From: a virus | IMG/VR virus record: IMGVR_UViG_3300031963_000033 | Location: 1 to 64,000 of that record | DNA: 64,000 nt | Reading direction: 5' to 3' (one strand) | In this document: piece by piece, positions 1-64,000 of the stretch | Layout: each line of letters starts with the position of its first letter | How positions within the stretch are numbered: position 1 is the stretch's first letter | The notes under the pieces: generated by a model | What the model was told of the DNA's origin: nothing | Seen by the model: the letters and a program-made list of their open reading frames with translations, nothing else | The model's database searches: none | Position numbers and translations under genes: made by a program

Positions 1-177
1 ATGGATGCATTGAAACTTGAACACCGATTGAAGCAGTATGAGATTGACACAAAACTCGTCTTGACCGATGGAAAAGATGCGAGTGAGATGGGATTCACAA
101 CTTCGTGGGATGCAATTGATTCCGCAAAAACAACGAATTTCAAGCAGTTTATTGAACAGAGGTTATCTATCGCATGA
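1..177 (+). CDS. C-terminal end of a possible DNA primase (5' truncated by window)
   Basis: An open frame runs from the first base to a TGA at 175-177, giving the last 58 residues of a longer protein. The ATG at base 1 may be internal. The fragment contains DGKDASEMGF followed by an amphipathic C-terminal helix. DxKDxSEMGF-type strings occur in the TOPRIM region of phage primases, and the next gene is a recombination nuclease, so a replication protein fits. The stop overlaps the next start in an ATGA, which suggests coupled translation. The primase call is inference from a short tail; another TOPRIM or replication protein is possible. Confidence 0.45.
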   Translation: MDALKLEHRLKQYEIDTKLVLTDGKDASEMGFTTSWDAIDSAKTTNFKQFIEQRLSIA

Positions 178-3100
178 AAATAAAAGTTCCGTTTAAGAAA
201 TTACAGCACGTTATACATTTAGCCGATATCCATATTCGTTTGTTCCGTAGACACGATGAATATGAGCAGGCATTTAGTCGTTTATATCAAGACATTCGTG
301 ATAAGCAGTTGAAGAACTTTGTCATCGTATTAGCCGGTGACATCGTTCACGCTAAAACCGATATGAGTCCAGAAATGGTTGAGGTGACTTCTCGTTTCTT
401 AAAGACTATTTCGGATATTGCACCGACCATTATGATTGCAGGTAACCACGATTGTAATCTTGCAAATACAAATCGTATGGATGCACTTACACCCATCGTA
501 AACAACCTCCAACATCCCAATCTCTATTATGTAAGAGAAAGTGCATTGGTCGAGGTTGCTGATACCACGTTTGCGGTGTGTTCTATCTTTGACGAACAAG
601 AGAACTGGCCAACCGCTGATGAGATTGACGAAGGAACAAAAATTGCTCTCTATCACGGGCCGGTGCACGGTTCTACTACCGACGCAAACTTTACCATTAC
701 TAATCGCCACGTACACGTTGATTCATTCAATGGGTATGATATCGTTATGCTCGGAGACATTCACAAGCATCAAGTTCTTAAGGAAGCTGACCCAATTATT
801 GTCTATGCTTCAAGTCTTATTCAACAGAACCACGGAGAGACGCTCGAGAATCACGGTTGGTGTCTCTGGGATATTCCGTCAAAGAGTTTTGAATTTATCC
901 CACTTGAAAATGACTACGGATATGTAACACTTGAAGTACATGATACAAAGATTACATACCCTGCGAATATGCCCAAGAACGCCAGAATGCGTCTGTTTAC
1001 AGGTGATTTGGAAAACACACAAGTCAAGAAAATTATTACCACACTGCGAAACAACTACAACATCATCGAATTGAGTGTCAGTAAGAATCGATTTAACAAG
1101 ACAGTTACTCGTCTCGCAAATGCGACACACGATGCGTTAGATTTAACAGACGTGCCGACACAGAATACACTCATCAATCAATGGTTAGGACGTAATTATT
1201 CTACATTGGATCCCGATGTGTTACGGGCAATTGAAAAGATTAACAAGGATTTGAACGGGAAGATTGCACACGATGATCATTCTCGTAATATCCATTGGCG
1301 TCCGCTGAAGTTTACCTTCTCCAATATGTTCTCGTATGGGGAAGATAACGAAATTGACTTCACCGACATGAAGGGTGTGTATGGTGTATTCGCACCAAAC
1401 GCTTCTGGAAAAAGTTCTATTATGGATGCGTTGATGTTCTGTCTCTATGACAAGACTCCACGTGCGTTTAAGGGTGACCACATCATCAATAACCGAAAAG
1501 ATAGCTTTGAATGTGAACTCACATTTGAAATTAACAACGAAGTGTTTGGTATTAAGCGGGTTGGTACCAGAAAGAAGAATGGTGATGTCAAGGTTGATGC
1601 CTCATTTTGGAAGGTGCAAGACAACGGAGACAAACTCAATCTCAACGGTGAGGACCGACGAGATACGAACGCTAGCATTCGTTCGTATGTGGGAACCTAT
1701 GAAGATTTCGTGATGACAGCATTGAGTAGTCAAAACAGTAATGCCCTCTTCATCGACAAATCACACTCGGAACGAAAAGACTTACTTATTCAGTTTATGG
1801 GATTGAATGTATTTGATAAACTGTTTGATGCGGCTCACGGAGAGAGTAAAGAAATCTCCGGCGTCCTCAAGCGATTTAAAAAGTCTGATGTCACCGACCA
1901 GATTGCTGAAACGCAGAATAAATTAACTACCGAGTCAGTTGTAATGACAGAGGTGGAAGAAGAAAAAGAATACTATGAAAACTTTATACTTGGACTGAAT
2001 GAAGAGTATAAAGTACAACATACATTAAAACGCCCCGTACCCGAAACATCGGGAGATATTGACGAACTAGAATCAACACTTAAAAAGCATCAGACCAAGT
2101 TGAAGAAGATTCAAGAAGATATGTCATACACCGATATGAAGGTACAATCGGAACGTAATGAATTAAAGATGGTAGAGGATGACTTTGAACAATATGATAT
2201 TGCTAAACTAGAAGAGTCTATTGCAAACTGGAACAAGTTAAATGATTTGTTAAGTAAGGGAAATAGCGCCCTTCGTGTTGTTAACACCAAGATAGAAGAG
2301 AAGGACAAGTTTAAGACTAAACTATCGGGGTATAAGTACAATCCGAAGTGTGATGTTTGTGTTGCGAACAACGCTTCAGTTATCGAAGATTTAACGGCAG
2401 TAAACGCTGAGTTGGATGAGTTGAACGCCAAACGGTTAATTCAAGAAGATTCTATCACCAGAATTATTGAACAGATGGAACCGTTGGAAAATGACAAAAA
2501 GGAATATGAAGAAGCACAAGAGTTAAAGGATACAATCAATACGTGGAAGCAAAAATTGAACGAATCCGAGACAGCTCTTGCCACCCTAACACTTGCACAA
2601 GAAAAGACACAGAATGTAATTTCAGCCGTCGAATCGGATATCGTAACATATAAGACCAACGAAGAAAATATCTTATATAATGCAGATATTGATAGTAAGT
2701 TAGAAGAGATTCAACAGAAGATTGCGGAAAACAAAAAGGCTTTACAAAAAGTTGATAATAGACTTCGTGAAATCCACGGCACAATCTCTGTATTAAAGGC
2801 AAAAAAGGAAGAACTATTAGCAAAACTAAAGGAAGCCGAAGAATTGGAAACAACCTACGAAGCCTATAACCATTATATGATGGCAGTTGGTCGTGACGGG
2901 GTGCCGTATGAATTGATGAGTAAGGCTATTCCAAATATTGAAGCAGAGATTAATACGATTTTATCACAGATTGTAGACTTTACTGTGTCGCTAGAGGTGG
3001 ATGGTAAGAACATCAGCGGAAAGCTAACGTATGATAATGACCGTATCTGGCCGCTGGAAAACTCGTCGGGGATGGAACGATTTGTCAGTAGCTTGGCAAT

Positions 3101-3335
3101 CCGTGTCGCATTAATGAACGCTTCGAATCTCCCCAAGTCCAACTTTATGATTATTGACGAAGGATTCGGAGTATTGGACGCAGATAATCTTCATTCCATG
3201 CAAACATTGTTTAATATCCTCAAAACTCATTTTGATTTTATACTTATAGTAAGTCACTTGGAGAGTGCACGAGACATGGTAGATAACTTAATCGAAATTC
3301 GCAAGGAGGATGGGTACTCGCAAATTTCGGTGTAA
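174..3335 (+). CDS. Fused Mre11-like nuclease and Rad50-like ATPase (gp47-gp46 fusion)
   Basis: A 1053-aa single chain joins two subunits that are separate in T4 (gp47 and gp46) and in bacteria (SbcD and SbcC). Residues 1-350 carry calcineurin-like phosphoesterase motifs: DIH near 18, GDIVH at 56, GNHD at 90, HGPVHG at 161 and GDIHKH at 193. Residues 385-1053 carry a Rad50 half: Walker A APNASGKSS near 405, two long coiled-coil arms, a zinc-hook CDVC near 725, signature SSG near 964 and Walker B FMIIDEGFG near 991. The complex should resect DNA ends for recombination-dependent replication and host DNA breakdown. The frame is uninterrupted, so the fusion is direct observation. It starts inside the stop of the upstream gene. 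Confidence 0.93.
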   Translation: MKIKVPFKKLQHVIHLADIHIRLFRRHDEYEQAFSRLYQDIRDKQLKNFVIVLAGDIVHAKTDMSPEMVEVTSRFLKTISDIAPTIMIAGNHDCNLANTNRMDALTPIVNNLQHPNLYYVRESALVEVADTTFAVCSIFDEQENWPTADEIDEGTKIALYHGPVHGSTTDANFTITNRHVHVDSFNGYDIVMLGDIHKHQVLKEADPIIVYASSLIQQNHGETLENHGWCLWDIPSKSFEFIPLENDYGYVTLEVHDTKITYPANMPKNARMRLFTGDLENTQVKKIITTLRNNYNIIELSVSKNRFNKTVTRLANATHDALDLTDVPTQNTLINQWLGRNYSTLDPDVLRAIEKINKDLNGKIAHDDHSRNIHWRPLKFTFSNMFSYGEDNEIDFTDMKGVYGVFAPNASGKSSIMDALMFCLYDKTPRAFKGDHIINNRKDSFECELTFEINNEVFGIKRVGTRKKNGDVKVDASFWKVQDNGDKLNLNGEDRRDTNASIRSYVGTYEDFVMTALSSQNSNALFIDKSHSERKDLLIQFMGLNVFDKLFDAAHGESKEISGVLKRFKKSDVTDQIAETQNKLTTESVVMTEVEEEKEYYENFILGLNEEYKVQHTLKRPVPETSGDIDELESTLKKHQTKLKKIQEDMSYTDMKVQSERNELKMVEDDFEQYDIAKLEESIANWNKLNDLLSKGNSALRVVNTKIEEKDKFKTKLSGYKYNPKCDVCVANNASVIEDLTAVNAELDELNAKRLIQEDSITRIIEQMEPLENDKKEYEEAQELKDTINTWKQKLNESETALATLTLAQEKTQNVISAVESDIVTYKTNEENILYNADIDSKLEEIQQKIAENKKALQKVDNRLREIHGTISVLKAKKEELLAKLKEAEELETTYEAYNHYMMAVGRDGVPYELMSKAIPNIEAEINTILSQIVDFTVSLEVDGKNISGKLTYDNDRIWPLENSSGMERFVSSLAIRVALMNASNLPKSNFMIIDEGFGVLDADNLHSMQTLFNILKTHFDFILIVSHLESARDMVDNLIEIRKEDGYSQISV

Positions 3336-3347
3336 TTGGGGATATGA

Positions 3348-5972
3348 ATGGCGCGTACACGAAAATCGATACAACCCCTTAATCTTATTAAATATAATGT
3401 ATTAATTGAAGATAAAGGGACTCGATCAGAATACTTTAAAATATCACAATTTGATGGATATTTCTACGGCGGCCGCAATGCGTTTCTCATTGCGGGCGCC
3501 GGTGTTCTGCGACCAAATTCTAAAATTTTAGTAGAAATATTAAATTCAGATGGAGATACAGTATACAGCGTACCGGTTCAATCGTTTGTTGAAGGTAATT
3601 CACGATTAATTCAAGTAGAAATTTATTCAGATACGCCTATTGGACCTGGGAAGATTGTTATATTAGGATGTGCCGATACCTATATCGATGGAAAACCTAT
3701 TCCATCTGAATGGTCTGATAAATTTAATGTTCGATGGATTTCTGATGTAGTAATTTCACCTTTAGTAGAAAATAGAACACCTATAAGATTTTTACGTTCG
3801 CCTGAACTTATAGTAGAGGAAAAATTTTATCTTGCACCAAGTTCTTCTGCTTTTACTCAATCCGCACAAGAACAAGTTGATTTACAAATCTCACCTAAAT
3901 ATTTTAGTGTGTTTCCAAACGGATATTTGTTAAAAATAAATGGACCGGATACTAGTACTAGATTTTTTTCTGATTATTTAGGCGGAGTTGTTACTGGGTC
4001 AATAAAATACGATGGACCTAATGGTGCAGAAACTGCTAGTATAAATCTACCAATAACTCGAATATATAATAGAAGTTTCGCTGAGTCAGAAGGTTCGTTG
4101 ATATACACGGATAAAAATAATTTAATATTAAGTGGATTTATTAGTAGTAGTGGTCAATATTCCACTGCAATTAATAAATCAAATAATGTAAACTTGACAA
4201 GTAGTTTAAATATTGAATACAATCAATTACAAACTTTCTTAACAAAAGAAGCAATATCCTTCGCTAAAATACGACTAGTAAACTTAAATACTATATCAGG
4301 TGAAATTAACAAAATACGACTGTCGTATAAGCCAGCAACAGAACCAGGTGAGTTTGTCGTATTAGGTGATGTACGTTCAAATGTTAGTGAATTATTAGCA
4401 GTTGATAGTGGCAGTAAAATAGCAGAAGTTGGAAAATTTAGAGAAATTGATATAGACACATACTGGTATAGTGCTACTATGTCACTACAAAAATTTCCAG
4501 AAACCGATCACCCGGATTCTGTTCCAGATTATTATTTATCTTCTTCGTTAATAACAACGTCAAATTTTTTAAATCAATGTTGTATAAACTTACTAGATTC
4601 TGTAAACGCCAATCCACCAATTTCTAGTAGTAATACTACATTTGAAAATGATGTTTCGTACTTTATTGGAACTCGTGCTTCATCCTCTCTACAACTATTC
4701 CCACAAACAGAATATACTTTATCGTTTGAAGCGTTTGTATCCAGAACTTCCGGTTCAATTACACTAAATCAATCAGATTATTCTATGGAAGTTTATTTAA
4801 TTCCATTGTCTGGTTCTAAAGTACTAGGTACAGATCCAAGAGGTCAAAGATTAGCGACAATAACACCATCGCAGACTTTTCAAAGACAAAATTTTGAAAC
4901 ATTAGAATATAATTTTATTCCAAAAACCAAGGAAGTTGGAACGTTTGCTTTACGATTTATAGTTTATGGGGGATTTTGGGATATAGCAAATGTATCCATC
5001 AAACCAGCAACAGAACCATTCTTTAGTCCAGATGAATTTGATACATTAATCCCTAACGTAAATTATAGAAATAAGTTTGTAACGTTTAAAGCAGAATATC
5101 TGGATATCAATAACAACTCTATAGGAATATCTACAGTATCATTGCCAACATACTTTGTAGGTTCAGACGCTGTATCTGGAAGTGGTGGCAGTTATCCATT
5201 TACAATTGAAACGGATACATTTGTTGGTGATGCTATTACAAATAATTTTGCTTTGTCAAAGCCATATGACTCTACATCAATTATAGTGTCAGTTGATGGC
5301 TTAACATATACAGAAACAATAGACTATAGTATATCTGGTACAACATTATCTTTCATTTCCGCACCACCAAGTCAATCTAATATTTTAGTACGAGCATTTC
5401 TAAACGTCACAGAAAATTTAACTGGTTCGTTTAGTGGATCATTTTTAGGAAACATAAGTAATGCTGTTACCGCAAGCTATGCAGAATTTGCTGAAAACGC
5501 ATTTCCATACAGTGGATCTGCGTTGATAACGGGTTCTCTTACGGTGTCTGGAAGTGGATTAGATGTTACTGGAACAACAGCAATGCAGGCTATTTTAGAA
5601 AAAGCACAAATTCAAAATACTGCAGCCACGGGTACAATAAATTACGACATTGCTAAACAGGTGGTGTTATATTATACTTTAAATTCTACCAATAATTGGA
5701 CCTTGAATTTTAGAGGAGATTCTACAACTTCATTAAATACTTTGATGGCAGTTGGACAAACGTTGACACTGGCGTTTTTAGTAACAAACGGTAGTACTGG
5801 ATATTATCCAACATCTCACACTATAGATGGAAACGTTATAACACCAAAATGGCAAGGTGGTGCAGTTCCTTCGTCGGGAAACACTAATGCTGTAGACATT
5901 TACACCTACACCATCATAAAAACAGCAAATGCAACGTTTACAGTGTTTGCATCACAAGTAATGTTTTTGTAA
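3348..5972 (+). CDS. Tail fibre-like structural protein with C-terminal tip domain
   Basis: This 874-aa protein is rich in Ser, Thr, Asn and beta-prone sequence and has no enzyme motif. Residues 1-170 look like a virion-attachment domain; the middle is a series of beta domains. Near 690-740 there is the GSFSGSF and ASYAE style common in phage fibres. Residues 743-874 form a compact domain that is repeated, strongly similar, as a free-standing protein at 48062-48577 (shared strings TLAFLVTNGS, SHTIDG, TPKWQGGAVPS, IIKTANATFTV). In both places a P-S-I-T repeat fibre follows directly. Likely a tail or neck fibre component whose C-terminus may cap or fold the repeat fibre; the exact virion position is unknown. 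Confidence 0.7.
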   Translation: MARTRKSIQPLNLIKYNVLIEDKGTRSEYFKISQFDGYFYGGRNAFLIAGAGVLRPNSKILVEILNSDGDTVYSVPVQSFVEGNSRLIQVEIYSDTPIGPGKIVILGCADTYIDGKPIPSEWSDKFNVRWISDVVISPLVENRTPIRFLRSPELIVEEKFYLAPSSSAFTQSAQEQVDLQISPKYFSVFPNGYLLKINGPDTSTRFFSDYLGGVVTGSIKYDGPNGAETASINLPITRIYNRSFAESEGSLIYTDKNNLILSGFISSSGQYSTAINKSNNVNLTSSLNIEYNQLQTFLTKEAISFAKIRLVNLNTISGEINKIRLSYKPATEPGEFVVLGDVRSNVSELLAVDSGSKIAEVGKFREIDIDTYWYSATMSLQKFPETDHPDSVPDYYLSSSLITTSNFLNQCCINLLDSVNANPPISSSNTTFENDVSYFIGTRASSSLQLFPQTEYTLSFEAFVSRTSGSITLNQSDYSMEVYLIPLSGSKVLGTDPRGQRLATITPSQTFQRQNFETLEYNFIPKTKEVGTFALRFIVYGGFWDIANVSIKPATEPFFSPDEFDTLIPNVNYRNKFVTFKAEYLDINNNSIGISTVSLPTYFVGSDAVSGSGGSYPFTIETDTFVGDAITNNFALSKPYDSTSIIVSVDGLTYTETIDYSISGTTLSFISAPPSQSNILVRAFLNVTENLTGSFSGSFLGNISNAVTASYAEFAENAFPYSGSALITGSLTVSGSGLDVTGTTAMQAILEKAQIQNTAATGTINYDIAKQVVLYYTLNSTNNWTLNFRGDSTTSLNTLMAVGQTLTLAFLVTNGSTGYYPTSHTIDGNVITPKWQGGAVPSSGNTNAVDIYTYTIIKTANATFTVFASQVMFL

Positions 5973-5974
5973 TT

Positions 5975-8083
5975 ATGACTCCTATTGTAAACAATATCGG
6001 TGCTGCAGCAGCCCGTGGTTTTGGATTTATGATGGTAGTAACGCCTACGCCAACTCCATCAATAACACCTAGTGTAACAATAACTCCATCACTTACAAAA
6101 ACTCCATCAATAACACCAACTGTAACACAAACAACTACTCCATCAAGATCAGTTACACCAACTATTACACCAACACCATCAATAACATCTACCCCTAGTG
6201 TTACCACAACACCATCAATTACACCTACTCCATCTATTACCACAACGCCAAGTATTACCAGAACACCATCTATTACCACAACACCAAGTATTACCCCTTC
6301 TATTACTACTACACCATCTGTTACTAAAACGCCGTCTATTACTACAACGCCATCAATTACTAGAACTCCATCTATTAGTATTACTCCAAGTATTACTATA
6401 ACTCCAAGTATAACCCCATCCATTACAACAACTCCAAGTATTACCAGAACACCATCTATTACTACAACGCCATCAATTACTAGAACTCCATCTATTAGTA
6501 TTACTCCAAGTATTACCACAACACCGTCTATTACCACAACACCGTCTATTACCACTACGCCATCAATTACTACCACCCCAAGTATTACCCCATCTATCAC
6601 AACTACACCGTCTATCACAACTACACCAAGTATTACACCATCTATTACCACAACACCTAGTATTACTACAACGCCATCAATTACCACAACACCTAGTATT
6701 ACTACAACGCCATCAATTACCACAACACCTAGTATTACGCCTTCTATAACTACAACGCCTTCCATTACTAAAACACCGAGTATTACTACTACGCCTTCTA
6801 TTACTAGAACACCAAGTATCACTACTACACCATCAGTAACTACTACACCATCAATTACAATTACTCCAAGTATTACCACTACCCCAAGTATTACTATAAC
6901 TCCAAGTATAACCCCATCCATTACAACAACTCCAAGTATTACCAGAACACCATCTATTACTACAACACCATCTATTACCAGAACTGCAAGTATTACACCA
7001 TCTATTACGACTACACCAAGTATTACTACAACACCGTCTATTACTACAACGCCAAGTATTACACCTTCTGTTACCACAACGCCGTCTATTACTAGAACGC
7101 CAAGTATTACACCTTCTGTTACCACAACGCCGTCTATTACTAGAACGCCAAGTATTACACCTTCTGTTACCACAACGCCGTCTATTACTAGAACGCCAAG
7201 TATTACACCTTCTGTTACCACAACACCGTCTATTACTAGAACGCCAAGTATTACTAAAACAGCAAGTATTACGCCATCAATAACTGTAACACCGTCTATT
7301 ACTAGAACGCCAAGTATTACTAGAACAGTAACACCATCTGTAACAAAAACACCATCGCCAGTAACGCCGTCACCAACTCCATCACCAACGCCTTCGCCAG
7401 TGACGCCTTCGCCAACGCCATCACCAACACCTTCGCCGGTGACGCCTTCGCCGGTAACGCCTTCGCCGGTAACGCCTTCGCCGGTAACGCCTTCGCCGGT
7501 AACGCCTTCGCCGGTAACGCCTTCGCCGGTAACGCCTTCGCCGGTAACGCCTTCGCCGGTAACGCCTTCGCCGGTAACGCCTTCGCCAGTAGCATGTTCA
7601 GTTGGGTGTATAGGTTCACTTTATTGTAAAGATTTATATTTAGTAGGATGTACCACTTATCAATTTGCTAACTGTTCTACGGTAGCAAATTACACAGTAC
7701 AAAATTGCGATTTAACTGATCAAATTTGTAGTGGAGGTTCTTGTGTAAATACGCCATCGCCAATAACTCCTTCGCCAATAACTCCTTCACCAATAACTCC
7801 ATCACCAGAAACGCCATCACCAATAACTCCATCACCAGAAACGCCATCACCAATAACTCCATCACCAGAAACGCCATCACCTGAAACACCATCACCAATA
7901 ACTCCATCACCAGAAACGCCATCACCAGAAGCACCTGCGCCTACACCTGCTCCGACATCTTCGTGTCAACACGACACATATGCCTGTTTTGGGGTAGATT
8001 TATATTATTGTTCGTTTGGAACCTATGTATTAGCATGCGTGGATTATGTAGACTGTGGTGGAAGTCAGTTTTTATGTACATAA
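5975..8083 (+). CDS. Mucin-like P-S-I-T repeat fibre with Cys-rich domains (702 aa)
   Basis: The protein starts with about 22 residues (MTPIVNNIGA...) that match the start style of the fibre at 48587. Residues about 22-458 are hexapeptides P-S-[IV]-T-x-T, with x mostly T, R, K or I, interspersed with tetrapeptides PSIT. Then come TPSPT and TPSPV repeats, a Cys-rich segment near 543-590, TPSPI/TPSPE repeats and a terminal Cys-rich domain of about 40 residues (SSCQHDTYAC...CGGSQFLCT). The last domain recurs at the end of the 48587 protein. Thr, Ser and Pro density is that of mucins, so an extended and possibly O-glycosylated stalk with disulphide-rich tips is plausible. It begins 2 bp after the tip-domain gene. 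Function is inferred; no homologue of known function is recognised. Confidence 0.75.
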   Translation: MTPIVNNIGAAAARGFGFMMVVTPTPTPSITPSVTITPSLTKTPSITPTVTQTTTPSRSVTPTITPTPSITSTPSVTTTPSITPTPSITTTPSITRTPSITTTPSITPSITTTPSVTKTPSITTTPSITRTPSISITPSITITPSITPSITTTPSITRTPSITTTPSITRTPSISITPSITTTPSITTTPSITTTPSITTTPSITPSITTTPSITTTPSITPSITTTPSITTTPSITTTPSITTTPSITTTPSITPSITTTPSITKTPSITTTPSITRTPSITTTPSVTTTPSITITPSITTTPSITITPSITPSITTTPSITRTPSITTTPSITRTASITPSITTTPSITTTPSITTTPSITPSVTTTPSITRTPSITPSVTTTPSITRTPSITPSVTTTPSITRTPSITPSVTTTPSITRTPSITKTASITPSITVTPSITRTPSITRTVTPSVTKTPSPVTPSPTPSPTPSPVTPSPTPSPTPSPVTPSPVTPSPVTPSPVTPSPVTPSPVTPSPVTPSPVTPSPVTPSPVTPSPVACSVGCIGSLYCKDLYLVGCTTYQFANCSTVANYTVQNCDLTDQICSGGSCVNTPSPITPSPITPSPITPSPETPSPITPSPETPSPITPSPETPSPETPSPITPSPETPSPEAPAPTPAPTSSCQHDTYACFGVDLYYCSFGTYVLACVDYVDCGGSQFLCT
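6037..7350 (+). repeat. P-S-[IV]-T-x-T coding repeat array 1
   Basis: Imperfect 18-bp units (hexapeptide) mixed with 12-bp units (tetrapeptide). Thr codons ACA, ACC, ACG and ACT and Pro/Ser codons vary freely between units while the peptide is kept, so selection appears to act on the protein repeat. An internal higher-order block at 7061-7252 is described separately. Confidence 0.95.
7061..7252 (+). repeat. Four tandem 48-bp repeats
   Basis: Copies at 7061-7108, 7109-7156, 7157-7204 and 7205-7252 encode the same 16 residues. They are identical except for one synonymous change (ACG to ACA) in the fourth copy. This is a recent expansion inside an older, degenerate repeat array. Confidence 0.95.
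7442..7592 (+). repeat. Ten tandem 15-bp repeats encoding TPSPV
   Basis: The unit acgccttcgccggta is repeated about ten times with almost no change, apart from the last copy, which has cca for ccg. It encodes TPSPV. Near-perfect identity points to recent slippage or unequal exchange, and the copy number is likely unstable. Confidence 0.93.
7752..7935 (+). repeat. TPSPI / TPSPE coding repeats
   Basis: 15-bp units (acgccatcaccagaa, actccatcaccaata and variants) encode alternating TPSPE and TPSPI. They separate the two Cys-rich segments of the fibre and add regularly spaced Glu residues to the stalk. Confidence 0.9.
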
Positions 8084-8121
8084 AATTGTTATAACTACAC
8101 AACAACTTTTAGTAGAATATT

Positions 8122-10689
8122 ATGGAAGAAAACGTACTAGATTATACAATTCCTAAATTTACAGGTAAACACAAACATCCTGTAGATACTTTAAAAAAAT
8201 CACTTACATTAAAATATGTGGACGATGAATCTGGTGTAGAACAGCGCAATGATGATGATTTAATTGAAGCTGATTCTAGTACAACCCGTATGCGTCGATA
8301 TAATAAAAAAAATAGAGAAAAAGTACGTCAATATCTAAAAAAGACACAAGATGATCGTGTTGCTCGTAACAGAGACAGACGTAAAGCTGTCGCAAAACAT
8401 GGAAAAACTAAAATGAAAAATCACGATGTCCATCATCCAAACGGTCCACATAACGGTAACGCACGTTTAACTAAAAAAGATCACGGTAGAGATAAAGTTA
8501 ATGAAGTATTTCGTATGATTGTGGAAGGTGGTGCCGCTGGTCATATGGCACATCCATACGAAGATGACTCGTTGACGTTTGCCCAAGTAAAAGAAATGAT
8601 TCATCGTGGATTGGTGGGGGCATTAGACGCAGAAGCTCCCGTTACCGAAAAATTAGATGGTCAAAATATTGCATTTACTATTCGTGACGGGGAAATTCGG
8701 TTTGCTCGTAACAAAGGACAAGTTAAGAACCGTGGTCAAAATGCATTAGATGTAGCTGGTATCCGAAATATGTTTGCGGGTAGAGGCAATATTGAACGAG
8801 CTTTTACTGGAGCCGCAGAAGATTTACGAGATGCAGTTGCTAAAATGCCACCTGAACAACGTGACGCTATTTTTGGTAACGGTAGTAAGTTTATGAATGT
8901 GGAAATCATTTTTCCAGATACAAAAAACGTTATACCATACGATAAATCAGTATTGGTATTTCACGGAACTATTGAATATGACGAATCGGGGGAAGAGATT
9001 GGTCGTTCACAAGATGATGCAAAGGCCGTACACGATGCATTAGTGAAGGCAAATGCGAGTAAGCAAAAAACATTCGGTATCTCTGGTCCAAAAACCATTA
9101 CATTTAGTGATACAGATACCTCTCGCAACAAGAAAAAGATGCAAGAGTATATTCGTCGTATTCAGCGATTGCAAAATGAGTATAGATTAGATGACGATTC
9201 TACTGTTGAAGAGTACAAGCGTGAATGGTGGGGTCGTGAAATTGATGCAATGGGGTGGGATTTAACCGATGAACAGCGAGAAGGATTAATTGGTCGTTGG
9301 GCAATGGGTATCAAGAAGTTTGGCCCAAAAGATATTGAAGATAAAGAACTGAAAAAGAAAGTCAAAGAATTTGAAAGTGAACACGTTCCAAGTCTCCAAC
9401 GTAAGGCAGCACAACCATTAGAACGTACCTTCTTGCAAGTAGGTACGGATGCAATGCGTCGAGTCACGGACTTCTTGGGTTCTAATAATCCACAACTAGC
9501 TGCTCAATTAAAGAAAGAAGTGTTAGATACTATCCGAGAACTTCAAAACACCGATGACCAGAACAAATTAGCTAAACTTCAACAGCAAGTAGAACGACTA
9601 CAGGCGTTAGGGGTAGATAACATCGTTCCATCAGAAGGTATGGTGTTCGTCTATAACGGTAAACCTTATAAGTTTACAGGCACATTTGCCCCAGTTAACC
9701 AAATTTTAGGCACCTTGAAGTTTGCTGCTGGAAAAGCCGAAATAGTCGAACCAGCAGAATCACCAGAAAAGGCAGCAGAACGTAAAGCATCTCCTGCGGC
9801 ACAACCAACTGTAGCAAATAAAACACAAGCACGAGGACCAAAACGTACTGTAGCTATCTTTGCTGGACGATTCCAACCATTTCACGCTGGACATTATAGT
9901 GTTTATGAGGCATTGGTAAAGAAATTTGGTAAGGACAACGTATATATTGCCTCATCAGATGTTACAGACCCAGTTCGTTCTCCGTTTGGGTTTGACGAAA
10001 AACACAAAATTATCACAACAATGTTTGATGTTCCAGAAGATCACGTAGTTCAAGTAGCAAATCCATATGCTCCAACGGAAGTATTAGAAAAATTACCACC
10101 GAACACAACTTACGTTACCGCTGTCAGTCAGAAGGATGCAGAACGATTGGGTTCAAAAGGTAAATACTTTAGACCATATGAAGATGGAAAATCAACAGAA
10201 GGGTTTGCTGACCGTGGGTACTTTATTGTAGCACCAGAATTTCAATTGTCAGTAGATGGTAAGAACATTAGTGGTACTCAACTTCGCCAAGTAATGGGCG
10301 ACCCGAGAATTACTGAACGGGCTAAAAAGGAAATCTTTACAAAAGTATATGGTAGATTTAATCCTGAAATATTTAAGAAAATTGTCAAAACAACGACGGA
10401 ATCGGAAGAGGCTCGTCAATTAACTGCACAATATGGTGATAGTGGTAAGAAAAGAAAAGCTAAAAAGGTAGCTAAAAAGACAACACCAAAAAAGACGGCA
10501 CCAAAGAAACCAGATGCACAGCAAATGCAAAGCGCTCGAGATGTGTTACGTCAACGCATAAAAAATCCAAAGACCGGTCGTGAAATTTATGTTGCAACCG
10601 CATTAGGATATGATCTAACTGACCCAATGCGTAAACAAGCAGAAAAATTGGTTCGTCAAGCAATCGCAAGAAGTAAAAAGAAAAAGTAA
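8122..10689 (+). CDS. Fusion of ligase-like and NMNAT-like nucleotidyltransferase domains
   Basis: This 855-aa protein has at least three parts. Residues 60-120 are very basic, with a DVHHPNG string. Residues 165-520 resemble the covalent nucleotidyltransferase superfamily of RNA/DNA ligases: motif I EKLDG with candidate lysine K177, a motif III-like VEIIF near 261, motif IV EGMVF at 505 and motif V YKF at 516-518. Residues 575-745 carry a cytidylyltransferase/NMNAT-like fold: GRFQPFHAGH at 582-591 and ISGTQLR near 715. A C-terminal segment (about 800-855) resembles the C-terminus of the 24476 protein (NPxTGxxIxVxTAL). RNA or nucleotide repair, or NAD metabolism, is possible; substrates cannot be read from sequence. 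The spacing between motifs I and IV is unusually long. Confidence 0.7.
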   Translation: MEENVLDYTIPKFTGKHKHPVDTLKKSLTLKYVDDESGVEQRNDDDLIEADSSTTRMRRYNKKNREKVRQYLKKTQDDRVARNRDRRKAVAKHGKTKMKNHDVHHPNGPHNGNARLTKKDHGRDKVNEVFRMIVEGGAAGHMAHPYEDDSLTFAQVKEMIHRGLVGALDAEAPVTEKLDGQNIAFTIRDGEIRFARNKGQVKNRGQNALDVAGIRNMFAGRGNIERAFTGAAEDLRDAVAKMPPEQRDAIFGNGSKFMNVEIIFPDTKNVIPYDKSVLVFHGTIEYDESGEEIGRSQDDAKAVHDALVKANASKQKTFGISGPKTITFSDTDTSRNKKKMQEYIRRIQRLQNEYRLDDDSTVEEYKREWWGREIDAMGWDLTDEQREGLIGRWAMGIKKFGPKDIEDKELKKKVKEFESEHVPSLQRKAAQPLERTFLQVGTDAMRRVTDFLGSNNPQLAAQLKKEVLDTIRELQNTDDQNKLAKLQQQVERLQALGVDNIVPSEGMVFVYNGKPYKFTGTFAPVNQILGTLKFAAGKAEIVEPAESPEKAAERKASPAAQPTVANKTQARGPKRTVAIFAGRFQPFHAGHYSVYEALVKKFGKDNVYIASSDVTDPVRSPFGFDEKHKIITTMFDVPEDHVVQVANPYAPTEVLEKLPPNTTYVTAVSQKDAERLGSKGKYFRPYEDGKSTEGFADRGYFIVAPEFQLSVDGKNISGTQLRQVMGDPRITERAKKEIFTKVYGRFNPEIFKKIVKTTTESEEARQLTAQYGDSGKKRKAKKVAKKTTPKKTAPKKPDAQQMQSARDVLRQRIKNPKTGREIYVATALGYDLTDPMRKQAEKLVRQAIARSKKKK

Positions 10690-10737
10690 GATAAATTTAT
10701 AGACTATGTATATTAGTACTCTCGAAATGAGGTGGTT

Positions 10738-11334
10738 ATGAATCACGACGCAATAAATGATGTTCGAAGAAAAATAAATGAAGTTATGAAAAAAAACGAT
10801 GAACGCATTGTTGTCGGGTGGCGACCTGAATTAGAAGAAAAACATCAAGAGGGTGATGTTTGGGAAGCCCGTGACGGTACAAAATGGACAATGAAAAATG
10901 GTATTAAACAGAAGGTTACAAAACTAGATGCTGCAAAAACTCCGTGGTGGTGTCCAAAATGTAGTAAAGCACTTAATCATCGTTTAGATGTTAAATTTTG
11001 GCGCATTCGTGGACACTGTTTTGACTGTAATATTAAAGAAGAAATGGAAATTCGTAAACAAGGTAAATGGGAAGAATACGAACAGTCCTTAATGCGAGCT
11101 AATTTTATAGCAGAAATGAAAGACACATTGCAAAGATTAGAACACATCAAAGAAAATCTTTCTGCTCCAGAGGTTATGCATTTTGATGACCACGAAAAGA
11201 AAGTATTGATGGTGGAAAAGTGGGACGTTGATTTAAATAAAATACGTTCTGATTTAGAACAAGATATTACAATTCTCAAAAAGAGTATTGAAAAAGCTGA
11301 AGCCGGAGATTTCACCGATGAAGATATTAAATGA
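10738..11334 (+). CDS. Small zinc-ribbon protein
   Basis: Starting at ATG 10738, which has AGGTGG just upstream (the frame is open from GTG 10732), the product has 198 residues. A four-Cys zinc ribbon is clear: C72-x2-C75 and C94-x2-C97, flanked by Trp and basic residues. After it comes a long charged helical region. It lies two genes before the terminase large subunit. No small terminase is otherwise evident in this window, so a DNA-binding packaging partner is conceivable, but I have no family match and make no functional claim. Its 3' end overlaps the next gene by 17 bp. Confidence 0.7.
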   Translation: MNHDAINDVRRKINEVMKKNDERIVVGWRPELEEKHQEGDVWEARDGTKWTMKNGIKQKVTKLDAAKTPWWCPKCSKALNHRLDVKFWRIRGHCFDCNIKEEMEIRKQGKWEEYEQSLMRANFIAEMKDTLQRLEHIKENLSAPEVMHFDDHEKKVLMVEKWDVDLNKIRSDLEQDITILKKSIEKAEAGDFTDEDIK

Positions 11335-12001
11335 AGTAATTAAATTTGGTAAAGCGTTTGGTCAATTAACACAAATAAGCCAAATTGCTGTCGCCGTGAT
11401 TTTAATAGTTGTTGCATTTTCTGTTGGTAATTGTAATGGTAAAACTGAACTGGATTCATTTTTAGTAGAATACAAAACGCTACAAGAAAATGCAAAAAAG
11501 ACAACAGTATATGCGGACTCACTACAACGTGAAGTCACACAGCTAGTAGATAGTGCAAAACGTCAAGATGATAAGATTAAAAAATTAACTATTAGTATTT
11601 CGTTTAGAGAACAACAAAAAGTAGCACAAGTTCGACAACTTGCTCAACTTGAAAACAGAATTGAAGCGGCTAAGGCAGATTCTAACCTAATAGTCGTTGT
11701 TGCCACACAAGATACCGTAATTACAAATTTAAAAGAACAAGTAGTAACTACGGAAGCAATTGTTGATGACCAAAAACAAGTTATTCAGGCTCAGTCAACT
11801 CAAGTATTGGCGTTAAATCAAGCGTTAACATTATCGACGATGCGGGGAGACAGCCTGCAGACCGTTTTATCATCTTTACCAAAAGCTCCTTCTAACCCTA
11901 ATAAGTTTTTCTTTGGATTAATACCAAAGCCAAGTAGAACTGTTGTCGGTGTTGTGGCACTTGCGGCTGGAGTTGTTGTAGGGAGTCAACTAGGACGGTA
12001 A
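11318..12001 (+). CDS. Membrane-anchored coiled-coil protein
   Basis: I chose ATG 11318, preceded by a GGAG, over an upstream TTG in the same frame. The 227-aa product has one hydrophobic segment at about residues 20-37, a long Gln/Lys/Glu-rich coiled coil at about 45-185 and a second hydrophobic Gly/Val/Ala stretch at the extreme C-terminus (about 207-225). A membrane anchor plus periplasmic coiled coil resembles inner-membrane spanins such as Rz, but the second C-terminal segment is atypical and no endolysin is adjacent. It overlaps the zinc-ribbon gene and ends 1 bp before the terminase start. Lysis or cell-envelope role is a guess. Confidence 0.65.
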   Translation: MKILNEVIKFGKAFGQLTQISQIAVAVILIVVAFSVGNCNGKTELDSFLVEYKTLQENAKKTTVYADSLQREVTQLVDSAKRQDDKIKKLTISISFREQQKVAQVRQLAQLENRIEAAKADSNLIVVVATQDTVITNLKEQVVTTEAIVDDQKQVIQAQSTQVLALNQALTLSTMRGDSLQTVLSSLPKAPSNPNKFFFGLIPKPSRTVVGVVALAAGVVVGSQLGR

Positions 12002-12002
12002 A

Positions 12003-13583
12003 ATGACACAACCAAATATAAAAGATATTATTAAAGCAGAGTTTAAAAAGTGTGCGGCGAGTCCAGAATACTTTTTAAAGAAATACTCATTTATTCAACA
12101 CCCGATTCGCGGTCGGGTGTTGTTTGATTTATACACATACCAATTAAACGCGATGCAGGATTTTGAAGAAAATCGATATAATATTGTTCTTAAGGGACGC
12201 CAGCTCGGATTTTCTACATTGGTTGCAGGATATGCATTGTGGTTAATGTTATTTCATAAAGATAAAAACGTATTAGTTATCGCAACAAAACAAGATACTG
12301 CAAAAAACTTGGTAACAAAGGTAAGATTTATGCATGCCAATCTTCCCGTTTGGTTACGAGGAAGTATGGTAGAAGATAATAAGTTATCGATGAGATTTGC
12401 AAATGGATCGCAAATTAAAGCTGTAGCAAGTAGTAAAGATGCTGGTCGTTCTGAAGCATTGTCTCTTCTTATTCTTGACGAGTGTGCGTTTATCGATAAC
12501 GCGGAAATTATCTGGACCGCAGCATCCAGTACGTTATCAACTGGTGGTAAAGCTATATTAATTTCTACTCCAAATGGTGTCGGTAACTTCTTCCACAAGA
12601 TGTGGCAACAAGCAGAAGCAAAAACAAATGAATTTAATACAATATTATTAGATTGGAGAGTTCATCCAGAACGAGATCAGGCATGGAGAGATAGACAGAC
12701 TGAAATTTTAGGTGAGATGCAAGCGGCACAAGAACACGATGCATCCTTCATATTTTCAGGTAACACAGTCGTCAGTCCAGATATAATTGAATTCTATAAA
12801 AGAACACATATCAAAGAACCAATATCAAAGCAGGGATTTGATAACAACCTATGGGTATGGGAGTATCCTATTCCAGGAAAGACGTATATCGTCGCTGCGG
12901 ACGTTGCACGTGGTGATGGCGAAGACTTTTCTACATTTCATGTTATTGACGCAGAACGATCTTTACAGGTAGCAGAATATAAAGGTAAATTATCTACAAA
13001 AGAATTTGGTAATTTGATGATGTCTATCGCTACACAATATAATGACGCTTTATTAATACCTGATAATTCATCGATTGGATGGGCGGCAATTCAACAAGTA
13101 ATTGACAGAGGATACCGAAATCTATTCTATATGTCAGCAGATATGCATTATGTAGATGTTGAACATCAAATTACTGACAAAAAATTTGTTACTGAACGAA
13201 ATATGAAACCTGGATTTGTTGTTTCATCTCGAACGCGTCCGTTGATTATCGCTAAAATTGAAGAATATATGCGAGAAAATGCCATCACAGTCCAATCTGT
13301 AAGAACTATAACTGAATTTGAAACTTTTATTTGGAAAAATGGTAGAGCAGAGGCATTGCAAGGATATAATGATGACTTAATATTTGCATTAGGAATTGGT
13401 TTGTGGGTACGAGATACGGCACTACGATTGCGTCAACAAGGAATTGAATTAACAAAATTATCGTTAGAACGCACTGCGTATACAACTATGCCTTTTGCAC
13501 TAAACGGAAATCAAGTAAAGAACCCATACCAGATGCAAATCGGGGATCGACAAACAGAAGATATTACTTGGTTACTTGGATAA
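12003..13583 (+). CDS. Terminase large subunit (gp17-like)
   Basis: The ATPase-nuclease motor that packages DNA into the prohead. The 526-aa protein has a Walker A-like KGRQLGFST at 64-72, the same R-Q-L-G form as T4 gp17, Walker B LLILDE ending at 160, and the coupling motif ISTPNG near 183. The C-terminal RNase H-like nuclease shows Asp300 in AADVARGDG, Asp354 in IPDNSS and Asp457/458 in GYNDD. Length and motif order match the family. It begins 1 bp after the membrane coiled-coil gene and is followed by a 60-bp gap with a candidate late promoter. Confidence 0.96.
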   Translation: MTQPNIKDIIKAEFKKCAASPEYFLKKYSFIQHPIRGRVLFDLYTYQLNAMQDFEENRYNIVLKGRQLGFSTLVAGYALWLMLFHKDKNVLVIATKQDTAKNLVTKVRFMHANLPVWLRGSMVEDNKLSMRFANGSQIKAVASSKDAGRSEALSLLILDECAFIDNAEIIWTAASSTLSTGGKAILISTPNGVGNFFHKMWQQAEAKTNEFNTILLDWRVHPERDQAWRDRQTEILGEMQAAQEHDASFIFSGNTVVSPDIIEFYKRTHIKEPISKQGFDNNLWVWEYPIPGKTYIVAADVARGDGEDFSTFHVIDAERSLQVAEYKGKLSTKEFGNLMMSIATQYNDALLIPDNSSIGWAAIQQVIDRGYRNLFYMSADMHYVDVEHQITDKKFVTERNMKPGFVVSSRTRPLIIAKIEEYMRENAITVQSVRTITEFETFIWKNGRAEALQGYNDDLIFALGIGLWVRDTALRLRQQGIELTKLSLERTAYTTMPFALNGNQVKNPYQMQIGDRQTEDITWLLG

Positions 13584-13610
13584 ATCCATAGATAATACAA
13601 TTTTTCCTTA

Positions 13611-13618
13611 TATTTATA
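13611..13618 (+). promoter_or_regulatory. Candidate late promoter core TATTTATA
   Basis: Exact TATTTATA in the 60-bp gap after the terminase gene, ending 25 bp before the ATG of the first cargo gene. Same motif and spacing as at six other block starts in this window. Role inferred from recurrence and placement. Confidence 0.55.
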
Positions 13619-13643
13619 TAATGACATCGTTTTTGAGACATAT

Positions 13644-13907
13644 ATGAAACCTGATGAATTGAGAGAATTAGTTCGAACTGAATTACATAGTCTTATGAAC
13701 GTTCAAGAAAAATCGGTTCCGCAACCTTACAATAGAAACGGTGCACGGGAAATGACTAGTGCTCAAGTTAAACGTAGGGATAAAGTTGGACAAAAGATGT
13801 TAGACAATCCCGGCGCAGTTAAATACTTTAAAAAAGAATTTGGCGACGAGTGGGAAGATTATTTGTGGGCAACAGCAACCAATATCGCCATCGATGGTGG
13901 AGAGTAA
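13644..13907 (+). CDS. Small conserved phage protein, possible head cargo
   Basis: An 87-aa protein of unknown function. It begins with a short amphipathic helix (MKPDELRELVRTELHSLM) of the type seen on several neighbours. A basic middle region (QVKRRDKVGQKML) and an acidic, Trp-containing end (GDEWEDYLWATATN) follow. It is the first gene after the TATTTATA motif and leads the small-gene block between terminase and portal. Packaging in the head is inferred from location and the shared N-terminal style, not from homology. Confidence 0.65.
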   Translation: MKPDELRELVRTELHSLMNVQEKSVPQPYNRNGAREMTSAQVKRRDKVGQKMLDNPGAVKYFKKEFGDEWEDYLWATATNIAIDGGE

Positions 13908-13909
13908 TT

Positions 13910-14440
13910 ATGATTCGTTTAACGGGATTAGTAAATTTAAGACCAGTTGTGACTTTAAAAGGGTCTGCATTAGAAGAAGCAGAACTTACTGATAAGCAAA
14001 AACAACTTGATGTTGATAAAGATGGTAAGATTGAAGGTGATGATCTTGCAAAACTTCGTGCTAAAAATGAAACTCACGGAGGTGATCACGAAGTATCAAT
14101 GGCACAAGGATTATTAGACGATATTATTCGTAGTGCAACTGAACTCAAGGCAAAGATGGGCGCGGGGGAAAAGGATATTCCAGCGTGGATTCAAGACCAC
14201 ATTTCTCAAGCACAAAATTTTATTAATCAAGCATCTACTAACTATCATGAATATAATACACCTATGGAAAATATGCCGTGTGAGGGTGAAGGTTGTATGG
14301 ATGCACCAGTAACCGAAAAAGCACCAGAGGGATGGGAAGGTACGGTTAAAGCAATGAAAGACGAACCTGGTATTGATAATCCGTGGGCATTAGCACATTG
14401 GATGAAGAACAAGGGATATAAATCACACAAAGGACAATAA
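13910..14440 (+). CDS. EF-hand-containing small protein
   Basis: The ATG at 13910 lies 2 bp after the previous stop; an upstream in-frame start would overlap that gene by 58 bp, so I use 13910. The 176-aa product has an EF-hand or dockerin-type calcium loop DVDKDGKIEGDDL at 34-46. Residues 60-125 form a helical region with the phage-protein pattern HEVSMAQGLLDDII...IPAWIQDHIS. Two Cys occur in PCEGEGC. Its start MIRLTGL resembles MISLTDIL and MIRLKDIL of two other genes in this block. A calcium-binding virion component is plausible; function is unknown. Confidence 0.7.
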   Translation: MIRLTGLVNLRPVVTLKGSALEEAELTDKQKQLDVDKDGKIEGDDLAKLRAKNETHGGDHEVSMAQGLLDDIIRSATELKAKMGAGEKDIPAWIQDHISQAQNFINQASTNYHEYNTPMENMPCEGEGCMDAPVTEKAPEGWEGTVKAMKDEPGIDNPWALAHWMKNKGYKSHKGQ

Positions 14441-14441
14441 A

Positions 14442-16085
14442 ATGAATAACGCGTTTGATTTTAAAAAATTTGAAAAACGCTTATTAGAAGCTTTACAACG
14501 AAACGAGAAATTTATTAAAATTCTCGAAGAGCAAGAATCTGCTGCTGACCAAGCTAAAAAAATGGGTTTAAAAAGTATGGGATTCGGTCGTTGGGGTAAG
14601 GACGATAAAGTAACTCACAAAACCACAGATGGTAAACTCGAACCAGTAAAACAAGATGATGAGAAAGAAAAAGAAGCTCCATCTGGTGAGAAAAAACCAC
14701 AAGATAATCAACCTAAAAAAGACACAGCCGCAGGTGAAACTAAACCAGAACAACCTAAAGAAGAACCAGACCCAGCTAAAGACAAAGCACAACAAGCAAT
14801 GCCTAAAGCAAAATTGTCAGGTCGTCCATTAAGTAAAGTCCCATCAGAACAACTCCAGCAAGTTGCTACTCGTATTGATGATTTAGCAAAGATGGGCGAA
14901 GAAGCTAAAGCAAAGGGAGAAAAAGCACCAAACTTTAATTTGTGTCAAGTTGCCATTCCCGGCACTAACCTATTCTGTGGTGATAATAAAGGTATTCCTC
15001 GTGCCGAAATGCCTCAATTTAAAGGTACACCACGCGCGGGATCTCCAGCAGATAAACTTCCTAAAGATAAAGATGGAGAAGTAGATACCGAAGAATTCTT
15101 TAAGCAAATGTTGGAAAAGGATGGCATCAAGGTATCAGAACCAACCACCGTTCCACCTGACCGATTAAAGGCAACGCAATCTGAATTGGTTGGTGTGAAG
15201 GTAGCAGGTATGAGTAAGGTATTAGCAGATAAGAACCATCCTGCATATGGAAAGATTACCGCACCAATCTATGTCAGTCGTGATGGGTATGTATTAGACG
15301 GACATCATCGTTGGGCGGCAGTAGTTGCACACAACGCATCTAATCCAAACGATCAAATTGAAATGCAAGTTCGTGTTATTGATGATGATATTGAACCTTT
15401 AGTACAAAAATCTAATAAATTTGCAGAAGATATTGGTATTCGTGCTAAAGCAGCAGATACGGGATCGGCCGGTGATGGTAAATCTGCAGAAACTCCAAAA
15501 GAAGAACCAAAGAAAAAAGGATTTACTCGACGTATGTTGGATACGGTTAAATCGTGGGGTAAGAAGCAAAAAGAAGAAGCCAAAGCATTCTTTGAAGAAG
15601 AACTACACAAAGGTAAGACACCAGAACGCCGTTCTCTAGTTGAAAAAGTTCGTGATAAAGCAAAAGGTGCATGGAAAGATATTAAACACGAATTAAAACA
15701 TGAAAAAGCAGTATTTCGTGATGCCGGTCGTGGACTTCGTGGATTCTTCCGTGGTAAAGGACCAAATGAACGTGAAAAGAAAGCAATGCAATCTGTTGCA
15801 ACAAAAGTAGTTATGACTGCTGTAGTTGCTACGGGTCTTGGAGCTGCAGCAGGTGGTGCGGCCGCACTTGGTAAGGCAGTCTTAATTGAATTTATTCCAC
15901 ACGTTGTTGGTGAAAGTATCTTAAAGGGAGCAGGACGTGCGGCATTGTTCGCTGGTCCAGAAGATCAAACTGATGACGCAATGATGGAAAAATTTATTGA
16001 GTTAGTATTAAAAAATATGGAAGAGATGGATATCCCAGATGAAGTAATAGAAAAAGCATTTATGAATTATAAGGGAGAAGAATAA
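14442..16085 (+). CDS. FGRWG-module protein with ParB-like domain, possible ejected protein
   Basis: A 547-aa modular protein. After an N-terminal helix, residues 31-65 hold the shared module AKKMGL-x3-GFGRWG-x6-THKT-x2-GKLEPV, also found at 17466 and 22830. A low-complexity Lys/Glu/Pro linker follows. Residues 245-310 resemble a ParB/sulfiredoxin-like nuclease domain, with ITAPIYVS-x3-VLDGHHRWAA and the DGHHRW box near 286. The C-terminal third is basic, then a Gly/Ala-rich hydrophobic segment at about 451-500 could enter a membrane. Domain layout suits a head-packaged protein delivered with DNA, but this is inference. It overlaps the next gene by 1 bp. Confidence 0.7.
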   Translation: MNNAFDFKKFEKRLLEALQRNEKFIKILEEQESAADQAKKMGLKSMGFGRWGKDDKVTHKTTDGKLEPVKQDDEKEKEAPSGEKKPQDNQPKKDTAAGETKPEQPKEEPDPAKDKAQQAMPKAKLSGRPLSKVPSEQLQQVATRIDDLAKMGEEAKAKGEKAPNFNLCQVAIPGTNLFCGDNKGIPRAEMPQFKGTPRAGSPADKLPKDKDGEVDTEEFFKQMLEKDGIKVSEPTTVPPDRLKATQSELVGVKVAGMSKVLADKNHPAYGKITAPIYVSRDGYVLDGHHRWAAVVAHNASNPNDQIEMQVRVIDDDIEPLVQKSNKFAEDIGIRAKAADTGSAGDGKSAETPKEEPKKKGFTRRMLDTVKSWGKKQKEEAKAFFEEELHKGKTPERRSLVEKVRDKAKGAWKDIKHELKHEKAVFRDAGRGLRGFFRGKGPNEREKKAMQSVATKVVMTAVVATGLGAAAGGAAALGKAVLIEFIPHVVGESILKGAGRAALFAGPEDQTDDAMMEKFIELVLKNMEEMDIPDEVIEKAFMNYKGEE

Positions 16086-16450
16086 TGGAAGAGATTGCAA
16101 AGTTTATCGCAACGTTGATGGCAAGTCGTAATCAAGCACATATATTTCATTTACAGACTACATCATTTGCCGCACATAAAGCATTAGATGATTATTATTC
16201 TGGAATAGTTGATCTTATTGATTCGTATGCGGAAATGGCACAAGGTCGTTATGGAATTATTACGGGATATTCTGCAACAAATATGGCATTGATTGAAGAT
16301 GGTAACTTTCTTAAGTACTTTATGGGATTACAGAAGTTTGTAGACAATATTCGTCAAACTTTACCACAAGACGGGGAACTCAACAATACTGTTGATGAAA
16401 TTTCTGGTTTAATTTCATCTACCGTGTACAAGTTGAAGTTTTTAAAATAA
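16085..16450 (+). CDS. Ferritin/Dps-like four-helix protein
   Basis: A 121-aa, nearly all-helical protein. Residues 18-55 contain HIFHLQTTSFAAHKALDDYY...IVDLIDSYAE, the pattern of a phage family with a Dps/ferritin-like helical bundle. His and Asp/Glu positions could bind a metal. Start and stop codons overlap both neighbours (TAATG), so it is translated within the same transcript. It may be a small structural or DNA-protective bundle; iron binding is not established for this family. The call rests on pattern recognition without a search. Confidence 0.55.
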   Translation: MEEIAKFIATLMASRNQAHIFHLQTTSFAAHKALDDYYSGIVDLIDSYAEMAQGRYGIITGYSATNMALIEDGNFLKYFMGLQKFVDNIRQTLPQDGELNNTVDEISGLISSTVYKLKFLK

Positions 16451-16680
16451 TGGAATACAAAGATTTTTATCGTGATATATTAAACGAAAATTTACAACTT
16501 GCTGAAGAAGTGTTTAATTTACTAGAAAAAAACACGCCTACGGACCCCGATAAATGGTCAAAAGCAAAAGCAGCTGCACGTGCTAAATTTGATGTATATC
16601 CATCTGCATATGCTAACTTATGGGCAGCAAAGAAATATAAGAGTATGGGTGGTGGGTGGAAGAAGGGTAAAAATGATTAG
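16450..16680 (+). CDS. Small basic protein of a widespread phage family
   Basis: A 76-aa protein with an N-terminal acidic helix (MEYKDFYRDILNENLQ) and a conserved-looking C-terminal half, DPDKWSKAKAAARAKF followed by VYPSAYANLWAAKKYK and a Gly/Lys-rich end. I recognise the K-A-K-A-x-A-R-x-K-F-x-V-Y-P-S-A-Y-A pattern as a small domain common in phages and large viruses, of unknown function. The protein is basic and could bind nucleic acid. It overlaps the preceding gene by 1 bp and the next by 8 bp. Confidence 0.75.
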   Translation: MEYKDFYRDILNENLQLAEEVFNLLEKNTPTDPDKWSKAKAAARAKFDVYPSAYANLWAAKKYKSMGGGWKKGKND

Positions 16681-16999
16681 TCTTACTGATATTTTAGAAG
16701 AAGTTGTTGACCAACTTGACGAAAAATACAAGACCAAAGGTAGTCTTGGTAAATGGCTTCGTCAAAAATGGGTAGACATTTCTCGTAAAAATAAAGACGG
16801 AAAACATCCACCATGTGGTGATTCAGCAGGTAAGAAAGAACGAAAAGGTGGATCAGCAAAGTATCCAAAGTGTAGACCGGCTCGTTCTGCGGCAGCAATG
16901 ACCAAAGGTGAAAAACGATCGGCAGTTACTAGAAAACGAAAAGCAAAAAATACCGGTGGAAAACCAAAGATGGTATCAACATTTAAGAAGGAAGATTAA
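16673..16999 (+). CDS. Small basic Cys-containing protein of a widespread phage family
   Basis: I start it at ATG 16673 (108 aa), because the longer frame would sit inside the previous gene. It begins MISLTDILEEV, the recurring N-terminal motif of this block. Residues 20-100 match a small conserved domain: GKWLRQKWVDISRK, HPPCG, KYPKCRPA and a Lys/Arg-rich tail. Two Cys in PPCG and YPKC could bind zinc. The domain is common next to the preceding family in phage and giant-virus genomes, so the pair may act together. Biochemical function is unknown. Confidence 0.75.
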   Translation: MISLTDILEEVVDQLDEKYKTKGSLGKWLRQKWVDISRKNKDGKHPPCGDSAGKKERKGGSAKYPKCRPARSAAAMTKGEKRSAVTRKRKAKNTGGKPKMVSTFKKED

Positions 17000-17001
17000 C
17001 T

Positions 17002-17466
17002 ATGGCTAATCTAGACAATGATATGTTTAACGCACAATTTCCAGTTGACGAAACACGACTAGAAGAAGCGTGCTGGGACGGATACAAACAAGTTGGGATG
17101 AAAGAAAAAAATGGTAAAATGGTTCCTAATTGTGTCCCCGTTAACGAAAATGATTTGTACGAAGGTGAGTTCTGTTCAGCATGTTTAGCAGAGTACATCA
17201 AAGAACATGCTAATTTAATGATGGAAGCAGAATATCAAGGTCGTAAAGTTAAACTTGGAAAGCCGATGCAAGGTGATGTCAAGAAGTTTAAGGTATATGT
17301 TAAAGACCCAAAAACCGGAAATGTTAAAAAAGTTAATTTTGGTGACAAATCTATGAGAATTAAAAAGTCCAATCCAGGCCGACGTAAGAATTTTAGAGCA
17401 CGACATAATTGCGATAATCCTGGTCCAAGAACAAAAGCTCGGTATTGGTCTTGTCGTAAGTGGTAA
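17002..17466 (+). CDS. Conserved basic phage protein (RARHNC family pattern)
   Basis: This 154-aa protein has a Cys-rich N-terminal half (EEACWDGYKQVGMK, PNCVPVN, CSACLAEY) and a conserved C-terminal domain from about residue 75: YQGRKVKLGKP, FKVYVKDP, KVNFGDKSM, then NFRARHNC and KARYWSCRKW. The second domain is a frequent standalone unit in T4-like phages of aquatic bacteria, where it is annotated as hypothetical. Cys and His spacing suggests metal binding. The stop overlaps the next ATG by 1 bp (TAATG). Confidence 0.75.
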   Translation: MANLDNDMFNAQFPVDETRLEEACWDGYKQVGMKEKNGKMVPNCVPVNENDLYEGEFCSACLAEYIKEHANLMMEAEYQGRKVKLGKPMQGDVKKFKVYVKDPKTGNVKKVNFGDKSMRIKKSNPGRRKNFRARHNCDNPGPRTKARYWSCRKW

Positions 17467-18683
17467 TGTTTACGACTAACGATTACCTTATTGAAACTCT
17501 TACCCCAGCAGAACAAGCTAAAAAATTAGGCTTGAAATATCTGGGGTTTGGTCGTTGGGGTAAAATTGTAAACAAAAAAGGAGTTACCACGCATAAAACC
17601 GAAGGTAGTAAACTTGTCCCTGTTGCAAAAAATAAAGGTGGTACAACACAAAAACCAAAAAGCACATCGCAACAAAAGAAAGTTAAAGTTCAAAGGGGTG
17701 AACCATTACTTCCGTGGCTTCTTCCTAATCCGTGGGCTGGAGCAGACGAAGAAACTTCAATAGAACGTTTAGAACGCCGACGAGAACGATATGCGGAGGG
17801 TCAAGGATTAAGTGCAGAATGGAGTCGTCCACCTGAAGTGGTTGAAGAAGCTAAATCACATTGGACACAAATTGATCAGTTAACACAAGGCCCTGCAGAA
17901 ACACCAAACGAAAAGGCAATTCGACTACAAGTTAAAACATTAGGATTGAAACGAGCTAACTTGCCGGGTAGTTTGTTACGGGGTACATTGTTTATTGGTC
18001 CAAGTGGAAAGGTAACTCACGCTGCAGATTTTCGTACTGGAAAATTATATAAACTAAAAAAACCATTCAATCCCAAAACAGGAGAACCTTCTGAAGTAGA
18101 TGTGGCTACTGGCATAATATGGACAACGCCGGTTGACCCCGCCCGTTCAGATAGACAACAAGTTCTAGCAAATATTCGAATGTGGACTGACGATAAAGTA
18201 TTTGACAGAATTACAAGTCAAAGATTGCAAATTTACGAAACAATGGATAAGCTAATTGACCAAGCTAACCTTCGTGTAACTGAAGCAAAAGAACTATATC
18301 GTGGCGTTTATTTTACAAATAAAAATATAGACTACGCAAAATCATTTATAAAATTGATAACTTCTGGTGGTACCATTGAACTCCCACCGTCAGGATTTAC
18401 CACAACACTTAAAGTGGCAATGGATTTTGCAAATATTGGTGACCCACAAGTATCTGTTATTCTTCGCGCTCTTCCTCCAAAAAAAGGATTTCGAGCAATG
18501 CATCTCGCTGGTATTCCACGAAACGCTCACGAAAAAGAATCTGAAGTGGTTACTCGGTCGTCAAAGTTCCAAATTATGAGTGTACTACAACAAGAAACCA
18601 GACGAGAAAAAACTATAACAGAACCAGACGGACGATTGATTAATGTCACATATACCGTTCAACTTCAACAGCTAGAAAAATAA
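17466..18683 (+). CDS. ADP-ribosyltransferase with FGRWG module
   Basis: With ATG 17466 the product has 405 residues. Residues 12-48 carry the shared FGRWG module. Residues 265-400 show the R-S-E signature of arginine-type mono-ADP-ribosyltransferases: R279 in LYRG, the STS-like GFTTT at 310-314 and the ExE motif E358-S-E360 in HEKESEVV. Spacing between the three motifs fits the family. T4 packages an ART (Alt) in its head and injects it to modify host RNA polymerase; the position here among capsid genes suggests the same delivery, but sequence similarity to Alt is limited to the catalytic signature. Transfer of ADP-ribose from NAD to a host protein is the expected reaction; the target is unknown. 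Confidence 0.75.
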   Translation: MFTTNDYLIETLTPAEQAKKLGLKYLGFGRWGKIVNKKGVTTHKTEGSKLVPVAKNKGGTTQKPKSTSQQKKVKVQRGEPLLPWLLPNPWAGADEETSIERLERRRERYAEGQGLSAEWSRPPEVVEEAKSHWTQIDQLTQGPAETPNEKAIRLQVKTLGLKRANLPGSLLRGTLFIGPSGKVTHAADFRTGKLYKLKKPFNPKTGEPSEVDVATGIIWTTPVDPARSDRQQVLANIRMWTDDKVFDRITSQRLQIYETMDKLIDQANLRVTEAKELYRGVYFTNKNIDYAKSFIKLITSGGTIELPPSGFTTTLKVAMDFANIGDPQVSVILRALPPKKGFRAMHLAGIPRNAHEKESEVVTRSSKFQIMSVLQQETRREKTITEPDGRLINVTYTVQLQQLEK

Positions 18684-18684
18684 T

Positions 18685-19143
18685 ATGAAAAAAATGACGA
18701 TTGTAGATTTATTGATGGGTGATTCGATGCGGGGTACGAAAAAACTCCTTGACCGATTGGAAACAAAAAAGACCACTCCCACGGTAAATGAGAATACTTA
18801 TATTAGTAAGGTTGACGCAAAGCGTATTTATGATAAGATGGGATATGACTTTGACTTCAACGAGTTTTTGTTGGGTATGAACACCGAATTAGAACATCAA
18901 GACGTTACTAAAGGCAATATCGTCAAGACGGCAAAGATAGCAGCGGCCCACTTGAAGGAGAAGCCAAATTATTATACTTTACTAAAAAAATATATTGAAA
19001 CTAAAAACGAAGATATAAGTGGGACCGCAGGACCAACTTCAAGCGTATCAAGTTTAGTGGGTCCAGTTGGTTACATTAAAGGAGCACCAAAACCTAAAGA
19101 TGTAAAAAAGATGCGTTCGCATCTCGACAAGGAGAAAAATTAA
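18685..19143 (+). CDS. DUF5661-like helical protein
   Basis: The 152-aa product starts MKKMTIVDLLMGD, a variant of the block's N-terminal motif. Residues 45-105 match a small helical family common in phages: FDFNEFLLGMNTELEHQ, IVKTAKIAAAHL and PNYYTLLKKY. I identify this as resembling DUF5661 from the E-L-E-H and A-x-A-H-L-x-E-x-P-x-Y-Y-T pattern. A Gly/Ser/Pro tail follows (GTAGPTSSVSSLVGPVGYIKG), similar in style to the TTAGVPGYLTP string in the 22325 protein. Function unknown; it overlaps the next gene by 1 bp. Confidence 0.65.
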   Translation: MKKMTIVDLLMGDSMRGTKKLLDRLETKKTTPTVNENTYISKVDAKRIYDKMGYDFDFNEFLLGMNTELEHQDVTKGNIVKTAKIAAAHLKEKPNYYTLLKKYIETKNEDISGTAGPTSSVSSLVGPVGYIKGAPKPKDVKKMRSHLDKEKN

Positions 19144-19481
19144 TGATTCGCTTAAAAGATATATTAATAGAACACGGTAATAAAGAAAACCGTATCAACT
19201 TGATGAAATTAGAAGTGCTAATGGAGAAAATGTTGCCGGTGCTCGCTAAGAATAACGCAACAAAACTGACACAAATTTGCACAGAAATTCATCAAATGGC
19301 TACAAAACTTAATGAATTACCTTATACATTATGGAACGCATATCCAGAGTGGCCGGTGTTAAAGGTAGCATTAATATCTAAAATTGCTGAAGCTAAAGAA
19401 GAAGCTTCAAAATTATTAGAATCTGAAAAAGTCGATGTCCTTCCGTTTGTAAAAGCGTTGGACGAACTTATCGCAGACTAA
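19143..19481 (+). CDS. Small helical protein of unknown function
   Basis: A 112-aa protein predicted to be all alpha. It begins MIRLKDILIEHGN, close to MISLTDIL (16673) and MIRLTGL (13910). The rest has heptad-like Leu/Ile spacing with no catalytic or metal-binding residues visible. The TAATG overlap with its upstream neighbour and its position just before the portal gene suggest a structural or cargo role. I do not recognise a family. Confidence 0.6.
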   Translation: MIRLKDILIEHGNKENRINLMKLEVLMEKMLPVLAKNNATKLTQICTEIHQMATKLNELPYTLWNAYPEWPVLKVALISKIAEAKEEASKLLESEKVDVLPFVKALDELIAD

Positions 19482-19496
19482 CATAAGTGAGGTTTT

Positions 19497-21401
19497 ATGG
19501 CAGATAATACTGTATTTTCAAGACTTAAAAAATTATTTTCTACAAGTACCATCGTCAGAAATGTCGGTGGTAAAAAATTACGCATCGCTGACACAGACAA
19601 CGTTCAGTCTTTTATCAATAGACGAGGTGTTGACAGATATACTCGCGTATATCAATCGGGAACTGGTGGATATGGTTCACATTACGGTAGAATGGAAACT
19701 GCAGCGGCATTTCAAGGCGCACGTCTCCAATTATTCCGTGATTACGATATGATGGATAATGATCCAATTATATCTTCTGTGTTGGACATTTACGCAGACG
19801 AATCTACAGTAAAAGACGAATTCAGTAAAATTCTTGCTATTAAAACTGATAACACACAAATTCAACAGATTCTAGAAAATTTATTTTATGATGTATTAAA
19901 TGTGGAATTTAATCTCTGGCCGTGGATTCGCAATCTTACAAAATACGGGGATTTTTTCTTATATCTGGACATAGACCCAGAGTATGGTATCGTTAACGCT
20001 GTACCGTTATCAATTTACGAAACTACTAGAGTGGAAGGTGCGAATCCAGAAAATCCTTTTTCTGTAGAGTTTCACATACAAAATGATTTCTTGAATCTTG
20101 GAAAAAAGGAATTCGATAATTACGAAATTGCACACTTCCGTCTCCTTTCTGATACCAATTTCCTTCCATATGGTAAGGCAATGATTGAAGGCGGTCGTCG
20201 TGTCTGGAAGCAATTACAATTGATGGAAGACGCAATGTTAGTACATCGCATTATGCGTGCACCAGATAAACGTAAGTTTAAGATTGATATTGGTAATATT
20301 CCACCAAATGAAGTGGAAACATATATGCAGCGTATTATTGATCGCATGAAAAAGTCACCACTTATCGATCCAAAAACTGGTGATTATAATCTTCGTTATA
20401 ACATGATGAACATTGTAGAAGATTTTTATATGCCCGTTCGTGGTAGAGATTCGGGTACTGACATTGAAACAATGCAAGGTCTACAATTTAATGCTATTGA
20501 AGATATTGAATACCTTCGTCAAAAGTTACTTGCAGCATTTAAAGTCCCTAAATCATTTATTGGATATGAAGAAGATATTAATGGAAAAGCTACATTGGCT
20601 GCACAAGACGTTCGCTTTGCTCGAACAGTTGAACGTATCCAACGTATCGTGGTATCGGAATTAACTAAAATTGCTATTATTCATCTATATGTTCAAGGAT
20701 TTACTGACGAGGAATTGGTAAATTTTGAATTAGCATTAACAAATCCATCTACGCTTTACGAACAAGAAAAAATTAATATTTGGAAAGAAAAGTTTGCTTT
20801 GGCAAGAGATATGACCGGCGGACAAGCTCAAATTCTTTCACAAGATTGGGTATATAAGCATATTCTTGAAATGTCGCAAGAAGAAGTTGAAGATGAGCGT
20901 AAAAAAATAATGGACGATATTAAACGTGTTCAAGAACAACAAGCTGCGGCACAACCACAAGAATCGGGAACACAAGGTGGTGACGCTCCATCGGGTGAAT
21001 TACAACCAGCAACTCCAGCAGATGCTGATGTTGAATTAGGACCAGACCCAGAAATGGGCCAAGAAGATGGTGTGGAACCAGAGGAACTCGACGATGTAAA
21101 TGCTATTTTAAATTCGTTGGGGGAAGATATCGATGAAGATGAATCGATGGACGATGAACTGGAAGAAATTTTAGTGAAAAATAAAGTTGGTCGTCCCCGT
21201 GAAGGATTAAAATTTGGTACGGATAGACATCCGTTAGGTAGAGATCCTTTGGGGCATAAAGAAAATACCAAAACCTATAAAAGAAGTACACTTTCTACGG
21301 AAGCCAAGCAATTTCTAGACAAATTACCTAGAAAGGGTGTAAGTAAATACCGTCAGATGATTGCTGACAGCATTATTCCAGACACTAAATTGGACGGTTA
21401 G
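19497..21401 (+). CDS. Portal vertex protein (gp20-like)
   Basis: The dodecameric ring at the DNA-entry vertex of the head. The 634-aa sequence has a typical T4-type portal layout: N-terminal RGVDRYTRVY, the wing region FHIQNDFLNLGKKEF, a stem segment with AMLVHRIMRAPDKRKFKIDIGN and PKTGDYNLRYNMMNIVEDFYMP, then the clip/crown region with KVPKSFIGYEEDINGKATLA. The C-terminal 130 residues are acidic and Gln/Pro-rich. A clear AGGTTTT ribosome site precedes the ATG. It sits between the small-gene block and the protease, as in other T4-like phages. Confidence 0.93.
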   Translation: MADNTVFSRLKKLFSTSTIVRNVGGKKLRIADTDNVQSFINRRGVDRYTRVYQSGTGGYGSHYGRMETAAAFQGARLQLFRDYDMMDNDPIISSVLDIYADESTVKDEFSKILAIKTDNTQIQQILENLFYDVLNVEFNLWPWIRNLTKYGDFFLYLDIDPEYGIVNAVPLSIYETTRVEGANPENPFSVEFHIQNDFLNLGKKEFDNYEIAHFRLLSDTNFLPYGKAMIEGGRRVWKQLQLMEDAMLVHRIMRAPDKRKFKIDIGNIPPNEVETYMQRIIDRMKKSPLIDPKTGDYNLRYNMMNIVEDFYMPVRGRDSGTDIETMQGLQFNAIEDIEYLRQKLLAAFKVPKSFIGYEEDINGKATLAAQDVRFARTVERIQRIVVSELTKIAIIHLYVQGFTDEELVNFELALTNPSTLYEQEKINIWKEKFALARDMTGGQAQILSQDWVYKHILEMSQEEVEDERKKIMDDIKRVQEQQAAAQPQESGTQGGDAPSGELQPATPADADVELGPDPEMGQEDGVEPEELDDVNAILNSLGEDIDEDESMDDELEEILVKNKVGRPREGLKFGTDRHPLGRDPLGHKENTKTYKRSTLSTEAKQFLDKLPRKGVSKYRQMIADSIIPDTKLDG

Positions 21402-21460
21402 TATATGTCGATTATATTTACTTATATGATGGTTGTTTACTCGTTAAATACGGATAACAT

Positions 21461-22321
21461 ATGAGCCTCAAACACAATAAAATTAAGAATACCGGCATTT
21501 TGTTTGAATTGCTGGTTAGAAAAATCGCAACGGATGTATTAGATGGCAAACAAGATAGTTTTGCCATCAAATTGATGCGTGAGCACTTCCATCCAAAATC
21601 AGAACTTGGAAAGGAGTTGCAATTATATCGCACGTTTTTTAATACACCGAAGTTGACGGAAAGTAAAGCATTTAACATGCTTGATTTAATTGTTCAACGC
21701 CGCCGTAGTTTAAATGAAAAAGTACTTTCTGCACAAAAATTTCTTTTAATTAAAGAAATTAAACAAAATTGTGATTTAAAACAATTTCTAAACGGTCGTG
21801 TTCCTTCCTATAAAGTGTATGCATCAATTTATAAACTTTTTGAAAGTGGTTCTGATGATGTGATGCAATTGGAGGATGTGGTAAAATCACGCTTTTTGGT
21901 AGTGGAACATTTGCAAGGTATTTTTAAAGAAGAAGAAATTATTAAAGAAAGCTCATACGTTGAAGCACTTCGTGGTCAAGATGAAGAAATTCGTTATCTG
22001 TCATATAAATTTTTATTAGAACGATTTAATGAAAAATATAGTAATTTTAATGACAAACAAAAAGCATTACTTCGTGAATATATCAATAAAGGAACAGATG
22101 TTGAGCAGTTTAGAAAATATGCAATAGCTGAAGCAACGTTTTTAGAATCTCAAATTAAAAAACAAAGTGTAAAAATTAAAAACGAGGTAACTCGTATCAA
22201 ACTACACGAAGTCGTTGCACAACTAAAAAATATACAAGCAAAACCAATCATTAAAGAAAACCACATCACAGCACTTCTTATTGCATATCAATTAGTACAA
22301 GATATGAATTCGTTGAGTTAA
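21461..22321 (+). CDS. Conserved head-region protein of unknown function
   Basis: This 286-aa, mostly helical, Lys-rich protein starts MSLKHNKIKNTGILFELLVRK. I recognise this start from genes located between portal and prohead protease in marine T4-like phages, where it is uncharacterised. The 59-bp gap upstream contains an imperfect TATTTACT version of the candidate promoter octamer. No catalytic motif is visible. A head-assembly role follows only from gene order. Confidence 0.65.
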   Translation: MSLKHNKIKNTGILFELLVRKIATDVLDGKQDSFAIKLMREHFHPKSELGKELQLYRTFFNTPKLTESKAFNMLDLIVQRRRSLNEKVLSAQKFLLIKEIKQNCDLKQFLNGRVPSYKVYASIYKLFESGSDDVMQLEDVVKSRFLVVEHLQGIFKEEEIIKESSYVEALRGQDEEIRYLSYKFLLERFNEKYSNFNDKQKALLREYINKGTDVEQFRKYAIAEATFLESQIKKQSVKIKNEVTRIKLHEVVAQLKNIQAKPIIKENHITALLIAYQLVQDMNSLS

Positions 22322-22324
22322 TAT

Positions 22325-22828
22325 ATGGATAAAGAACAACGCCTCCGTGAATATATTCGAAAGATGGTTCGTGAATTAATGAATGAAATTTCAACTACTG
22401 CCGGTGTTCCTGGGTATTTAACTCCACATGCTTTTTCTGGGGAAAAAGATAGAACCGCATCAGTTGACCGTATGGCAAAACGCATCGGGTATACGCTGAC
22501 AAATAAAGGTAAAAAAGACAATAAAGGTGATAAGTTAACCGAGTCTTATAATAAGTTAAAAGATGAGTTTAAGACTCTCACGGAAAACTATTACTATGAA
22601 TATCGGAATGATACCAGTAAACTTCCTCATCAAAAGATTGGTACGGCTATCTCTGAATTAAACAAACAATTAAAGCTAGTAGAACGGGCTTTAAAAATGA
22701 ATAGTCGTTTAAAGAAAGAGTACGGTATTTCAGACGACAAATTGTGGAAACGTACCAAACACCAAATGACCAAACTAGAAGGTAAGCTTGTAGAACTTGC
22801 CGGCCGCCTTCGTGAGATGAGAGGATAA
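22325..22828 (+). CDS. Small helical protein with conserved N-terminus
   Basis: 167 aa. Residues 1-22 form an amphipathic helix (REYIRKMVRELMNEI), followed by the string STTAGVPGYLTPHAFSG, which I recognise from many short phage proteins. The remainder is Lys/Glu-rich helix. It begins 3 bp after the previous stop and ends 1 bp before the next start. The helix plus AGVPGYLTP combination may be a targeting or processing signal for head proteins; that is inference. No enzymatic motifs are seen. Confidence 0.6.
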   Translation: MDKEQRLREYIRKMVRELMNEISTTAGVPGYLTPHAFSGEKDRTASVDRMAKRIGYTLTNKGKKDNKGDKLTESYNKLKDEFKTLTENYYYEYRNDTSKLPHQKIGTAISELNKQLKLVERALKMNSRLKKEYGISDDKLWKRTKHQMTKLEGKLVELAGRLREMRG

Positions 22829-22829
22829 T

Positions 22830-23405
22830 ATGAAAAAATCTCGTTTAATGGAAATTATTCGTGAAACAATCAACGAAGAATTGGAATTAGAATCACAAGC
22901 AAGTGATGATGCAAAGAAGCAAGGTTTAGTATATAGAGGATTTGGTCGTTGGGGTACAAAAGACAAAATAACCCATACAACCCAAAGTGGAAAACTTGTT
23001 CCATTAAAAGCTATGAATCCGTTAGCGGCTGATAAAGCAAAAAAAGCAAATCGTCCTATTGGTGCATCTACAATGGTAACTAAAACACCAGATCAACAAC
23101 GACGACGAAACAGACCAGAACCAGAAAAGGATGCGGAATTTAACGCAATGGGAAAATACACCGGTACTGATGCGGGGAATAGAATTGCTGACAAAGTTAT
23201 TAGTAAATTTTTTGATACTTCCGATGCATTATTAGGTAAGTACAAGTATTATGATGACATTCCTGCGGATGAATTTATTGCCGCAACGGGTATTCCAAGA
23301 AAGGCAGCAGTTTGGACAGCTCAAAATAACAATAGCTATGAACAACCATTTAGTTATGATTCTGAAACTGATACGTTTAGTATCAATGACCCATACGATA
23401 TTTAA
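22830..23405 (+). CDS. Small FGRWG-module protein
   Basis: A 191-aa protein whose N-terminal helix (LMEIIRETINEELELE) is followed by the shared module AKKQGLVYRGFGRWG-x6-THTT-x2-GKLVPL (residues about 29-62). The remainder lacks recognisable domains; it ends with a helical region and an acidic tail. It is the third copy of the module and lies directly before the prohead protease gene. Compared with the other two module carriers it lacks an obvious effector domain, or has one I do not recognise. Confidence 0.65.
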   Translation: MKKSRLMEIIRETINEELELESQASDDAKKQGLVYRGFGRWGTKDKITHTTQSGKLVPLKAMNPLAADKAKKANRPIGASTMVTKTPDQQRRRNRPEPEKDAEFNAMGKYTGTDAGNRIADKVISKFFDTSDALLGKYKYYDDIPADEFIAATGIPRKAAVWTAQNNNSYEQPFSYDSETDTFSINDPYDI

Positions 23406-23419
23406 TTATAGGAAAATAT

Positions 23420-24004
23420 ATGGCATTACTTTGTGAATATACTGAATTACAATACGACCGTAGTATTCTAACGGAAGCAATGGACAGTAACAAACCATTA
23501 GTTCTTCGTAATGTCGTATTACAACGTGCCGATGCCAAAAACCAAAACGGCCGAGTCTATCCAAAAGAAATTTTGATGCGTGAAGCGGCTATGTATAAGA
23601 AGAACTTTGTGGAAAGCCGCCGAGCATTAGGTGAACTCGACCATCCAGAAAGTCCAGTTGTCAACCTTAAGAATGTTTGCTGCAATATCGTCGGATTATG
23701 GACAGAAGGTGATGACGTTCGTGGAGACATTGAAATACTCACCACACCAACTGGTAATATTGTTCGTGAACTTATTAAGAACAATATCCGTCTAGGCGTA
23801 TCGTCCCGAGGTATGGGTTCGGTAAAATCGCTTGGAGAAAACACCGTTGAAGTACAAGAAGATTTTTCGTTAATTTGTTTTGATATTGTTAGTAATCCAT
23901 CAACTATTGGTGCATTTATCAACGAAAATGTTCAATCAAAAGTTGTTGCGCCTTATGACAATATTGACAAATTAATTCACGATTTCCTCAGCGAAATAAA
24001 ATAA
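23420..24004 (+). CDS. Prohead core protease (gp21-like)
   Basis: Serine protease that cleaves scaffold and capsid proteins during T4-type head maturation. The 194-aa sequence has the expected motifs: NQNGRVYPKEIL, the catalytic-His box GELDHPES (H75), a hydrophobic core IVGLWTEGDDVRGDIEIL, and the catalytic-Ser box LGVSSRGMGS (S128 or S129), then DIVSNPSTIGAF. Length is close to T4 gp21. It lies upstream of scaffold and capsid, though separated from them by four genes. Its N-terminus has an extra 20 residues that could be self-processed. Confidence 0.92.
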   Translation: MALLCEYTELQYDRSILTEAMDSNKPLVLRNVVLQRADAKNQNGRVYPKEILMREAAMYKKNFVESRRALGELDHPESPVVNLKNVCCNIVGLWTEGDDVRGDIEILTTPTGNIVRELIKNNIRLGVSSRGMGSVKSLGENTVEVQEDFSLICFDIVSNPSTIGAFINENVQSKVVAPYDNIDKLIHDFLSEIK

Positions 24005-24016
24005 AAGGAGAAATAT

Positions 24017-24268
24017 ATGCTAGGATTTATACTTATACTCGCACTTTTTGTTGCAATTGCTTGGTATGTCATTAAGGATATGAATACTCCGTTAGTTAAG
24101 ACCGTAAAGACAACTGCACAAAAAGTAGAAGATACCGTAGAAAAAGTAGTAGATGTCAATAAGGATGGTGTGGTAAATGTTGCTGACGTTAAAGCTGCAG
24201 CAACAAAAGTTAAAAGTGTAGCTAAAAAAGTAACTACAAGAAAGCCACGTAAAAAAAAGGACGTATAA
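24017..24268 (+). CDS. Membrane-anchored EF-hand/dockerin-like small protein
   Basis: 83 aa. Residues 2-20 are a strong hydrophobic segment (LGFILILALFVAIAWYVI), suitable as a membrane anchor or uncleaved signal. Residues 46-57 are a calcium-loop DVNKDGVVNVAD, as in dockerin or EF-hand repeats. The C-terminus is very basic. AAGGAG precedes the ATG. It is the second calcium-loop protein in the head block (see 13910). Function is unknown; a membrane-associated assembly initiator near the protease is possible but untested. Confidence 0.65.
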   Translation: MLGFILILALFVAIAWYVIKDMNTPLVKTVKTTAQKVEDTVEKVVDVNKDGVVNVADVKAAATKVKSVAKKVTTRKPRKKKDV

Positions 24269-24269
24269 T

Positions 24270-24473
24270 ATGATTGAAAACGTCGAACAGACGCTAAAAC
24301 GTATTGTTGAAACGGATACACCAGACTTTGTAAAAGGTAAAATGGTAGATACGTTTACGGCAAATATGTTGATGACCGTGATTCGTAAATTAAACGAAGA
24401 AAACAAACAAAAACTGTTCGGTCGTTCAATTAATGAAATGGTAGCTGTTGCGTATAAAGTACTTACTTATTAA
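24270..24473 (+). CDS. Small head-region protein
   Basis: A 67-aa helical protein (MIENVEQTLKRIVETDT...MVAVAYKVLTY). In T4-like phages short proteins of this size lie between protease and scaffold (gp67/gp68-type prohead core proteins), but I see no sequence feature that proves the link. It starts 1 bp after the previous stop and ends 2 bp before the next start. It has no Cys and no visible motif. Confidence 0.55.
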   Translation: MIENVEQTLKRIVETDTPDFVKGKMVDTFTANMLMTVIRKLNEENKQKLFGRSINEMVAVAYKVLTY

Positions 24474-24475
24474 AA

Positions 24476-25948
24476 ATGGCAAAGGGAAAGACTTTATTTG
24501 TAACAGATTTTGATGATACCTTGGCACGCACAGATGCCAAGGTTATTGTCGTTAGAAATGGTAATCGGATAGAAATGGATCCAGCTGAATATGCTACATA
24601 TGAAGAACAGCCGGGCGATCAATTTGATTTTTCAGAATTTGAGCAATTAAAAAATCCACGACCAATTCAACGATTTGTTAAATTATTAAAAGCTGCAGTA
24701 GAGAGCGCAGATAAAGTTGTGGTTTTAACGGCCCGAGGGCATACTAGACCAGTTGCACAATTTTTAAAAATGATTGGAATTCGTTCGGGTAGTGTTGCAA
24801 TTGCGGCACTGGGAGATTCCAACCCAGAAAAAAAAGCAAGATACATAGAAAAACAAATACAAGACGGATACACTAGAGTTGCATTTGTTGACGACTCACC
24901 AAAAAATATTGAAGCAGTCAATAAATTAAAAGCAAAATATCCAGACGTTAAGATGTTGGTGCATCAAGTAAAAGAACCTGAAGAACCTACAACATCTCCT
25001 AAAAAAGAAGTTGAACTTCGTCCTATTAAAAAAGGTGATGACGATTACGTACAAGCAGACGAGTGGATACGTACCCAACATTATCTCAAAAAATGGCCAA
25101 AGTCTGTTCAATCCACATTAGGCGTATATGTTGATGGTAAATTGTCGGGAACATTGGTCTATGGTATTGGGACAAGAGGGCAAGCGGCAACCGATATTTT
25201 TGGACCAGGTGTGATGGCAAACAATCAACTGTGGGAACTTCAACGGGCGTTCACTACTGACGAAGCAAAACAATTAGTACCAAATCTTGGGTCAATGGTA
25301 ATATCGCGTGGTAATGAATACATTCGTACAAACGCAAAAACTAAAGACGGTAAACCAGTAAAAGCAATTGTATCCTACGCAGACAGCGCACAAGGTCACG
25401 CAGGGTCTGTGTATAAAGCAAGTAATGCAACATATCTTGGAGAACAACCACCTCGTACTGGTTGGGCAATTACGGATCCAAAAACAGGCGATACAGTAAC
25501 TCGAACAACAATTAAATCTTCTGTACTAAAATCGTTAGCAGACAAAGGATTTTTTATTGAGAAATTAAAGCCGGAAACTGGTAAACATAAATTTTTATAC
25601 GCATTGGGTAAAGACCAGAATGAAAGGGATCAGTTGTTAGCTCAAATTAAAAAACCTATATTTGATTATCCAAAGGACGGGCAACCTGCGAAAGAAATTG
25701 AAAACGCAGCAAAAAAACGTTTGGCTGTAAAGAAACCACAACCAGCACCACCAACTACCACACCAAAATCAAAAAGAGAAACAATAAAACAATTATTAAG
25801 AAGTAAAGTCACTAATCCAGATACGGGTGAGAAGATTTTTGTACAGACGGCATTACGTAAAGACAAAACACATTCAGCGTATAAACAAGCAATGGGTATG
25901 GTAAATGCGTACGCAAAAAGATTTGGAATAAGAGTTAAACCACGTTAA
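24476..25948 (+). CDS. HAD phosphatase-like plus Mom-like acyltransferase fusion
   Basis: A 490-aa two-domain enzyme. Residues 5-165 are a HAD-family domain: DFDDT at 11-15 with nucleophile D11, VVLTARG near 84 and FVDDSPKNI near 143. Residues 185-395 resemble the GNAT-type fold of Mom-like proteins: QHYLKKWP, LGVYVDGKLSGTLVYG, ELQRAFT, and SYADSAQGHAGSVYKASNATYLG-type core at about 296-322, written here without its full length. Mu Mom modifies DNA adenine. The C-terminal 55 residues share NPxTGxxIxVxTAL with the 8122 protein. A Mom-like domain among capsid genes is unusual and could be packaged cargo. Substrate is unknown. Confidence 0.7.
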   Translation: MAKGKTLFVTDFDDTLARTDAKVIVVRNGNRIEMDPAEYATYEEQPGDQFDFSEFEQLKNPRPIQRFVKLLKAAVESADKVVVLTARGHTRPVAQFLKMIGIRSGSVAIAALGDSNPEKKARYIEKQIQDGYTRVAFVDDSPKNIEAVNKLKAKYPDVKMLVHQVKEPEEPTTSPKKEVELRPIKKGDDDYVQADEWIRTQHYLKKWPKSVQSTLGVYVDGKLSGTLVYGIGTRGQAATDIFGPGVMANNQLWELQRAFTTDEAKQLVPNLGSMVISRGNEYIRTNAKTKDGKPVKAIVSYADSAQGHAGSVYKASNATYLGEQPPRTGWAITDPKTGDTVTRTTIKSSVLKSLADKGFFIEKLKPETGKHKFLYALGKDQNERDQLLAQIKKPIFDYPKDGQPAKEIENAAKKRLAVKKPQPAPPTTTPKSKRETIKQLLRSKVTNPDTGEKIFVQTALRKDKTHSAYKQAMGMVNAYAKRFGIRVKPR

Positions 25949-25965
25949 ATAATTTCGGAGGAAGT

Positions 25966-26175
25966 ATGGAAGTTACGGTAAGAGAAGGAAAAGATGAGTT
26001 GTCAAAGGCTTTAAAGGTTTTCAATAGTATGGTAAAAAAATCAGAACTAATCCCAGAACTTAAACGTAGAGAATTTTTTTTGAAGCCATCTAAAAAACGT
26101 ATAGCAAAGCGCCAAGAAGCTCTTCGTAGACGAAAACGGGAAGAAAAAAGATTAGCTCGTCAAAAAAAGTATTAA
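25966..26175 (+). CDS. rpsU: Ribosomal protein bS21 homologue
   Basis: This 69-aa basic protein matches bacterial S21: N-terminal VTVREGKDELSKALKVFN, then VKKSELIPELKRREFFLKPS and an Arg/Lys-rich helical tail. Length equals bacterial bS21. A strong GGAGGAAG ribosome site lies 5 bp before the ATG. Phage bS21 genes are known from aquatic phages and are thought to enter host ribosomes and bias translation toward phage mRNA, since S21 lies near the Shine-Dalgarno/anti-SD helix. Here the gene sits directly before the scaffold-capsid block. Confidence 0.9.
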   Translation: MEVTVREGKDELSKALKVFNSMVKKSELIPELKRREFFLKPSKKRIAKRQEALRRRKREEKRLARQKKY

Positions 26176-26308
26176 TTAATAAAATTGAATTTTTAGAAAA
26201 TAACCTTATATTTATTATAGAAACACTAGTTTATTATTAGTGGGTTTAATTTCAAAGTAAAATAGCAGATACTAATATCTACTTAAATCCCTATAGGAGT
26301 AACATTTT
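26176..26308 (+). promoter_or_regulatory. Leader of the scaffold-capsid block
   Basis: A 133-bp gap between bS21 and scaffold, one of the two longest gaps in the window. It holds TATTTATT at 26209-26216 (one change from the candidate late core) and an imperfect stem-loop at about 26221-26247 (CACTA/TAGTG with flanking AAA/TTT). AGGAG lies before the scaffold ATG. The untranslated leader would be near 90 nt, longer than for other blocks. Confidence 0.5.
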
Positions 26309-27397
26309 ATGGCAGAAATTACTAACAAGCTTTTAAAACAAGCTATTGCAGATGCAGAAGCAGTTCGTGAAACTGCTATTGCTAATGCTAAGCTCGTTTT
26401 GGAAGAATCAATCACCCCACAAATTAAGGGTATGATTGCACGCCGTCTCCGTGTTGAAGCAGAAGGTGCTACGGAAACACCAGAACTTAAGAAAGACGCA
26501 CCAGAAATGGAAGAAGCAACAGAAACACCATTTGAAGATGGTGAAGCAGAAGGTTCTTCCGAAATGCCAGCTGACAGTTCAACTATCGGCACCGGCGACA
26601 ACAAAGAACCATCAGATGATGCATTTGATGCATCAGAAATGGATATGAGTGGTGAAGCACCATCTGATAGTGAAACCGATTGGTATGATGATTGGGACGA
26701 AGCAGATTTCGATCTCGGTGAAATTATCAAAGAATTAGAAAACGATATCGCAGCTCTCTCTGGTTCGGAAGAAAATAAAGAAGAATCAGAAGAAGAAATG
26801 CCAGAAGCTCCAGTAGCTGAAGCAAAGGAAGAAGAAAAAGAAGCTCCAGTAGCTGAAGCAAAGGAAGAAGAAGAGAAGGAAGAATTAAAGGAAAGTGAAG
26901 AAAAAGAAGAAGAAGTTTCCCTTGAAGAAATTCTTGCAGAACTTGAAGCCGAAGACGACCTAGCCGGTGCTGAAGCACATGGTGGTGAGGACAAGACACA
27001 CGCAATGGCTGCTAAACTTGCAGGACTCAAGCAAGAACTCGCACAATATAGAGAAGCAGTTAATGTTCTCCGTGGCCGTTTACAAGAAGTTAACTTGTTA
27101 AACGCTAAGTTACTCTTTACAAACAAGATTTTCCGTAAGGAAGGACTCAATAATGATCAAAAAGTTCGCATTGTCGAATCATTCGATCGAGCAACCACCG
27201 TTCGTGAAGTTAAGCTTGTTTACGCTGCACTTGTAGAAAATCTTTCAGTAGCAGCTAAAACTTTCAACGCATCACGCAAGAAAGTTGTAGTAGAAGGTTT
27301 AGCATCAAAAGCTACACCAAGTACAGCACCAAAGGCTGAAGTTATCGTTGAAAATACGATAGCAAAACGTTTACAACAACTCGCAGGCATTCTATAA
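26309..27397 (+). CDS. Prohead core scaffold protein (gp22-like)
   Basis: A 362-aa acidic, helical protein immediately upstream of the major capsid gene, as gp22 is in T4. Residues 1-50 form a helix (NKLLKQAIADAEAVRETAIANAKLVLEE); residues 55-230 are extremely Glu-rich with tandem copies of EAPVAEAKEEE; residues 235-320 are the conserved C-terminal scaffold region (LKQELAQYREAVNVLRGRLQEVNLLNAKLLFTNK and VRIVESFDRATTVREVKLVY, quoted in part). Low complexity in the middle is normal for a cleaved scaffold. Confidence 0.88.
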   Translation: MAEITNKLLKQAIADAEAVRETAIANAKLVLEESITPQIKGMIARRLRVEAEGATETPELKKDAPEMEEATETPFEDGEAEGSSEMPADSSTIGTGDNKEPSDDAFDASEMDMSGEAPSDSETDWYDDWDEADFDLGEIIKELENDIAALSGSEENKEESEEEMPEAPVAEAKEEEKEAPVAEAKEEEEKEELKESEEKEEEVSLEEILAELEAEDDLAGAEAHGGEDKTHAMAAKLAGLKQELAQYREAVNVLRGRLQEVNLLNAKLLFTNKIFRKEGLNNDQKVRIVESFDRATTVREVKLVYAALVENLSVAAKTFNASRKKVVVEGLASKATPSTAPKAEVIVENTIAKRLQQLAGIL

Positions 27398-27414
27398 TCT
27401 AGGAGAAAATATAC

Positions 27415-29007
27415 ATGTCAGTACATGAACTTATTAGTGAAGCTAAGTCCGCTCACGATGTAATCATCAACCAAACACGCGGATTATCAGCAAAGTGGGA
27501 AAAGTCAGGTCTTCTTGAAGGCTTAAAGGGATATGAAAAGCAAGGTATGTCAGTTTTGCTTGAAAACCAAGCACAACAACTTATCAGTGAAGTAACAGTA
27601 ACAAATCCACAAGGTGCAGGCACAGCTGGTGAAAACTGGGCAGGTGTTGCACTTCCATTAGTCCGTAAGGTCTTTGGTTCAATTGCATCAAAGAATTTCG
27701 TATCAGTTCAACCAATGAACCTCCCAGCAGGTTTGGTGTTCTATATGGACTTCAAGTACGGTAATACCGCAAACGGTCAAACCGCACAACAATCACTTTA
27801 TGGTAGTACACTTTCTTCACCATTCACCACTTTCGGTAACCAAACTACCGGTGGTTTGTATGGTGCAGGACGTTATGGCTACTCAATCAATGACGCGTCA
27901 GTTGCAATCAATTCAGTAGCATCACAATCAGTAACATTTGCTGATGTAAACTACAATGATGAATTCCTTGTAACTGGTTCATTGACCAAGTACGTAGTAC
28001 CAGCAGTTTCTGCATCAAACGGTGATTTCTTAGCATCACGTGCATTCGTAATTTCTGGTTCAACCGTTGATTTTGCAAGCAAATTGCTTCCAGAATTTAC
28101 CAAGTATGATGGTACAAATCTTACCTTCATCGTAAACGCAACTACAAACGATGCAGCAACACATTTGTTCTTTGTCAAGCAACCAACGGACACAACCCGT
28201 GGTGACTTTGAAGATCGTACAGGCGGTCCAGTTGACGCAACAACTGATTTGGCAATTCCACAAATTGATTTGGAACTTAAGTCAGAAACTATCGTTGCTA
28301 AGACCCGTAAGTTGAAGGCAGTCTGGTCACCAGAACTTGCACAAGACTTGAACGCATACCACTCAATTGACGCAGAAGCAGAATTAACAGCAATGTTGAG
28401 TGACTATGTTGCAACTGAAATTGACCTTGAAATTCTTGATATGTTAATTGCAGCAGCACCAGCAGCTAACACCGAATACTGGTCAGCAGAAATTGGTACT
28501 GTATGGAACGGTTCAACCTTTGCAGCTAACTCTTTCCAAGGAACTGCATGGACCAATATGACCTGGTACCAAACACTTGGTCAAAAGATGCAAAAAGTAT
28601 CAAACAAGATTCACCAAGCAACAATGCGTGGTGGTGCAAACTTCGCAGTTGTTTCGCCAACCGCAGCAACAATTCTTGAAACCATTCCTGGCTTCCAAGC
28701 TGGTACCGATGGTGACAAGATGGAATTCGCAGCTGGTGTAACCAAGATTGGTTCATTTGCTAACCGTTTCACCGTATACAAGAACCCATACATGAAGGAA
28801 AACGTAATGTTGATGGGCTTCCGTGGTTCACAATTCTTGGAAACTGGCGCAGTATATGCACCATACATTCCATTAATTATGACCCCACTTGTCTATGATC
28901 CAAACAACTTCACACCACGTCGCGGCGTAATGACCCGTTACGCGAAGAAGATTGTTCGTCCGGAATTCTTCGGTAAGATCTACCTCGACAAGCTCTCAAG
29001 AGTTTAA
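27415..29007 (+). CDS. Major capsid protein (gp23-like)
   Basis: The main head subunit, HK97 fold. The 530-aa sequence is close to T4 gp23 length. Recognisable segments are SEVTVTNPQGAGTAGENWAG (likely near the maturation cleavage), ALPLVRKVFGSIASKNFVSV, MNLPAGLVFYMDFKYG, HSIDAEAELTAMLSDYVATE, and the C-terminal PLVYDPNNFTPRRGVMTRYA followed by VRPEFFGKIYLD. The local codon use is more uniform (CCA, ACC, AAG) than in accessory genes, consistent with high expression. A strong terminator follows. Confidence 0.96.
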   Translation: MSVHELISEAKSAHDVIINQTRGLSAKWEKSGLLEGLKGYEKQGMSVLLENQAQQLISEVTVTNPQGAGTAGENWAGVALPLVRKVFGSIASKNFVSVQPMNLPAGLVFYMDFKYGNTANGQTAQQSLYGSTLSSPFTTFGNQTTGGLYGAGRYGYSINDASVAINSVASQSVTFADVNYNDEFLVTGSLTKYVVPAVSASNGDFLASRAFVISGSTVDFASKLLPEFTKYDGTNLTFIVNATTNDAATHLFFVKQPTDTTRGDFEDRTGGPVDATTDLAIPQIDLELKSETIVAKTRKLKAVWSPELAQDLNAYHSIDAEAELTAMLSDYVATEIDLEILDMLIAAAPAANTEYWSAEIGTVWNGSTFAANSFQGTAWTNMTWYQTLGQKMQKVSNKIHQATMRGGANFAVVSPTAATILETIPGFQAGTDGDKMEFAAGVTKIGSFANRFTVYKNPYMKENVMLMGFRGSQFLETGAVYAPYIPLIMTPLVYDPNNFTPRRGVMTRYAKKIVRPEFFGKIYLDKLSRV

Positions 29008-29025
29008 TAAACTTTTGATTGTAGT

Positions 29026-29057
29026 AAAATGGGAACCAGAAATGGTTCCCATTTTTA
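29026..29057 (+). terminator. Strong rho-independent terminator after the capsid gene
   Basis: A perfect 13-bp stem (AAAATGGGAACCA with TGGTTCCCATTTT), a GAAA tetraloop at 29039-29042 and a run of T at the 3' side. The A-run on the 5' side makes it partly bidirectional. It lies 19 bp after the capsid stop, as expected for the most expressed transcript. Confidence 0.92.
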
Positions 29058-29090
29058 TGCCTATAACACAAGTTATCAAACAGTATTTGA

Positions 29091-29098
29091 TATTTATA
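29091..29098 (+). promoter_or_regulatory. Candidate late promoter core TATTTATA
   Basis: Exact TATTTATA just downstream of the capsid terminator, ending 23 bp before the ATG of the neck gene. Restarting transcription after a strong terminator needs a promoter here, which supports the call. Confidence 0.65.
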
Positions 29099-29121
29099 TC
29101 TGTATCTATTTGGGGAGACAC

Positions 29122-30285
29122 ATGCAAAATCGTGAACCAATTACGTTTGAAGAAAGACCTGTAAACCCATATGGATTAACTCCATTTGGTTTCTATGATA
29201 ACGATCCTCAATTTCAAATTGAAGCACCAAAAGCTGCAACATTCGTAGCACGCAGATTGGGATACCCAGTAGTTGATGTTGAGTTAACGCATAGACAAAT
29301 TTATGCATGTTTTGAGGAAGCAATAACGACATATAGTAATCAAGTTAATCAATTTAATGCACGAGAACATATGTTGTCGTTGCAAGGAATGAGTACGTCT
29401 ACAGAAATTACTCAACGTAATATTATTTCTACACCAATTCCACAATTGGTAAAATTATCAGCACAATATGGAACTGAAGCAGAAAGTGGTGGTAATGTAT
29501 CAGTTAAATCTGCAGCAATTAGTGCATCAGCATACACTCAATCATATGATTTACGAAATTGGGTATTGCCAGAAGATACTGGAAAAGCAATAGAAGTTCG
29601 TCGTATCTATCACTACATGCCACCAGCCATTGCACGTTACTATGACCCATTTGCAACCACGGGTCTTGGTTTAACGAACTTGATGAGTGAATTTGGATTT
29701 GATGGATACTCACCACCAGTTACCTTCGTGATGATGCCGGCATACGAAGATTTACTCCGTATTCAAGCAATTGAAATCAATGATATGATTCGTAAAAGTC
29801 AATACAGCTTTAGTATAGCAAATAATATTGTTCATTTTCAACCAGTTTTTAAAGTAAATTCTGTTGTGTGGTTTGATTATATGGTTGTAGATGATAAGAT
29901 GAGTGGAAATGCACTCTATCAATCTGGCTCAGAAAACTCTATTGTTTCTGATTTTTCAAATATTCCATATGATAATATCCAATACAAAAACATTAATAGT
30001 ATTGGGCGTTTGTGGATTTACAAATACACATTAGCAACAGCAAAAGAATTATTAGGTAATATACGATCAAAGTATCAAAGAATACCTATTCCTGATGCTG
30101 AAATAACATTAGATGGTGAAACTTTGCGTAGAGAAGCTGCGGATGAAAAGAAGGGATTGGTTGAAGAACTTCGTGAAACGTTGGAACAAACGGGACACCA
30201 AGCTCAATTAAAAAAGAGTATGGAAAATGCCGAAGCTATGCAGCAAATATTCAAGCACATCCCAACGCCAATATACATTTATTAA
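29122..30285 (+). CDS. Neck protein (gp13-like)
   Basis: I use ATG 29122, preceded by GGGGAGA, rather than the longer frame that would start inside the terminator. The 387-aa protein has VARRLGYPVVDVEL and YACFEEAITTYSNQVN near the N-terminus. Its C-terminal region LATAKELLGNIRSKYQ, IPIPDAEITLDGETLRREA and LVEELRETLEQ resembles the end of T4-type gp13 (AKxxLGxxRxKY...LNGxxL). gp13 joins head to tail after packaging. Longer than T4 gp13 (309 aa). Gene order (13, 14, 15, 18, 19) supports the call. Confidence 0.7.
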   Translation: MQNREPITFEERPVNPYGLTPFGFYDNDPQFQIEAPKAATFVARRLGYPVVDVELTHRQIYACFEEAITTYSNQVNQFNAREHMLSLQGMSTSTEITQRNIISTPIPQLVKLSAQYGTEAESGGNVSVKSAAISASAYTQSYDLRNWVLPEDTGKAIEVRRIYHYMPPAIARYYDPFATTGLGLTNLMSEFGFDGYSPPVTFVMMPAYEDLLRIQAIEINDMIRKSQYSFSIANNIVHFQPVFKVNSVVWFDYMVVDDKMSGNALYQSGSENSIVSDFSNIPYDNIQYKNINSIGRLWIYKYTLATAKELLGNIRSKYQRIPIPDAEITLDGETLRREAADEKKGLVEELRETLEQTGHQAQLKKSMENAEAMQQIFKHIPTPIYIY

Positions 30286-30295
30286 GAGATAGTTA

Positions 30296-30751
30296 ATGCC
30301 ACGCTTTGTATCTGAAAGAGACTTTCAGTTCTTCCAACACATCAACAAAGAAATAGTAATTGAAGTAGTTGATGTACCGGTCGTGTTGTATAGAATAATT
30401 CCAGAAATTACTAGTGTAAACATTTACGGTGAATCTACGAGTAAAACTAGATACCGTGGAATTCAATTACATGGATTGGTTCAATATCCTAAAACTGAAG
30501 CAGTTTCAGAAGGATTTGGATTTGATACAACACAAACTGTCGAATTTAAATTTGTTAAAAAACTATTACAAGATGTTGATGTGTTTCCTGAAGTTGGTGA
30601 TATTATTGGATATAATGACAATTTTTATGAAATTGATAATGTAAATGATGTACAATTGATAGCAAGTCGTCCACAATTTGATCATTCAATTATTTGCACA
30701 ACTCACTTGACTCGTCGTAGTGCAATTAATATTGAGGAAACGCACATATGA
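30296..30751 (+). CDS. Neck/head completion protein (gp14-like)
   Basis: A 151-aa beta-rich protein. The segment TVEFKFVKKLLQDVDVFPEVGDIIGYNDNFYEIDNV (shown here in outline: aromatic-rich, PEVGDII then FYEIDNV) is the hallmark of gp14-like neck proteins in marine T4-like phages. Shorter than T4 gp14 (256 aa), as usual for that group. It follows the gp13-like gene by 10 bp and overlaps the gp15-like gene by 4 bp (ATGA). Confidence 0.6.
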   Translation: MPRFVSERDFQFFQHINKEIVIEVVDVPVVLYRIIPEITSVNIYGESTSKTRYRGIQLHGLVQYPKTEAVSEGFGFDTTQTVEFKFVKKLLQDVDVFPEVGDIIGYNDNFYEIDNVNDVQLIASRPQFDHSIICTTHLTRRSAINIEETHI

Positions 30752-31542
30752 GCATTCCAAGATTTAATAGAGCATTAAAAACTACACGAAGCAGAACAAG
30801 TCGTGGGGAAGAAAATAAACAAGAAAAAGAACAAATACTACCAACGTCAGTAGGACTGATGACAGTAGATACTTCTATTATCAAATATCTACAATCAAAA
30901 ATAGTTCCAGTAGTTACACAAGACGGTAAACAAATTAAAGTTCCTGTTATTTACGGAAATCCAGAAAGATGGAAGTCTGTACAACGTGATGGTGCCATCC
31001 GTGACAAGAATGGTAAAATTCAGTTGCCAATCATAATGATACGGCGTACAAGCATAAAGAAAAATAGTATGAACTCACCGGTAAACAAATATCAAGAATA
31101 TCTGTTTAAAACTGGTTGGAATTCTCGTAATATATACGATAAATTTACGGCATTAAATGGAATCACTCCATCGCAAACATTTCAATCTGTGATGGTTCCC
31201 GACTATTACGATATTACATATGAAACCATCATATGGACCGAGTATATGGAACAGATGAATAAAATAGTAGAGAGCGTATCTTTTGAAAGTGATGAATATT
31301 GGGGTGAAGATAACAATTATAAATTTATAACTAGAATCAATCAATTTGACCAAACAAATGATTTACCAAATGCAAATGACAGACTTGTAAGAAGCAGATG
31401 TACTATAGACGTTAAGGCATACATCGTTCCAGAATCGGCATTAAACCGTGATGGAAATAGAGTCAGCACATCCCGTATAAACTACACCGCAAAGAAAGTT
31501 GTATTCAATTCCGAAATCGTGACAGACGTAAACGACATATAA
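30748..31542 (+). CDS. Tail sheath stabiliser/completion protein (gp15-like)
   Basis: 264 aa, close to T4 gp15 (272 aa). The N-terminus is basic (RALKTTRSRTSRGEE). The core shows gp15-like order: VPVIYGNPERWKSVQ, LPIIMIRRTS, ITYETIIWTEYMEQMNKIVE, then FITRINQFDQTND and RSRCTIDVKAYIVPE. It should form the ring that caps the tail after sheath assembly. A 70-bp gap with a candidate promoter follows. Confidence 0.75.
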   Translation: MSIPRFNRALKTTRSRTSRGEENKQEKEQILPTSVGLMTVDTSIIKYLQSKIVPVVTQDGKQIKVPVIYGNPERWKSVQRDGAIRDKNGKIQLPIIMIRRTSIKKNSMNSPVNKYQEYLFKTGWNSRNIYDKFTALNGITPSQTFQSVMVPDYYDITYETIIWTEYMEQMNKIVESVSFESDEYWGEDNNYKFITRINQFDQTNDLPNANDRLVRSRCTIDVKAYIVPESALNRDGNRVSTSRINYTAKKVVFNSEIVTDVNDI

Positions 31543-31573
31543 AAAAATATCAATGTTTCAGAAAAATTTCATA

Positions 31574-31581
31574 TATTTATG
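31574..31581 (+). promoter_or_regulatory. Candidate late promoter core (TATTTATG)
   Basis: One change from TATTTATA. It ends 31 bp before the next ATG in the 70-bp gap after the gp15-like gene. Weaker match than the others. Confidence 0.45.
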
Positions 31582-31612
31582 ATAGGTATATAATTTTTAA
31601 AAAGGATTCTAT

Positions 31613-31873
31613 ATGAAAAAGGTCACGCCAGAAGAGTTGAAAGAAGTACAAGATTTACGGGACACGTTATATGTTATTACTTCTACTATCGGTGAAATGC
31701 ACCTTACAAAAGTGTTGTTACAAAAAGAAATCGAAACCGTAGAAAATAACATAAAAAACGAAGAACAAAAATTCACGGACTTCCAAGAAAGAGAAAAGGT
31801 TATTTATAATAAGTTGCAAGAAAAATATGGTACCGGTAACATCGATTTGAATACCGGAGAAATAACAGTATAA
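31613..31873 (+). CDS. Small coiled-coil protein upstream of sheath
   Basis: An 86-aa protein, almost entirely charged heptads (LKEVQDLRDTLYVITST ... VENNIKNEEQKFTDFQ), ending with YGTGNIDLNTGEITV. This C-terminal string is typical of small phage coiled-coil proteins whose function is unknown. It starts a transcript that continues into the sheath gene, 23 bp downstream. It could be a tail-assembly chaperone or unrelated. Confidence 0.65.
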   Translation: MKKVTPEELKEVQDLRDTLYVITSTIGEMHLTKVLLQKEIETVENNIKNEEQKFTDFQEREKVIYNKLQEKYGTGNIDLNTGEITV

Positions 31874-31896
31874 TATAACCCATTTGGAGGATTCGT

Positions 31897-34230
31897 ATGG
31901 CAGAACGCATTGTGTCACCAGGCGTTTTCACTAGAGAAAGAGATTTGAGTTTCTTGACTCAAGGTATTAGTGAAATCGGGGGTGCATTCATTGGACCGAC
32001 ACCAAAAGGTCCAGCATTTATTCCAACTATCGTTAGAAGTCAACAAGAGTATGTTACCCAATTTGGTGAAGCCGACGCAAATCACTATACGGGATTAACA
32101 GTAAAAAATTATCTACGTGAAGCAGGTGTAGCAACCATCGTTCGTGTTCTTGGATTAAACGGATACGATAATGATGAAGTTGTACCAGCATTAATCTACG
32201 CAAGTGGATCAACTGGTCAAAAATTGTTTGCAGTATTGCATCCAAGTAGTACTGGTAACACTATTTCAGATGTTACTATATTAGGAAATTCTGGAAGTTT
32301 TAATCTTTCAGTAAACGTTCCAGGAACCGCAGCTGATATTAGTGCAAGTGGATTAAGTGGCGACGCAGGTTCATCAGCATATCTAGGTGATTTTTTTGGA
32401 TACACACCGGCAACTAGTAAGGGTGCGTATGTGTATGCAATCTTCCCAGAAGCAATAACATCTGTTGGAACCGCAGTCACTATGTCCGCAGTAACCTCAA
32501 GTACAGCATTGTTCTTCTCTGGTTCAGTATACGGTCGATACAGTAACGCATCAACTCCTTGGATTCAATCACAAACAGTTGGTGGTGATAACATTGACTT
32601 GTTTAAATTCTGGACATTGGGTGACGGTGTAGCATCAAATAAAGAAATTAAAGTATCATTCTTGAATATGAAAAAAGCATCTGATGAAGATGAGTGGGCA
32701 ACATTTACTATGTTGATTCGTTCATATGATGATACGGATGCACGTATTGAAGTTCTTGAACAATATGATAATGTAACATTGGATCCAGATAGTCCACAAT
32801 TTATCGCACGTGTTGTTGGTAATAGTGCTCCATATGACGATCCAAATACTGACGAACGTTATTATCAAGGTGATTTCCCAAATCGTTCAAAGTATGTATA
32901 TGTTGAAATGAGCGATGCAGTAATTCCAAAAACAGCAGTACCATATGGATTTGCGGCACTACAATCACCAGTAAGTGTAACTTCAACAGCATTAGTATCA
33001 CCAGATTATGTCACTTCACGTTGGTTGAGTGGTTCAACGGAAGGATATTCAATTGATGCAGTAGATAAGAAGTACTACTATGGTTGGAACTTTATGACCA
33101 CAGAAGGTACAAATCCATCATATCTTGCACCAATTCCATCAGGCTCAGTAAGTGTTGGTTCAGCATTTAATCTTGAATCATTAAGTGATGTTCCAGATGG
33201 ATTGACATCAAAGACTATTGATATTGATGATGATGACAGTCTCGCATATCGTAAATTCTCTGTTCCATTCCAAGGCGGATTTGACGGATTAAATCCAGCA
33301 CGTGATATTAATCTCGGTGGTGACATTGTTGCTTCAAATTCACAAGGATTTAATTTAGCAAATTCAACAACCGATGGTTCAGTAGCATATAAGAAAGCTA
33401 TCCAAGCTATCAGTAATCAAGACCAATGGGACTTCAACCTTCTTGTACTTCCAGGCGTTATTTACGAATATCATTCGTATATCGCAAACGAAGCATTAAG
33501 TTTGTGTGAAGAACGTGGTGATGCATTCTATTTGATGGATACTGTTGGATTGAACTCGACCATTGCAAACGCAACTGGTAAGGCTGCAGAAATTGATAGT
33601 AACTATGCAGCAACTTACTATCCTTGGTTAAGAGTCATTGATGTAAATACAAACAAATTGCTTTGGGTTCCACCTTCAGTCATTCTTCCAGAAATTTATG
33701 CATACAACGACAACGTTGCAGCAGAATGGTTTGCACCAGCTGGTTTGAATCGTGGTGGTATCGCAAGTGCAGTCGGTGTACGTGCAAGACTTCCACAAGC
33801 ACTTCGTGACACATTGTACGAAGGTAAGGTAAACCCAATCGCACAGTTCCCAGGTCAAGGCATCTGTGTATGGGGTCAAAAGACCTTACAACGCCGTCCA
33901 TCAGCACTTGACCGTGTAAATGTCCGTCGTTTGTTAATCGCTGTGAAGAAATATATTGCAAGTGTTTCACGTTACCTCGTATTCGAACAAAACGTGGAAT
34001 CCACTCGTAACCGTTTCTTAAACATTGTCAATCCATATTTGGCAAGTGTCCAAGAACGTTCTGGTTTGTACGCATTCCGTGTTATTATGGATGAAACCAA
34101 CAATACACCGGATATTATCGATAGAAACATCCTCTATGGACAACTCTATCTACAACCGACAAAGACCGCTGAATTCATTATTCTTGACTTCAACGTTCTT
34201 CCAACGGGCGCTACATTCCCAACAGCGTAA
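31897..34230 (+). CDS. Tail sheath protein (gp18-like)
   Basis: The contractile sheath subunit. The 777-aa sequence begins RIVSPGVFTRERDLSFL and GGAFIGPTPKGPAF, the standard start of T4-type sheath proteins. The C-terminal core is clear: ANEALSLCEERGDAFYLMDT, YYPWLRVIDVNTNKLLWVPP, APAGLNRGGI, then GVRARLPQALRD and NVRRLLIAVKKYI. Longer than T4 gp18 (659 aa), the extra length lying in variable surface domains (residues about 120-440). GGAGG precedes the ATG. Confidence 0.95.
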   Translation: MAERIVSPGVFTRERDLSFLTQGISEIGGAFIGPTPKGPAFIPTIVRSQQEYVTQFGEADANHYTGLTVKNYLREAGVATIVRVLGLNGYDNDEVVPALIYASGSTGQKLFAVLHPSSTGNTISDVTILGNSGSFNLSVNVPGTAADISASGLSGDAGSSAYLGDFFGYTPATSKGAYVYAIFPEAITSVGTAVTMSAVTSSTALFFSGSVYGRYSNASTPWIQSQTVGGDNIDLFKFWTLGDGVASNKEIKVSFLNMKKASDEDEWATFTMLIRSYDDTDARIEVLEQYDNVTLDPDSPQFIARVVGNSAPYDDPNTDERYYQGDFPNRSKYVYVEMSDAVIPKTAVPYGFAALQSPVSVTSTALVSPDYVTSRWLSGSTEGYSIDAVDKKYYYGWNFMTTEGTNPSYLAPIPSGSVSVGSAFNLESLSDVPDGLTSKTIDIDDDDSLAYRKFSVPFQGGFDGLNPARDINLGGDIVASNSQGFNLANSTTDGSVAYKKAIQAISNQDQWDFNLLVLPGVIYEYHSYIANEALSLCEERGDAFYLMDTVGLNSTIANATGKAAEIDSNYAATYYPWLRVIDVNTNKLLWVPPSVILPEIYAYNDNVAAEWFAPAGLNRGGIASAVGVRARLPQALRDTLYEGKVNPIAQFPGQGICVWGQKTLQRRPSALDRVNVRRLLIAVKKYIASVSRYLVFEQNVESTRNRFLNIVNPYLASVQERSGLYAFRVIMDETNNTPDIIDRNILYGQLYLQPTKTAEFIILDFNVLPTGATFPTA

Positions 34231-34238
34231 GCTGAAAC

Positions 34239-34269
34239 TGTGGAGGGAACCTAAAAAATTCCCTCCACA
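34239..34269 (+). terminator. Hairpin terminator after the sheath gene
   Basis: An 11-bp stem (TGTGGAGGGAA with TTCCCTCCACA) and a loop of about nine bases, 8 bp after the sheath stop. The following tract is only moderately T-rich, so termination may be partial. Confidence 0.65.
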
Positions 34270-34285
34270 AATTCAACTAATTTAA

Positions 34286-34293
34286 TATTTATA
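34286..34293 (+). promoter_or_regulatory. Candidate late promoter core TATTTATA
   Basis: Exact TATTTATA between the sheath hairpin and the tube gene, ending 26 bp before the tube ATG. Same layout (hairpin, octamer, ribosome site, gene) as after the capsid gene. Confidence 0.65.
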
Positions 34294-34319
34294 GCTAGAT
34301 ATCCTTTCGGAGATTATAC

Positions 34320-34808
34320 ATGGCAAACCTAGTACAAGAACAAGAGCTATTCTTTACAGCATTTGAACCAAAAATGAAGAATCGCTTCATCCTTTATATG
34401 GATGGTATTCCTTCATACATCGTAAAGAAAATCAATCGTCCAAAGTTAACCCAAGACGCAAAAGCACTTGACCACATTAACGTTCAACGTTATGTTAAGG
34501 GCAAAACCAAGTGGGGCACAATGTCATTGACACTTTACGATCCAATTGTTCCATCAGGCGCACAAGCAGTAATGGAATGGGTTCGTTTACACCACGAATC
34601 AGTAACAGGCCGTGACGGCTATCTTGAATTCTACAAGAAAGATTTAACCCTCAACGTTCTTGGCCCAGTAGGTGACAAGGTTGAAGAGTGGATTATTAAG
34701 GGTGCACAAATTACTCAAGTAGACTTTGCAGAAATGGATTGGGGTGCAGATGACCAAGTTGAATTCACAATTGAAATTCAACCAGACTATTGCGTATTGA
34801 ACTACTAA
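34320..34808 (+). CDS. Tail tube protein (gp19-like)
   Basis: 162 aa, the same size as T4 gp19 (163 aa). Motifs include the start ELFFTAFEPKMKNRFILYMD, the middle KWGTMSLTLYDPIVPSGAQA with EWVRLHHESVTGRDGYLEFY, and the C-terminal beta-strands AEMDWGADDQVEFTIEIQPD. It stacks as hexamers to form the inner tube. It has its own promoter-like octamer and a strong terminator, so it is a monocistronic unit. Confidence 0.95.
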   Translation: MANLVQEQELFFTAFEPKMKNRFILYMDGIPSYIVKKINRPKLTQDAKALDHINVQRYVKGKTKWGTMSLTLYDPIVPSGAQAVMEWVRLHHESVTGRDGYLEFYKKDLTLNVLGPVGDKVEEWIIKGAQITQVDFAEMDWGADDQVEFTIEIQPDYCVLNY

Positions 34809-34827
34809 TCGTAGTTACAATTTAATA

Positions 34828-34871
34828 ATAACTCTCGCAGGTGTTCATTCATCTGCGAGAGTTATATTTTT
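34828..34871 (+). terminator. Strong rho-independent terminator after the tube gene
   Basis: A 13-bp perfect stem (ATAACTCTCGCAG with CTGCGAGAGTTAT), a 12-base loop and a downstream TTTTTATA tract. It begins 20 bp after the tube stop. Confidence 0.9.
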
Positions 34872-34906
34872 ATAAGTCAAAATCACTCTCTTAATATGGT
34901 TTTTGA

Positions 34907-34914
34907 TATTTATA
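34907..34914 (+). promoter_or_regulatory. Candidate late promoter core TATTTATA
   Basis: Exact TATTTATA after the tube terminator, ending 27 bp before the ATG of the first gene of the fibre operon. It would drive the long tail-fibre transcript. Confidence 0.65.
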
Positions 34915-34941
34915 CAAGAGTGCTTTTTTCGTGAGAATACT

Positions 34942-35298
34942 ATGGCAGACATTACGGATTTTGATATAGGTCAAGGAGAAACTTTCAAAATTCTTGCACA
35001 TATATACACCGATACATCTGGTAGTGTTCCTATAGACATTACCAATTACACGTTTGTTGGGCAAATGCGTGAAAACTACACAACAACAGAAGTTGCCGCC
35101 ACATTTAATGTAGAAAAAATATTACCATATGCTAGTGGTAGTATTTTTGTTAGTTTAACGCCGGAACAAACAGATATGTTAGAACAACGTACATATGTGT
35201 ACGATTTATTGATGATTACGGGATCTTCGGGCGAAGTTGTTCGTCGTTTATTAGAAGGGGCATTTACGATCAGACCAGCAGTTACTAGAGATTACTAA
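34942..35298 (+). CDS. Small baseplate/fibre beta-sandwich protein
   Basis: I use ATG 34942 (118 aa), because an upstream start would lie across the candidate promoter. The sequence DFDIGQGETFKILAHIYTDT, ITNYTFVGQMRENY, FVSLTPEQTDMLEQRTYVYD and RRLLEGAFTIRPAVT resembles the immunoglobulin-like N-terminal domain of upper baseplate (BppU-type) proteins, which hold fibres. It leads the fibre operon and its stop shares one base with the next ATG. Confidence 0.6.
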   Translation: MADITDFDIGQGETFKILAHIYTDTSGSVPIDITNYTFVGQMRENYTTTEVAATFNVEKILPYASGSIFVSLTPEQTDMLEQRTYVYDLLMITGSSGEVVRRLLEGAFTIRPAVTRDY

Positions 35299-36383
35299 TG
35301 GCACATATTGAATTAGATGTTCCAGATTTAAATGTCAATATAGAAAGTGAAATAAATAATACGCGTGTCATTTTACGACAACCTACAACTTTAGTATCCC
35401 AGACTTCTCCATACTTAAATGTAGCACAGAGCGCAATAACTGCGTCATACGCAGTAACTTCGTCGTATGCTATTTATGCATTATCGCTTAGTGGGTCTAT
35501 TGAATCTGCGTCTTATTCTGCGTTTGCAGCGTCATCATCGTATGCATTAACTGCTTCATATGTAAGTGGAGCGGCCAGTACATGGGATACTATTTCAAAC
35601 AAACCAATTGGATTGGTATCATCATCTACACAAATATCAAACTATAATATATTTGTAACAACTGGTTCAAATCAATTTAATGGAAATCAGTACATTACCG
35701 GTTCACTAAATGTAACACAAGGTATAACTAGTTCGTTATTTGGTACTAGTAGTTGGGCAAACTACGCAACCACTGCGTCTTATGTTAGTGGAATGTCAAG
35801 TGATTGGGACGATATAACAAATAAACCTAGTGGACTTGTATCCAGTTCGGTACAAATTAATACTGGGTCATTTAGTGGATCATTTACTGGTCAACTTATT
35901 GGTACCAGTAGTTGGGCAAATAATTCAATTTCAAGTAGTTACGCAGAAACTTCTAGTCTAACATTTAAAGTATCAGTATATACGGGAAGTGCAACGGTCG
36001 GCCAGGCATCGTACACCGGCTCATTTACTGGTTCTTTCAACGGTACAGCAAGTTTCGCAACTACAGCATCGTATGCATTAAATTCTTCGGCAATAACATC
36101 GTCAGCTACCGCACCGGCATATCCTGCTCAGAATGAACTATGGTATGATAACACAACTGGTAAAACATACATCTATTATGTTAGCGCAAGTCAAGGGCAG
36201 TGGGTATTACAATCAGACCCAACATACGATGTAGGTGCTGTTGTACAAGCAGCAAGTTCATCTATAACGTTTACTATTCCAAATTTTCAACCAACTACAC
36301 CATTAACTGGATCAATTTATTTTTCTGGTAATTGGTTGTATATCTATAACGGCACTAAATATGTTAGTGCAAGTCTAAATTAA
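35298..36383 (+). CDS. Tail fibre with ASYA/TASY repeats
   Basis: A 361-aa fibre-type protein. It has repeated short strands ASYAxTSSYA, ASYSAFAASSSYALTASY and GTSSWANYATTASY, plus two copies of a W-D-x-I-x-N-K-P-x-G-L-V-S-S-S-x-Q-I unit (near residues 95-115 and 170-190). Such repeats build trimeric fibre shafts. The C-terminal part (about 270-361) contains NELWYDNTTGKTYIYYVSAS and a final strand pair typical of a small head domain. One-base overlap with the preceding gene. Confidence 0.75.
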   Translation: MAHIELDVPDLNVNIESEINNTRVILRQPTTLVSQTSPYLNVAQSAITASYAVTSSYAIYALSLSGSIESASYSAFAASSSYALTASYVSGAASTWDTISNKPIGLVSSSTQISNYNIFVTTGSNQFNGNQYITGSLNVTQGITSSLFGTSSWANYATTASYVSGMSSDWDDITNKPSGLVSSSVQINTGSFSGSFTGQLIGTSSWANNSISSSYAETSSLTFKVSVYTGSATVGQASYTGSFTGSFNGTASFATTASYALNSSAITSSATAPAYPAQNELWYDNTTGKTYIYYVSASQGQWVLQSDPTYDVGAVVQAASSSITFTIPNFQPTTPLTGSIYFSGNWLYIYNGTKYVSASLN

Positions 36384-36395
36384 TAGGAATGTGAT

Positions 36396-37352
36396 ATGTT
36401 AAGTTTTCCGACAAACCCAACGACGGGACAGCAATATACAGATGGAAATGGAAAAGTGTGGAAATACGATAGCGTGAAGTGGAATATATCCAACACGCCC
36501 GGCATCAAACAATTTTTCGGAACAAAAATTAGTTTAGCAAATGATGTATTTTTAAATGATACATTAAGTACAATACCATGGGATACAGAAGAATTTGATA
36601 CCTCTGGGTTTTTTAATGCATCAGCTGCAACTATAATACGCATTCCAACTACCGGATACTATAGATTACATTTGTCAATATACACGGGACAAGAAGGTAA
36701 CGGTGCGTCATATACTATCGAATTAAAAAGAAACTCATCGACATTAATACAAGAGTCGATGGCTGCTTATCAATCGGGTATATATGACGTAACTACATTA
36801 TTAAATAGCGGTGATGAAATTATATTATATGCGTCCGAAGATAATAATATTGGTAGATTAGTTGAAGGTACATTCGTGGAAGTTCAGTTGGTGGGATATA
36901 CATTCGGTAGTTCGTTAATTCCTGGATTTGAATTTAGCGGAATAAAAGCAGAATTGCAAAATCAATTATCGGTATCAAGTACAGAAACTGCTATAGAATG
37001 GTTAACATCTGATATTGTATTTAATACAAATGCTGATTCGGCAGGAAACGTATATTGGGATAACGGCGAACCTAGCAAATTTACAGTATCCACTGCTGGA
37101 TATTATAGATTACGTGCATTTATTTTAACTGGTATAAATGGTTCATCTGATTCATATACGATTAATGTCAAAAAAAACAACACCACAGATATAGAAACAA
37201 TAACGTTAGGCGCAAACGAATCGGCTGAATTAGACGAAACATATTATTTAGAATTAAATGATTATATAGAAATAACATATAGTAATACTGAAAATTTAGG
37301 TACTATAGAAGCAGACAATACATTTTTTGAATTAACACGGTTAGGAGTATAG
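36396..37352 (+). CDS. Fibre protein with two C1q/TNF-like domains
   Basis: 318 aa. It starts FPTNPTTGQQYTDGNGKVWKYDSVKW, a common phage fibre module. Two C1q-like jelly-roll domains follow in tandem, at about residues 45-170 and 185-318. Each has the TxGYYRLx strand (TTGYYRLHLSIYTG and TAGYYRLRAFILTG), a Lys/Asn hairpin and a final LNxGDEI/LNDYIEI strand. C1q-like folds trimerise and bind sugars or proteins, so receptor binding is plausible. Domain identity is inferred from strand pattern. Confidence 0.65.
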   Translation: MLSFPTNPTTGQQYTDGNGKVWKYDSVKWNISNTPGIKQFFGTKISLANDVFLNDTLSTIPWDTEEFDTSGFFNASAATIIRIPTTGYYRLHLSIYTGQEGNGASYTIELKRNSSTLIQESMAAYQSGIYDVTTLLNSGDEIILYASEDNNIGRLVEGTFVEVQLVGYTFGSSLIPGFEFSGIKAELQNQLSVSSTETAIEWLTSDIVFNTNADSAGNVYWDNGEPSKFTVSTAGYYRLRAFILTGINGSSDSYTINVKKNNTTDIETITLGANESAELDETYYLELNDYIEITYSNTENLGTIEADNTFFELTRLGV

Positions 37353-37353
37353 T

Positions 37354-37719
37354 ATGGCATTTATCAAATCGACAAATCTTATTACTGACGTTGCACTCAC
37401 TGTAGATGGTTTGGTAGGTGGAACTAATGGTAAAATAGTACGAATAAGTGGAAACAATACTGTAACCAACGCAAGTTATAATGACACGGCATCTCAATTA
37501 AATGCAGTACTATTTAAACAGGCAGGCGTATATTACGCAGCAGGTGTAATACCGGAATTAAGTGGACTTGTAGCAGGCGCTCCATATTTTCTTGATGAGT
37601 TTGGTGGATTAACTTCATCACCACCAACACCATCTTCAACAATTCGAGTATTATATATTGGATTTGCAATTAATACTACTGATTTACTTTTCCGTCCTGG
37701 TATTCCTATCTCGGGTTAA
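37354..37719 (+). CDS. Small fibre-associated protein
   Basis: A 121-aa protein with a beta-rich pattern: DGLVGGTNGKIVRISGNNTV, AVLFKQAGVYYAAGVIPELS and TIRVLYIGFAINTTDLLFRP. This resembles short domains found at phage fibre or appendage tips. It begins 1 bp after the C1q-like gene and ends 2 bp before a methyltransferase gene. I recognise the style but not a named family. Confidence 0.6.
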   Translation: MAFIKSTNLITDVALTVDGLVGGTNGKIVRISGNNTVTNASYNDTASQLNAVLFKQAGVYYAAGVIPELSGLVAGAPYFLDEFGGLTSSPPTPSSTIRVLYIGFAINTTDLLFRPGIPISG

Positions 37720-37721
37720 TT

Positions 37722-38363
37722 ATGGCACAAATTTATAATTGGAACGTAGAAGGTTTTCGTAATTCCTATGAAAAATACGTATACAAACAAAAAGGATGTA
37801 AAGCTAAACACATAAAGAGTTGTGTGTGTACTGGAAAACTGGCAACATACTGTCGTCAGTATTTTACATCTATGAAAATGTTTGATATCCGTGCGCAACA
37901 TATTGTCACACATTTTAATCTTGCCGCAGGTAGTCGGGTGTTGGTCGCAGGATGTGCATTAGGATTTTTGATGGAATCATTACAAAAGTTGGGTATGGTC
38001 GTATACGGATTTGATAATTCATCTTATATTCAATTACTAACCAAAGACCCCAAAAATCCAGAAAAAATACAATTTCCAATTCATAATATTGATATTACGT
38101 CAAGTAACTTTACTACCGAAATACAACAAGCAACGGGTCACACCGCATTTGATTGTATAGTGACTGAAGATGTACTCCCGTCATTTGATGACTTTACACA
38201 AATTATTTTTAATTGTAATAGTGTGTCACAGAAGGTATTTCATATTGTAGATTTAGATTGTGGTGAAGCATTTACTAATAAAACAGTAGAGCAATGGATC
38301 GATGTCAGTCCTTCACATACGTGGGCAAATTACGAAGGAGTAGTGTTAAATGCCAATAACTAA
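37722..38363 (+). CDS. SAM-dependent methyltransferase embedded in tail-fibre genes
   Basis: 213 aa. Residues 65-95 form a class I SAM-binding motif: SRVLVAGCALGFLMESLQ followed by VVYGFDNSSY, with an acidic residue after the second strand. The N-terminus has a Cys cluster (KGCKAKHIKSCVCTG and YC) that may bind metal. It lies between fibre genes and its last 14 bp overlap the next fibre gene, so it is co-expressed with virion proteins. Fibre or glycan methylation is an inference; nucleic acid or small-molecule substrates are possible. Confidence 0.65.
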   Translation: MAQIYNWNVEGFRNSYEKYVYKQKGCKAKHIKSCVCTGKLATYCRQYFTSMKMFDIRAQHIVTHFNLAAGSRVLVAGCALGFLMESLQKLGMVVYGFDNSSYIQLLTKDPKNPEKIQFPIHNIDITSSNFTTEIQQATGHTAFDCIVTEDVLPSFDDFTQIIFNCNSVSQKVFHIVDLDCGEAFTNKTVEQWIDVSPSHTWANYEGVVLNANN

Positions 38364-41300
38364 TGTCACTAGAAGTGTAGACCTTAATAATACTAAATGG
38401 TATCTCCCACATCCCGCAGGTTGCGGGATGGACGAGGGATATTATATTATTTATTCAGCAAGTTCCACATCTAATCAGATCAATAACGGCTCTGGATTAA
38501 TTAGAGCGTATAAATGGAATACATTACTATCTGGATCTCGTACTGATGGGTTTCACACGATAACAGGAACCGTACAATTAGTATCGGAAAGTTTAAGTGG
38601 GTCTAGCAATTGGGTCAATTATCACGGTAGTGATATTATTCATATTGGTCGTGGTGTAAACGATATTACTGGTGTTCGTGAAGATGATGCGTTTTTCTTT
38701 GCTCATTTAGGACAATATGGTACGACTAGTGCGACACTTGACGATTTCTTCTATTGGGATCGTTTGTATGTACCGACCGGATCATATACTTGGGATTTTT
38801 ATCAATATCATGCACACAATCCTACGTCATATGCGACATTTAATAATGGTCGATTTGTAATGGGAGCAGAAGATAGACAAGGACCAACTGGAATTGAAGA
38901 ATATGGGCATATGATTAACGTGTCTGTAAAATCTGGAGCAACAAATTATTTATCTGTTATGGCTCGCGTTCACACACCGTCCGTTGGTGGTGCACACAAT
39001 TCTCATAACGATTTAGAACTTCCATCTGTCACAAATAAAAATTATATGATGGGTGGTATAATTAATGGATCATCTGATAGATTTCATGCATTTTACTTGA
39101 CAGCAAATGGATCACAATGGGATGTATTTTCTCGTACATTTAATTATGTTAATCAAGTGTTTAATGCCGAAGTCAATCATGGGACATATGATTTAGCAGA
39201 TGCACAGATTGCTAGAACACCAGGGTCGTCTAGTTTGTATCCATTTCGCGCAAGTGTAGGAAAACGTATAGGATCGGAAATATATATTCCTGCTATTTAC
39301 AATAGCGGTTCTTCTGGAAAATTTGACTTAAAGGTGTGGAACTTTACATCCGCAAATAACCTATCAGAACTCCCAACAGTAACAACTATTATCAGCGGTT
39401 CGAATGTACGACCGGATTGTCATTTAGAAATTGCTAATAATACTTTATACGCAGCGGTCAGTAATACAAATGATGGTGGAGTAAATTTGTATAAATATAG
39501 TGCTAGTGTGTGGTACAATCAAGGACAAATTGTATCTAATAATCCTGGAAAATATTTACGTGTTCACGGATTGAACTTTAATGTAGAAGAATTCAAATTT
39601 TACACAATGATTTCCGGTGACGCTTCGGGGTCGGGTACGACATATTCTGGGTCAGGTGTGTACTCCTTTTCTCCAGACATCCCGTTTTTAGGTTATAAGC
39701 ATTTAGATTACATCACAGGTAGTAATTCATTTATTGTACGAAATGCCTTAACAAATGGCTACGTGCAGTTTGATACATCAACGGGTACATTAAAACGTTC
39801 TGGATCTCAAGAACCACAAGGTCTTGATGTGACTATGCCCGTTTTACAATATGATGATAGCAGTACACAATTTTTTGATAAACGACAAGCTGTTTTGTCG
39901 GCCGACGAAAATTTTATACAAGGTATAGAATTACAGGACGGTCGCCAGTTATTTGTGGGTACTAAAGCAGCGATAGATGATGACTTTGATATTAATTATA
40001 ACAACGGTCTTATCGCATTGTTTAGTCCAGGAGATACATCGCCACCAGAATATTACCAAGTTACTGGACGTTTTGATGACTTTATTACGGGCGTAACACA
40101 AGCATCAAATGGTAAAATTTATATTGTCGGATATACTAAAGATGAATTAGTACCGAAAAGTAGATTATTCGTACATGGTATTGGTCGTGGATTAGTAAAG
40201 TCAATGAACACTACAGAAAAAATTGAATTTATTGATATGGTAACGGACAGTACGGGGTCACAATACTATGCTGGGAACCATATTCAAAGTTCAAGTATTG
40301 TAGTTGCAAAATACGACAAGGATTTTGATCTTCAATGGCAACGAGATATATCTGGTGGGTCATTAGCAGATACCGCATATGCAATTACTCGGGACACCTT
40401 GGGATACCTATATGTCGCCGGTGGTACTACTAACAGTGGAAGTGGAAATCAAGATGCATTATTAATTAAGTTAGACTCTACTGGATCTATTGTGTGGACA
40501 AAAATGTACGGTACGTCTGACAATCAATATGCAAGCTCTGTTGCTCGGGTCACAAAAAATAACACAGATTATATTTTACTTTCCGTTGTTTCGGGTAGTA
40601 CAACAACTCTTACAACGGTTGATACTGACGGTACTATTCAAGAACAAAACTCGTATCCTAATTTAGTAGTAAATAGAGTACGCAGACATGAAACCACATC
40701 AGACGGTAGGTTTACCTTTGCAGGAAAAATTACGGGAAGTGTCAGTACAGCATCATTTGGAGTAGGAACAATTATCAACACTCCAATGATAGAATGGATG
40801 CGCAGTCACAACAGCGCTTCTACAAATACGGAAGCAATGGACATGCGAAACACCGGTACGGGTTCTGGATATTTGGAATATGTAGTGGTGGGTACGGAAG
40901 GTACGAATGGATTTGCAACAGAAATTGTTAGTCAAAGTGGTGGACTAACAAGTCAATGGACAACTACTACGTCAGGTTCATATTGGAAAGCAGTCTCCGC
41001 ATCTCCATCATCGGTCGCCACTTCATCACGACGATTTTTTGCTGTGGGGTATGCAAGTAGTTCTGGTACACAAGTAACTGGTGCTGAACATGGGGGTGGT
41101 GATGGTATTATTGCTGGATTTGATAACACGGGAAGTGTATTCTTTATTAATGGATTAGGTCACGATAAGGCAGAATCATTATATGCAATAGAACGTGATG
41201 TTACGACATTTAATTATATCACTGCAGGGTGGTCAGAATCACATACCAACGGACGCCGAGGATTGATATTTAGATTTGCTCGTACTGGTTTTGGAACTGG

Positions 41301-42576
41301 TAATCATCATTTACAAGATGAAACGGGAATGGATATGTGGTATGCTTCTGCTTCAGCACTAACTTCAACCGCAAGTTTAGGTACATCCAGTACATCAACA
41401 ACACCAACTAATACTGCAGGAACATTATTAACAAGCGCGTCTATAACATTTACTTCAATATCTAGTTCATACATGAACGAAATTTACGAAGGTAGTAATG
41501 TGTTTGACGGATTTTTTGGCGTACTAGATTTAAACGATTTACAAGAATATAAAAATTCCGGCTCTTATATTGAAGGAGCAATTAATCCTATTAATAGTTT
41601 AGTTACATGGACACAAATTGGTGTAGCCGGTGACGGTGAAGCAGACGATGGTAATATCTTTGCGTACGATGTAATTGAATTAACCTCGGGTAGTAACGCA
41701 GGACGTATTGGAATTGCAGCGGTAGCATCTGGTGACGTAGTAGCATATAATACGGGTAACACGGGTGTGTACGATTATATGATTGCGTTTTATGATCCCG
41801 CTAATCCACTTTCTGATACCGGATTCTTAATTAATCAGATTGGTACAGAATTCGATGAAGAAATTTATTCGCTTACCGAATTATCAGATGGGCGGGTAGC
41901 ATTCGTTGGTCGTACAGCGGGCGACCTTGGTGGTACGCCCGTAGGTGGATATGATATTTTCTTGGGTATCACCGATGTTCGTAACTTGACACAATTTGTC
42001 CCACCTGCCGGCGGTGCGGCACGATTTACCACCGACTATTATACTACTGGATCTGGGTTAGCTGACCGAGGATTTGTTGTGCATGATATAAATAACGTTA
42101 TACCAAATACGTTAGCAATTACGTATGAAACTGCTGGTGACGTTGGTGGTAGTGCAAATCTTGGTGCAGAAGATATCGGTATTATTTTATTTAATTATAG
42201 TACTGATACTTGGGGCAATGTCTATCAGTTAGGTACCACACAAAACGATACATTAAATACTTTTGGCAAACCAAGCACGTATTTGAGAGATGGTCGTATT
42301 GCAATTGTAGGGTCTACTACAGGTGTATTTGCTGATGATGGAAATTCGTTTGGTTCTAGTGATGTGTTTGTGGCGATATTTGATATAACAACGGAAACGT
42401 GGAAAAAATATCAAATAGGAACTGGTGCGGCAGATTTTGGTAATTCCGTACAAGTTGGTGCAGGTAACAAACTAATTATAGCAGGCACTACTGCTGCATC
42501 ATTTACCTCACCAAATGATGGAATTACGGTTAGTTTTAATGCGGCACGTGGAATTAAGGGACGAATAACAGAATAA
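38350..42576 (+). CDS. Large tail fibre/adhesin with beta-propeller-like repeats (1408 aa)
   Basis: The ATG at 38350 overlaps the methyltransferase gene by 14 bp. Residues 1-470 contain a glycan-binding-like beta region with many Trp, Tyr and His (YYIIYSASST, AHNSHNDLELPS). From about 490 to 1400 there are diverged repeats of the SBBP/beta-propeller type: GxLYVAGGTTNSGSGNQDALLIKL, FDxQWQRDISGG, VAFVGRTAGDLGG and IAIVGSTTGVF. Such propellers make long adhesive proteins. Length and position suit a distal tail fibre. No chaperone or cleavage domain is seen at the C-terminus. Confidence 0.7.
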   Translation: MPITNVTRSVDLNNTKWYLPHPAGCGMDEGYYIIYSASSTSNQINNGSGLIRAYKWNTLLSGSRTDGFHTITGTVQLVSESLSGSSNWVNYHGSDIIHIGRGVNDITGVREDDAFFFAHLGQYGTTSATLDDFFYWDRLYVPTGSYTWDFYQYHAHNPTSYATFNNGRFVMGAEDRQGPTGIEEYGHMINVSVKSGATNYLSVMARVHTPSVGGAHNSHNDLELPSVTNKNYMMGGIINGSSDRFHAFYLTANGSQWDVFSRTFNYVNQVFNAEVNHGTYDLADAQIARTPGSSSLYPFRASVGKRIGSEIYIPAIYNSGSSGKFDLKVWNFTSANNLSELPTVTTIISGSNVRPDCHLEIANNTLYAAVSNTNDGGVNLYKYSASVWYNQGQIVSNNPGKYLRVHGLNFNVEEFKFYTMISGDASGSGTTYSGSGVYSFSPDIPFLGYKHLDYITGSNSFIVRNALTNGYVQFDTSTGTLKRSGSQEPQGLDVTMPVLQYDDSSTQFFDKRQAVLSADENFIQGIELQDGRQLFVGTKAAIDDDFDINYNNGLIALFSPGDTSPPEYYQVTGRFDDFITGVTQASNGKIYIVGYTKDELVPKSRLFVHGIGRGLVKSMNTTEKIEFIDMVTDSTGSQYYAGNHIQSSSIVVAKYDKDFDLQWQRDISGGSLADTAYAITRDTLGYLYVAGGTTNSGSGNQDALLIKLDSTGSIVWTKMYGTSDNQYASSVARVTKNNTDYILLSVVSGSTTTLTTVDTDGTIQEQNSYPNLVVNRVRRHETTSDGRFTFAGKITGSVSTASFGVGTIINTPMIEWMRSHNSASTNTEAMDMRNTGTGSGYLEYVVVGTEGTNGFATEIVSQSGGLTSQWTTTTSGSYWKAVSASPSSVATSSRRFFAVGYASSSGTQVTGAEHGGGDGIIAGFDNTGSVFFINGLGHDKAESLYAIERDVTTFNYITAGWSESHTNGRRGLIFRFARTGFGTGNHHLQDETGMDMWYASASALTSTASLGTSSTSTTPTNTAGTLLTSASITFTSISSSYMNEIYEGSNVFDGFFGVLDLNDLQEYKNSGSYIEGAINPINSLVTWTQIGVAGDGEADDGNIFAYDVIELTSGSNAGRIGIAAVASGDVVAYNTGNTGVYDYMIAFYDPANPLSDTGFLINQIGTEFDEEIYSLTELSDGRVAFVGRTAGDLGGTPVGGYDIFLGITDVRNLTQFVPPAGGAARFTTDYYTTGSGLADRGFVVHDINNVIPNTLAITYETAGDVGGSANLGAEDIGIILFNYSTDTWGNVYQLGTTQNDTLNTFGKPSTYLRDGRIAIVGSTTGVFADDGNSFGSSDVFVAIFDITTETWKKYQIGTGAADFGNSVQVGAGNKLIIAGTTAASFTSPNDGITVSFNAARGIKGRITE
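38410..38430 (+). repeat. GC-rich inverted repeat early in fibre gene
   Basis: CATCCCGCA and TGCGGGATG form a perfect 9-bp stem with a 3-base loop, 60 bp after the start codon and within codons for HPAGCGM. The stem is unusually GC-rich for this AT-rich region. Confidence 0.7.
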
Positions 42577-42590
42577 CGGAGTTATGTACT

Positions 42591-42935
42591 ATGGCAAATT
42601 TAGTAGAAATTCTTACAAAACGATATCCAAATACGATATGGACATGTGGTAATGATGATTACAACACATTAGCTTGGTATCCAGAAAACACAATACCAAA
42701 ACCCACAGAATTGGAGCTTCGTGGATTGGATGCGGAAGTATCATTAGAACTAAAGTGGGATGTGGTTCGTGCTGACCGAGATGAATTATTACAATCATCA
42801 GATTGGACGCAGTTATCTGACAGTCCGTTAGATGCTGGACAAAAAGCTGCGTGGGCATCTTATCGTCAAGAATTACGAAACGTTCCTCAACAACAAGTAG
42901 AACCTGAAAACATTATTTGGCCCACTCAACCGTAA
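42591..42935 (+). CDS. Phage tail assembly chaperone-like protein
   Basis: 114 aa. The C-terminal half has the pattern of the tail assembly chaperone family (Phage_tail_APC type): RADRDELLQSSDWTQLSDSP, then AAWASYRQELRNVPQQ and a final IIWPTQP. Homologues assist folding or attachment of tail fibres. It lies between the large adhesin and the giant repeat fibre, so either could be its client. Ribosome site GGAG precedes it. Confidence 0.75.
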   Translation: MANLVEILTKRYPNTIWTCGNDDYNTLAWYPENTIPKPTELELRGLDAEVSLELKWDVVRADRDELLQSSDWTQLSDSPLDAGQKAAWASYRQELRNVPQQQVEPENIIWPTQP

Positions 42936-42948
42936 TATGAGGTAGTAG

Positions 42949-45900
42949 ATGGCCAGAATATATTCACAAGCTGCACAAACAGCAGCTTCAGGATCCCCTC
43001 TAACTGCATACAGTAGTCGTACTTCCGTAAGTGTTAGTGTTACGGCGGGTAAACGCTATGCGATATTCTGGTCAGCAATAATGAGTCATAGTGCGTTAAC
43101 TTCTCGTGCGCGCGTTCGACTACAAAACGTTACTAATGGAGTAACATTACAGCAATTTGAATTTGAACCACAAGACTTAACGGACAGAATGAGTGCAGTG
43201 GATGTAAACGTATTTACTGCTTCATCTACTACAACAATTGAATTTGCTATACAATGGAGTGCATCCGCCGGTACTGCTACCATTTCTGACGCGTATATTA
43301 ATGTGTTAGAATTAGATGATGCTGACGTTTCTTCATATGATAGCACACAAATTGCTACAACAAATGCCGTAGCTACTCCAATAGATTCTATTAATATTCC
43401 TGCTGGCGAATGGTTTGTGTTTGGATCGTGTAACGTCAATACTCCACGAACGGCACAAGCAGCGGATGATATGGTTGTACAATTGTCTGACGGCACAAAC
43501 ACCTATATGGTACGAACACAGTATTATGCAAAAGATACATTAGGAATAACACCATATTTTGCAATCGTAACGGCTTCTCTTGGTGCAACAACAACGTTTT
43601 CACTAGAACATAGCTCACCAAACGGACAAAATATTGTCAATCAATATCGAACATTATTAGCATTAGACAGGTCTAAATTTGCAGAAACGTATGCCGCGGT
43701 CAGTGAATCTGCACAAATAGACTCTACAAGTGCCGGTGCACCAACCGCCATAATAACATATACGCCAACTATTGCAAACACAGGCAATCATTTAGTGGTG
43801 GGTACGTGGACGACAAAAATTAGCGCAACTAACTCATCAGTCTTTTCTCACTTTGGTACTTCAACTACGGAACCTGGTCAATATACAGCAACCCGCCAAC
43901 CACTCCGTGAAGCATCCGTTAATAATATTGACGAATTTGCACACGGATGGACGGACGTTGAATCATTAACTGCGGGGTCGATTACAAAAGTCATCGCATG
44001 GCGTCCAGAAGCAAACGTAAATGCGACAATTTCTGATGCAGCCATTGTTATTATGGATTTGGATGGTGCCGTTGCTGCACCGAGTCCAACGCCAACTACA
44101 ACACCAACACCAACACCAACACCGTCTATTACTGTAACACCATCTATTACCACTACACCAAGTATAACTGTTACCCCTAGTATTACTACAACGCCTAGTA
44201 TTACAACAACGCCTAGTATTACCACCACCCCAAGTATTACGCCATCTATTACGACCACACCGTCTATTACTACTACACCGAGTGTTACTACAACGCCGAG
44301 TATTACTAGAACTCCAAGTATTACCACTACGCCTTCTATTACCACTACACCATCTATTACTGTAACACCGTCTATCACAACAACGCCGTCAATTACTATT
44401 ACGCCAAGTATAACACCATCTATTACAGTCACACCATCTATTACCACAACGCCGAGTATTACTACCACGCCGAGTATTACGCCAAGTATTACTACAACAC
44501 CGTCTATTACTACCACGCCTAGTATTACTACTACCCCAAGTGTCACACCTTCCATTACCACAACACCAAGTATTACGACTACTCCGAGTATTACTACAAC
44601 ACCCAGCGTTACTAATACACCGTCTATTACTAGAACTCCAAGTATTACTACTACGCCTTCTATTACCACTACTCCAAGTATTACGACTACCCCAAGTATT
44701 ACTGTAACGCCATCTATTACTAGAACGCCATCTATTACTACAACGCCTAGTATTACTACTACACCAAGTGTCACACCTTCCATTACCACTACACCATCTA
44801 TTACCACTACACCATCTATTACTACAACCCCAAGTATTACTACTACCCCAAGTATTACTACTACCCCAAGTATTACTACTACCCCAAGTATCACCACAAC
44901 ACCAAGTATTACACCCAGTATTACTACTACACCATCTATTACTACAACGCCAAGTATCACTACCACTCCTAGTGTCACGCCAAGTATTACCGTTACGCCA
45001 TCTATTACCACTACACCAAGTATTACTACTACTCCGTCAATTACAACTACTCCGAGTATTACCACAACACCGTCTATTACGGTAACGCCTTCTATTACCA
45101 CTACGCCGTCAATTACCACTACTCCAAGTGTCACGCCATCTATTACCACCACGCCTAGTATTACTACTACACCTAGCGTCACGCCTAGTATTACTACTAC
45201 GCCAAGCGTTACAACTACTCCAAGCGTTACGCCATCAATAACCACTACGCCGAGTATTACTACTACACCATCTGTTACCACTACGCCGAGTATTACTACT
45301 ACCCCAAGTATTACTACTACGCCGTCAATTACTACCACACCAAGTATAACACCATCGGTTACAGTTACACCATCTATTACAGTCACACCATCTATTACAA
45401 CAACACCATCGGTCACTGCTACGCCATCGGTTACCGTTACGCCTTCTATTACTGCTACGCCATCTGTTACTAGAACACCTAGCGTTACACCATCAATAAC
45501 GGTAACACCAAGTATAACAACTACGCCAAGTATTACTACTACGCCAAGTATCACGCCAAGTATTACTACTACACCATCTGTTACTACTACGCCGTCTATT
45601 ACTACTACTCCAAGTATTACGCCGTCGGTTACAATTACGCCAAGTATTACTACAACACCGAGTATCACACCTTCTATTACTACAACACCATCTGTTACGG
45701 CTACGCCAAGTATTACTACAACGCCATCTATCACCACAACTCCAAGTGTAACAGTTACACCAAGTATTACAGCTTCACCTGGTGTATCTGTAACTCCATC
45801 AATAACTGTAACTCCATCAATAACCACAACACCTTCTATTACACCAAGTATTACAGTAAGTCCTAGTATTACAGCAACCCCTAGTGTTACTGTAACTCCT

Positions 45901-48021
45901 TCGGCTACAACAACACCATCTATTACAACAACGCCTTCTATTACCACTACGCCAAGTATTACTACTACCCCAAGTATTACTACTACGCCGTCAATTACTA
46001 CCACACCAAGTATAACAACTACGCCATCTATTACTACTACGCCTAGTATAACTGTTACCCCAAGTATTACTACTACGCCTAGTATTACCACAACGCCTTC
46101 TATTACCGCAACACCATCTATTACTGTTACGCCAAGTATTACTACTACCCCAAGTATTACTACTACGCCGAGTATAACAACGACCCCAAGTGTCACACCT
46201 AGTATAACAACTACGCCAAGTATTACTACTACGCCAAGTATCACACCAAGTATTACAACTACGCCAAGCGTTACAACTACGCCAAGTATTACAACTACGC
46301 CAAGTATTACTAGAACTCCAAGTATTACAACTACGCCAAGCGTTACAACTACGCCAAGCGTTACAACTACGCCAAGCGTTACACCATCAATAACCACTAC
46401 GCCATCTATTACCACTACCCCGAGTATTACTACTACCCCAAGTATTACTACTACCCCAAGTATTACTACAACGCCAAGTATTACTAGAACGCCGTCTATT
46501 ACTACTACACCAAGTGTTACTCCATCTGTTACTACAACGCCTAGTGTTACACCATCCATCACCAATACGCCATCTATTACCACCACACCAAGTGTTACAC
46601 CAAGTGTTACTATTACGCCAAGTATTACTACAACGCCTAGTGTTACACCATCCATCACCAATACGCCGTCTGTTACAACCACGCCTAGTATTACTACAAC
46701 ACCGTCTGTTACAACCACGCCTAGTATTACTACAACACCGTCTATCACGGCAACGCCATCTATTACCACAACGCCAAGTATTACCACAACGCCAAGTATT
46801 ACAACTACGCCAAGTATTACTAGAACGCCGAGTATCACTACAACACCAGGATCAACACCATCTGTTACCGTTACACCGAGTATCACTACCACGCCGTCTA
46901 TTACCACTACACCTAGTGTCACTAGAACACCTTCTATTACTACTACCCCAAGTATTACTACTACGCCGTCTATTACCACAACGCCAAGTATTACTAGAAC
47001 GCCCAGTATCACGCCATCTATTACCACTACGCCGTCTGTTACTTCTACACCCAGTATCACTACTACACCGTCTGTTACCAGAACACCATCAATCACAACT
47101 ACGCCAAGTATTACGCCAAGTATTACTACTACGCCGTCAATTACTACCACACCAAGTATTACTACTACGCCATCTATTACCACTACGCCGTCTATTACTA
47201 CTACTCCAAGTATTACTAGAACGCCTAGTGTCACTAGAACGCCAAGTATCACGCCATCTATTACCACTACGCCGTCTATTACCACAACGCCAAGTATTAC
47301 TAGAACGCCATCTATTACGACTACCCCAAGTATTACTAGAACAACAAGTGTTACACCTAGTATTACTACAACGCCTTCAATTACTACTACCCCAAGTATT
47401 ACTACTACCCCAAGTATTACTACTACCCCAAGTATTACTAGAACGCCTTCTATCACAACTACACCAAGTATCACTAGAACATCAGGCGTTACACCTAGTG
47501 TTACTACAACTCCGTCTATTACACCATCAATTACCGTCAGTATTACCCCATCAATAACTAAAACCCCATCGATAACACCGACTCGTAGTGTAACAAAAAC
47601 ACCAACGGTTACGCCAACTATTACACCGACTCGTTCAACTACCCCTACAGTAACACCGAGTGTAACAATAACACCTTCTATAACTCCATCAATTACCCCG
47701 TCTGAAGTAAAAGTTAGTGATATAGCAATTTATGGTATAGAATTACGTTATAAAGTTGGAATGGTGGAACATTCATACATTGGTGGTGTAAATCAATCTT
47801 TACCTGTAAAAGACCAAGGTAATATTTGGGTGTACGGAGAACAATTATTATACAGTGATTATAGTGGGGTGACAAGAGTAATTACTGGTGCTAGAGTACA
47901 AATAACCAATCGTAAAGCAGGTGAAATATTTATCAAAAATGGACGTTTGTATTGGGTAATTGGTGATGATATTACAAATTATGAGTTCGCATTATCTAAC
48001 GAATCTTCATTTAGTTATTAA
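42949..48021 (+). CDS. Giant mucin-like P-S-I-T repeat fibre (1690 aa)
   Basis: Three parts. Residues 1-376 are globular and beta-rich (two similar jelly-roll-like halves with TAGxxY and STTTIEFAIQWSAS strands), probably for attachment or receptor binding. Residues about 377-1584 are an uninterrupted array of P-S-[IV]-T-x-T hexapeptides and PSIT tetrapeptides, x being mostly T, V, R or A, with a few breaks (ASPGVSVTPS, TTPGSTPSVT). Residues 1585-1690 are a folded tail without Cys (VSDIAIYGIELRYKVG...). About 1200 repeat residues would span a very long extended stalk. Dense Thr/Ser next to Pro suggests O-glycosylation. The transcript starts upstream in the fibre operon. Confidence 0.8.
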   Translation: MARIYSQAAQTAASGSPLTAYSSRTSVSVSVTAGKRYAIFWSAIMSHSALTSRARVRLQNVTNGVTLQQFEFEPQDLTDRMSAVDVNVFTASSTTTIEFAIQWSASAGTATISDAYINVLELDDADVSSYDSTQIATTNAVATPIDSINIPAGEWFVFGSCNVNTPRTAQAADDMVVQLSDGTNTYMVRTQYYAKDTLGITPYFAIVTASLGATTTFSLEHSSPNGQNIVNQYRTLLALDRSKFAETYAAVSESAQIDSTSAGAPTAIITYTPTIANTGNHLVVGTWTTKISATNSSVFSHFGTSTTEPGQYTATRQPLREASVNNIDEFAHGWTDVESLTAGSITKVIAWRPEANVNATISDAAIVIMDLDGAVAAPSPTPTTTPTPTPTPSITVTPSITTTPSITVTPSITTTPSITTTPSITTTPSITPSITTTPSITTTPSVTTTPSITRTPSITTTPSITTTPSITVTPSITTTPSITITPSITPSITVTPSITTTPSITTTPSITPSITTTPSITTTPSITTTPSVTPSITTTPSITTTPSITTTPSVTNTPSITRTPSITTTPSITTTPSITTTPSITVTPSITRTPSITTTPSITTTPSVTPSITTTPSITTTPSITTTPSITTTPSITTTPSITTTPSITTTPSITPSITTTPSITTTPSITTTPSVTPSITVTPSITTTPSITTTPSITTTPSITTTPSITVTPSITTTPSITTTPSVTPSITTTPSITTTPSVTPSITTTPSVTTTPSVTPSITTTPSITTTPSVTTTPSITTTPSITTTPSITTTPSITPSVTVTPSITVTPSITTTPSVTATPSVTVTPSITATPSVTRTPSVTPSITVTPSITTTPSITTTPSITPSITTTPSVTTTPSITTTPSITPSVTITPSITTTPSITPSITTTPSVTATPSITTTPSITTTPSVTVTPSITASPGVSVTPSITVTPSITTTPSITPSITVSPSITATPSVTVTPSATTTPSITTTPSITTTPSITTTPSITTTPSITTTPSITTTPSITTTPSITVTPSITTTPSITTTPSITATPSITVTPSITTTPSITTTPSITTTPSVTPSITTTPSITTTPSITPSITTTPSVTTTPSITTTPSITRTPSITTTPSVTTTPSVTTTPSVTPSITTTPSITTTPSITTTPSITTTPSITTTPSITRTPSITTTPSVTPSVTTTPSVTPSITNTPSITTTPSVTPSVTITPSITTTPSVTPSITNTPSVTTTPSITTTPSVTTTPSITTTPSITATPSITTTPSITTTPSITTTPSITRTPSITTTPGSTPSVTVTPSITTTPSITTTPSVTRTPSITTTPSITTTPSITTTPSITRTPSITPSITTTPSVTSTPSITTTPSVTRTPSITTTPSITPSITTTPSITTTPSITTTPSITTTPSITTTPSITRTPSVTRTPSITPSITTTPSITTTPSITRTPSITTTPSITRTTSVTPSITTTPSITTTPSITTTPSITTTPSITRTPSITTTPSITRTSGVTPSVTTTPSITPSITVSITPSITKTPSITPTRSVTKTPTVTPTITPTRSTTPTVTPSVTITPSITPSITPSEVKVSDIAIYGIELRYKVGMVEHSYIGGVNQSLPVKDQGNIWVYGEQLLYSDYSGVTRVITGARVQITNRKAGEIFIKNGRLYWVIGDDITNYEFALSNESSFSY
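44077..47703 (+). repeat. P-S-[IV]-T-x-T coding repeat array 2
   Basis: About 3.6 kb of 18-bp and 12-bp units encoding the hexapeptide and tetrapeptide. Codons vary between units at third positions, but short blocks (actactaccccaagtatt) recur exactly, within this array and in the other two. Likely hot spots for homologous recombination. Confidence 0.95.
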
Positions 48022-48027
48022 AATTCA

Positions 48028-48035
48028 TATTTATA
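48028..48035 (+). promoter_or_regulatory. Candidate late promoter core TATTTATA in a palindrome
   Basis: Exact TATTTATA ending 26 bp before the GTG start of the tip-domain gene. It lies inside a 7-bp perfect inverted repeat, TTCATAT-TT-ATATGAA (48024-48039). Confidence 0.6.
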
Positions 48036-48061
48036 TGAAATGTATAACGTGAGGTGTATTC

Positions 48062-48577
48062 GTGGCTGAGACAAGACTTTCTGGCGCATTAATAAGAACT
48101 GGAACGAATATCGGACCTGTGAACAAACTATCAGTTGGAGATGTGACCACACCAAGTGGTTCTCTTCATGTTGGCGGTACGACAGTTCTACAACAAATAT
48201 TAGAAAAAAATACTATTGCTGCGACTGCGGCAACGGGGACAATTAATTTTAATGTATTATCACAAGGGGTGTTGTATTATACAACCAACTCATCGGGTAA
48301 TTGGACTCTAAACTTCACAGGTGACATTTCAACTACATTAAATAATATAATGTATATTGGGCAAAGTTTGAGTTTGGCGTTTTTAGTAACAAACGGTTCT
48401 CCCGCATTTTATGTCACATCTCATACAATTGATGGTGCTTCTGTAACACCAAAATGGCAAGGTGGTGCTGTTCCCTCAGCGGGTAACACAAATTGTATTG
48501 ATGTGTATTCGTATGTTATAATAAAAACAGCAAATGCTACATTTACTGTGTTAGCATCAGTAATACCTTTCGTTTAA
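48062..48577 (+). CDS. Free-standing fibre tip/cap domain protein
   Basis: Starts with GTG at 48062 (gtggctgagacaaga), preceded by GTGAGGTG. The 171-aa product is almost entirely the domain that forms the C-terminus of the 3348 fibre (residues 40-171 against 743-874): QQILEK, TAATGTINF, NWTLNF, LAFLVTNGS, SHTIDG and TPKWQGGAVPS are shared. As at 5972, a repeat fibre follows, here after 9 bp. Probably a cap, chaperone or tip that pairs with the repeat fibre. Confidence 0.75.
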   Translation: MAETRLSGALIRTGTNIGPVNKLSVGDVTTPSGSLHVGGTTVLQQILEKNTIAATAATGTINFNVLSQGVLYYTTNSSGNWTLNFTGDISTTLNNIMYIGQSLSLAFLVTNGSPAFYVTSHTIDGASVTPKWQGGAVPSAGNTNCIDVYSYVIIKTANATFTVLASVIPFV

Positions 48578-48586
48578 TAAGATTGT

Positions 48587-51500
48587 ATGACTCCGGTACT
48601 TGGTGCACGAGGTGGTGCTAGTGTTAGGTCGTTTGGTTTATTTGGGGCAATAACACCAACGCCTACGCCTTCAATTACTCGTACTCCATCGGTTACACCA
48701 AGTATTACTCCGTCGAGAAGCGTAACGCCTAGTATTACACCATCAATCACAATTACGCCAAGTATTACGCCTTCTATTACTAGAACGCCAAGTATTACTC
48801 CGTCAATAACAGTAACAACTACACCTAGTGTTACTAACACCCCTTCAATTACGATAACTCCGTCTATTACTGCTACTACTACGCCAAGTATTACAGTTAC
48901 ACCTTCTATTACTATTACACCATCTATTACAACTACGCCAAGTATTACTAGAACGCCATCTATTACGACTACGCCATCAATTACTATCACCCCAAGTATT
49001 ACTAGAACGCCTTCTATTACGACTACACCAAGCGTAACTAAAACGCCAAGTATTACTACTACGCCGTCTATTACCACTACGCCGTCTATTACCACTACGC
49101 CAAGTATTACGCCAAGTATTACTGTTACACCATCTATTACTAAAACGCCAAGTATTACGCCAAGTATTACCATTACACCATCTATTACTAAAACACCTTC
49201 TATTACTACAACACCGAGTGTTACCAGAACGCCATCTATTACGGTAACCCCAAGTATCACACCTTCTATTACTACAACGCCAAGCGTAACAACTACGCCA
49301 AGTGTTACACCATCTATTACCACTACACCGTCTATCACAACTACTCCAAGTATTACTACAACGCCGTCTATTACAACTACCCCTAGTGTTACCACGACGC
49401 CAAGCGTTACGCCATCTATTACTACCACTCCTAGTATTACCAGAACACCAAGTATTACTACCACGCCTTCTATTACTACAACACCAAGTGTTACCAAAAC
49501 ACCATCTATTACTACTACGCCAAGTATTACTACCACGCCTTCTATTACGACTACACCATCTATTACTACTACGCCAAGTATTACTCCAAGTATTACACCG
49601 TCAATTACCACTACGCCGTCTATTACCACTACGCCGTCTATTACCACTACGCCGTCTATTACCACAACACCGTCAGTTACAACTACTCCAAGTATTACAG
49701 TTACACCATCTATTACTAAAACGCCAAGTATTACGCCAAGTATTACGTCTTCGCCGGGGATTAGTGTAACCCCAAGTATTACGGTAACACCGTCTATTAC
49801 TACTACGCCTTCTATTACAAAAACACCGAGTGTTACGGTAACGCCTTCTATTACTACTACGCCGTCTATTACCACAACACCGAGTATTACTCCATCAATT
49901 ACAACTACGCCTTCTATTACCACAACACCATCTGTTACAAATACACCAAGTATCACTACAACACCATCAGTAACTACTACACCGTCTATCACCACCACGC
50001 CTAGTGTTACTACCACACCAAGTATTACTCCATCTATTACCACTACACCATCTATTACTACCACACCAAGTATTACCAAAACGCCTTCTATTACAACTAC
50101 GCCTTCTATTACTACAACGCCAAGTATTACCAAAACGCCTTCTATTACGACTACACCAAGTATTACGGTAACGCCGTCTATTACTACCACGCCATCAGTA
50201 ACTACTACACCATCTATTACAACTACACCAAGTATTACGCCAAGTATTACGACAACGCCTTCTATTACTACTACACCATCTATTACAAGAACGCCAAGTA
50301 TTACTACTACGCCTTCTATTACTAAAACGCCGAGTATTACGATAACGCCTTCTATTACAAGAACGCCTAGTGTTACGGTAACGCCTTCTATCACAACTAC
50401 ACCAAGCATTACACCATCCATTACGACTACTCCATCTATTACCACCACACCAAGTATTACCACTACGCCTTCTATTACTACTACGCCCAGTATTACGCCG
50501 TCTATTACCACTACGCCGTCTATTACCAGAACGCCGTCTATTACGACTACGCCAAGTATTACGCCAAGTATTACGATAACGCCTTCTGTCACTACAACAC
50601 CAAGTATTACTACAACGCCTTCTGTTACTATTACGCCTAGTATTACACCATCTATTACCACTACGCCTTCTATTACTAGAACCCCGAGTATTACTACTAC
50701 ACCGTCTATTACTGTTACGCCAAGTATTACTCCATCAATTACAACTACGCCATCTATTACTAAAACGCCAAGTATTACTACCACACCGTCTATTACAACC
50801 ACACCTTCCGTAACTAGAACGCCAAGTATTACCACTACGCCTTCTATTACCAGAACGCCGTCTATTACTACAACACCTAGCATTACACCTTCTATTACCA
50901 TTACGCCAAGTATTACTACAACACCAAGTGTAACTCCGTCTATTACCACCACACCATCTATTACGACTACACCAAGTATTACTACAACACCGTCTATTAC
51001 AACTACACCAAGTATTACTCCATCTATTACAACTACACCAAGTATTACAAAAACGCCTTCTATTACTAGAACCCCAAGTATTACCACTACACCAAGTATT
51101 ACAACAACGCCAAGTATTACTAAAACGCCGTCAATTACTACTACACCTTCTATCACTACAACGCCAAGTATTACTACAACGCCAAGTATTACTCCAAGTA
51201 TTACTAAAACGCCTTCTATTACTACAACGCCAAGTATTACTACAACGCCGAGTATTACCGTAACGCCAAGTATTACTCCATCAATTACAACTACGCCATC
51301 TATTACTAAAACGCCAAGTATTACCGTTACACCATCTGTTACCATCACACCATCTATTACTACTACTCCTAGTATTACCAGAACACCAAGTATTACGACA
51401 ACGCCTTCTATTACTACAACGCCTTCTATTACTACAACGCCGAGTATTACTCCAAGTATTACGGTAACGCCTTCTATTACTACAACGCCTTCTATTACGA

Positions 51501-53236
51501 AAACGCCGAGTGTTACTACAACGCCAAGTATTACTACTACACCGTCTATTACTAGAACGCCAAGCGTAACAACTACGCCATCTATTACTACCACGCCTAG
51601 TATTACCAGAACACCAAGTATTACTCCTAGTATTACGCCGTCTATTACCACTACACCATCTATTACGACTACACCAAGTATTACCAGAACACCAAGTATT
51701 ACGACAACGCCTTCTATTACTACAACACCATCTATTACTACTACGCCAAGTATTACTAGAACGCCGTCTATTACGACTACACCATCTATTACTACTACGC
51801 CAAGTATTACTCCAAGTATTACCATCACGCCAAGTATTACCAAAACACCGTCTATTACCACTACGCCAAGCATTACTACAACGCCTTCTATTACAAGAAC
51901 GCCAAGTATCACGCCAAGTATTACAACAACGCCGTCTATTACTAGAACGCCAAGTATTACTACAACACCGTCTATTACTAGAACGCCGTCTATTACTAGA
52001 ACGCCGAGTATTACCACTACGCCGTCTATTACCAGAACACCGTCTATTACGCCTTCTAACACACCGGGAACAATGGTTATTGAACTTGCTAGTGGGTCAG
52101 CAAGTAGTAATACAACAACGGGAGCATCTACAGGATCACATACATGGACCGTACAATCAAACGCTACAGCGTTAGTAGCACGTGTGGCTTCACAGGCAGA
52201 ATTTCCAACATACGGTAAACCGACAGCAATGTGGTGGTCTGGAAGTTGGGGAAGAACCGCATTAACAATGCAACAAGAATCAGCTAATATTGGTGATGGT
52301 ATTGCTCTAACAATCTGGACATTATTCAGTCCAAATTCTGGCACAGGTGCATTAGAAATTGCGTATAACGGTACTATGTATTATCGTATGTATCATACTA
52401 ATTATAAAAATGCTGTAGCCGTGTGGGATAAAGATTTTACCAGTACAAACGGCACAAGTATGTTCGTTCCATTATACACAGATGCGGATAATAGTTCTTT
52501 AATGATTGGAATTGGTGTTGGAGTAAATGCATTCGGTTCACCAAGTACGTTGTCAGCGGCAGGAGGATCTACCTCGGAATGGACAACAACCAGTACGGCA
52601 TTGACATATGATTTTGAAGTAAATATGTCCAAAAAATATGCATCAAGTACAGCTGGACAGTTAGATTGGACCCACAGCCAGACGTTAAATATTAAAGCAG
52701 CGGCAATTCAATTAGAAAATATTATACCATCAGTAACACCGACTATTACACCGACACCGACGATAACTCCATCTAAAACAAGAACGCCATCGCCAGTGAC
52801 GCCTTCGCCAACGCCGTCACCGACGCCATCGCCAGTAACGCCGTCACCTGTAACGCCTTCACCTGTTACCCCATCACCAGTAACACCATCACCAGTAACG
52901 CCTTCGCCAACACCATCACCAACACCTTCGCCAGTAACACCATCACCGGTAACGCCTTCACCAACGCCGTCACCAACACCATCGCCAGTAACGCCTTCGC
53001 CAACACCATCACCAACACCTGCACCAGTAACGCCTTCGCCAACACCAGCACCAACACCTGCACCAGTAACACCTGCACCAACACCCGCACCAGTAACACC
53101 ATCACCGACATCTTCGTGTCAAGACGGCACGTATGCGTGTATTGGAGTAAATCTATACTATTGTAATCTCGGAACTTATGAACTAGCATGTGTGGATTAT
53201 GTAGACTGTGGTGGAAGTCAATTCCTTTGTACGTAA
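48587..53236 (+). CDS. Giant mucin-like P-S-I-T repeat fibre with Cys-rich tip (1549 aa)
   Basis: The start MTPVLGARGGASVRSFG parallels the 5975 protein. Residues about 23-1156 are P-S-[IV]-T-x-T hexapeptides and PSIT tetrapeptides, with x including R, K, V, I and N. Residues 1160-1380 are a globular beta domain (VIELASGSAS, MWWSGSWGRTALTMQQES). Residues 1383-1508 are TPSPV, TPSPT and TPAPV repeats, and 1509-1549 a Cys-rich domain (SSCQDGTYAC...CGGSQFLCT) nearly identical to the end of the 5975 protein. An extended disulphide-tipped fibre is likely. The glycosylation island starts about 550 bp downstream. Confidence 0.8.
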   Translation: MTPVLGARGGASVRSFGLFGAITPTPTPSITRTPSVTPSITPSRSVTPSITPSITITPSITPSITRTPSITPSITVTTTPSVTNTPSITITPSITATTTPSITVTPSITITPSITTTPSITRTPSITTTPSITITPSITRTPSITTTPSVTKTPSITTTPSITTTPSITTTPSITPSITVTPSITKTPSITPSITITPSITKTPSITTTPSVTRTPSITVTPSITPSITTTPSVTTTPSVTPSITTTPSITTTPSITTTPSITTTPSVTTTPSVTPSITTTPSITRTPSITTTPSITTTPSVTKTPSITTTPSITTTPSITTTPSITTTPSITPSITPSITTTPSITTTPSITTTPSITTTPSVTTTPSITVTPSITKTPSITPSITSSPGISVTPSITVTPSITTTPSITKTPSVTVTPSITTTPSITTTPSITPSITTTPSITTTPSVTNTPSITTTPSVTTTPSITTTPSVTTTPSITPSITTTPSITTTPSITKTPSITTTPSITTTPSITKTPSITTTPSITVTPSITTTPSVTTTPSITTTPSITPSITTTPSITTTPSITRTPSITTTPSITKTPSITITPSITRTPSVTVTPSITTTPSITPSITTTPSITTTPSITTTPSITTTPSITPSITTTPSITRTPSITTTPSITPSITITPSVTTTPSITTTPSVTITPSITPSITTTPSITRTPSITTTPSITVTPSITPSITTTPSITKTPSITTTPSITTTPSVTRTPSITTTPSITRTPSITTTPSITPSITITPSITTTPSVTPSITTTPSITTTPSITTTPSITTTPSITPSITTTPSITKTPSITRTPSITTTPSITTTPSITKTPSITTTPSITTTPSITTTPSITPSITKTPSITTTPSITTTPSITVTPSITPSITTTPSITKTPSITVTPSVTITPSITTTPSITRTPSITTTPSITTTPSITTTPSITPSITVTPSITTTPSITKTPSVTTTPSITTTPSITRTPSVTTTPSITTTPSITRTPSITPSITPSITTTPSITTTPSITRTPSITTTPSITTTPSITTTPSITRTPSITTTPSITTTPSITPSITITPSITKTPSITTTPSITTTPSITRTPSITPSITTTPSITRTPSITTTPSITRTPSITRTPSITTTPSITRTPSITPSNTPGTMVIELASGSASSNTTTGASTGSHTWTVQSNATALVARVASQAEFPTYGKPTAMWWSGSWGRTALTMQQESANIGDGIALTIWTLFSPNSGTGALEIAYNGTMYYRMYHTNYKNAVAVWDKDFTSTNGTSMFVPLYTDADNSSLMIGIGVGVNAFGSPSTLSAAGGSTSEWTTTSTALTYDFEVNMSKKYASSTAGQLDWTHSQTLNIKAAAIQLENIIPSVTPTITPTPTITPSKTRTPSPVTPSPTPSPTPSPVTPSPVTPSPVTPSPVTPSPVTPSPTPSPTPSPVTPSPVTPSPTPSPTPSPVTPSPTPSPTPAPVTPSPTPAPTPAPVTPAPTPAPVTPSPTSSCQDGTYACIGVNLYYCNLGTYELACVDYVDCGGSQFLCT
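48653..52060 (+). repeat. P-S-[IV]-T-x-T coding repeat array 3
   Basis: About 3.4 kb of 18- and 12-bp units like arrays 1 and 2. Positively charged x residues (R, K) are interspersed along the array. The opposite strand is also open for about 3.8 kb because of codon composition. Confidence 0.95.
52789..53107 (+). repeat. TPSPV/TPSPT/TPAPV coding repeats
   Basis: 15- and 12-bp units encoding TPSPV, TPSP and TPAPV. They correspond to 7350-7600 in the first fibre but are more diverged, with Ala replacing Ser toward the 3' end. Confidence 0.9.
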
Positions 53237-53269
53237 AAATAACGGTAACTTAAAATTTAGAGAATAAAT

Positions 53270-53701
53270 ATGAATACATTTCAAGATTTACAATTATTGG
53301 TTGATGCTAACGCAATAATCCAAAATTATAACTGTGTGGATAATACAACGTGTGATGCTTTAAAATCACTCACCACGGGAAACGGATTATATCGACAAAT
53401 TCATTATTTAATTGATAAACAAACACCTTTTAGAGTGTTATGGTTGCAATACGACACCACAGATGATGAGTTTATATTAAATTTATCGTGTTTTGATAAA
53501 GATAAAAACGTTATAACTCCTTTAGATTTTACGAATAGGGTTGAAGGCCCATCAAAAACATTAGTACAATCGTATATTAATACCAATCCAATAAAATGGA
53601 TAAAAACGGTACCAAATGAATATAGTCTCATGTATACGACTCAAAATGCTAATATAGGACAGAAACTACAAAATACTTTACCAATAATTAAAAAGCTGTA
53701 G
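53270..53701 (+). CDS. Hypothetical protein between fibre and sugar island
   Basis: A 143-aa soluble protein (MNTFQDLQLLVDANAI...LPIIKKL) with mixed alpha/beta character. It has three Cys, one of them in NCVDNTTCD. No family recognised. It is preceded by a 33-bp gap and followed by a weak hairpin and a promoter-like octamer, so it is the last gene of the fibre transcript. It could be an assembly partner for the repeat fibre, on position alone. Confidence 0.55.
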   Translation: MNTFQDLQLLVDANAIIQNYNCVDNTTCDALKSLTTGNGLYRQIHYLIDKQTPFRVLWLQYDTTDDEFILNLSCFDKDKNVITPLDFTNRVEGPSKTLVQSYINTNPIKWIKTVPNEYSLMYTTQNANIGQKLQNTLPIIKKL

Positions 53702-53706
53702 TAAAC

Positions 53707-53740
53707 CTTGACTTGTTAAGTCGAGTAGATTATATTTTTC
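53707..53740 (+). terminator. Weak hairpin terminator before the sugar island
   Basis: CTTGACTT and AAGTCGAG form an 8-bp stem with one G-T pair and a 3-base loop, followed by ATATTTTTC. It lies 6 bp after the preceding stop and upstream of a promoter-like octamer. Confidence 0.5.
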
Positions 53741-53753
53741 TATTGACGTAAAC

Positions 53754-53761
53754 TATTTATA
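53754..53761 (+). promoter_or_regulatory. Candidate late promoter core TATTTATA before sugar island
   Basis: Exact TATTTATA ending 31 bp before the ATG at 53793. It would give the glycosylation genes their own late transcript, timed with virion proteins. A TTGACG lies only 5 bp upstream, too close for a sigma70-type pair. Confidence 0.6.
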
Positions 53762-53792
53762 CTTGTGTACAGGTTATATAAATGAGGGTTTT

Positions 53793-55112
53793 ATGACTAC
53801 AAAAAAGAAAGTTGTTAAAAAGACTGTAAGAAATCAGAGTATAAAAAAGACTGCTGGACGAGTTAAAAAGAAAGTACCTACTATTTTCGTTCAAATTGCA
53901 GCATACCGTGATCCAGAATTATTACACACTCTTCGCAGTTTATTACAAAACGCAGATCATCCAGAAAATTTGACTATTGCCATTGGTTGGCAGCATTCTC
54001 CCTATGAGAAGTGGGATAATTTAGATGAGTTCAAAGATGACACAAGATTTAAGATAATAGATATAGATTATCGTAAATCTAAAGGTGTTTGCTGGATGCG
54101 TGAAAAAATACAGAAATTGTATAATGGCGAAACTTATACACTACAACTAGATTCACATCATAGATTTACCGAACATTGGGATACGCAAGTAATAGAAATG
54201 TTAGAAGGATTGCGTAGTAAAGGACACACAAAACCACTGCTGAGTTCATACTTACCAGATTTTAATCCAGTAACAGGACCTGAAGGTGAATTACCTGCTC
54301 CGTGGATTATGGAATTTGACAGATTTGGTCCAGAAGGGCCAGTACACTTCTTACCACATACAATAGACGATTGGAGAGAACTGACATCACCAGTTCCATC
54401 AAGATTCATGTCTGGTCATTTTATATTTGCTGACGGAATATTTGTTAAAGAAGTTCCGTATGACCCAAATTATTATTTTCACGGTGAAGAAATTGATTTA
54501 TCTGTTCGTTCTTATATGGCGGGGTACGATCTATTCGCACCACACAGAACTATTGCTTGGCACGAATACTATAGAGAAGGAAAGAGTAAACATTGGGAGG
54601 ACCATACAAATTGGGCATCAGAAGATAGAATCTCACACGCATATCATCGCAAAATGTACGGTATTGAATCGAAGAACAGAAAATTAAAAGATAATGTACG
54701 AACACTTCAGGAATATGAAATGTATGCTGGATTGGAGTTTTCTACAAAACGTGCTCATACGATGACCATACAAAAAATACGCCCTCCAGTTTCTTTAGAT
54801 GTAGAATCCCATACACAAGGATTGGTTCCTTATCATAAAGTATGTATTGATGTGTATAAAGGATCATTACCAGAGAAGGATTATAATTTCTGGGTAGTTG
54901 CGTTTACAAATAAAGATGGAATAGAATTTCATAGACATGATGCTGATGAAAATGAAATAAATATGGCTATGAGTGTACCTTATGAAGCAGATAAGTTTGT
55001 GCATATATGGAGAGCATTCTATTCTGATCAACCAGCTGATGGGTGGATCGTGTGGCCTCATAGTAAGAGTAATGGGTGGTGTGAAAGATTAACTGGTAAA
55101 TTTGGACGATAA
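53793..55112 (+). CDS. Polypeptide GlcNAc-transferase-like glycosyltransferase 1
   Basis: I start at ATG 53793, preceded by GAGGG (439 aa). After a basic N-terminal extension (about 30 residues), IFVQIAAYRDPELLHTL opens a GT-A domain matching the GlcNAc family (Skp1 Gnt1 and trypanosome polypeptide alpha-GlcNAc-transferases). Further motifs: IGWQHSP, a DxH-type metal site LDSHHRF (D120, H122), then FHGEEIDLSVRSYMAGYDLF and a Trp-rich C-terminus (WIVWPHSKSNGWCERL). Known members add GlcNAc to hydroxyproline or Thr of proteins. Expected substrate here: the Thr-rich phage fibres just upstream. Donor and acceptor are inferred. Confidence 0.75.
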   Translation: MTTKKKVVKKTVRNQSIKKTAGRVKKKVPTIFVQIAAYRDPELLHTLRSLLQNADHPENLTIAIGWQHSPYEKWDNLDEFKDDTRFKIIDIDYRKSKGVCWMREKIQKLYNGETYTLQLDSHHRFTEHWDTQVIEMLEGLRSKGHTKPLLSSYLPDFNPVTGPEGELPAPWIMEFDRFGPEGPVHFLPHTIDDWRELTSPVPSRFMSGHFIFADGIFVKEVPYDPNYYFHGEEIDLSVRSYMAGYDLFAPHRTIAWHEYYREGKSKHWEDHTNWASEDRISHAYHRKMYGIESKNRKLKDNVRTLQEYEMYAGLEFSTKRAHTMTIQKIRPPVSLDVESHTQGLVPYHKVCIDVYKGSLPEKDYNFWVVAFTNKDGIEFHRHDADENEINMAMSVPYEADKFVHIWRAFYSDQPADGWIVWPHSKSNGWCERLTGKFGR

Positions 55113-55113
55113 T

Positions 55114-56355
55114 ATGAGAAAAAATAAAAATATTTTCGTTCAAATTGCAGCATACCGTGATCCAGAATTACTACCCACTATTCGTGATTGTATATCCAAT
55201 GCGAAGAACCCGGAAAATCTTCGATTCTGTATTGCGTGGCAGCATTCTAACGAAGATGTCTGGGACAATTTAGATGAGTTTAAAAACGATTCACGATTTA
55301 TAATTCTAGATATTCCACATCTACAGACAAAAGGAACGTGTTGGGCACGGTATCAAATCCAACAACATTGGAACGGAGAAGCATATACCCTACAATTAGA
55401 TTCACATCATCGTTTTGCTAAAAATTGGGATAGTATGCTAATTAAGATGGTCAAAGATTTACAAAAAGCAGGATATAAAAAACCATTATTGACTGCATAT
55501 ATGTCAAGTTATGAACCACATAACGATCCCACGGGACGAGCACCAGACCCGTGGTTCTTAACATTTGACAGATTCACTCCAGCTGGAGCAGTATTTTTTA
55601 TACCCGCTGTTATTCCTGATTGGAAAAATCGTAAATTACCATATCCAAGTAGATTTTATTCCGCTCATTTTGGATTCACACTTGGACAATTTTGTAAAGA
55701 AGTTCCTCACGATCCGAACTACTTGTTTCACGGTGAGGAAATTTCTATTGCCGCACGAGCGTATACGTGGGGATATGATTTGTTTGCGGCACATAAACCT
55801 GTAGTGTGGCACGAATATTCACGAAATCACCGCCCTCGTAAATCGTGGGACGACATATCAGATTGGACTAATTGGGATAATCAATCGTTGGCACGTAACA
55901 GAAGATTGTTAAACGTGGATAACGAGAATGACCCTAATGAAGATTTTGGAGAATTTGGATTTGGTACACAACGTACACTACAGCAGTACGAAGAATATGC
56001 GGGAATACAATTTTCTACAAGAAGTATACAAAAACATACGTTAGAACATCGTGAACCACCCAACCCGCCAAATCAACCATTCTTTAGAATTTTTAAACAT
56101 TGTATTGATTTACCATATCAATATGTACCGTATAATGACTATGATTTTTGGGCGGTAGCATTTGAAGATGAATTTGGTAACGAGATATATAGACACGATG
56201 CTACAGAAGATGATATCATACAAATGAAGAATGATCCTGACGGATATTGTAAATTGTGGAGACAGTTTCACGCAACGGCAAAACCCGCCAGATGGATTGT
56301 TTGGCCACATTCTAAATCACACGGATGGTGTGATCGATTGGTTGGAGATATCTAA
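55114..56355 (+). CDS. Polypeptide GlcNAc-transferase-like glycosyltransferase 2
   Basis: ATG at 55114 is chosen over an upstream TTG (413 aa). A tandem paralogue of the previous gene: IFVQIAAYRDPELLPTI, IAWQHSNEDVWDNLDEF, LQLDSHHRF, FHGEEISIAARAYTWGYDLF and WIVWPHSKSHGWCDRL are aligned one to one. It lacks the basic N-terminal extension. A 40-bp stretch (55131-55170) is identical to 53882-53921, which suggests recent duplication or conversion, whereas the rest has diverged. The two copies may act on different sites or extend each other's product. Confidence 0.75.
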   Translation: MRKNKNIFVQIAAYRDPELLPTIRDCISNAKNPENLRFCIAWQHSNEDVWDNLDEFKNDSRFIILDIPHLQTKGTCWARYQIQQHWNGEAYTLQLDSHHRFAKNWDSMLIKMVKDLQKAGYKKPLLTAYMSSYEPHNDPTGRAPDPWFLTFDRFTPAGAVFFIPAVIPDWKNRKLPYPSRFYSAHFGFTLGQFCKEVPHDPNYLFHGEEISIAARAYTWGYDLFAAHKPVVWHEYSRNHRPRKSWDDISDWTNWDNQSLARNRRLLNVDNENDPNEDFGEFGFGTQRTLQQYEEYAGIQFSTRSIQKHTLEHREPPNPPNQPFFRIFKHCIDLPYQYVPYNDYDFWAVAFEDEFGNEIYRHDATEDDIIQMKNDPDGYCKLWRQFHATAKPARWIVWPHSKSHGWCDRLVGDI

Positions 56356-56356
56356 A

Positions 56357-57316
56357 ATGCAGCACAAAACAAAATTACGTATTCATAATTCCTGCAACAA
56401 GTACACTAGGTATTATAGATATTATAATTTTTTTTGGGATGCTTTGACTTACGAGTTAGGTAAAACGTTTGAAATTGAAGAAAACAGATATTTCGAACAT
56501 GCCCATACAATACCAATGCCAATAAAACTCAAAAAGGCAAAATGTGATTTAGAAATTTATGAATCAGACTACGTTATAGAAAACGTAGAATCGGGTGACT
56601 TCTATATATTGACAGCGTGTGATGTATTGACCGGACACGTAATAGCTGAAAGAGAGAATCCACACTTAAAAAAAGTATTGGTGGCACAGTACATAGACCA
56701 AATTATTAAACACAACGTAGAAAATCCACATACCAGTAAATATTCCCCATGGATTTATTTTCAAAGTGGATTGACTAATTTAGAAGAATATTTTTATAAA
56801 AGAAAGTTAATACTCAATTTTAATAAAAAATTATACTTTCGTGGTAAAATTGATGACCGTCCTATTTTAAAGTACTTTTCTCCATCTATCTTGGAATCAG
56901 GCCAAACAATTAATCAAAATGATTATTTCAACGAAGCAATTAATCACGAAATCGGATTATCCATAGGCGGTGTTGGTGAGTTGTGTTATAGAGATATTGA
57001 ATATATGGGAATGGGTATACCGTTTTTGCGTTTTGAATTCGCTAGCAGTCTTAAAGAACCATTAATTCCAAATGTACACTATATTTCAGTAGATAGGCCG
57101 AATGACTTACCAACAGAACAACGTACTTGTGGTGTTGGATTAGATAGGATGGGATTAGAACATCACGCAAAGTTAATAGAGCAACGTTATTTAGAAGTAA
57201 TAGATGACAAAGAATTTTTAAGATTTGTATCTACTAATGCAAGAGAGTATTATGAAAAATATCTTATGTATCCGAACAATGTAAGACACACAATTAATTG
57301 GTTGGGGTTAGAATAA
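56357..57316 (+). CDS. Probable glycosyltransferase, family unassigned
   Basis: I use ATG 56357, 1 bp after the previous stop (319 aa). The C-terminal half contains GVGELCYRDIEYMGMGIPFLRFEF, outlined here as a Gly-rich turn, an E-x-x-x-x-G step and a hydrophobic strand, which is the donor-site style of GT-B enzymes such as CAP10/GT90-like proteins. KLYFRGKIDDR before it also fits that group. The N-terminal half is unfamiliar. Context among sugar genes supports the call; the sugar is unknown. Confidence 0.55.
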   Translation: MQHKTKLRIHNSCNKYTRYYRYYNFFWDALTYELGKTFEIEENRYFEHAHTIPMPIKLKKAKCDLEIYESDYVIENVESGDFYILTACDVLTGHVIAERENPHLKKVLVAQYIDQIIKHNVENPHTSKYSPWIYFQSGLTNLEEYFYKRKLILNFNKKLYFRGKIDDRPILKYFSPSILESGQTINQNDYFNEAINHEIGLSIGGVGELCYRDIEYMGMGIPFLRFEFASSLKEPLIPNVHYISVDRPNDLPTEQRTCGVGLDRMGLEHHAKLIEQRYLEVIDDKEFLRFVSTNAREYYEKYLMYPNNVRHTINWLGLE

Positions 57317-57317
57317 T

Positions 57318-58235
57318 ATGAGAATTTTAGTAACAGGTGGAACTGGGTTGGTTGGAGAAAACTTGAAACAATCTCTTCCTGACGCATATTATGTTTCTTC
57401 AAAGGATTACGATTTAACTAGTTACGAAGATACTGCGGCGTTGTTTTATTACTATCGACCAACGCACGTTATCCATTTAGCTTCTAAAGTAGGTGGCATA
57501 ACGTATAATATGAAATACCCAGTAGAGTTTTTTGAAGATAATGTGTTGATGAACGCAAATGTACTAAACTGTGCTCATAAATTTAAAGTGCAAAACTTAA
57601 TTGGAATGTTGTCCACTTGTATATTCCCAGATGATGTGACGTATCCTCTAACGCCTGATAAAATTCATAAGGGTGAACCACATCATAGCAACTTTGGATA
57701 TGCTTATGCAAAACGCATGTTAGAAGTTCAAATACGAACATATAATAAACAATACGGAACAGATTGGACCACGATTATCCCAACAAATATTTATGGCAAA
57801 TATGATCAATTTAATCTTGAAAAATCTCATGTAATTCCTGCGTTAATTCATAAGATGTATTTGAATAAAATAAATAATCAACCATTGATGAATATGATGG
57901 GTACTGGATTGGCAGAACGGGAATTTATATACGCTGAAGATTTAGGGAAAATATTAGCGTGGGCTATAGAAAATTACACAACACCAACACCATTAATAGT
58001 TTCATCAGAAACATCATATAGTATAAAATCGGTAGCAGAGCTAATTTCTAATGCTATAGGTTATGAGGGACAATTACTATTTGACGGAGATGTGTCAAAA
58101 GACGGACAATACAGAAAGCCAAGCGATTCCAATGTGGTTAGAACACTTTGTCCAATAGAATATACTCCTCTAGATGTTGGTATAAAAAATACCGTAGAGT
58201 GGTTTGTAGAAAATTACACTAACTGTAGGAAGTAA
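57318..58235 (+). CDS. GDP-L-fucose synthase-like epimerase/reductase
   Basis: An extended short-chain dehydrogenase of 305 aa. GGTGLVGE at 7-14 binds NADP. HLASKVGGI and the long NxxYPVEFFEDNVLMNANVL-like segment are diagnostic of GDP-fucose synthase (Fcl/WcaG). Catalytic residues visible: S99-x-C101 in LSTCIFP and Y128-x3-K132 in YAYAK. It should convert GDP-4-keto-6-deoxymannose to GDP-L-fucose. No GDP-mannose dehydratase is present in the window, so the precursor comes from the host or from a gene beyond the window. A GT10 enzyme downstream would use the product. Confidence 0.85.
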   Translation: MRILVTGGTGLVGENLKQSLPDAYYVSSKDYDLTSYEDTAALFYYYRPTHVIHLASKVGGITYNMKYPVEFFEDNVLMNANVLNCAHKFKVQNLIGMLSTCIFPDDVTYPLTPDKIHKGEPHHSNFGYAYAKRMLEVQIRTYNKQYGTDWTTIIPTNIYGKYDQFNLEKSHVIPALIHKMYLNKINNQPLMNMMGTGLAEREFIYAEDLGKILAWAIENYTTPTPLIVSSETSYSIKSVAELISNAIGYEGQLLFDGDVSKDGQYRKPSDSNVVRTLCPIEYTPLDVGIKNTVEWFVENYTNCRK

Positions 58236-58238
58236 AAT

Positions 58239-59036
58239 ATGAAAATACTAGTATCTACTATATGTTTTATTCAACCCAATAAAATTAAGGATGGTGCAGA
58301 GATATATGCAACGTTTGCCAATCGTTTGATAGATTCTACGATGGAAAAAACGAATTTTGATATTCGAGTAGCAACAAACAGACCAGAACTGTTTTCCGAC
58401 GCATTATTAAAATATGGTGACAGAGTTTCTTTATTTGTAGACACGTTGGAAGATAAACAGGTTTGGGTTGGTGCATTCAATCAATTACTAAAATTTTTAG
58501 CACTAAAAGATGTACCATCGAAATACGATTATGTTCTGTATTTAGATTGCGATTCATCATTCTTTAAAACAGTTGATAATGAATTGGTAACAGAAACAAT
58601 TACCAAACTAGAAGAAAACAACCAAAACGGCATGGTAAATAGATCTGGTACGGGATACTTCCTGCAACAGTTAACAGAACATTGTTCAGGCATAGCAAAT
58701 ATGTTTAGCGCCAAATTTAATTTTTATAACTTAAACTTGAATACCGTACCACCGGAGTGGGAAGATGCTCCAATGCCATGTGAACACATACTGTTCTTAA
58801 AGAATGAAGATAATAAATTACAGATTATGTCAGATAAAATTGCTGAATTTAATGAAAAATTAGAATCTCAAATTGGACAACCGTACATCGCATGTAGTCC
58901 TGATATGGAAGCATTCGAGTTGGGTATTGGGGTAAAAGTTGCTGGTTATAAATTAGCAGAAATTGATTCATATATTCACCACGATGTATTTTGTGTAAAA
59001 TATAACGGTAGTAATTGGGAAAAAGCAAAATTATAA
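58239..59036 (+). CDS. GT-A glycosyltransferase-like protein
   Basis: 265 aa. Rossmann-like start MKILVSTICF and a DxD-type metal motif D103-C-D105 in VLYLDCDSSFF. The region following (GTGYFLQQL, MPCEHILFLKNED) resembles retaining GT8-like or related folds. The spacing from the N-terminus to DxD (about 100 residues) is normal for GT-A enzymes. It starts 3 bp after the fucose synthase gene. Donor and acceptor are unknown. Confidence 0.6.
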   Translation: MKILVSTICFIQPNKIKDGAEIYATFANRLIDSTMEKTNFDIRVATNRPELFSDALLKYGDRVSLFVDTLEDKQVWVGAFNQLLKFLALKDVPSKYDYVLYLDCDSSFFKTVDNELVTETITKLEENNQNGMVNRSGTGYFLQQLTEHCSGIANMFSAKFNFYNLNLNTVPPEWEDAPMPCEHILFLKNEDNKLQIMSDKIAEFNEKLESQIGQPYIACSPDMEAFELGIGVKVAGYKLAEIDSYIHHDVFCVKYNGSNWEKAKL

Positions 59037-59049
59037 AATGAGATAAATT

Positions 59050-59649
59050 ATGTTAAAAACCGATGGAAATGATTATTATGTAATCAAGGATGCATGTGTT
59101 GCTGTAAAGGAAATTGAAGGTTTGGTATGTGAATTAGGATCGTATCAAGGTGGTGGACTCAAATTACTTATGGAAACATTTTCGGAAATGAATCAACGAG
59201 ATAGAATATTTCTTTCGGTTGATCCATACGGAGACATTCCATATCACGATATAAATGGTATACACAGTGCGGGATATACAAATAATGTAAAAAATATGTT
59301 TCTACGAGACATACATCAATTGTCTTATGAATTGAATACATACTTTTTGTTTTTCAATATGACAGACACACAGTTTTTCAAAAGATTTTCTGATGGTATT
59401 CCTGTATACATTAACGAAGAACGTATTTATAACAAATATGCGTTAGTAATTATTGACGGACCACATGAAGTGAATATCGTTAAGGATGAATTTGATTTCT
59501 TTAAAAGTAGAATAGCTACAAATGGTATAATAGTTTTTGATGATGTTGAACAGTACCCACATGAAACTATTCACGAATATATTTTGCAGAATGGATTTGA
59601 AACGTTCAAATCCACAGGATATAAGCACGCATATAAAAAAGTTGTATGA
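59050..59649 (+). CDS. Class I methyltransferase (TylF/Methyltransf_24-like)
   Basis: 199 aa. SAM site VCELGSYQGGGLKLL near residues 27-41; second-strand acidic FLSVDPYGD; later YALVIIDGPHEVNIVKDEFDFF and IATNGIIVFDDV, the pattern of sugar O-methyltransferases such as TylF and MycE. The Asp in IIDGPH and FDDV can bind metal. The last 4 bp overlap the next gene. In this context, methylation of a sugar on the phage glycan is likely. Confidence 0.7.
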   Translation: MLKTDGNDYYVIKDACVAVKEIEGLVCELGSYQGGGLKLLMETFSEMNQRDRIFLSVDPYGDIPYHDINGIHSAGYTNNVKNMFLRDIHQLSYELNTYFLFFNMTDTQFFKRFSDGIPVYINEERIYNKYALVIIDGPHEVNIVKDEFDFFKSRIATNGIIVFDDVEQYPHETIHEYILQNGFETFKSTGYKHAYKKVV

Positions 59650-60470
59650 AAATTGCACTTCTGCTTTCAGGTCAACCACGATTATATGAGGAAGTTTTTC
59701 CACACATAAAAAAACATATATTAGACGTATATGATTGTGATGTATATGCACATGCGTGGTGGGACGAAGCGGAATCACACGATGTAGTACATCGTTCACC
59801 CTGGTCACAGTCTTATAAGTTTGACGTAGATAAACAATTTCCTATTAAGTTTAATAACTTATACAATCCCAAAAAGTTTCAAATAGATAAACCATTATTT
59901 GATAGCACGGAAGATTCGCAGAATATTTTCATTGAGTCATTGAAAAAATTGTATCCGACTACAAATGGGTGTGAAGTTTTTTATGAAGATAAAAGTATGT
60001 TAGGTCCAATTCATAAATTTATTTCAATCGAAAAAGTATTTAATATGGTGAATTGGGATGAAAATTATGATTGGATTGTTTTCTGGAGATATGATTTACA
60101 GCCAGATGTATTTCCCGATTTAACTATCTTAAATGAAGAAGTATTATACGCATATACCGATTATTGGTGTTCTTGGTGTGATAGAGATGATAGAGCGTGG
60201 CCAGATAATCATGGATTTATAGATACTGGATTTATACTACATCCTAATTGTAAACATGCTTTAAATATTAAAAATTTTTACTTTGATGAGTGTATGAAAA
60301 ATAATTTATTGTGTAGTGAATCACACAAATGGAAGCACAAACCAATTCCAGAAACAGTCTGGTCGTTGAACGTGTGGTACAATAAAATAAAAACAGTTAT
60401 GTTACCATCTAAAGACTTTTCAGCAAGTTTAATTCGACGAATTGATGAGTACGGAGACTTAAGACCATGA
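59646..60470 (+). CDS. Glycosyltransferase-like protein (ALLLSGQPR type)
   Basis: A 274-aa protein that begins KIALLLSGQPRLYEE and continues CDVYAHAWWDE. I recognise this start from sugar-cluster proteins in phages and chloroviruses. The middle holds WIVFWRYDLQPDVFPD (a possible R-x-D metal/nucleotide site) and a Trp/Asp-rich segment. No textbook DxD is visible, so activity is inferred from family resemblance and context. ATGA overlap with both neighbours (4 bp). Confidence 0.6.
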   Translation: MKIALLLSGQPRLYEEVFPHIKKHILDVYDCDVYAHAWWDEAESHDVVHRSPWSQSYKFDVDKQFPIKFNNLYNPKKFQIDKPLFDSTEDSQNIFIESLKKLYPTTNGCEVFYEDKSMLGPIHKFISIEKVFNMVNWDENYDWIVFWRYDLQPDVFPDLTILNEEVLYAYTDYWCSWCDRDDRAWPDNHGFIDTGFILHPNCKHALNIKNFYFDECMKNNLLCSESHKWKHKPIPETVWSLNVWYNKIKTVMLPSKDFSASLIRRIDEYGDLRP

Positions 60471-61141
60471 ACGAACAATATATATTTTTTGATGTAGGAG
60501 CAAATAATGGTGATAGTTCTGTGCCAATTATACGCAAAAATCCAGATGCTAGAGTATATGCATTTGAACCTGTTCCTGCTTTAGTGAATTACATAAAACA
60601 ACAAACAAAAGATTATCCTAACTATGTTGTAACACAAACTGCTGTTTCTGATTTTAATGGAACGGCATCATTTCGTATATCAGGCGAACCATCAAAAAAA
60701 GAAATTCAAACATTTGTAGATTTAGACTTTCATAAATTCGTGGAACATAATTGGCATGGATGTAGTTCTTTACTAGAATTGTCGGATAATGTATTGGATT
60801 CTTGGTACGGAAGAACGGATATGTTAGTTCTGGAAGAAATAGAAGTTAATGTCATTAGATTGGATTCTTTTATACAACAAAATAACATAGACCATATTGA
60901 TTTTCTTTGGGTAGATACACAAGGATCAGATTTAAATGTATTGAAAGGTTTGGGAGACTACATTCATATAGTAAATTCTGGAACGGTAGAAGCTGCAAAC
61001 AAACCAGACATTTTATATAAAAATCAAAATTCTAAAGAAGAAACAATTGAGTATTTAAAACAATGTGGATTTAACGATATACGAGTGTCCACGAATGACC
61101 CAGCAGATAATGAAGTAAATATTTCTTTTTATAGAGGATAA
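60467..61141 (+). CDS. FkbM-family methyltransferase
   Basis: 224 aa. The SAM-binding start IFFDVGANNGDSS, then RVYAFEPVPALVNYI, the beta-strand TAVSDFNGTASF, and later VIRLDSFIQQNNIDHIDFLWVDTQGSD are the four signature blocks of FkbM methyltransferases. Members O-methylate sugars or polyketides. It overlaps the preceding gene by 4 bp and precedes a fucosyltransferase, so O-methylation of fucose is a reasonable but untested guess. Confidence 0.85.
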   Translation: MNEQYIFFDVGANNGDSSVPIIRKNPDARVYAFEPVPALVNYIKQQTKDYPNYVVTQTAVSDFNGTASFRISGEPSKKEIQTFVDLDFHKFVEHNWHGCSSLLELSDNVLDSWYGRTDMLVLEEIEVNVIRLDSFIQQNNIDHIDFLWVDTQGSDLNVLKGLGDYIHIVNSGTVEAANKPDILYKNQNSKEETIEYLKQCGFNDIRVSTNDPADNEVNISFYRG

Positions 61142-61144
61142 GTT

Positions 61145-62026
61145 GTGAAAATTAAATTTCTTCCAAACTGGTGTTCTTCTGAACAAGGTACAAAACGATT
61201 ATTTGACCAATTTTATATAGGACAAGATTTAACAAATGTAGAATTTGTTCACGGTGATGAATTTGACGTTATTTTTTATTGCGGATATGAAACGCAAGTC
61301 GTACCGTCTGGAATAAAAAAATATATTTTTAATATGGAACCGTGTTGGTCGGGAAACGTACAAAGAAACAATTCGGGTATTGATGCTACAATCTTCGCTC
61401 AAGATAAAAACATATTTGATGATTCGACTAGAGTAGTTGAGTGTCCAACCTATATGTTCTACGGAGCTGGTGGCGAAAATTGGACTGTAGAAGATACCAA
61501 AATTGATTACGAAAAAACAAAAAATATCAGTTGTATATTGTCGGATAAAAGAAACATTTACAATATATCTTCATGTCTATACGATAAACGAGATGATGTA
61601 GCTCAATACTTGATGCGTTCGAGTGTATCGGTAGATGTATTCAGAGATTGTGATTCTCCAAATTGCGTTGGTGGACTCCCAAGAAAAATTGAAGGATTAA
61701 AACCATATCGATTTAGTATTGGTATAGAAAACAGTAGAGAACAAAACTACATTTCAGAAAAATTTTATGATGCAATTTTAACAAACACCATCCCAATATA
61801 CTACGGTGCAAAAAATATCAAAGAGGTTTTTCCTGAAAATGGGTATTTTGTAATAGATGATTTAGAAGATTTAGATGGCATTGCCAACCTACTAAAACAT
61901 ATAAACGAAAACGCAGAAGAACTTTATCGACAAATGTTACCAGAAGCACTAAAAATTAAACAGAGATTTTTTAATGAATTTAATCTCATGACAAAAATTA
62001 TAGAAGTAGCGGAGAGTGGTATATGA
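61145..62026 (+). CDS. GT10 fucosyltransferase-like protein
   Basis: Starts with GTG at 61145. 293 aa, short for the family, as in bacterial members. The C-terminal donor-site motif of GT10 alpha-1,3/4-fucosyltransferases is clear at about residues 187-222: YRFSIGIENSREQNYISEKF then AILTNTIPIYYGAKNI (E-N-S, Y-I-x-E-K, N-T-I-P-I-x-x-G). It should transfer fucose from GDP-fucose, made by the 57318 enzyme, probably to a GlcNAc-containing acceptor. It overlaps the next gene by 4 bp. Confidence 0.82.
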   Translation: MKIKFLPNWCSSEQGTKRLFDQFYIGQDLTNVEFVHGDEFDVIFYCGYETQVVPSGIKKYIFNMEPCWSGNVQRNNSGIDATIFAQDKNIFDDSTRVVECPTYMFYGAGGENWTVEDTKIDYEKTKNISCILSDKRNIYNISSCLYDKRDDVAQYLMRSSVSVDVFRDCDSPNCVGGLPRKIEGLKPYRFSIGIENSREQNYISEKFYDAILTNTIPIYYGAKNIKEVFPENGYFVIDDLEDLDGIANLLKHINENAEELYRQMLPEALKIKQRFFNEFNLMTKIIEVAESGI

Positions 62027-63027
62027 AAACTATAGGATTTTGGGATAACAATCTAGGATTGCGTGGTACTAGTGTTGCTATGTTTCTTTATGCAAAATAT
62101 AACGAAGAAATTTTAGGAAATCGTAGTGTCATATATTCACACAGTGCTGTTAGAGAAGATATAGGGGATAAGTCTACACTAGATAAATTCGAAAAACAGT
62201 TTCCAGGTCGTGTACATCTAGTCGGTAGAGAATTGGGTGGATTGTACGATGTTCAGACGCATATGTTGAGAGAATATAACGCTGAATATTTTTATTATAT
62301 TAAAGCCGGACAACGTGATGGTGGTATGTTAGATGAAAATTATATCAAAAATTTAATACACGCAGTATTTTTGTTTAATGAACCACACGGACATCGATAT
62401 ATGTATGTGTCTGATTGGTTGGCTGGGACGATGGGATATTCACCTAGAGAAAATCACGCGGTACCTCATATCGTTGAACCGTTGCCTGTAGTTGACGAAG
62501 ATTTAAGAGATGAGCTAGGTATACCAAAAACAGCGACGGTGTTTGGGTGTTATGGTGGTCCAACTGAATTTAATATTGATTTTGTACATATGGTGATGGA
62601 TAGAGTCTTGTCAGAACGTAATGACATTTATTTTATTTTTATGAATATACCAAGTACTCATCGTGGTATAACACACACGCATGAAAATTATAGATGGTTG
62701 CCTGGTACGTGGGATTTAACTCGAAAGGCTAAGTTTGTTAAAACATGCGATGCTATGTTACACGCCAGAGGAGGTGGAGAAACGTTCGGAATGGCTGTGG
62801 CAGAATTTAGTAGCGCAAATAAACCTGTAATAACATACGGATTATCGGGAGAACGATGTCATCTGGAAATTTTAGGAGACAAGGGATTAATTTATAACAG
62901 TTATGAAGAGCTTTATGACATTATTAATAACCTTGGTACATATTTAAAGTATGAGGATTGGAACTGCTACAGAAATTTCTCCGCAGAAATTATAATGGAC
63001 AGATTCAATAAAAACTTTTTAAATTGA
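62023..63027 (+). CDS. GT4-like (GT-B) glycosyltransferase
   Basis: 334 aa. The N-terminus has LGLRGTSVAMFLYAKY, a glycosyltransferase loop. The C-terminal domain has CDAMLHARGGGETFGMAVAEF, the E-x7-E-type donor site of GT4 enzymes (GGETFGMAVAE), followed by NKPVITYGLSGERCHLEILG. Fold is retaining GT-B; donor sugar unknown. Four-bp overlap with the preceding fucosyltransferase suggests coupled translation. Confidence 0.75.
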   Translation: MKTIGFWDNNLGLRGTSVAMFLYAKYNEEILGNRSVIYSHSAVREDIGDKSTLDKFEKQFPGRVHLVGRELGGLYDVQTHMLREYNAEYFYYIKAGQRDGGMLDENYIKNLIHAVFLFNEPHGHRYMYVSDWLAGTMGYSPRENHAVPHIVEPLPVVDEDLRDELGIPKTATVFGCYGGPTEFNIDFVHMVMDRVLSERNDIYFIFMNIPSTHRGITHTHENYRWLPGTWDLTRKAKFVKTCDAMLHARGGGETFGMAVAEFSSANKPVITYGLSGERCHLEILGDKGLIYNSYEELYDIINNLGTYLKYEDWNCYRNFSAEIIMDRFNKNFLN

Positions 63028-63037
63028 GATAATAGAT

Positions 63038-63862
63038 ATGACAAAGGTTATCGTAACAATGACAACGTTACCTCGAAGATTATTTGAGGTTGATTCTGAA
63101 TGGGGAATTCGTCCGTCTTTAAAGACGATATTAGAACAATCAAACGCTGACTACGAAGTACATTTAAATGTTCCATACGAACACAGAGGTCAGCAAATAA
63201 CAGTTCCCGATTGGTTAAGAGAATGGCAATCAACATACAAACATTTAAAAGTGTTTAGATGTAAAGATTACGGTCCAATAACAAAGATATATCCTACACT
63301 AAAACGTGTAACTGATCCGAATACTATTCTTATAACGGTAGACGATGATCTTGCATATAACGATGGATTTGTCCAAGCTCACATAGACGCTCAAACGAAG
63401 TATAAAGAATGTGCCATAGGATATGCTGGAATGGGTTCTATTAATGAATCACTTCCGGCTGACAATAGAGGCGTTCATCCAACCGGTGGACAACATTTCG
63501 TTACATCGTTAGCGGAAGATATAAGAGTGAGAATGTTAGAGGGATATAAAACTGTGTCTTATTTAAGATCATTTTTTTCTGAAGATTTAAAGGATTTAGA
63601 AAACTTTATGGCACAACATTGGAATGATGATATTGTGTTGTCTGCTTATATGGGATATAAAAATATAAAAAAGATAGTGTTGAAGTGTGAAAATTGTAAT
63701 GGAGACAATTCACCACGCGTAGAAACATTCCCAGTAATAAGAATGGTTCCTATTACGTCCGATATTCACGGTTGTAATGCATTTAGAACCAATCAATCTA
63801 TTCAAAAAAATATGGAAGATGTGAGTAATATGTGGTATAAACTTGGATATCTGGAGAGATAA
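63038..63862 (+). CDS. GT-A glycosyltransferase
   Basis: 274 aa. It begins VIVTMTTLPRRLFE, then ADYEVHLNVPYEHRG, GPITKIYPTLKRV and the metal site D102-D-D104 in LITVDDDLAYND, with YGPxTKxYP before the DDD as in a family of bacterial and viral GT-A enzymes. The C-terminal part has WNDDIVLSAYM, a likely catalytic Asp region. Substrates unknown. Starts 10 bp after the GT4 gene. Confidence 0.7.
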   Translation: MTKVIVTMTTLPRRLFEVDSEWGIRPSLKTILEQSNADYEVHLNVPYEHRGQQITVPDWLREWQSTYKHLKVFRCKDYGPITKIYPTLKRVTDPNTILITVDDDLAYNDGFVQAHIDAQTKYKECAIGYAGMGSINESLPADNRGVHPTGGQHFVTSLAEDIRVRMLEGYKTVSYLRSFFSEDLKDLENFMAQHWNDDIVLSAYMGYKNIKKIVLKCENCNGDNSPRVETFPVIRMVPITSDIHGCNAFRTNQSIQKNMEDVSNMWYKLGYLER

Positions 63863-63865
63863 AAT

Positions 63866-64000
63866 ATGTCTAATATTATTGAAGCATTAAATGTATACAA
63901 TGTGTTTTCACCTAAAATGCGTTTGGGTGATAACAGAGATGGTGGTTATATAATTAACGAAACAATTGCAGAAGTTTCAAATAAACTTATTACTGTTGGA
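63866..64000 (+). CDS. N-terminal fragment of a methyltransferase-like protein (3' truncated by window)
   Basis: ATG at 63866, 3 bp after the previous stop, open to the window end (45 residues). The string MRLGDNRDGGYIINETI matches the R-x-G-x-x-x-D-G-G-Y start of FkbM/Methyltransf_21-like proteins. Its catalytic core lies beyond the window, so family is tentative. It shows that the sugar island continues. Confidence 0.5.
   Translation, partial: MSNIIEALNVYNVFSPKMRLGDNRDGGYIINETIAEVSNKLITVG

What the first reader, a model, noticed from the sequence alone, without database searches (positions are those of the whole stretch)
42949..64000. Possible phage 'mucin' system: Thr/Ser/Pro repeat fibres next to a dedicated glycosylation island
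Seen: two giant fibres (1690 and 1549 aa) made largely of P-S-[IV]-T-x-T, then within 560 bp an island starting with two paralogues of the polypeptide GlcNAc-transferase family, followed by GDP-fucose synthase, a GT10 fucosyltransferase, several GT-A/GT-B enzymes and methyltransferases. Known: members of the GlcNAc family modify Thr of trypanosome mucins or hydroxyproline of Skp1, and GT10 enzymes add fucose to GlcNAc-containing chains. Inference: the phage O-glycosylates its own fibres with a fucosylated, methylated glycan, perhaps to stiffen or hide the stalks or to bind host lectins or envelopes.
Basis: partly seen in the sequence, partly recalled or inferred. Interest (0 to 1): 0.88.

Follow-up and report, generated by a model that had tools for sequence, protein, structure and literature searches.

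The report
Phage mucin-like fibres with own glycosyltransferases
This uncultured bacterial virus carries giant threonine/serine/proline-rich proteins beside genes for enzymes of the kind that start sugar chains on mucins, and the pairing recurs across many related and unrelated phages, so these viruses probably sugar-coat their own fibres; the sugar itself has not been detected in this phage.

Summary
The two giant repeat genes are real; a third lies at 5975-8083 and a fourth just right of the window. The island holds four PF11397 (GT60) domains, one fused to hydroxyproline-arabinosyltransferase-like and O-fucosyltransferase-like domains. An independent DNA-pattern scan agrees. All 60 further Pro/Thr-rich proteins tested place Ser/Thr at alternate residues. 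The GT60 model's closest solved folds are mucin-initiating polypeptide GalNAc-transferases. A two-domain HtrL/YibB protein accompanies GT60 in 64 of 78 loci. Cultured phage XacN1 carries GT60, HtrL and at least 13 Pro/Thr-rich ORFs, and its authors reported at least two glycoproteins (PMC5852040, passages). Best reading: cytosolic, phage-encoded, mucin-type O-glycosylation of the phage's own fibres. Acceptor, linkage, glycan and benefit are inferred, and no chemistry exists for this phage.

The parts
5975..8083 (+). third repeat gene, 702 aa, 593 residues Pro/Thr-rich, Cys-rich C-terminal module
42591..42935 (+). phage tail assembly chaperone (PF16778) directly before the first repeat gene
   Evidence: E 1.2e-21
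42949..48021 (+). repeat gene 1, 1690 aa: about 365-residue N-terminal part without Pfam match, alternating x-[S/T] stalk (728 S/T in 1233 residues), short C-terminal tip
48062..48577 (+). 171-aa ORF between the repeat genes, no Pfam match
48587..53236 (+). repeat gene 2, 1549 aa: stalk (727 S/T in 1292 residues), inner domain, second Pro-rich run, Cys-rich tip
53270..53701 (+). 143-aa ORF, no Pfam match
53763..55112 (+). GT60 (PF11397) enzyme a, TTG start
   Evidence: E 1.6e-65
55102..56355 (+). GT60 (PF11397) enzyme b, TTG start; modelled here (pLDDT 93.2)
56231..57316 (+). 361-aa ORF with relatives in 18 of 78 other GT60 loci, no Pfam match; start probably later than the listed ATG, which overlaps the gene before it
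57318..58235 (+). GDP-L-fucose-synthase-like epimerase
   Evidence: Epimerase 6.8e-44; best match, under cut-off
58239..59036 (+). 265-aa ORF, no Pfam or NCBIfam match, relatives in 3 of 78 loci
59050..59649 (+). methyltransferase (PF13578)
59646..60470 (+). 274-aa ORF, phrog_13607 (unknown function)
60467..61141 (+). FkbM-type methyltransferase (PF05050)
61145..62026 (+). GT10 fucosyltransferase-like enzyme (PF00852)
   Evidence: E 4.5e-16
62023..63027 (+). GT1/GT4-like glycosyltransferase, below Pfam cut-off
   Evidence: 22.6 bits against 26.4
63038..63862 (+). GT2-like ORF (below cut-off), relatives in 9 of 78 GT60 loci

Best explanation
A T4-like tailed phage carries a cytosolic, mucin-type O-glycosylation cassette for its own virion proteins. 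GT60 enzymes recognise extended stretches in which every second residue is Thr or Ser and put the first sugar, most likely alpha-HexNAc (GlcNAc in characterised GT60 enzymes), on many of about 2,000 Thr/Ser in four repeat proteins before or during tail assembly. The two-domain HtrL/YibB glycosyltransferase extends that sugar; accessory enzymes that differ from phage to phage (here fucose synthesis and transfer, O-methylation, carbamoylation) cap it. The dense glycan would keep otherwise disordered chains extended, soluble and protease-resistant, and would form the outer sugar surface of the particle. Shown: gene content, linkage across phages, the alternation rule, the enzyme fold, no predicted membrane segment in the enzymes. 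Inferred: acceptor, sugar, linkage, order of steps and benefit.
For: GT60 genes directly follow a Pro/Thr-rich gene in 28 of 99 cases against 9 of 746 other genes of at least 200 aa in the same 79 loci; 0 of 20,000 within-locus permutations reach 28, mean 5.8. Counting only genes upstream of GT60, 25 of 54 Pro/Thr-rich against 30 of 210 others are adjacent, OR 5.2, p 2e-6. Scan by DNA pattern without use of GT60: PF11397 in 0 of 22 records without, 1 of 21 with short and 10 of 36 with long Pro/Thr-rich ORFs, p 0.002. Closest cultured relatives by terminase, Microcystis phage Mel-JY01 and Flavobacterium phage immuto, lack both GT60 and the repeats. Alternation of S/T in 60 of 60 further proteins. 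Fold: Foldseek ranks 1-31 and VIA ranks 1-29 (Z 22.1-19.1, 261-289 aligned, rmsd 3.5-3.9) are polypeptide GalNAc-transferases, next Z 17.0. HtrL partner in 64 of 78 loci, modelled as two GT-A domains. XacN1, with GT60, HtrL and at least 13 Pro/Thr-rich ORFs, has at least two glycoproteins by proteomic analysis (PMC5852040). The characterised GT60 enzyme of Trypanosoma cruzi puts alpha-GlcNAc on Thr of KPPTTTTTTTTKPP (PMC3769586). None of 21 proteins tested here, 19 of them from the island, has a membrane-like segment.
Against: No chemical evidence for this phage. The window's own pair is not one of the 28 strict cases, as a 143-aa ORF lies between. 32 of 79 GT60 loci show no Pro/Thr-rich gene in the DNA held, and 26 of 36 records with long Pro/Thr-rich ORFs show no PF11397 (fragments, or other enzymes, or no link). 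Loci are related: at 70% GT60 identity they fall to 20 clusters, 10 with an adjacent Pro/Thr-rich gene; at 65% to 10, 4 with one. In XacN1 and RAS14 GT60 lies near DNA-replication genes, not beside a repeat gene; the XacN1 paper does not name the glycoproteins in its main text and saw no tail fibres. GT60 also occurs in bacterial genomes, where only 17 of 80 loci have a Pro/Thr-rich ORF, some by chance composition. A shared fold does not prove a shared substrate.
Confidence: 0.76

Rival explanations
1. The cassette hypermodifies phage DNA: glycosyltransferases and carbamoyltransferases build on a hydroxylated base, as described for TET/TAGT phages (recalled), and the repeat genes are bystanders.
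For: Two carbamoyltransferases in the island; a weak match of the fusion's GT60 domain to PF20691 TAGT (21.8 bits, cut-off 27.5); GT60 next to a carbamoyltransferase and not far from DNA polymerase in XacN1; a Mom-like DNA modification gene at 24476-25948.
Against: Tet_JBP (PF12851) in 0 of 33 records with GT60, though no control rang; GT60 placement beside Pro/Thr-rich genes; the same fusion domain matches PF11397 at 109.1 bits; fold nearest to polypeptide transferases.
Confidence: 0.08
2. The enzymes alter host surface glycans (serotype conversion or superinfection exclusion) and the repeats are plain flexible spacers.
For: GT10, GT2, GT25-like and epimerase genes also occur in LPS loci; HtrL/YibB is a bacterial family of unknown function.
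Against: No membrane-like segment in the 19 island proteins tested, while such conversion systems, from recall, use membrane and lipid-carrier enzymes; tight linkage to repeat genes; lytic T4-like gene set.
Confidence: 0.08
3. GT60 enzymes glycosylate other virion proteins (capsid, tail) and share a tail-fibre neighbourhood with Pro/Thr-rich linkers that are not their substrate.
For: 26 of 36 records with long Pro/Thr-rich ORFs show no GT60; several GT60 genes follow non-repeat tail proteins; mycobacteriophages are thought to glycosylate capsid proteins (PMC11256854, abstract in the listing).
Against: Adjacency stays specific when only upstream genes are compared; the alternation rule is shared across unrelated repeat sequences; terminase relatives without GT60 lack the repeats.
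Confidence: 0.08

Closest known systems
GT60 polypeptide alpha-GlcNAc-transferase and mucins of Trypanosoma cruzi (PMC3769586, passages read; family in PMC6939170, passages read)
   Same: same Pfam/CAZy-type enzyme family and a Thr-rich, Pro-containing acceptor (KPPTTTTTTTTKPP in vitro)
   Different: eukaryotic, Golgi, followed by galactose and sialic acid; here a phage, no membrane segment, HtrL-type extension, strict x-[S/T] alternation
Skp1 hydroxyproline pathway, Gnt1 of GT60 (PMC6939170, passages read)
   Same: GT60 enzyme acting in the cytosol; this phage also has an HPAT-like domain
   Different: one hydroxyproline in one protein; no prolyl hydroxylase is established here
Xanthomonas phage XacN1 glycoproteins (PMC5852040, passages and section 13 read, supplements not)
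   Same: GT60 (ORF334), carbamoyltransferase, HtrL (ORF330), at least 13 Pro/Thr-rich ORFs; at least two glycoproteins detected
   Different: the paper does not connect GT60, the repeats and the glycoproteins in the text seen; GT60 is not beside a repeat gene there
Animal and Toxoplasma polypeptide GalNAc-transferases (GT27)
   Same: closest solved folds to the phage GT60 model
   Different: 11-17% identity, lectin domain and secretory setting
Mycobacteriophage virion glycosylation (recalled; PMC11256854 abstract in a listing only)
   Same: phage-encoded transferases thought to glycosylate virion proteins
   Different: other enzyme families and capsid or tail proteins without such stalks, as far as recalled

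Membership tests
GT60 / PF11397 polypeptide GlcNAc-transferase | profile match above curated cut-off | tested here: met
   222.3 and 241.8 bits in the window, 109.1 and 169 outside, cut-off 21
GT60 / PF11397 polypeptide GlcNAc-transferase | conserved metal and sugar-nucleotide site residues (role recalled) | tested here: met
   Q98, D100, S101, H102, R104 and G211, E212, E213 invariant in 47 phage sequences; role of the residues not tested
GT60 / PF11397 polypeptide GlcNAc-transferase | GT-A fold like other polypeptide transferases | tested here: met
   model pLDDT 93.2, polypeptide GalNAc-transferases top-ranked
GT60 / PF11397 polypeptide GlcNAc-transferase | transfer of alpha-GlcNAc from UDP-GlcNAc to Thr or hydroxyproline | not testable with these tools
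   needs enzyme assay
mucin-type O-glycosylation (as a way of working) | Pro/Thr/Ser-rich repeat acceptor linked to an initiating polypeptide transferase | tested here: met
   genetic linkage only
mucin-type O-glycosylation (as a way of working) | alpha-HexNAc-Thr/Ser linkage on the repeats | not testable with these tools
   needs mass spectrometry or NMR
eukaryotic secretory mucin pathway | membrane-bound enzymes in a secretory compartment | tested here: not met
   no 19-residue window above 1.6 in any enzyme tested; so not filed as a member
phage DNA hypermodification (TET/TAGT type) | Tet/JBP oxygenase in the genome | tested here: inconclusive
   0 of 33 records, but no control genome rang
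T4-like tailed phages near Immutovirus | terminase, portal, gp23-like capsid and sheath | tested here: met
   terminase 52% identical to Flavobacterium phage immuto, 51% to Microcystis phage Mel-JY01

The most novel reading that the evidence does not exclude
Phages carry their own, widespread lineage of mucin-type O-glycosylation with a simple acceptor rule: any extended chain with Thr/Ser at every second residue, whatever lies between, is glycosylated by GT60 and extended by the so far unexplained HtrL/YibB-type dual transferase. The window's phage goes further and adds hydroxyproline-arabinosyltransferase-like and protein O-fucosyltransferase-like activities in one 923-aa enzyme, making plant-extensin-like and mucin-like stalks in a bacterial virus.
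Probability: 0.3. Interest if true: 0.93.

Novelty: new variant of a known kind. Interest (0 to 1): 0.82.

Why it matters
Virion protein glycosylation is rarely reported in phages, and mucin-type glycosylation is thought of as eukaryotic. If right, a large set of uncultured aquatic phages displays dense, self-made glycans, which would bear on host binding, grazing, particle stability and recognition; it would give a function to the HtrL/YibB family, a compact cytosolic toolkit for making mucin-like polymers in bacteria, and a ready explanation for giant Thr/Pro repeat genes in phage contigs that are usually dismissed as low complexity.

Tried and rejected
Prolyl hydroxylase: the island has a 176-aa ORF (L009:14735-15262) that by an HxD...H motif (recalled) looks like a 2-oxoglutarate oxygenase, but Pfam and NCBIfam gave nothing, PHROGs label it ferrochelatase, the PDB sequence search gave only chance matches, and the only viral relatives found were five 100% identical copies; none of 78 GT60 loci has it. 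So hydroxyproline stays open. HPAT as a general part: only the window's record and its near-identical sibling among 33. DNA modification by TET: 0 of 33, without a control. Large antisense ORFs at 43878-47474 and 48574-52344 mirror the repeats and were not treated as genes. No PDB relative of GT60 or of the fusion by sequence. Literature: GT60 with phage gave 0 papers; mucin-like phage fibres gave no relevant paper among 6; phage glycoproteins gave 13, none of which, by title and abstract start, is on this; Dictyostelium PTVT repeats, recalled as O-GlcNAc-modified, were not found in the 10 listed. Statistics to hold loosely: the threshold for Pro/Thr-rich was mine and differs between (stricter, 15 of 43 loci; 51 of 78, which counts two copies of the own phage); in the 26-record test three of the four GT60 records were chosen for having GT60, the threshold of 5 is post hoc, and the fourth, G112, has only 7 matches against 5 for the reversed control pattern, in two short runs 20 kb or more from its GT60 gene. 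In the alternation test 60 proteins were computed, 50 rows printed.

Full report
What is there. The window is bases 1-64000 of a 114,529-base virus record. Terminase, portal, gp23-like capsid and sheath matches make it a T4-like tailed phage; by terminase its best cultured relatives are Flavobacterium phage immuto (52%) and Microcystis phage Mel-JY01 (51%). Right after the tail assembly chaperone come the two giant repeat genes, then an unbroken + strand run of sugar and methyl enzymes with gaps of at most 61 bp. A third repeat gene lies at 5975-8083 and a fourth at L009:4089-6095, outside the window. Together they hold 2,002 Ser/Thr in Pro/Thr-rich segments.

The island is longer than reported. 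Right of the window it goes on with an HtrL/YibB protein of 618 aa, an epimerase, a 923-aa fusion of three domains (HPAT 27.6 bits against a cut-off of 23.9, O-FucT 99.2 against 31.5, GlcNAc PF11397 109.1 against 21), a fourth PF11397 gene, two carbamoyltransferase-like genes (the first with Pfam and PHROG matches; the second judged by its similar sequence), and methyltransferases.

Not an artefact. Four sibling contigs hold 45102-64000 without a gap at 99.97-100% identity; two of them have equal length and may be one assembly. Identical hexapeptides are written with many codon versions.

Co-occurrence. Two viral scans gave 121 loci with a GT60 relative. A Pro/Thr-rich gene was found in 15 of 43 by a strict rule and 51 of 78 by a looser one. 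After clustering at 90% identity, 79 loci remain; 47 hold a Pro/Thr-rich gene. GT60 genes directly follow one in 28 of 99 cases, other genes of the same loci in 9 of 746 (Fisher OR 32, p 1e-20; 0 of 20,000 within-locus permutations). The gap is 20-130 bp in 26 of the 28 and 305-322 bp in the other two. The harshest control, upstream genes only, leaves OR 5.2 and p 2e-6. The window's own pair is not among the 28. Coarser clustering shrinks the number of independent cases: 10 of 20 clusters at 70%, 4 of 10 at 65%.

Reverse test. A pattern for P-T-x-T-P-T-x-T-P gave 80 loci in 79 records. PF11397 occurs in 0 of 22 records whose locus has no Pro/Thr-rich ORF, 1 of 21 with a short one and 10 of 36 with a long one (p 0.002; for records of 30 kb or more 0 of 10, 1 of 7, 10 of 24, p 0.014). 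So 26 of 36 long-repeat records show no GT60 in what is held. Among 26 records tested for both traits the four with GT60 have 7 to 265 alternation matches and the 22 without have at most 3, with the cautions in Tried and rejected.

The rule in the repeats. Unit sequences differ between phages (PSITTT, PTVT, PTQT, PTNT, PTAT and others), but Ser/Thr recur at lag 2 above shuffles in 60 of 60 Pro/Thr-rich proteins near GT60 and are depleted at lag 1 in 58 of 60. In the window's own four, lag-2 z is 14 to 22. This is not how mucins are usually described; an extended chain would show all Ser/Thr on one side (inference).

The enzyme. The GT60 model (pLDDT 93.2) has polypeptide GalNAc-transferases as Foldseek ranks 1-31 and VIA ranks 1-29, Z 22.1-19.1, then a step to 17.0. 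Characterised GT60 enzymes act on Thr of mucin-like peptides or hydroxyproline of Skp1 (PMC3769586, PMC6939170, passages). The PDB holds no GT60 found by sequence.

A core partner. Relatives of the HtrL/YibB protein lie in 64 of 78 other GT60 loci, often a few genes downstream or directly upstream. Its model (of relative L206; pLDDT 90.4, pTM 0.56) is two GT-A domains, the N-terminal one near GT6 blood-group transferases, the C-terminal one near B4GALNT1, POMGNT2-type and GnT-I enzymes, with Z values tied around 13-15; whole-length Foldseek matches are LH3, mimivirus R699 and LARGE1. Rank 4 is titled human protein O-mannose beta-1,2-N-acetylglucosaminyltransferase. The other island enzymes are rarer: carbamoyltransferase 10, GT10 7, GDP-fucose-synthase-like 1, of 78.

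Cultured phages. Among 50,697 phage records only XacN1, CM1 and RAS14 have a GT60 relative by tblastn, and the same three are the only ones with a near-full-length HtrL relative. In XacN1 and RAS14 GT60, a carbamoyltransferase-position gene and HtrL are neighbours (the middle gene is annotated as carbamoyl transferase in XacN1 only). XacN1 has at least 13 Pro/Thr-rich ORFs in about 84,000-293,000 of 384,670 bases, several beside the tail sheath gene. [quoted passage not shown] I did not see the supplement, and the main text names neither glycoproteins nor the repeat ORFs; it also reports no visible tail fibres.

Mechanism. No membrane-like segment in 19 island proteins speaks for action in the cytosol on newly made phage proteins. 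GT60 starts, HtrL extends, variable enzymes cap. Start and extension are inferred from family, fold and conservation; the caps from family only. The benefit (stiff, hydrated, protease-resistant stalks; sugar-mediated binding or cloaking) is inference.

Rivals. DNA hypermodification keeps some weight because of carbamoyltransferases, the weak TAGT match and the XacN1 location; host surface change and other virion acceptors remain possible. Confidence in the main reading is 0.76.

Noticed in passing
L009:7136-9907 (outside the window): A 923-aa protein joins HPAT-like, O-FucT-like and GlcNAc (PF11397) domains, families known mainly from eukaryotes (recalled).
   Followed up: partly
24476-25948: Mom-like DNA modification protein with a kinase-like N-terminal part (phrog_1384, E 6.2e-30), so the phage probably modifies its DNA by another route.
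   Followed up: no
C-termini of 5975-8083, 48587-53236 and L009:4089-6095: Three repeat proteins end in a similar short Cys-rich module, a possible binding tip.
   Followed up: no
L009:14735-15262: Oxygenase-looking ORF that PHROGs label ferrochelatase; perhaps a mislabelled family.
   Followed up: partly
L277, L295 (viral contigs): Arrays of neighbouring Pro/Thr-rich proteins of up to 2355 aa; the record of L277 showed no PF11397, that of L295 did.
   Followed up: no
L213:11223-11954 and family relatives: A GT25-type gene directly follows GT60 in 9 loci.
   Followed up: no
L370, L402 (bacterial genome contigs): Bacterial GT60 genes directly beside Pro/Thr-rich ORFs; the pairing may not be limited to phages.
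   Followed up: no
8122-10689: Protein with cytidylyltransferase-like domain and a weak RNA-ligase match.
   Followed up: no
AP018399.1 124048-133104 (XacN1): Six tandem ORFs (ORF232-ORF237) that all carry Pro/Thr-rich segments.
   Followed up: no
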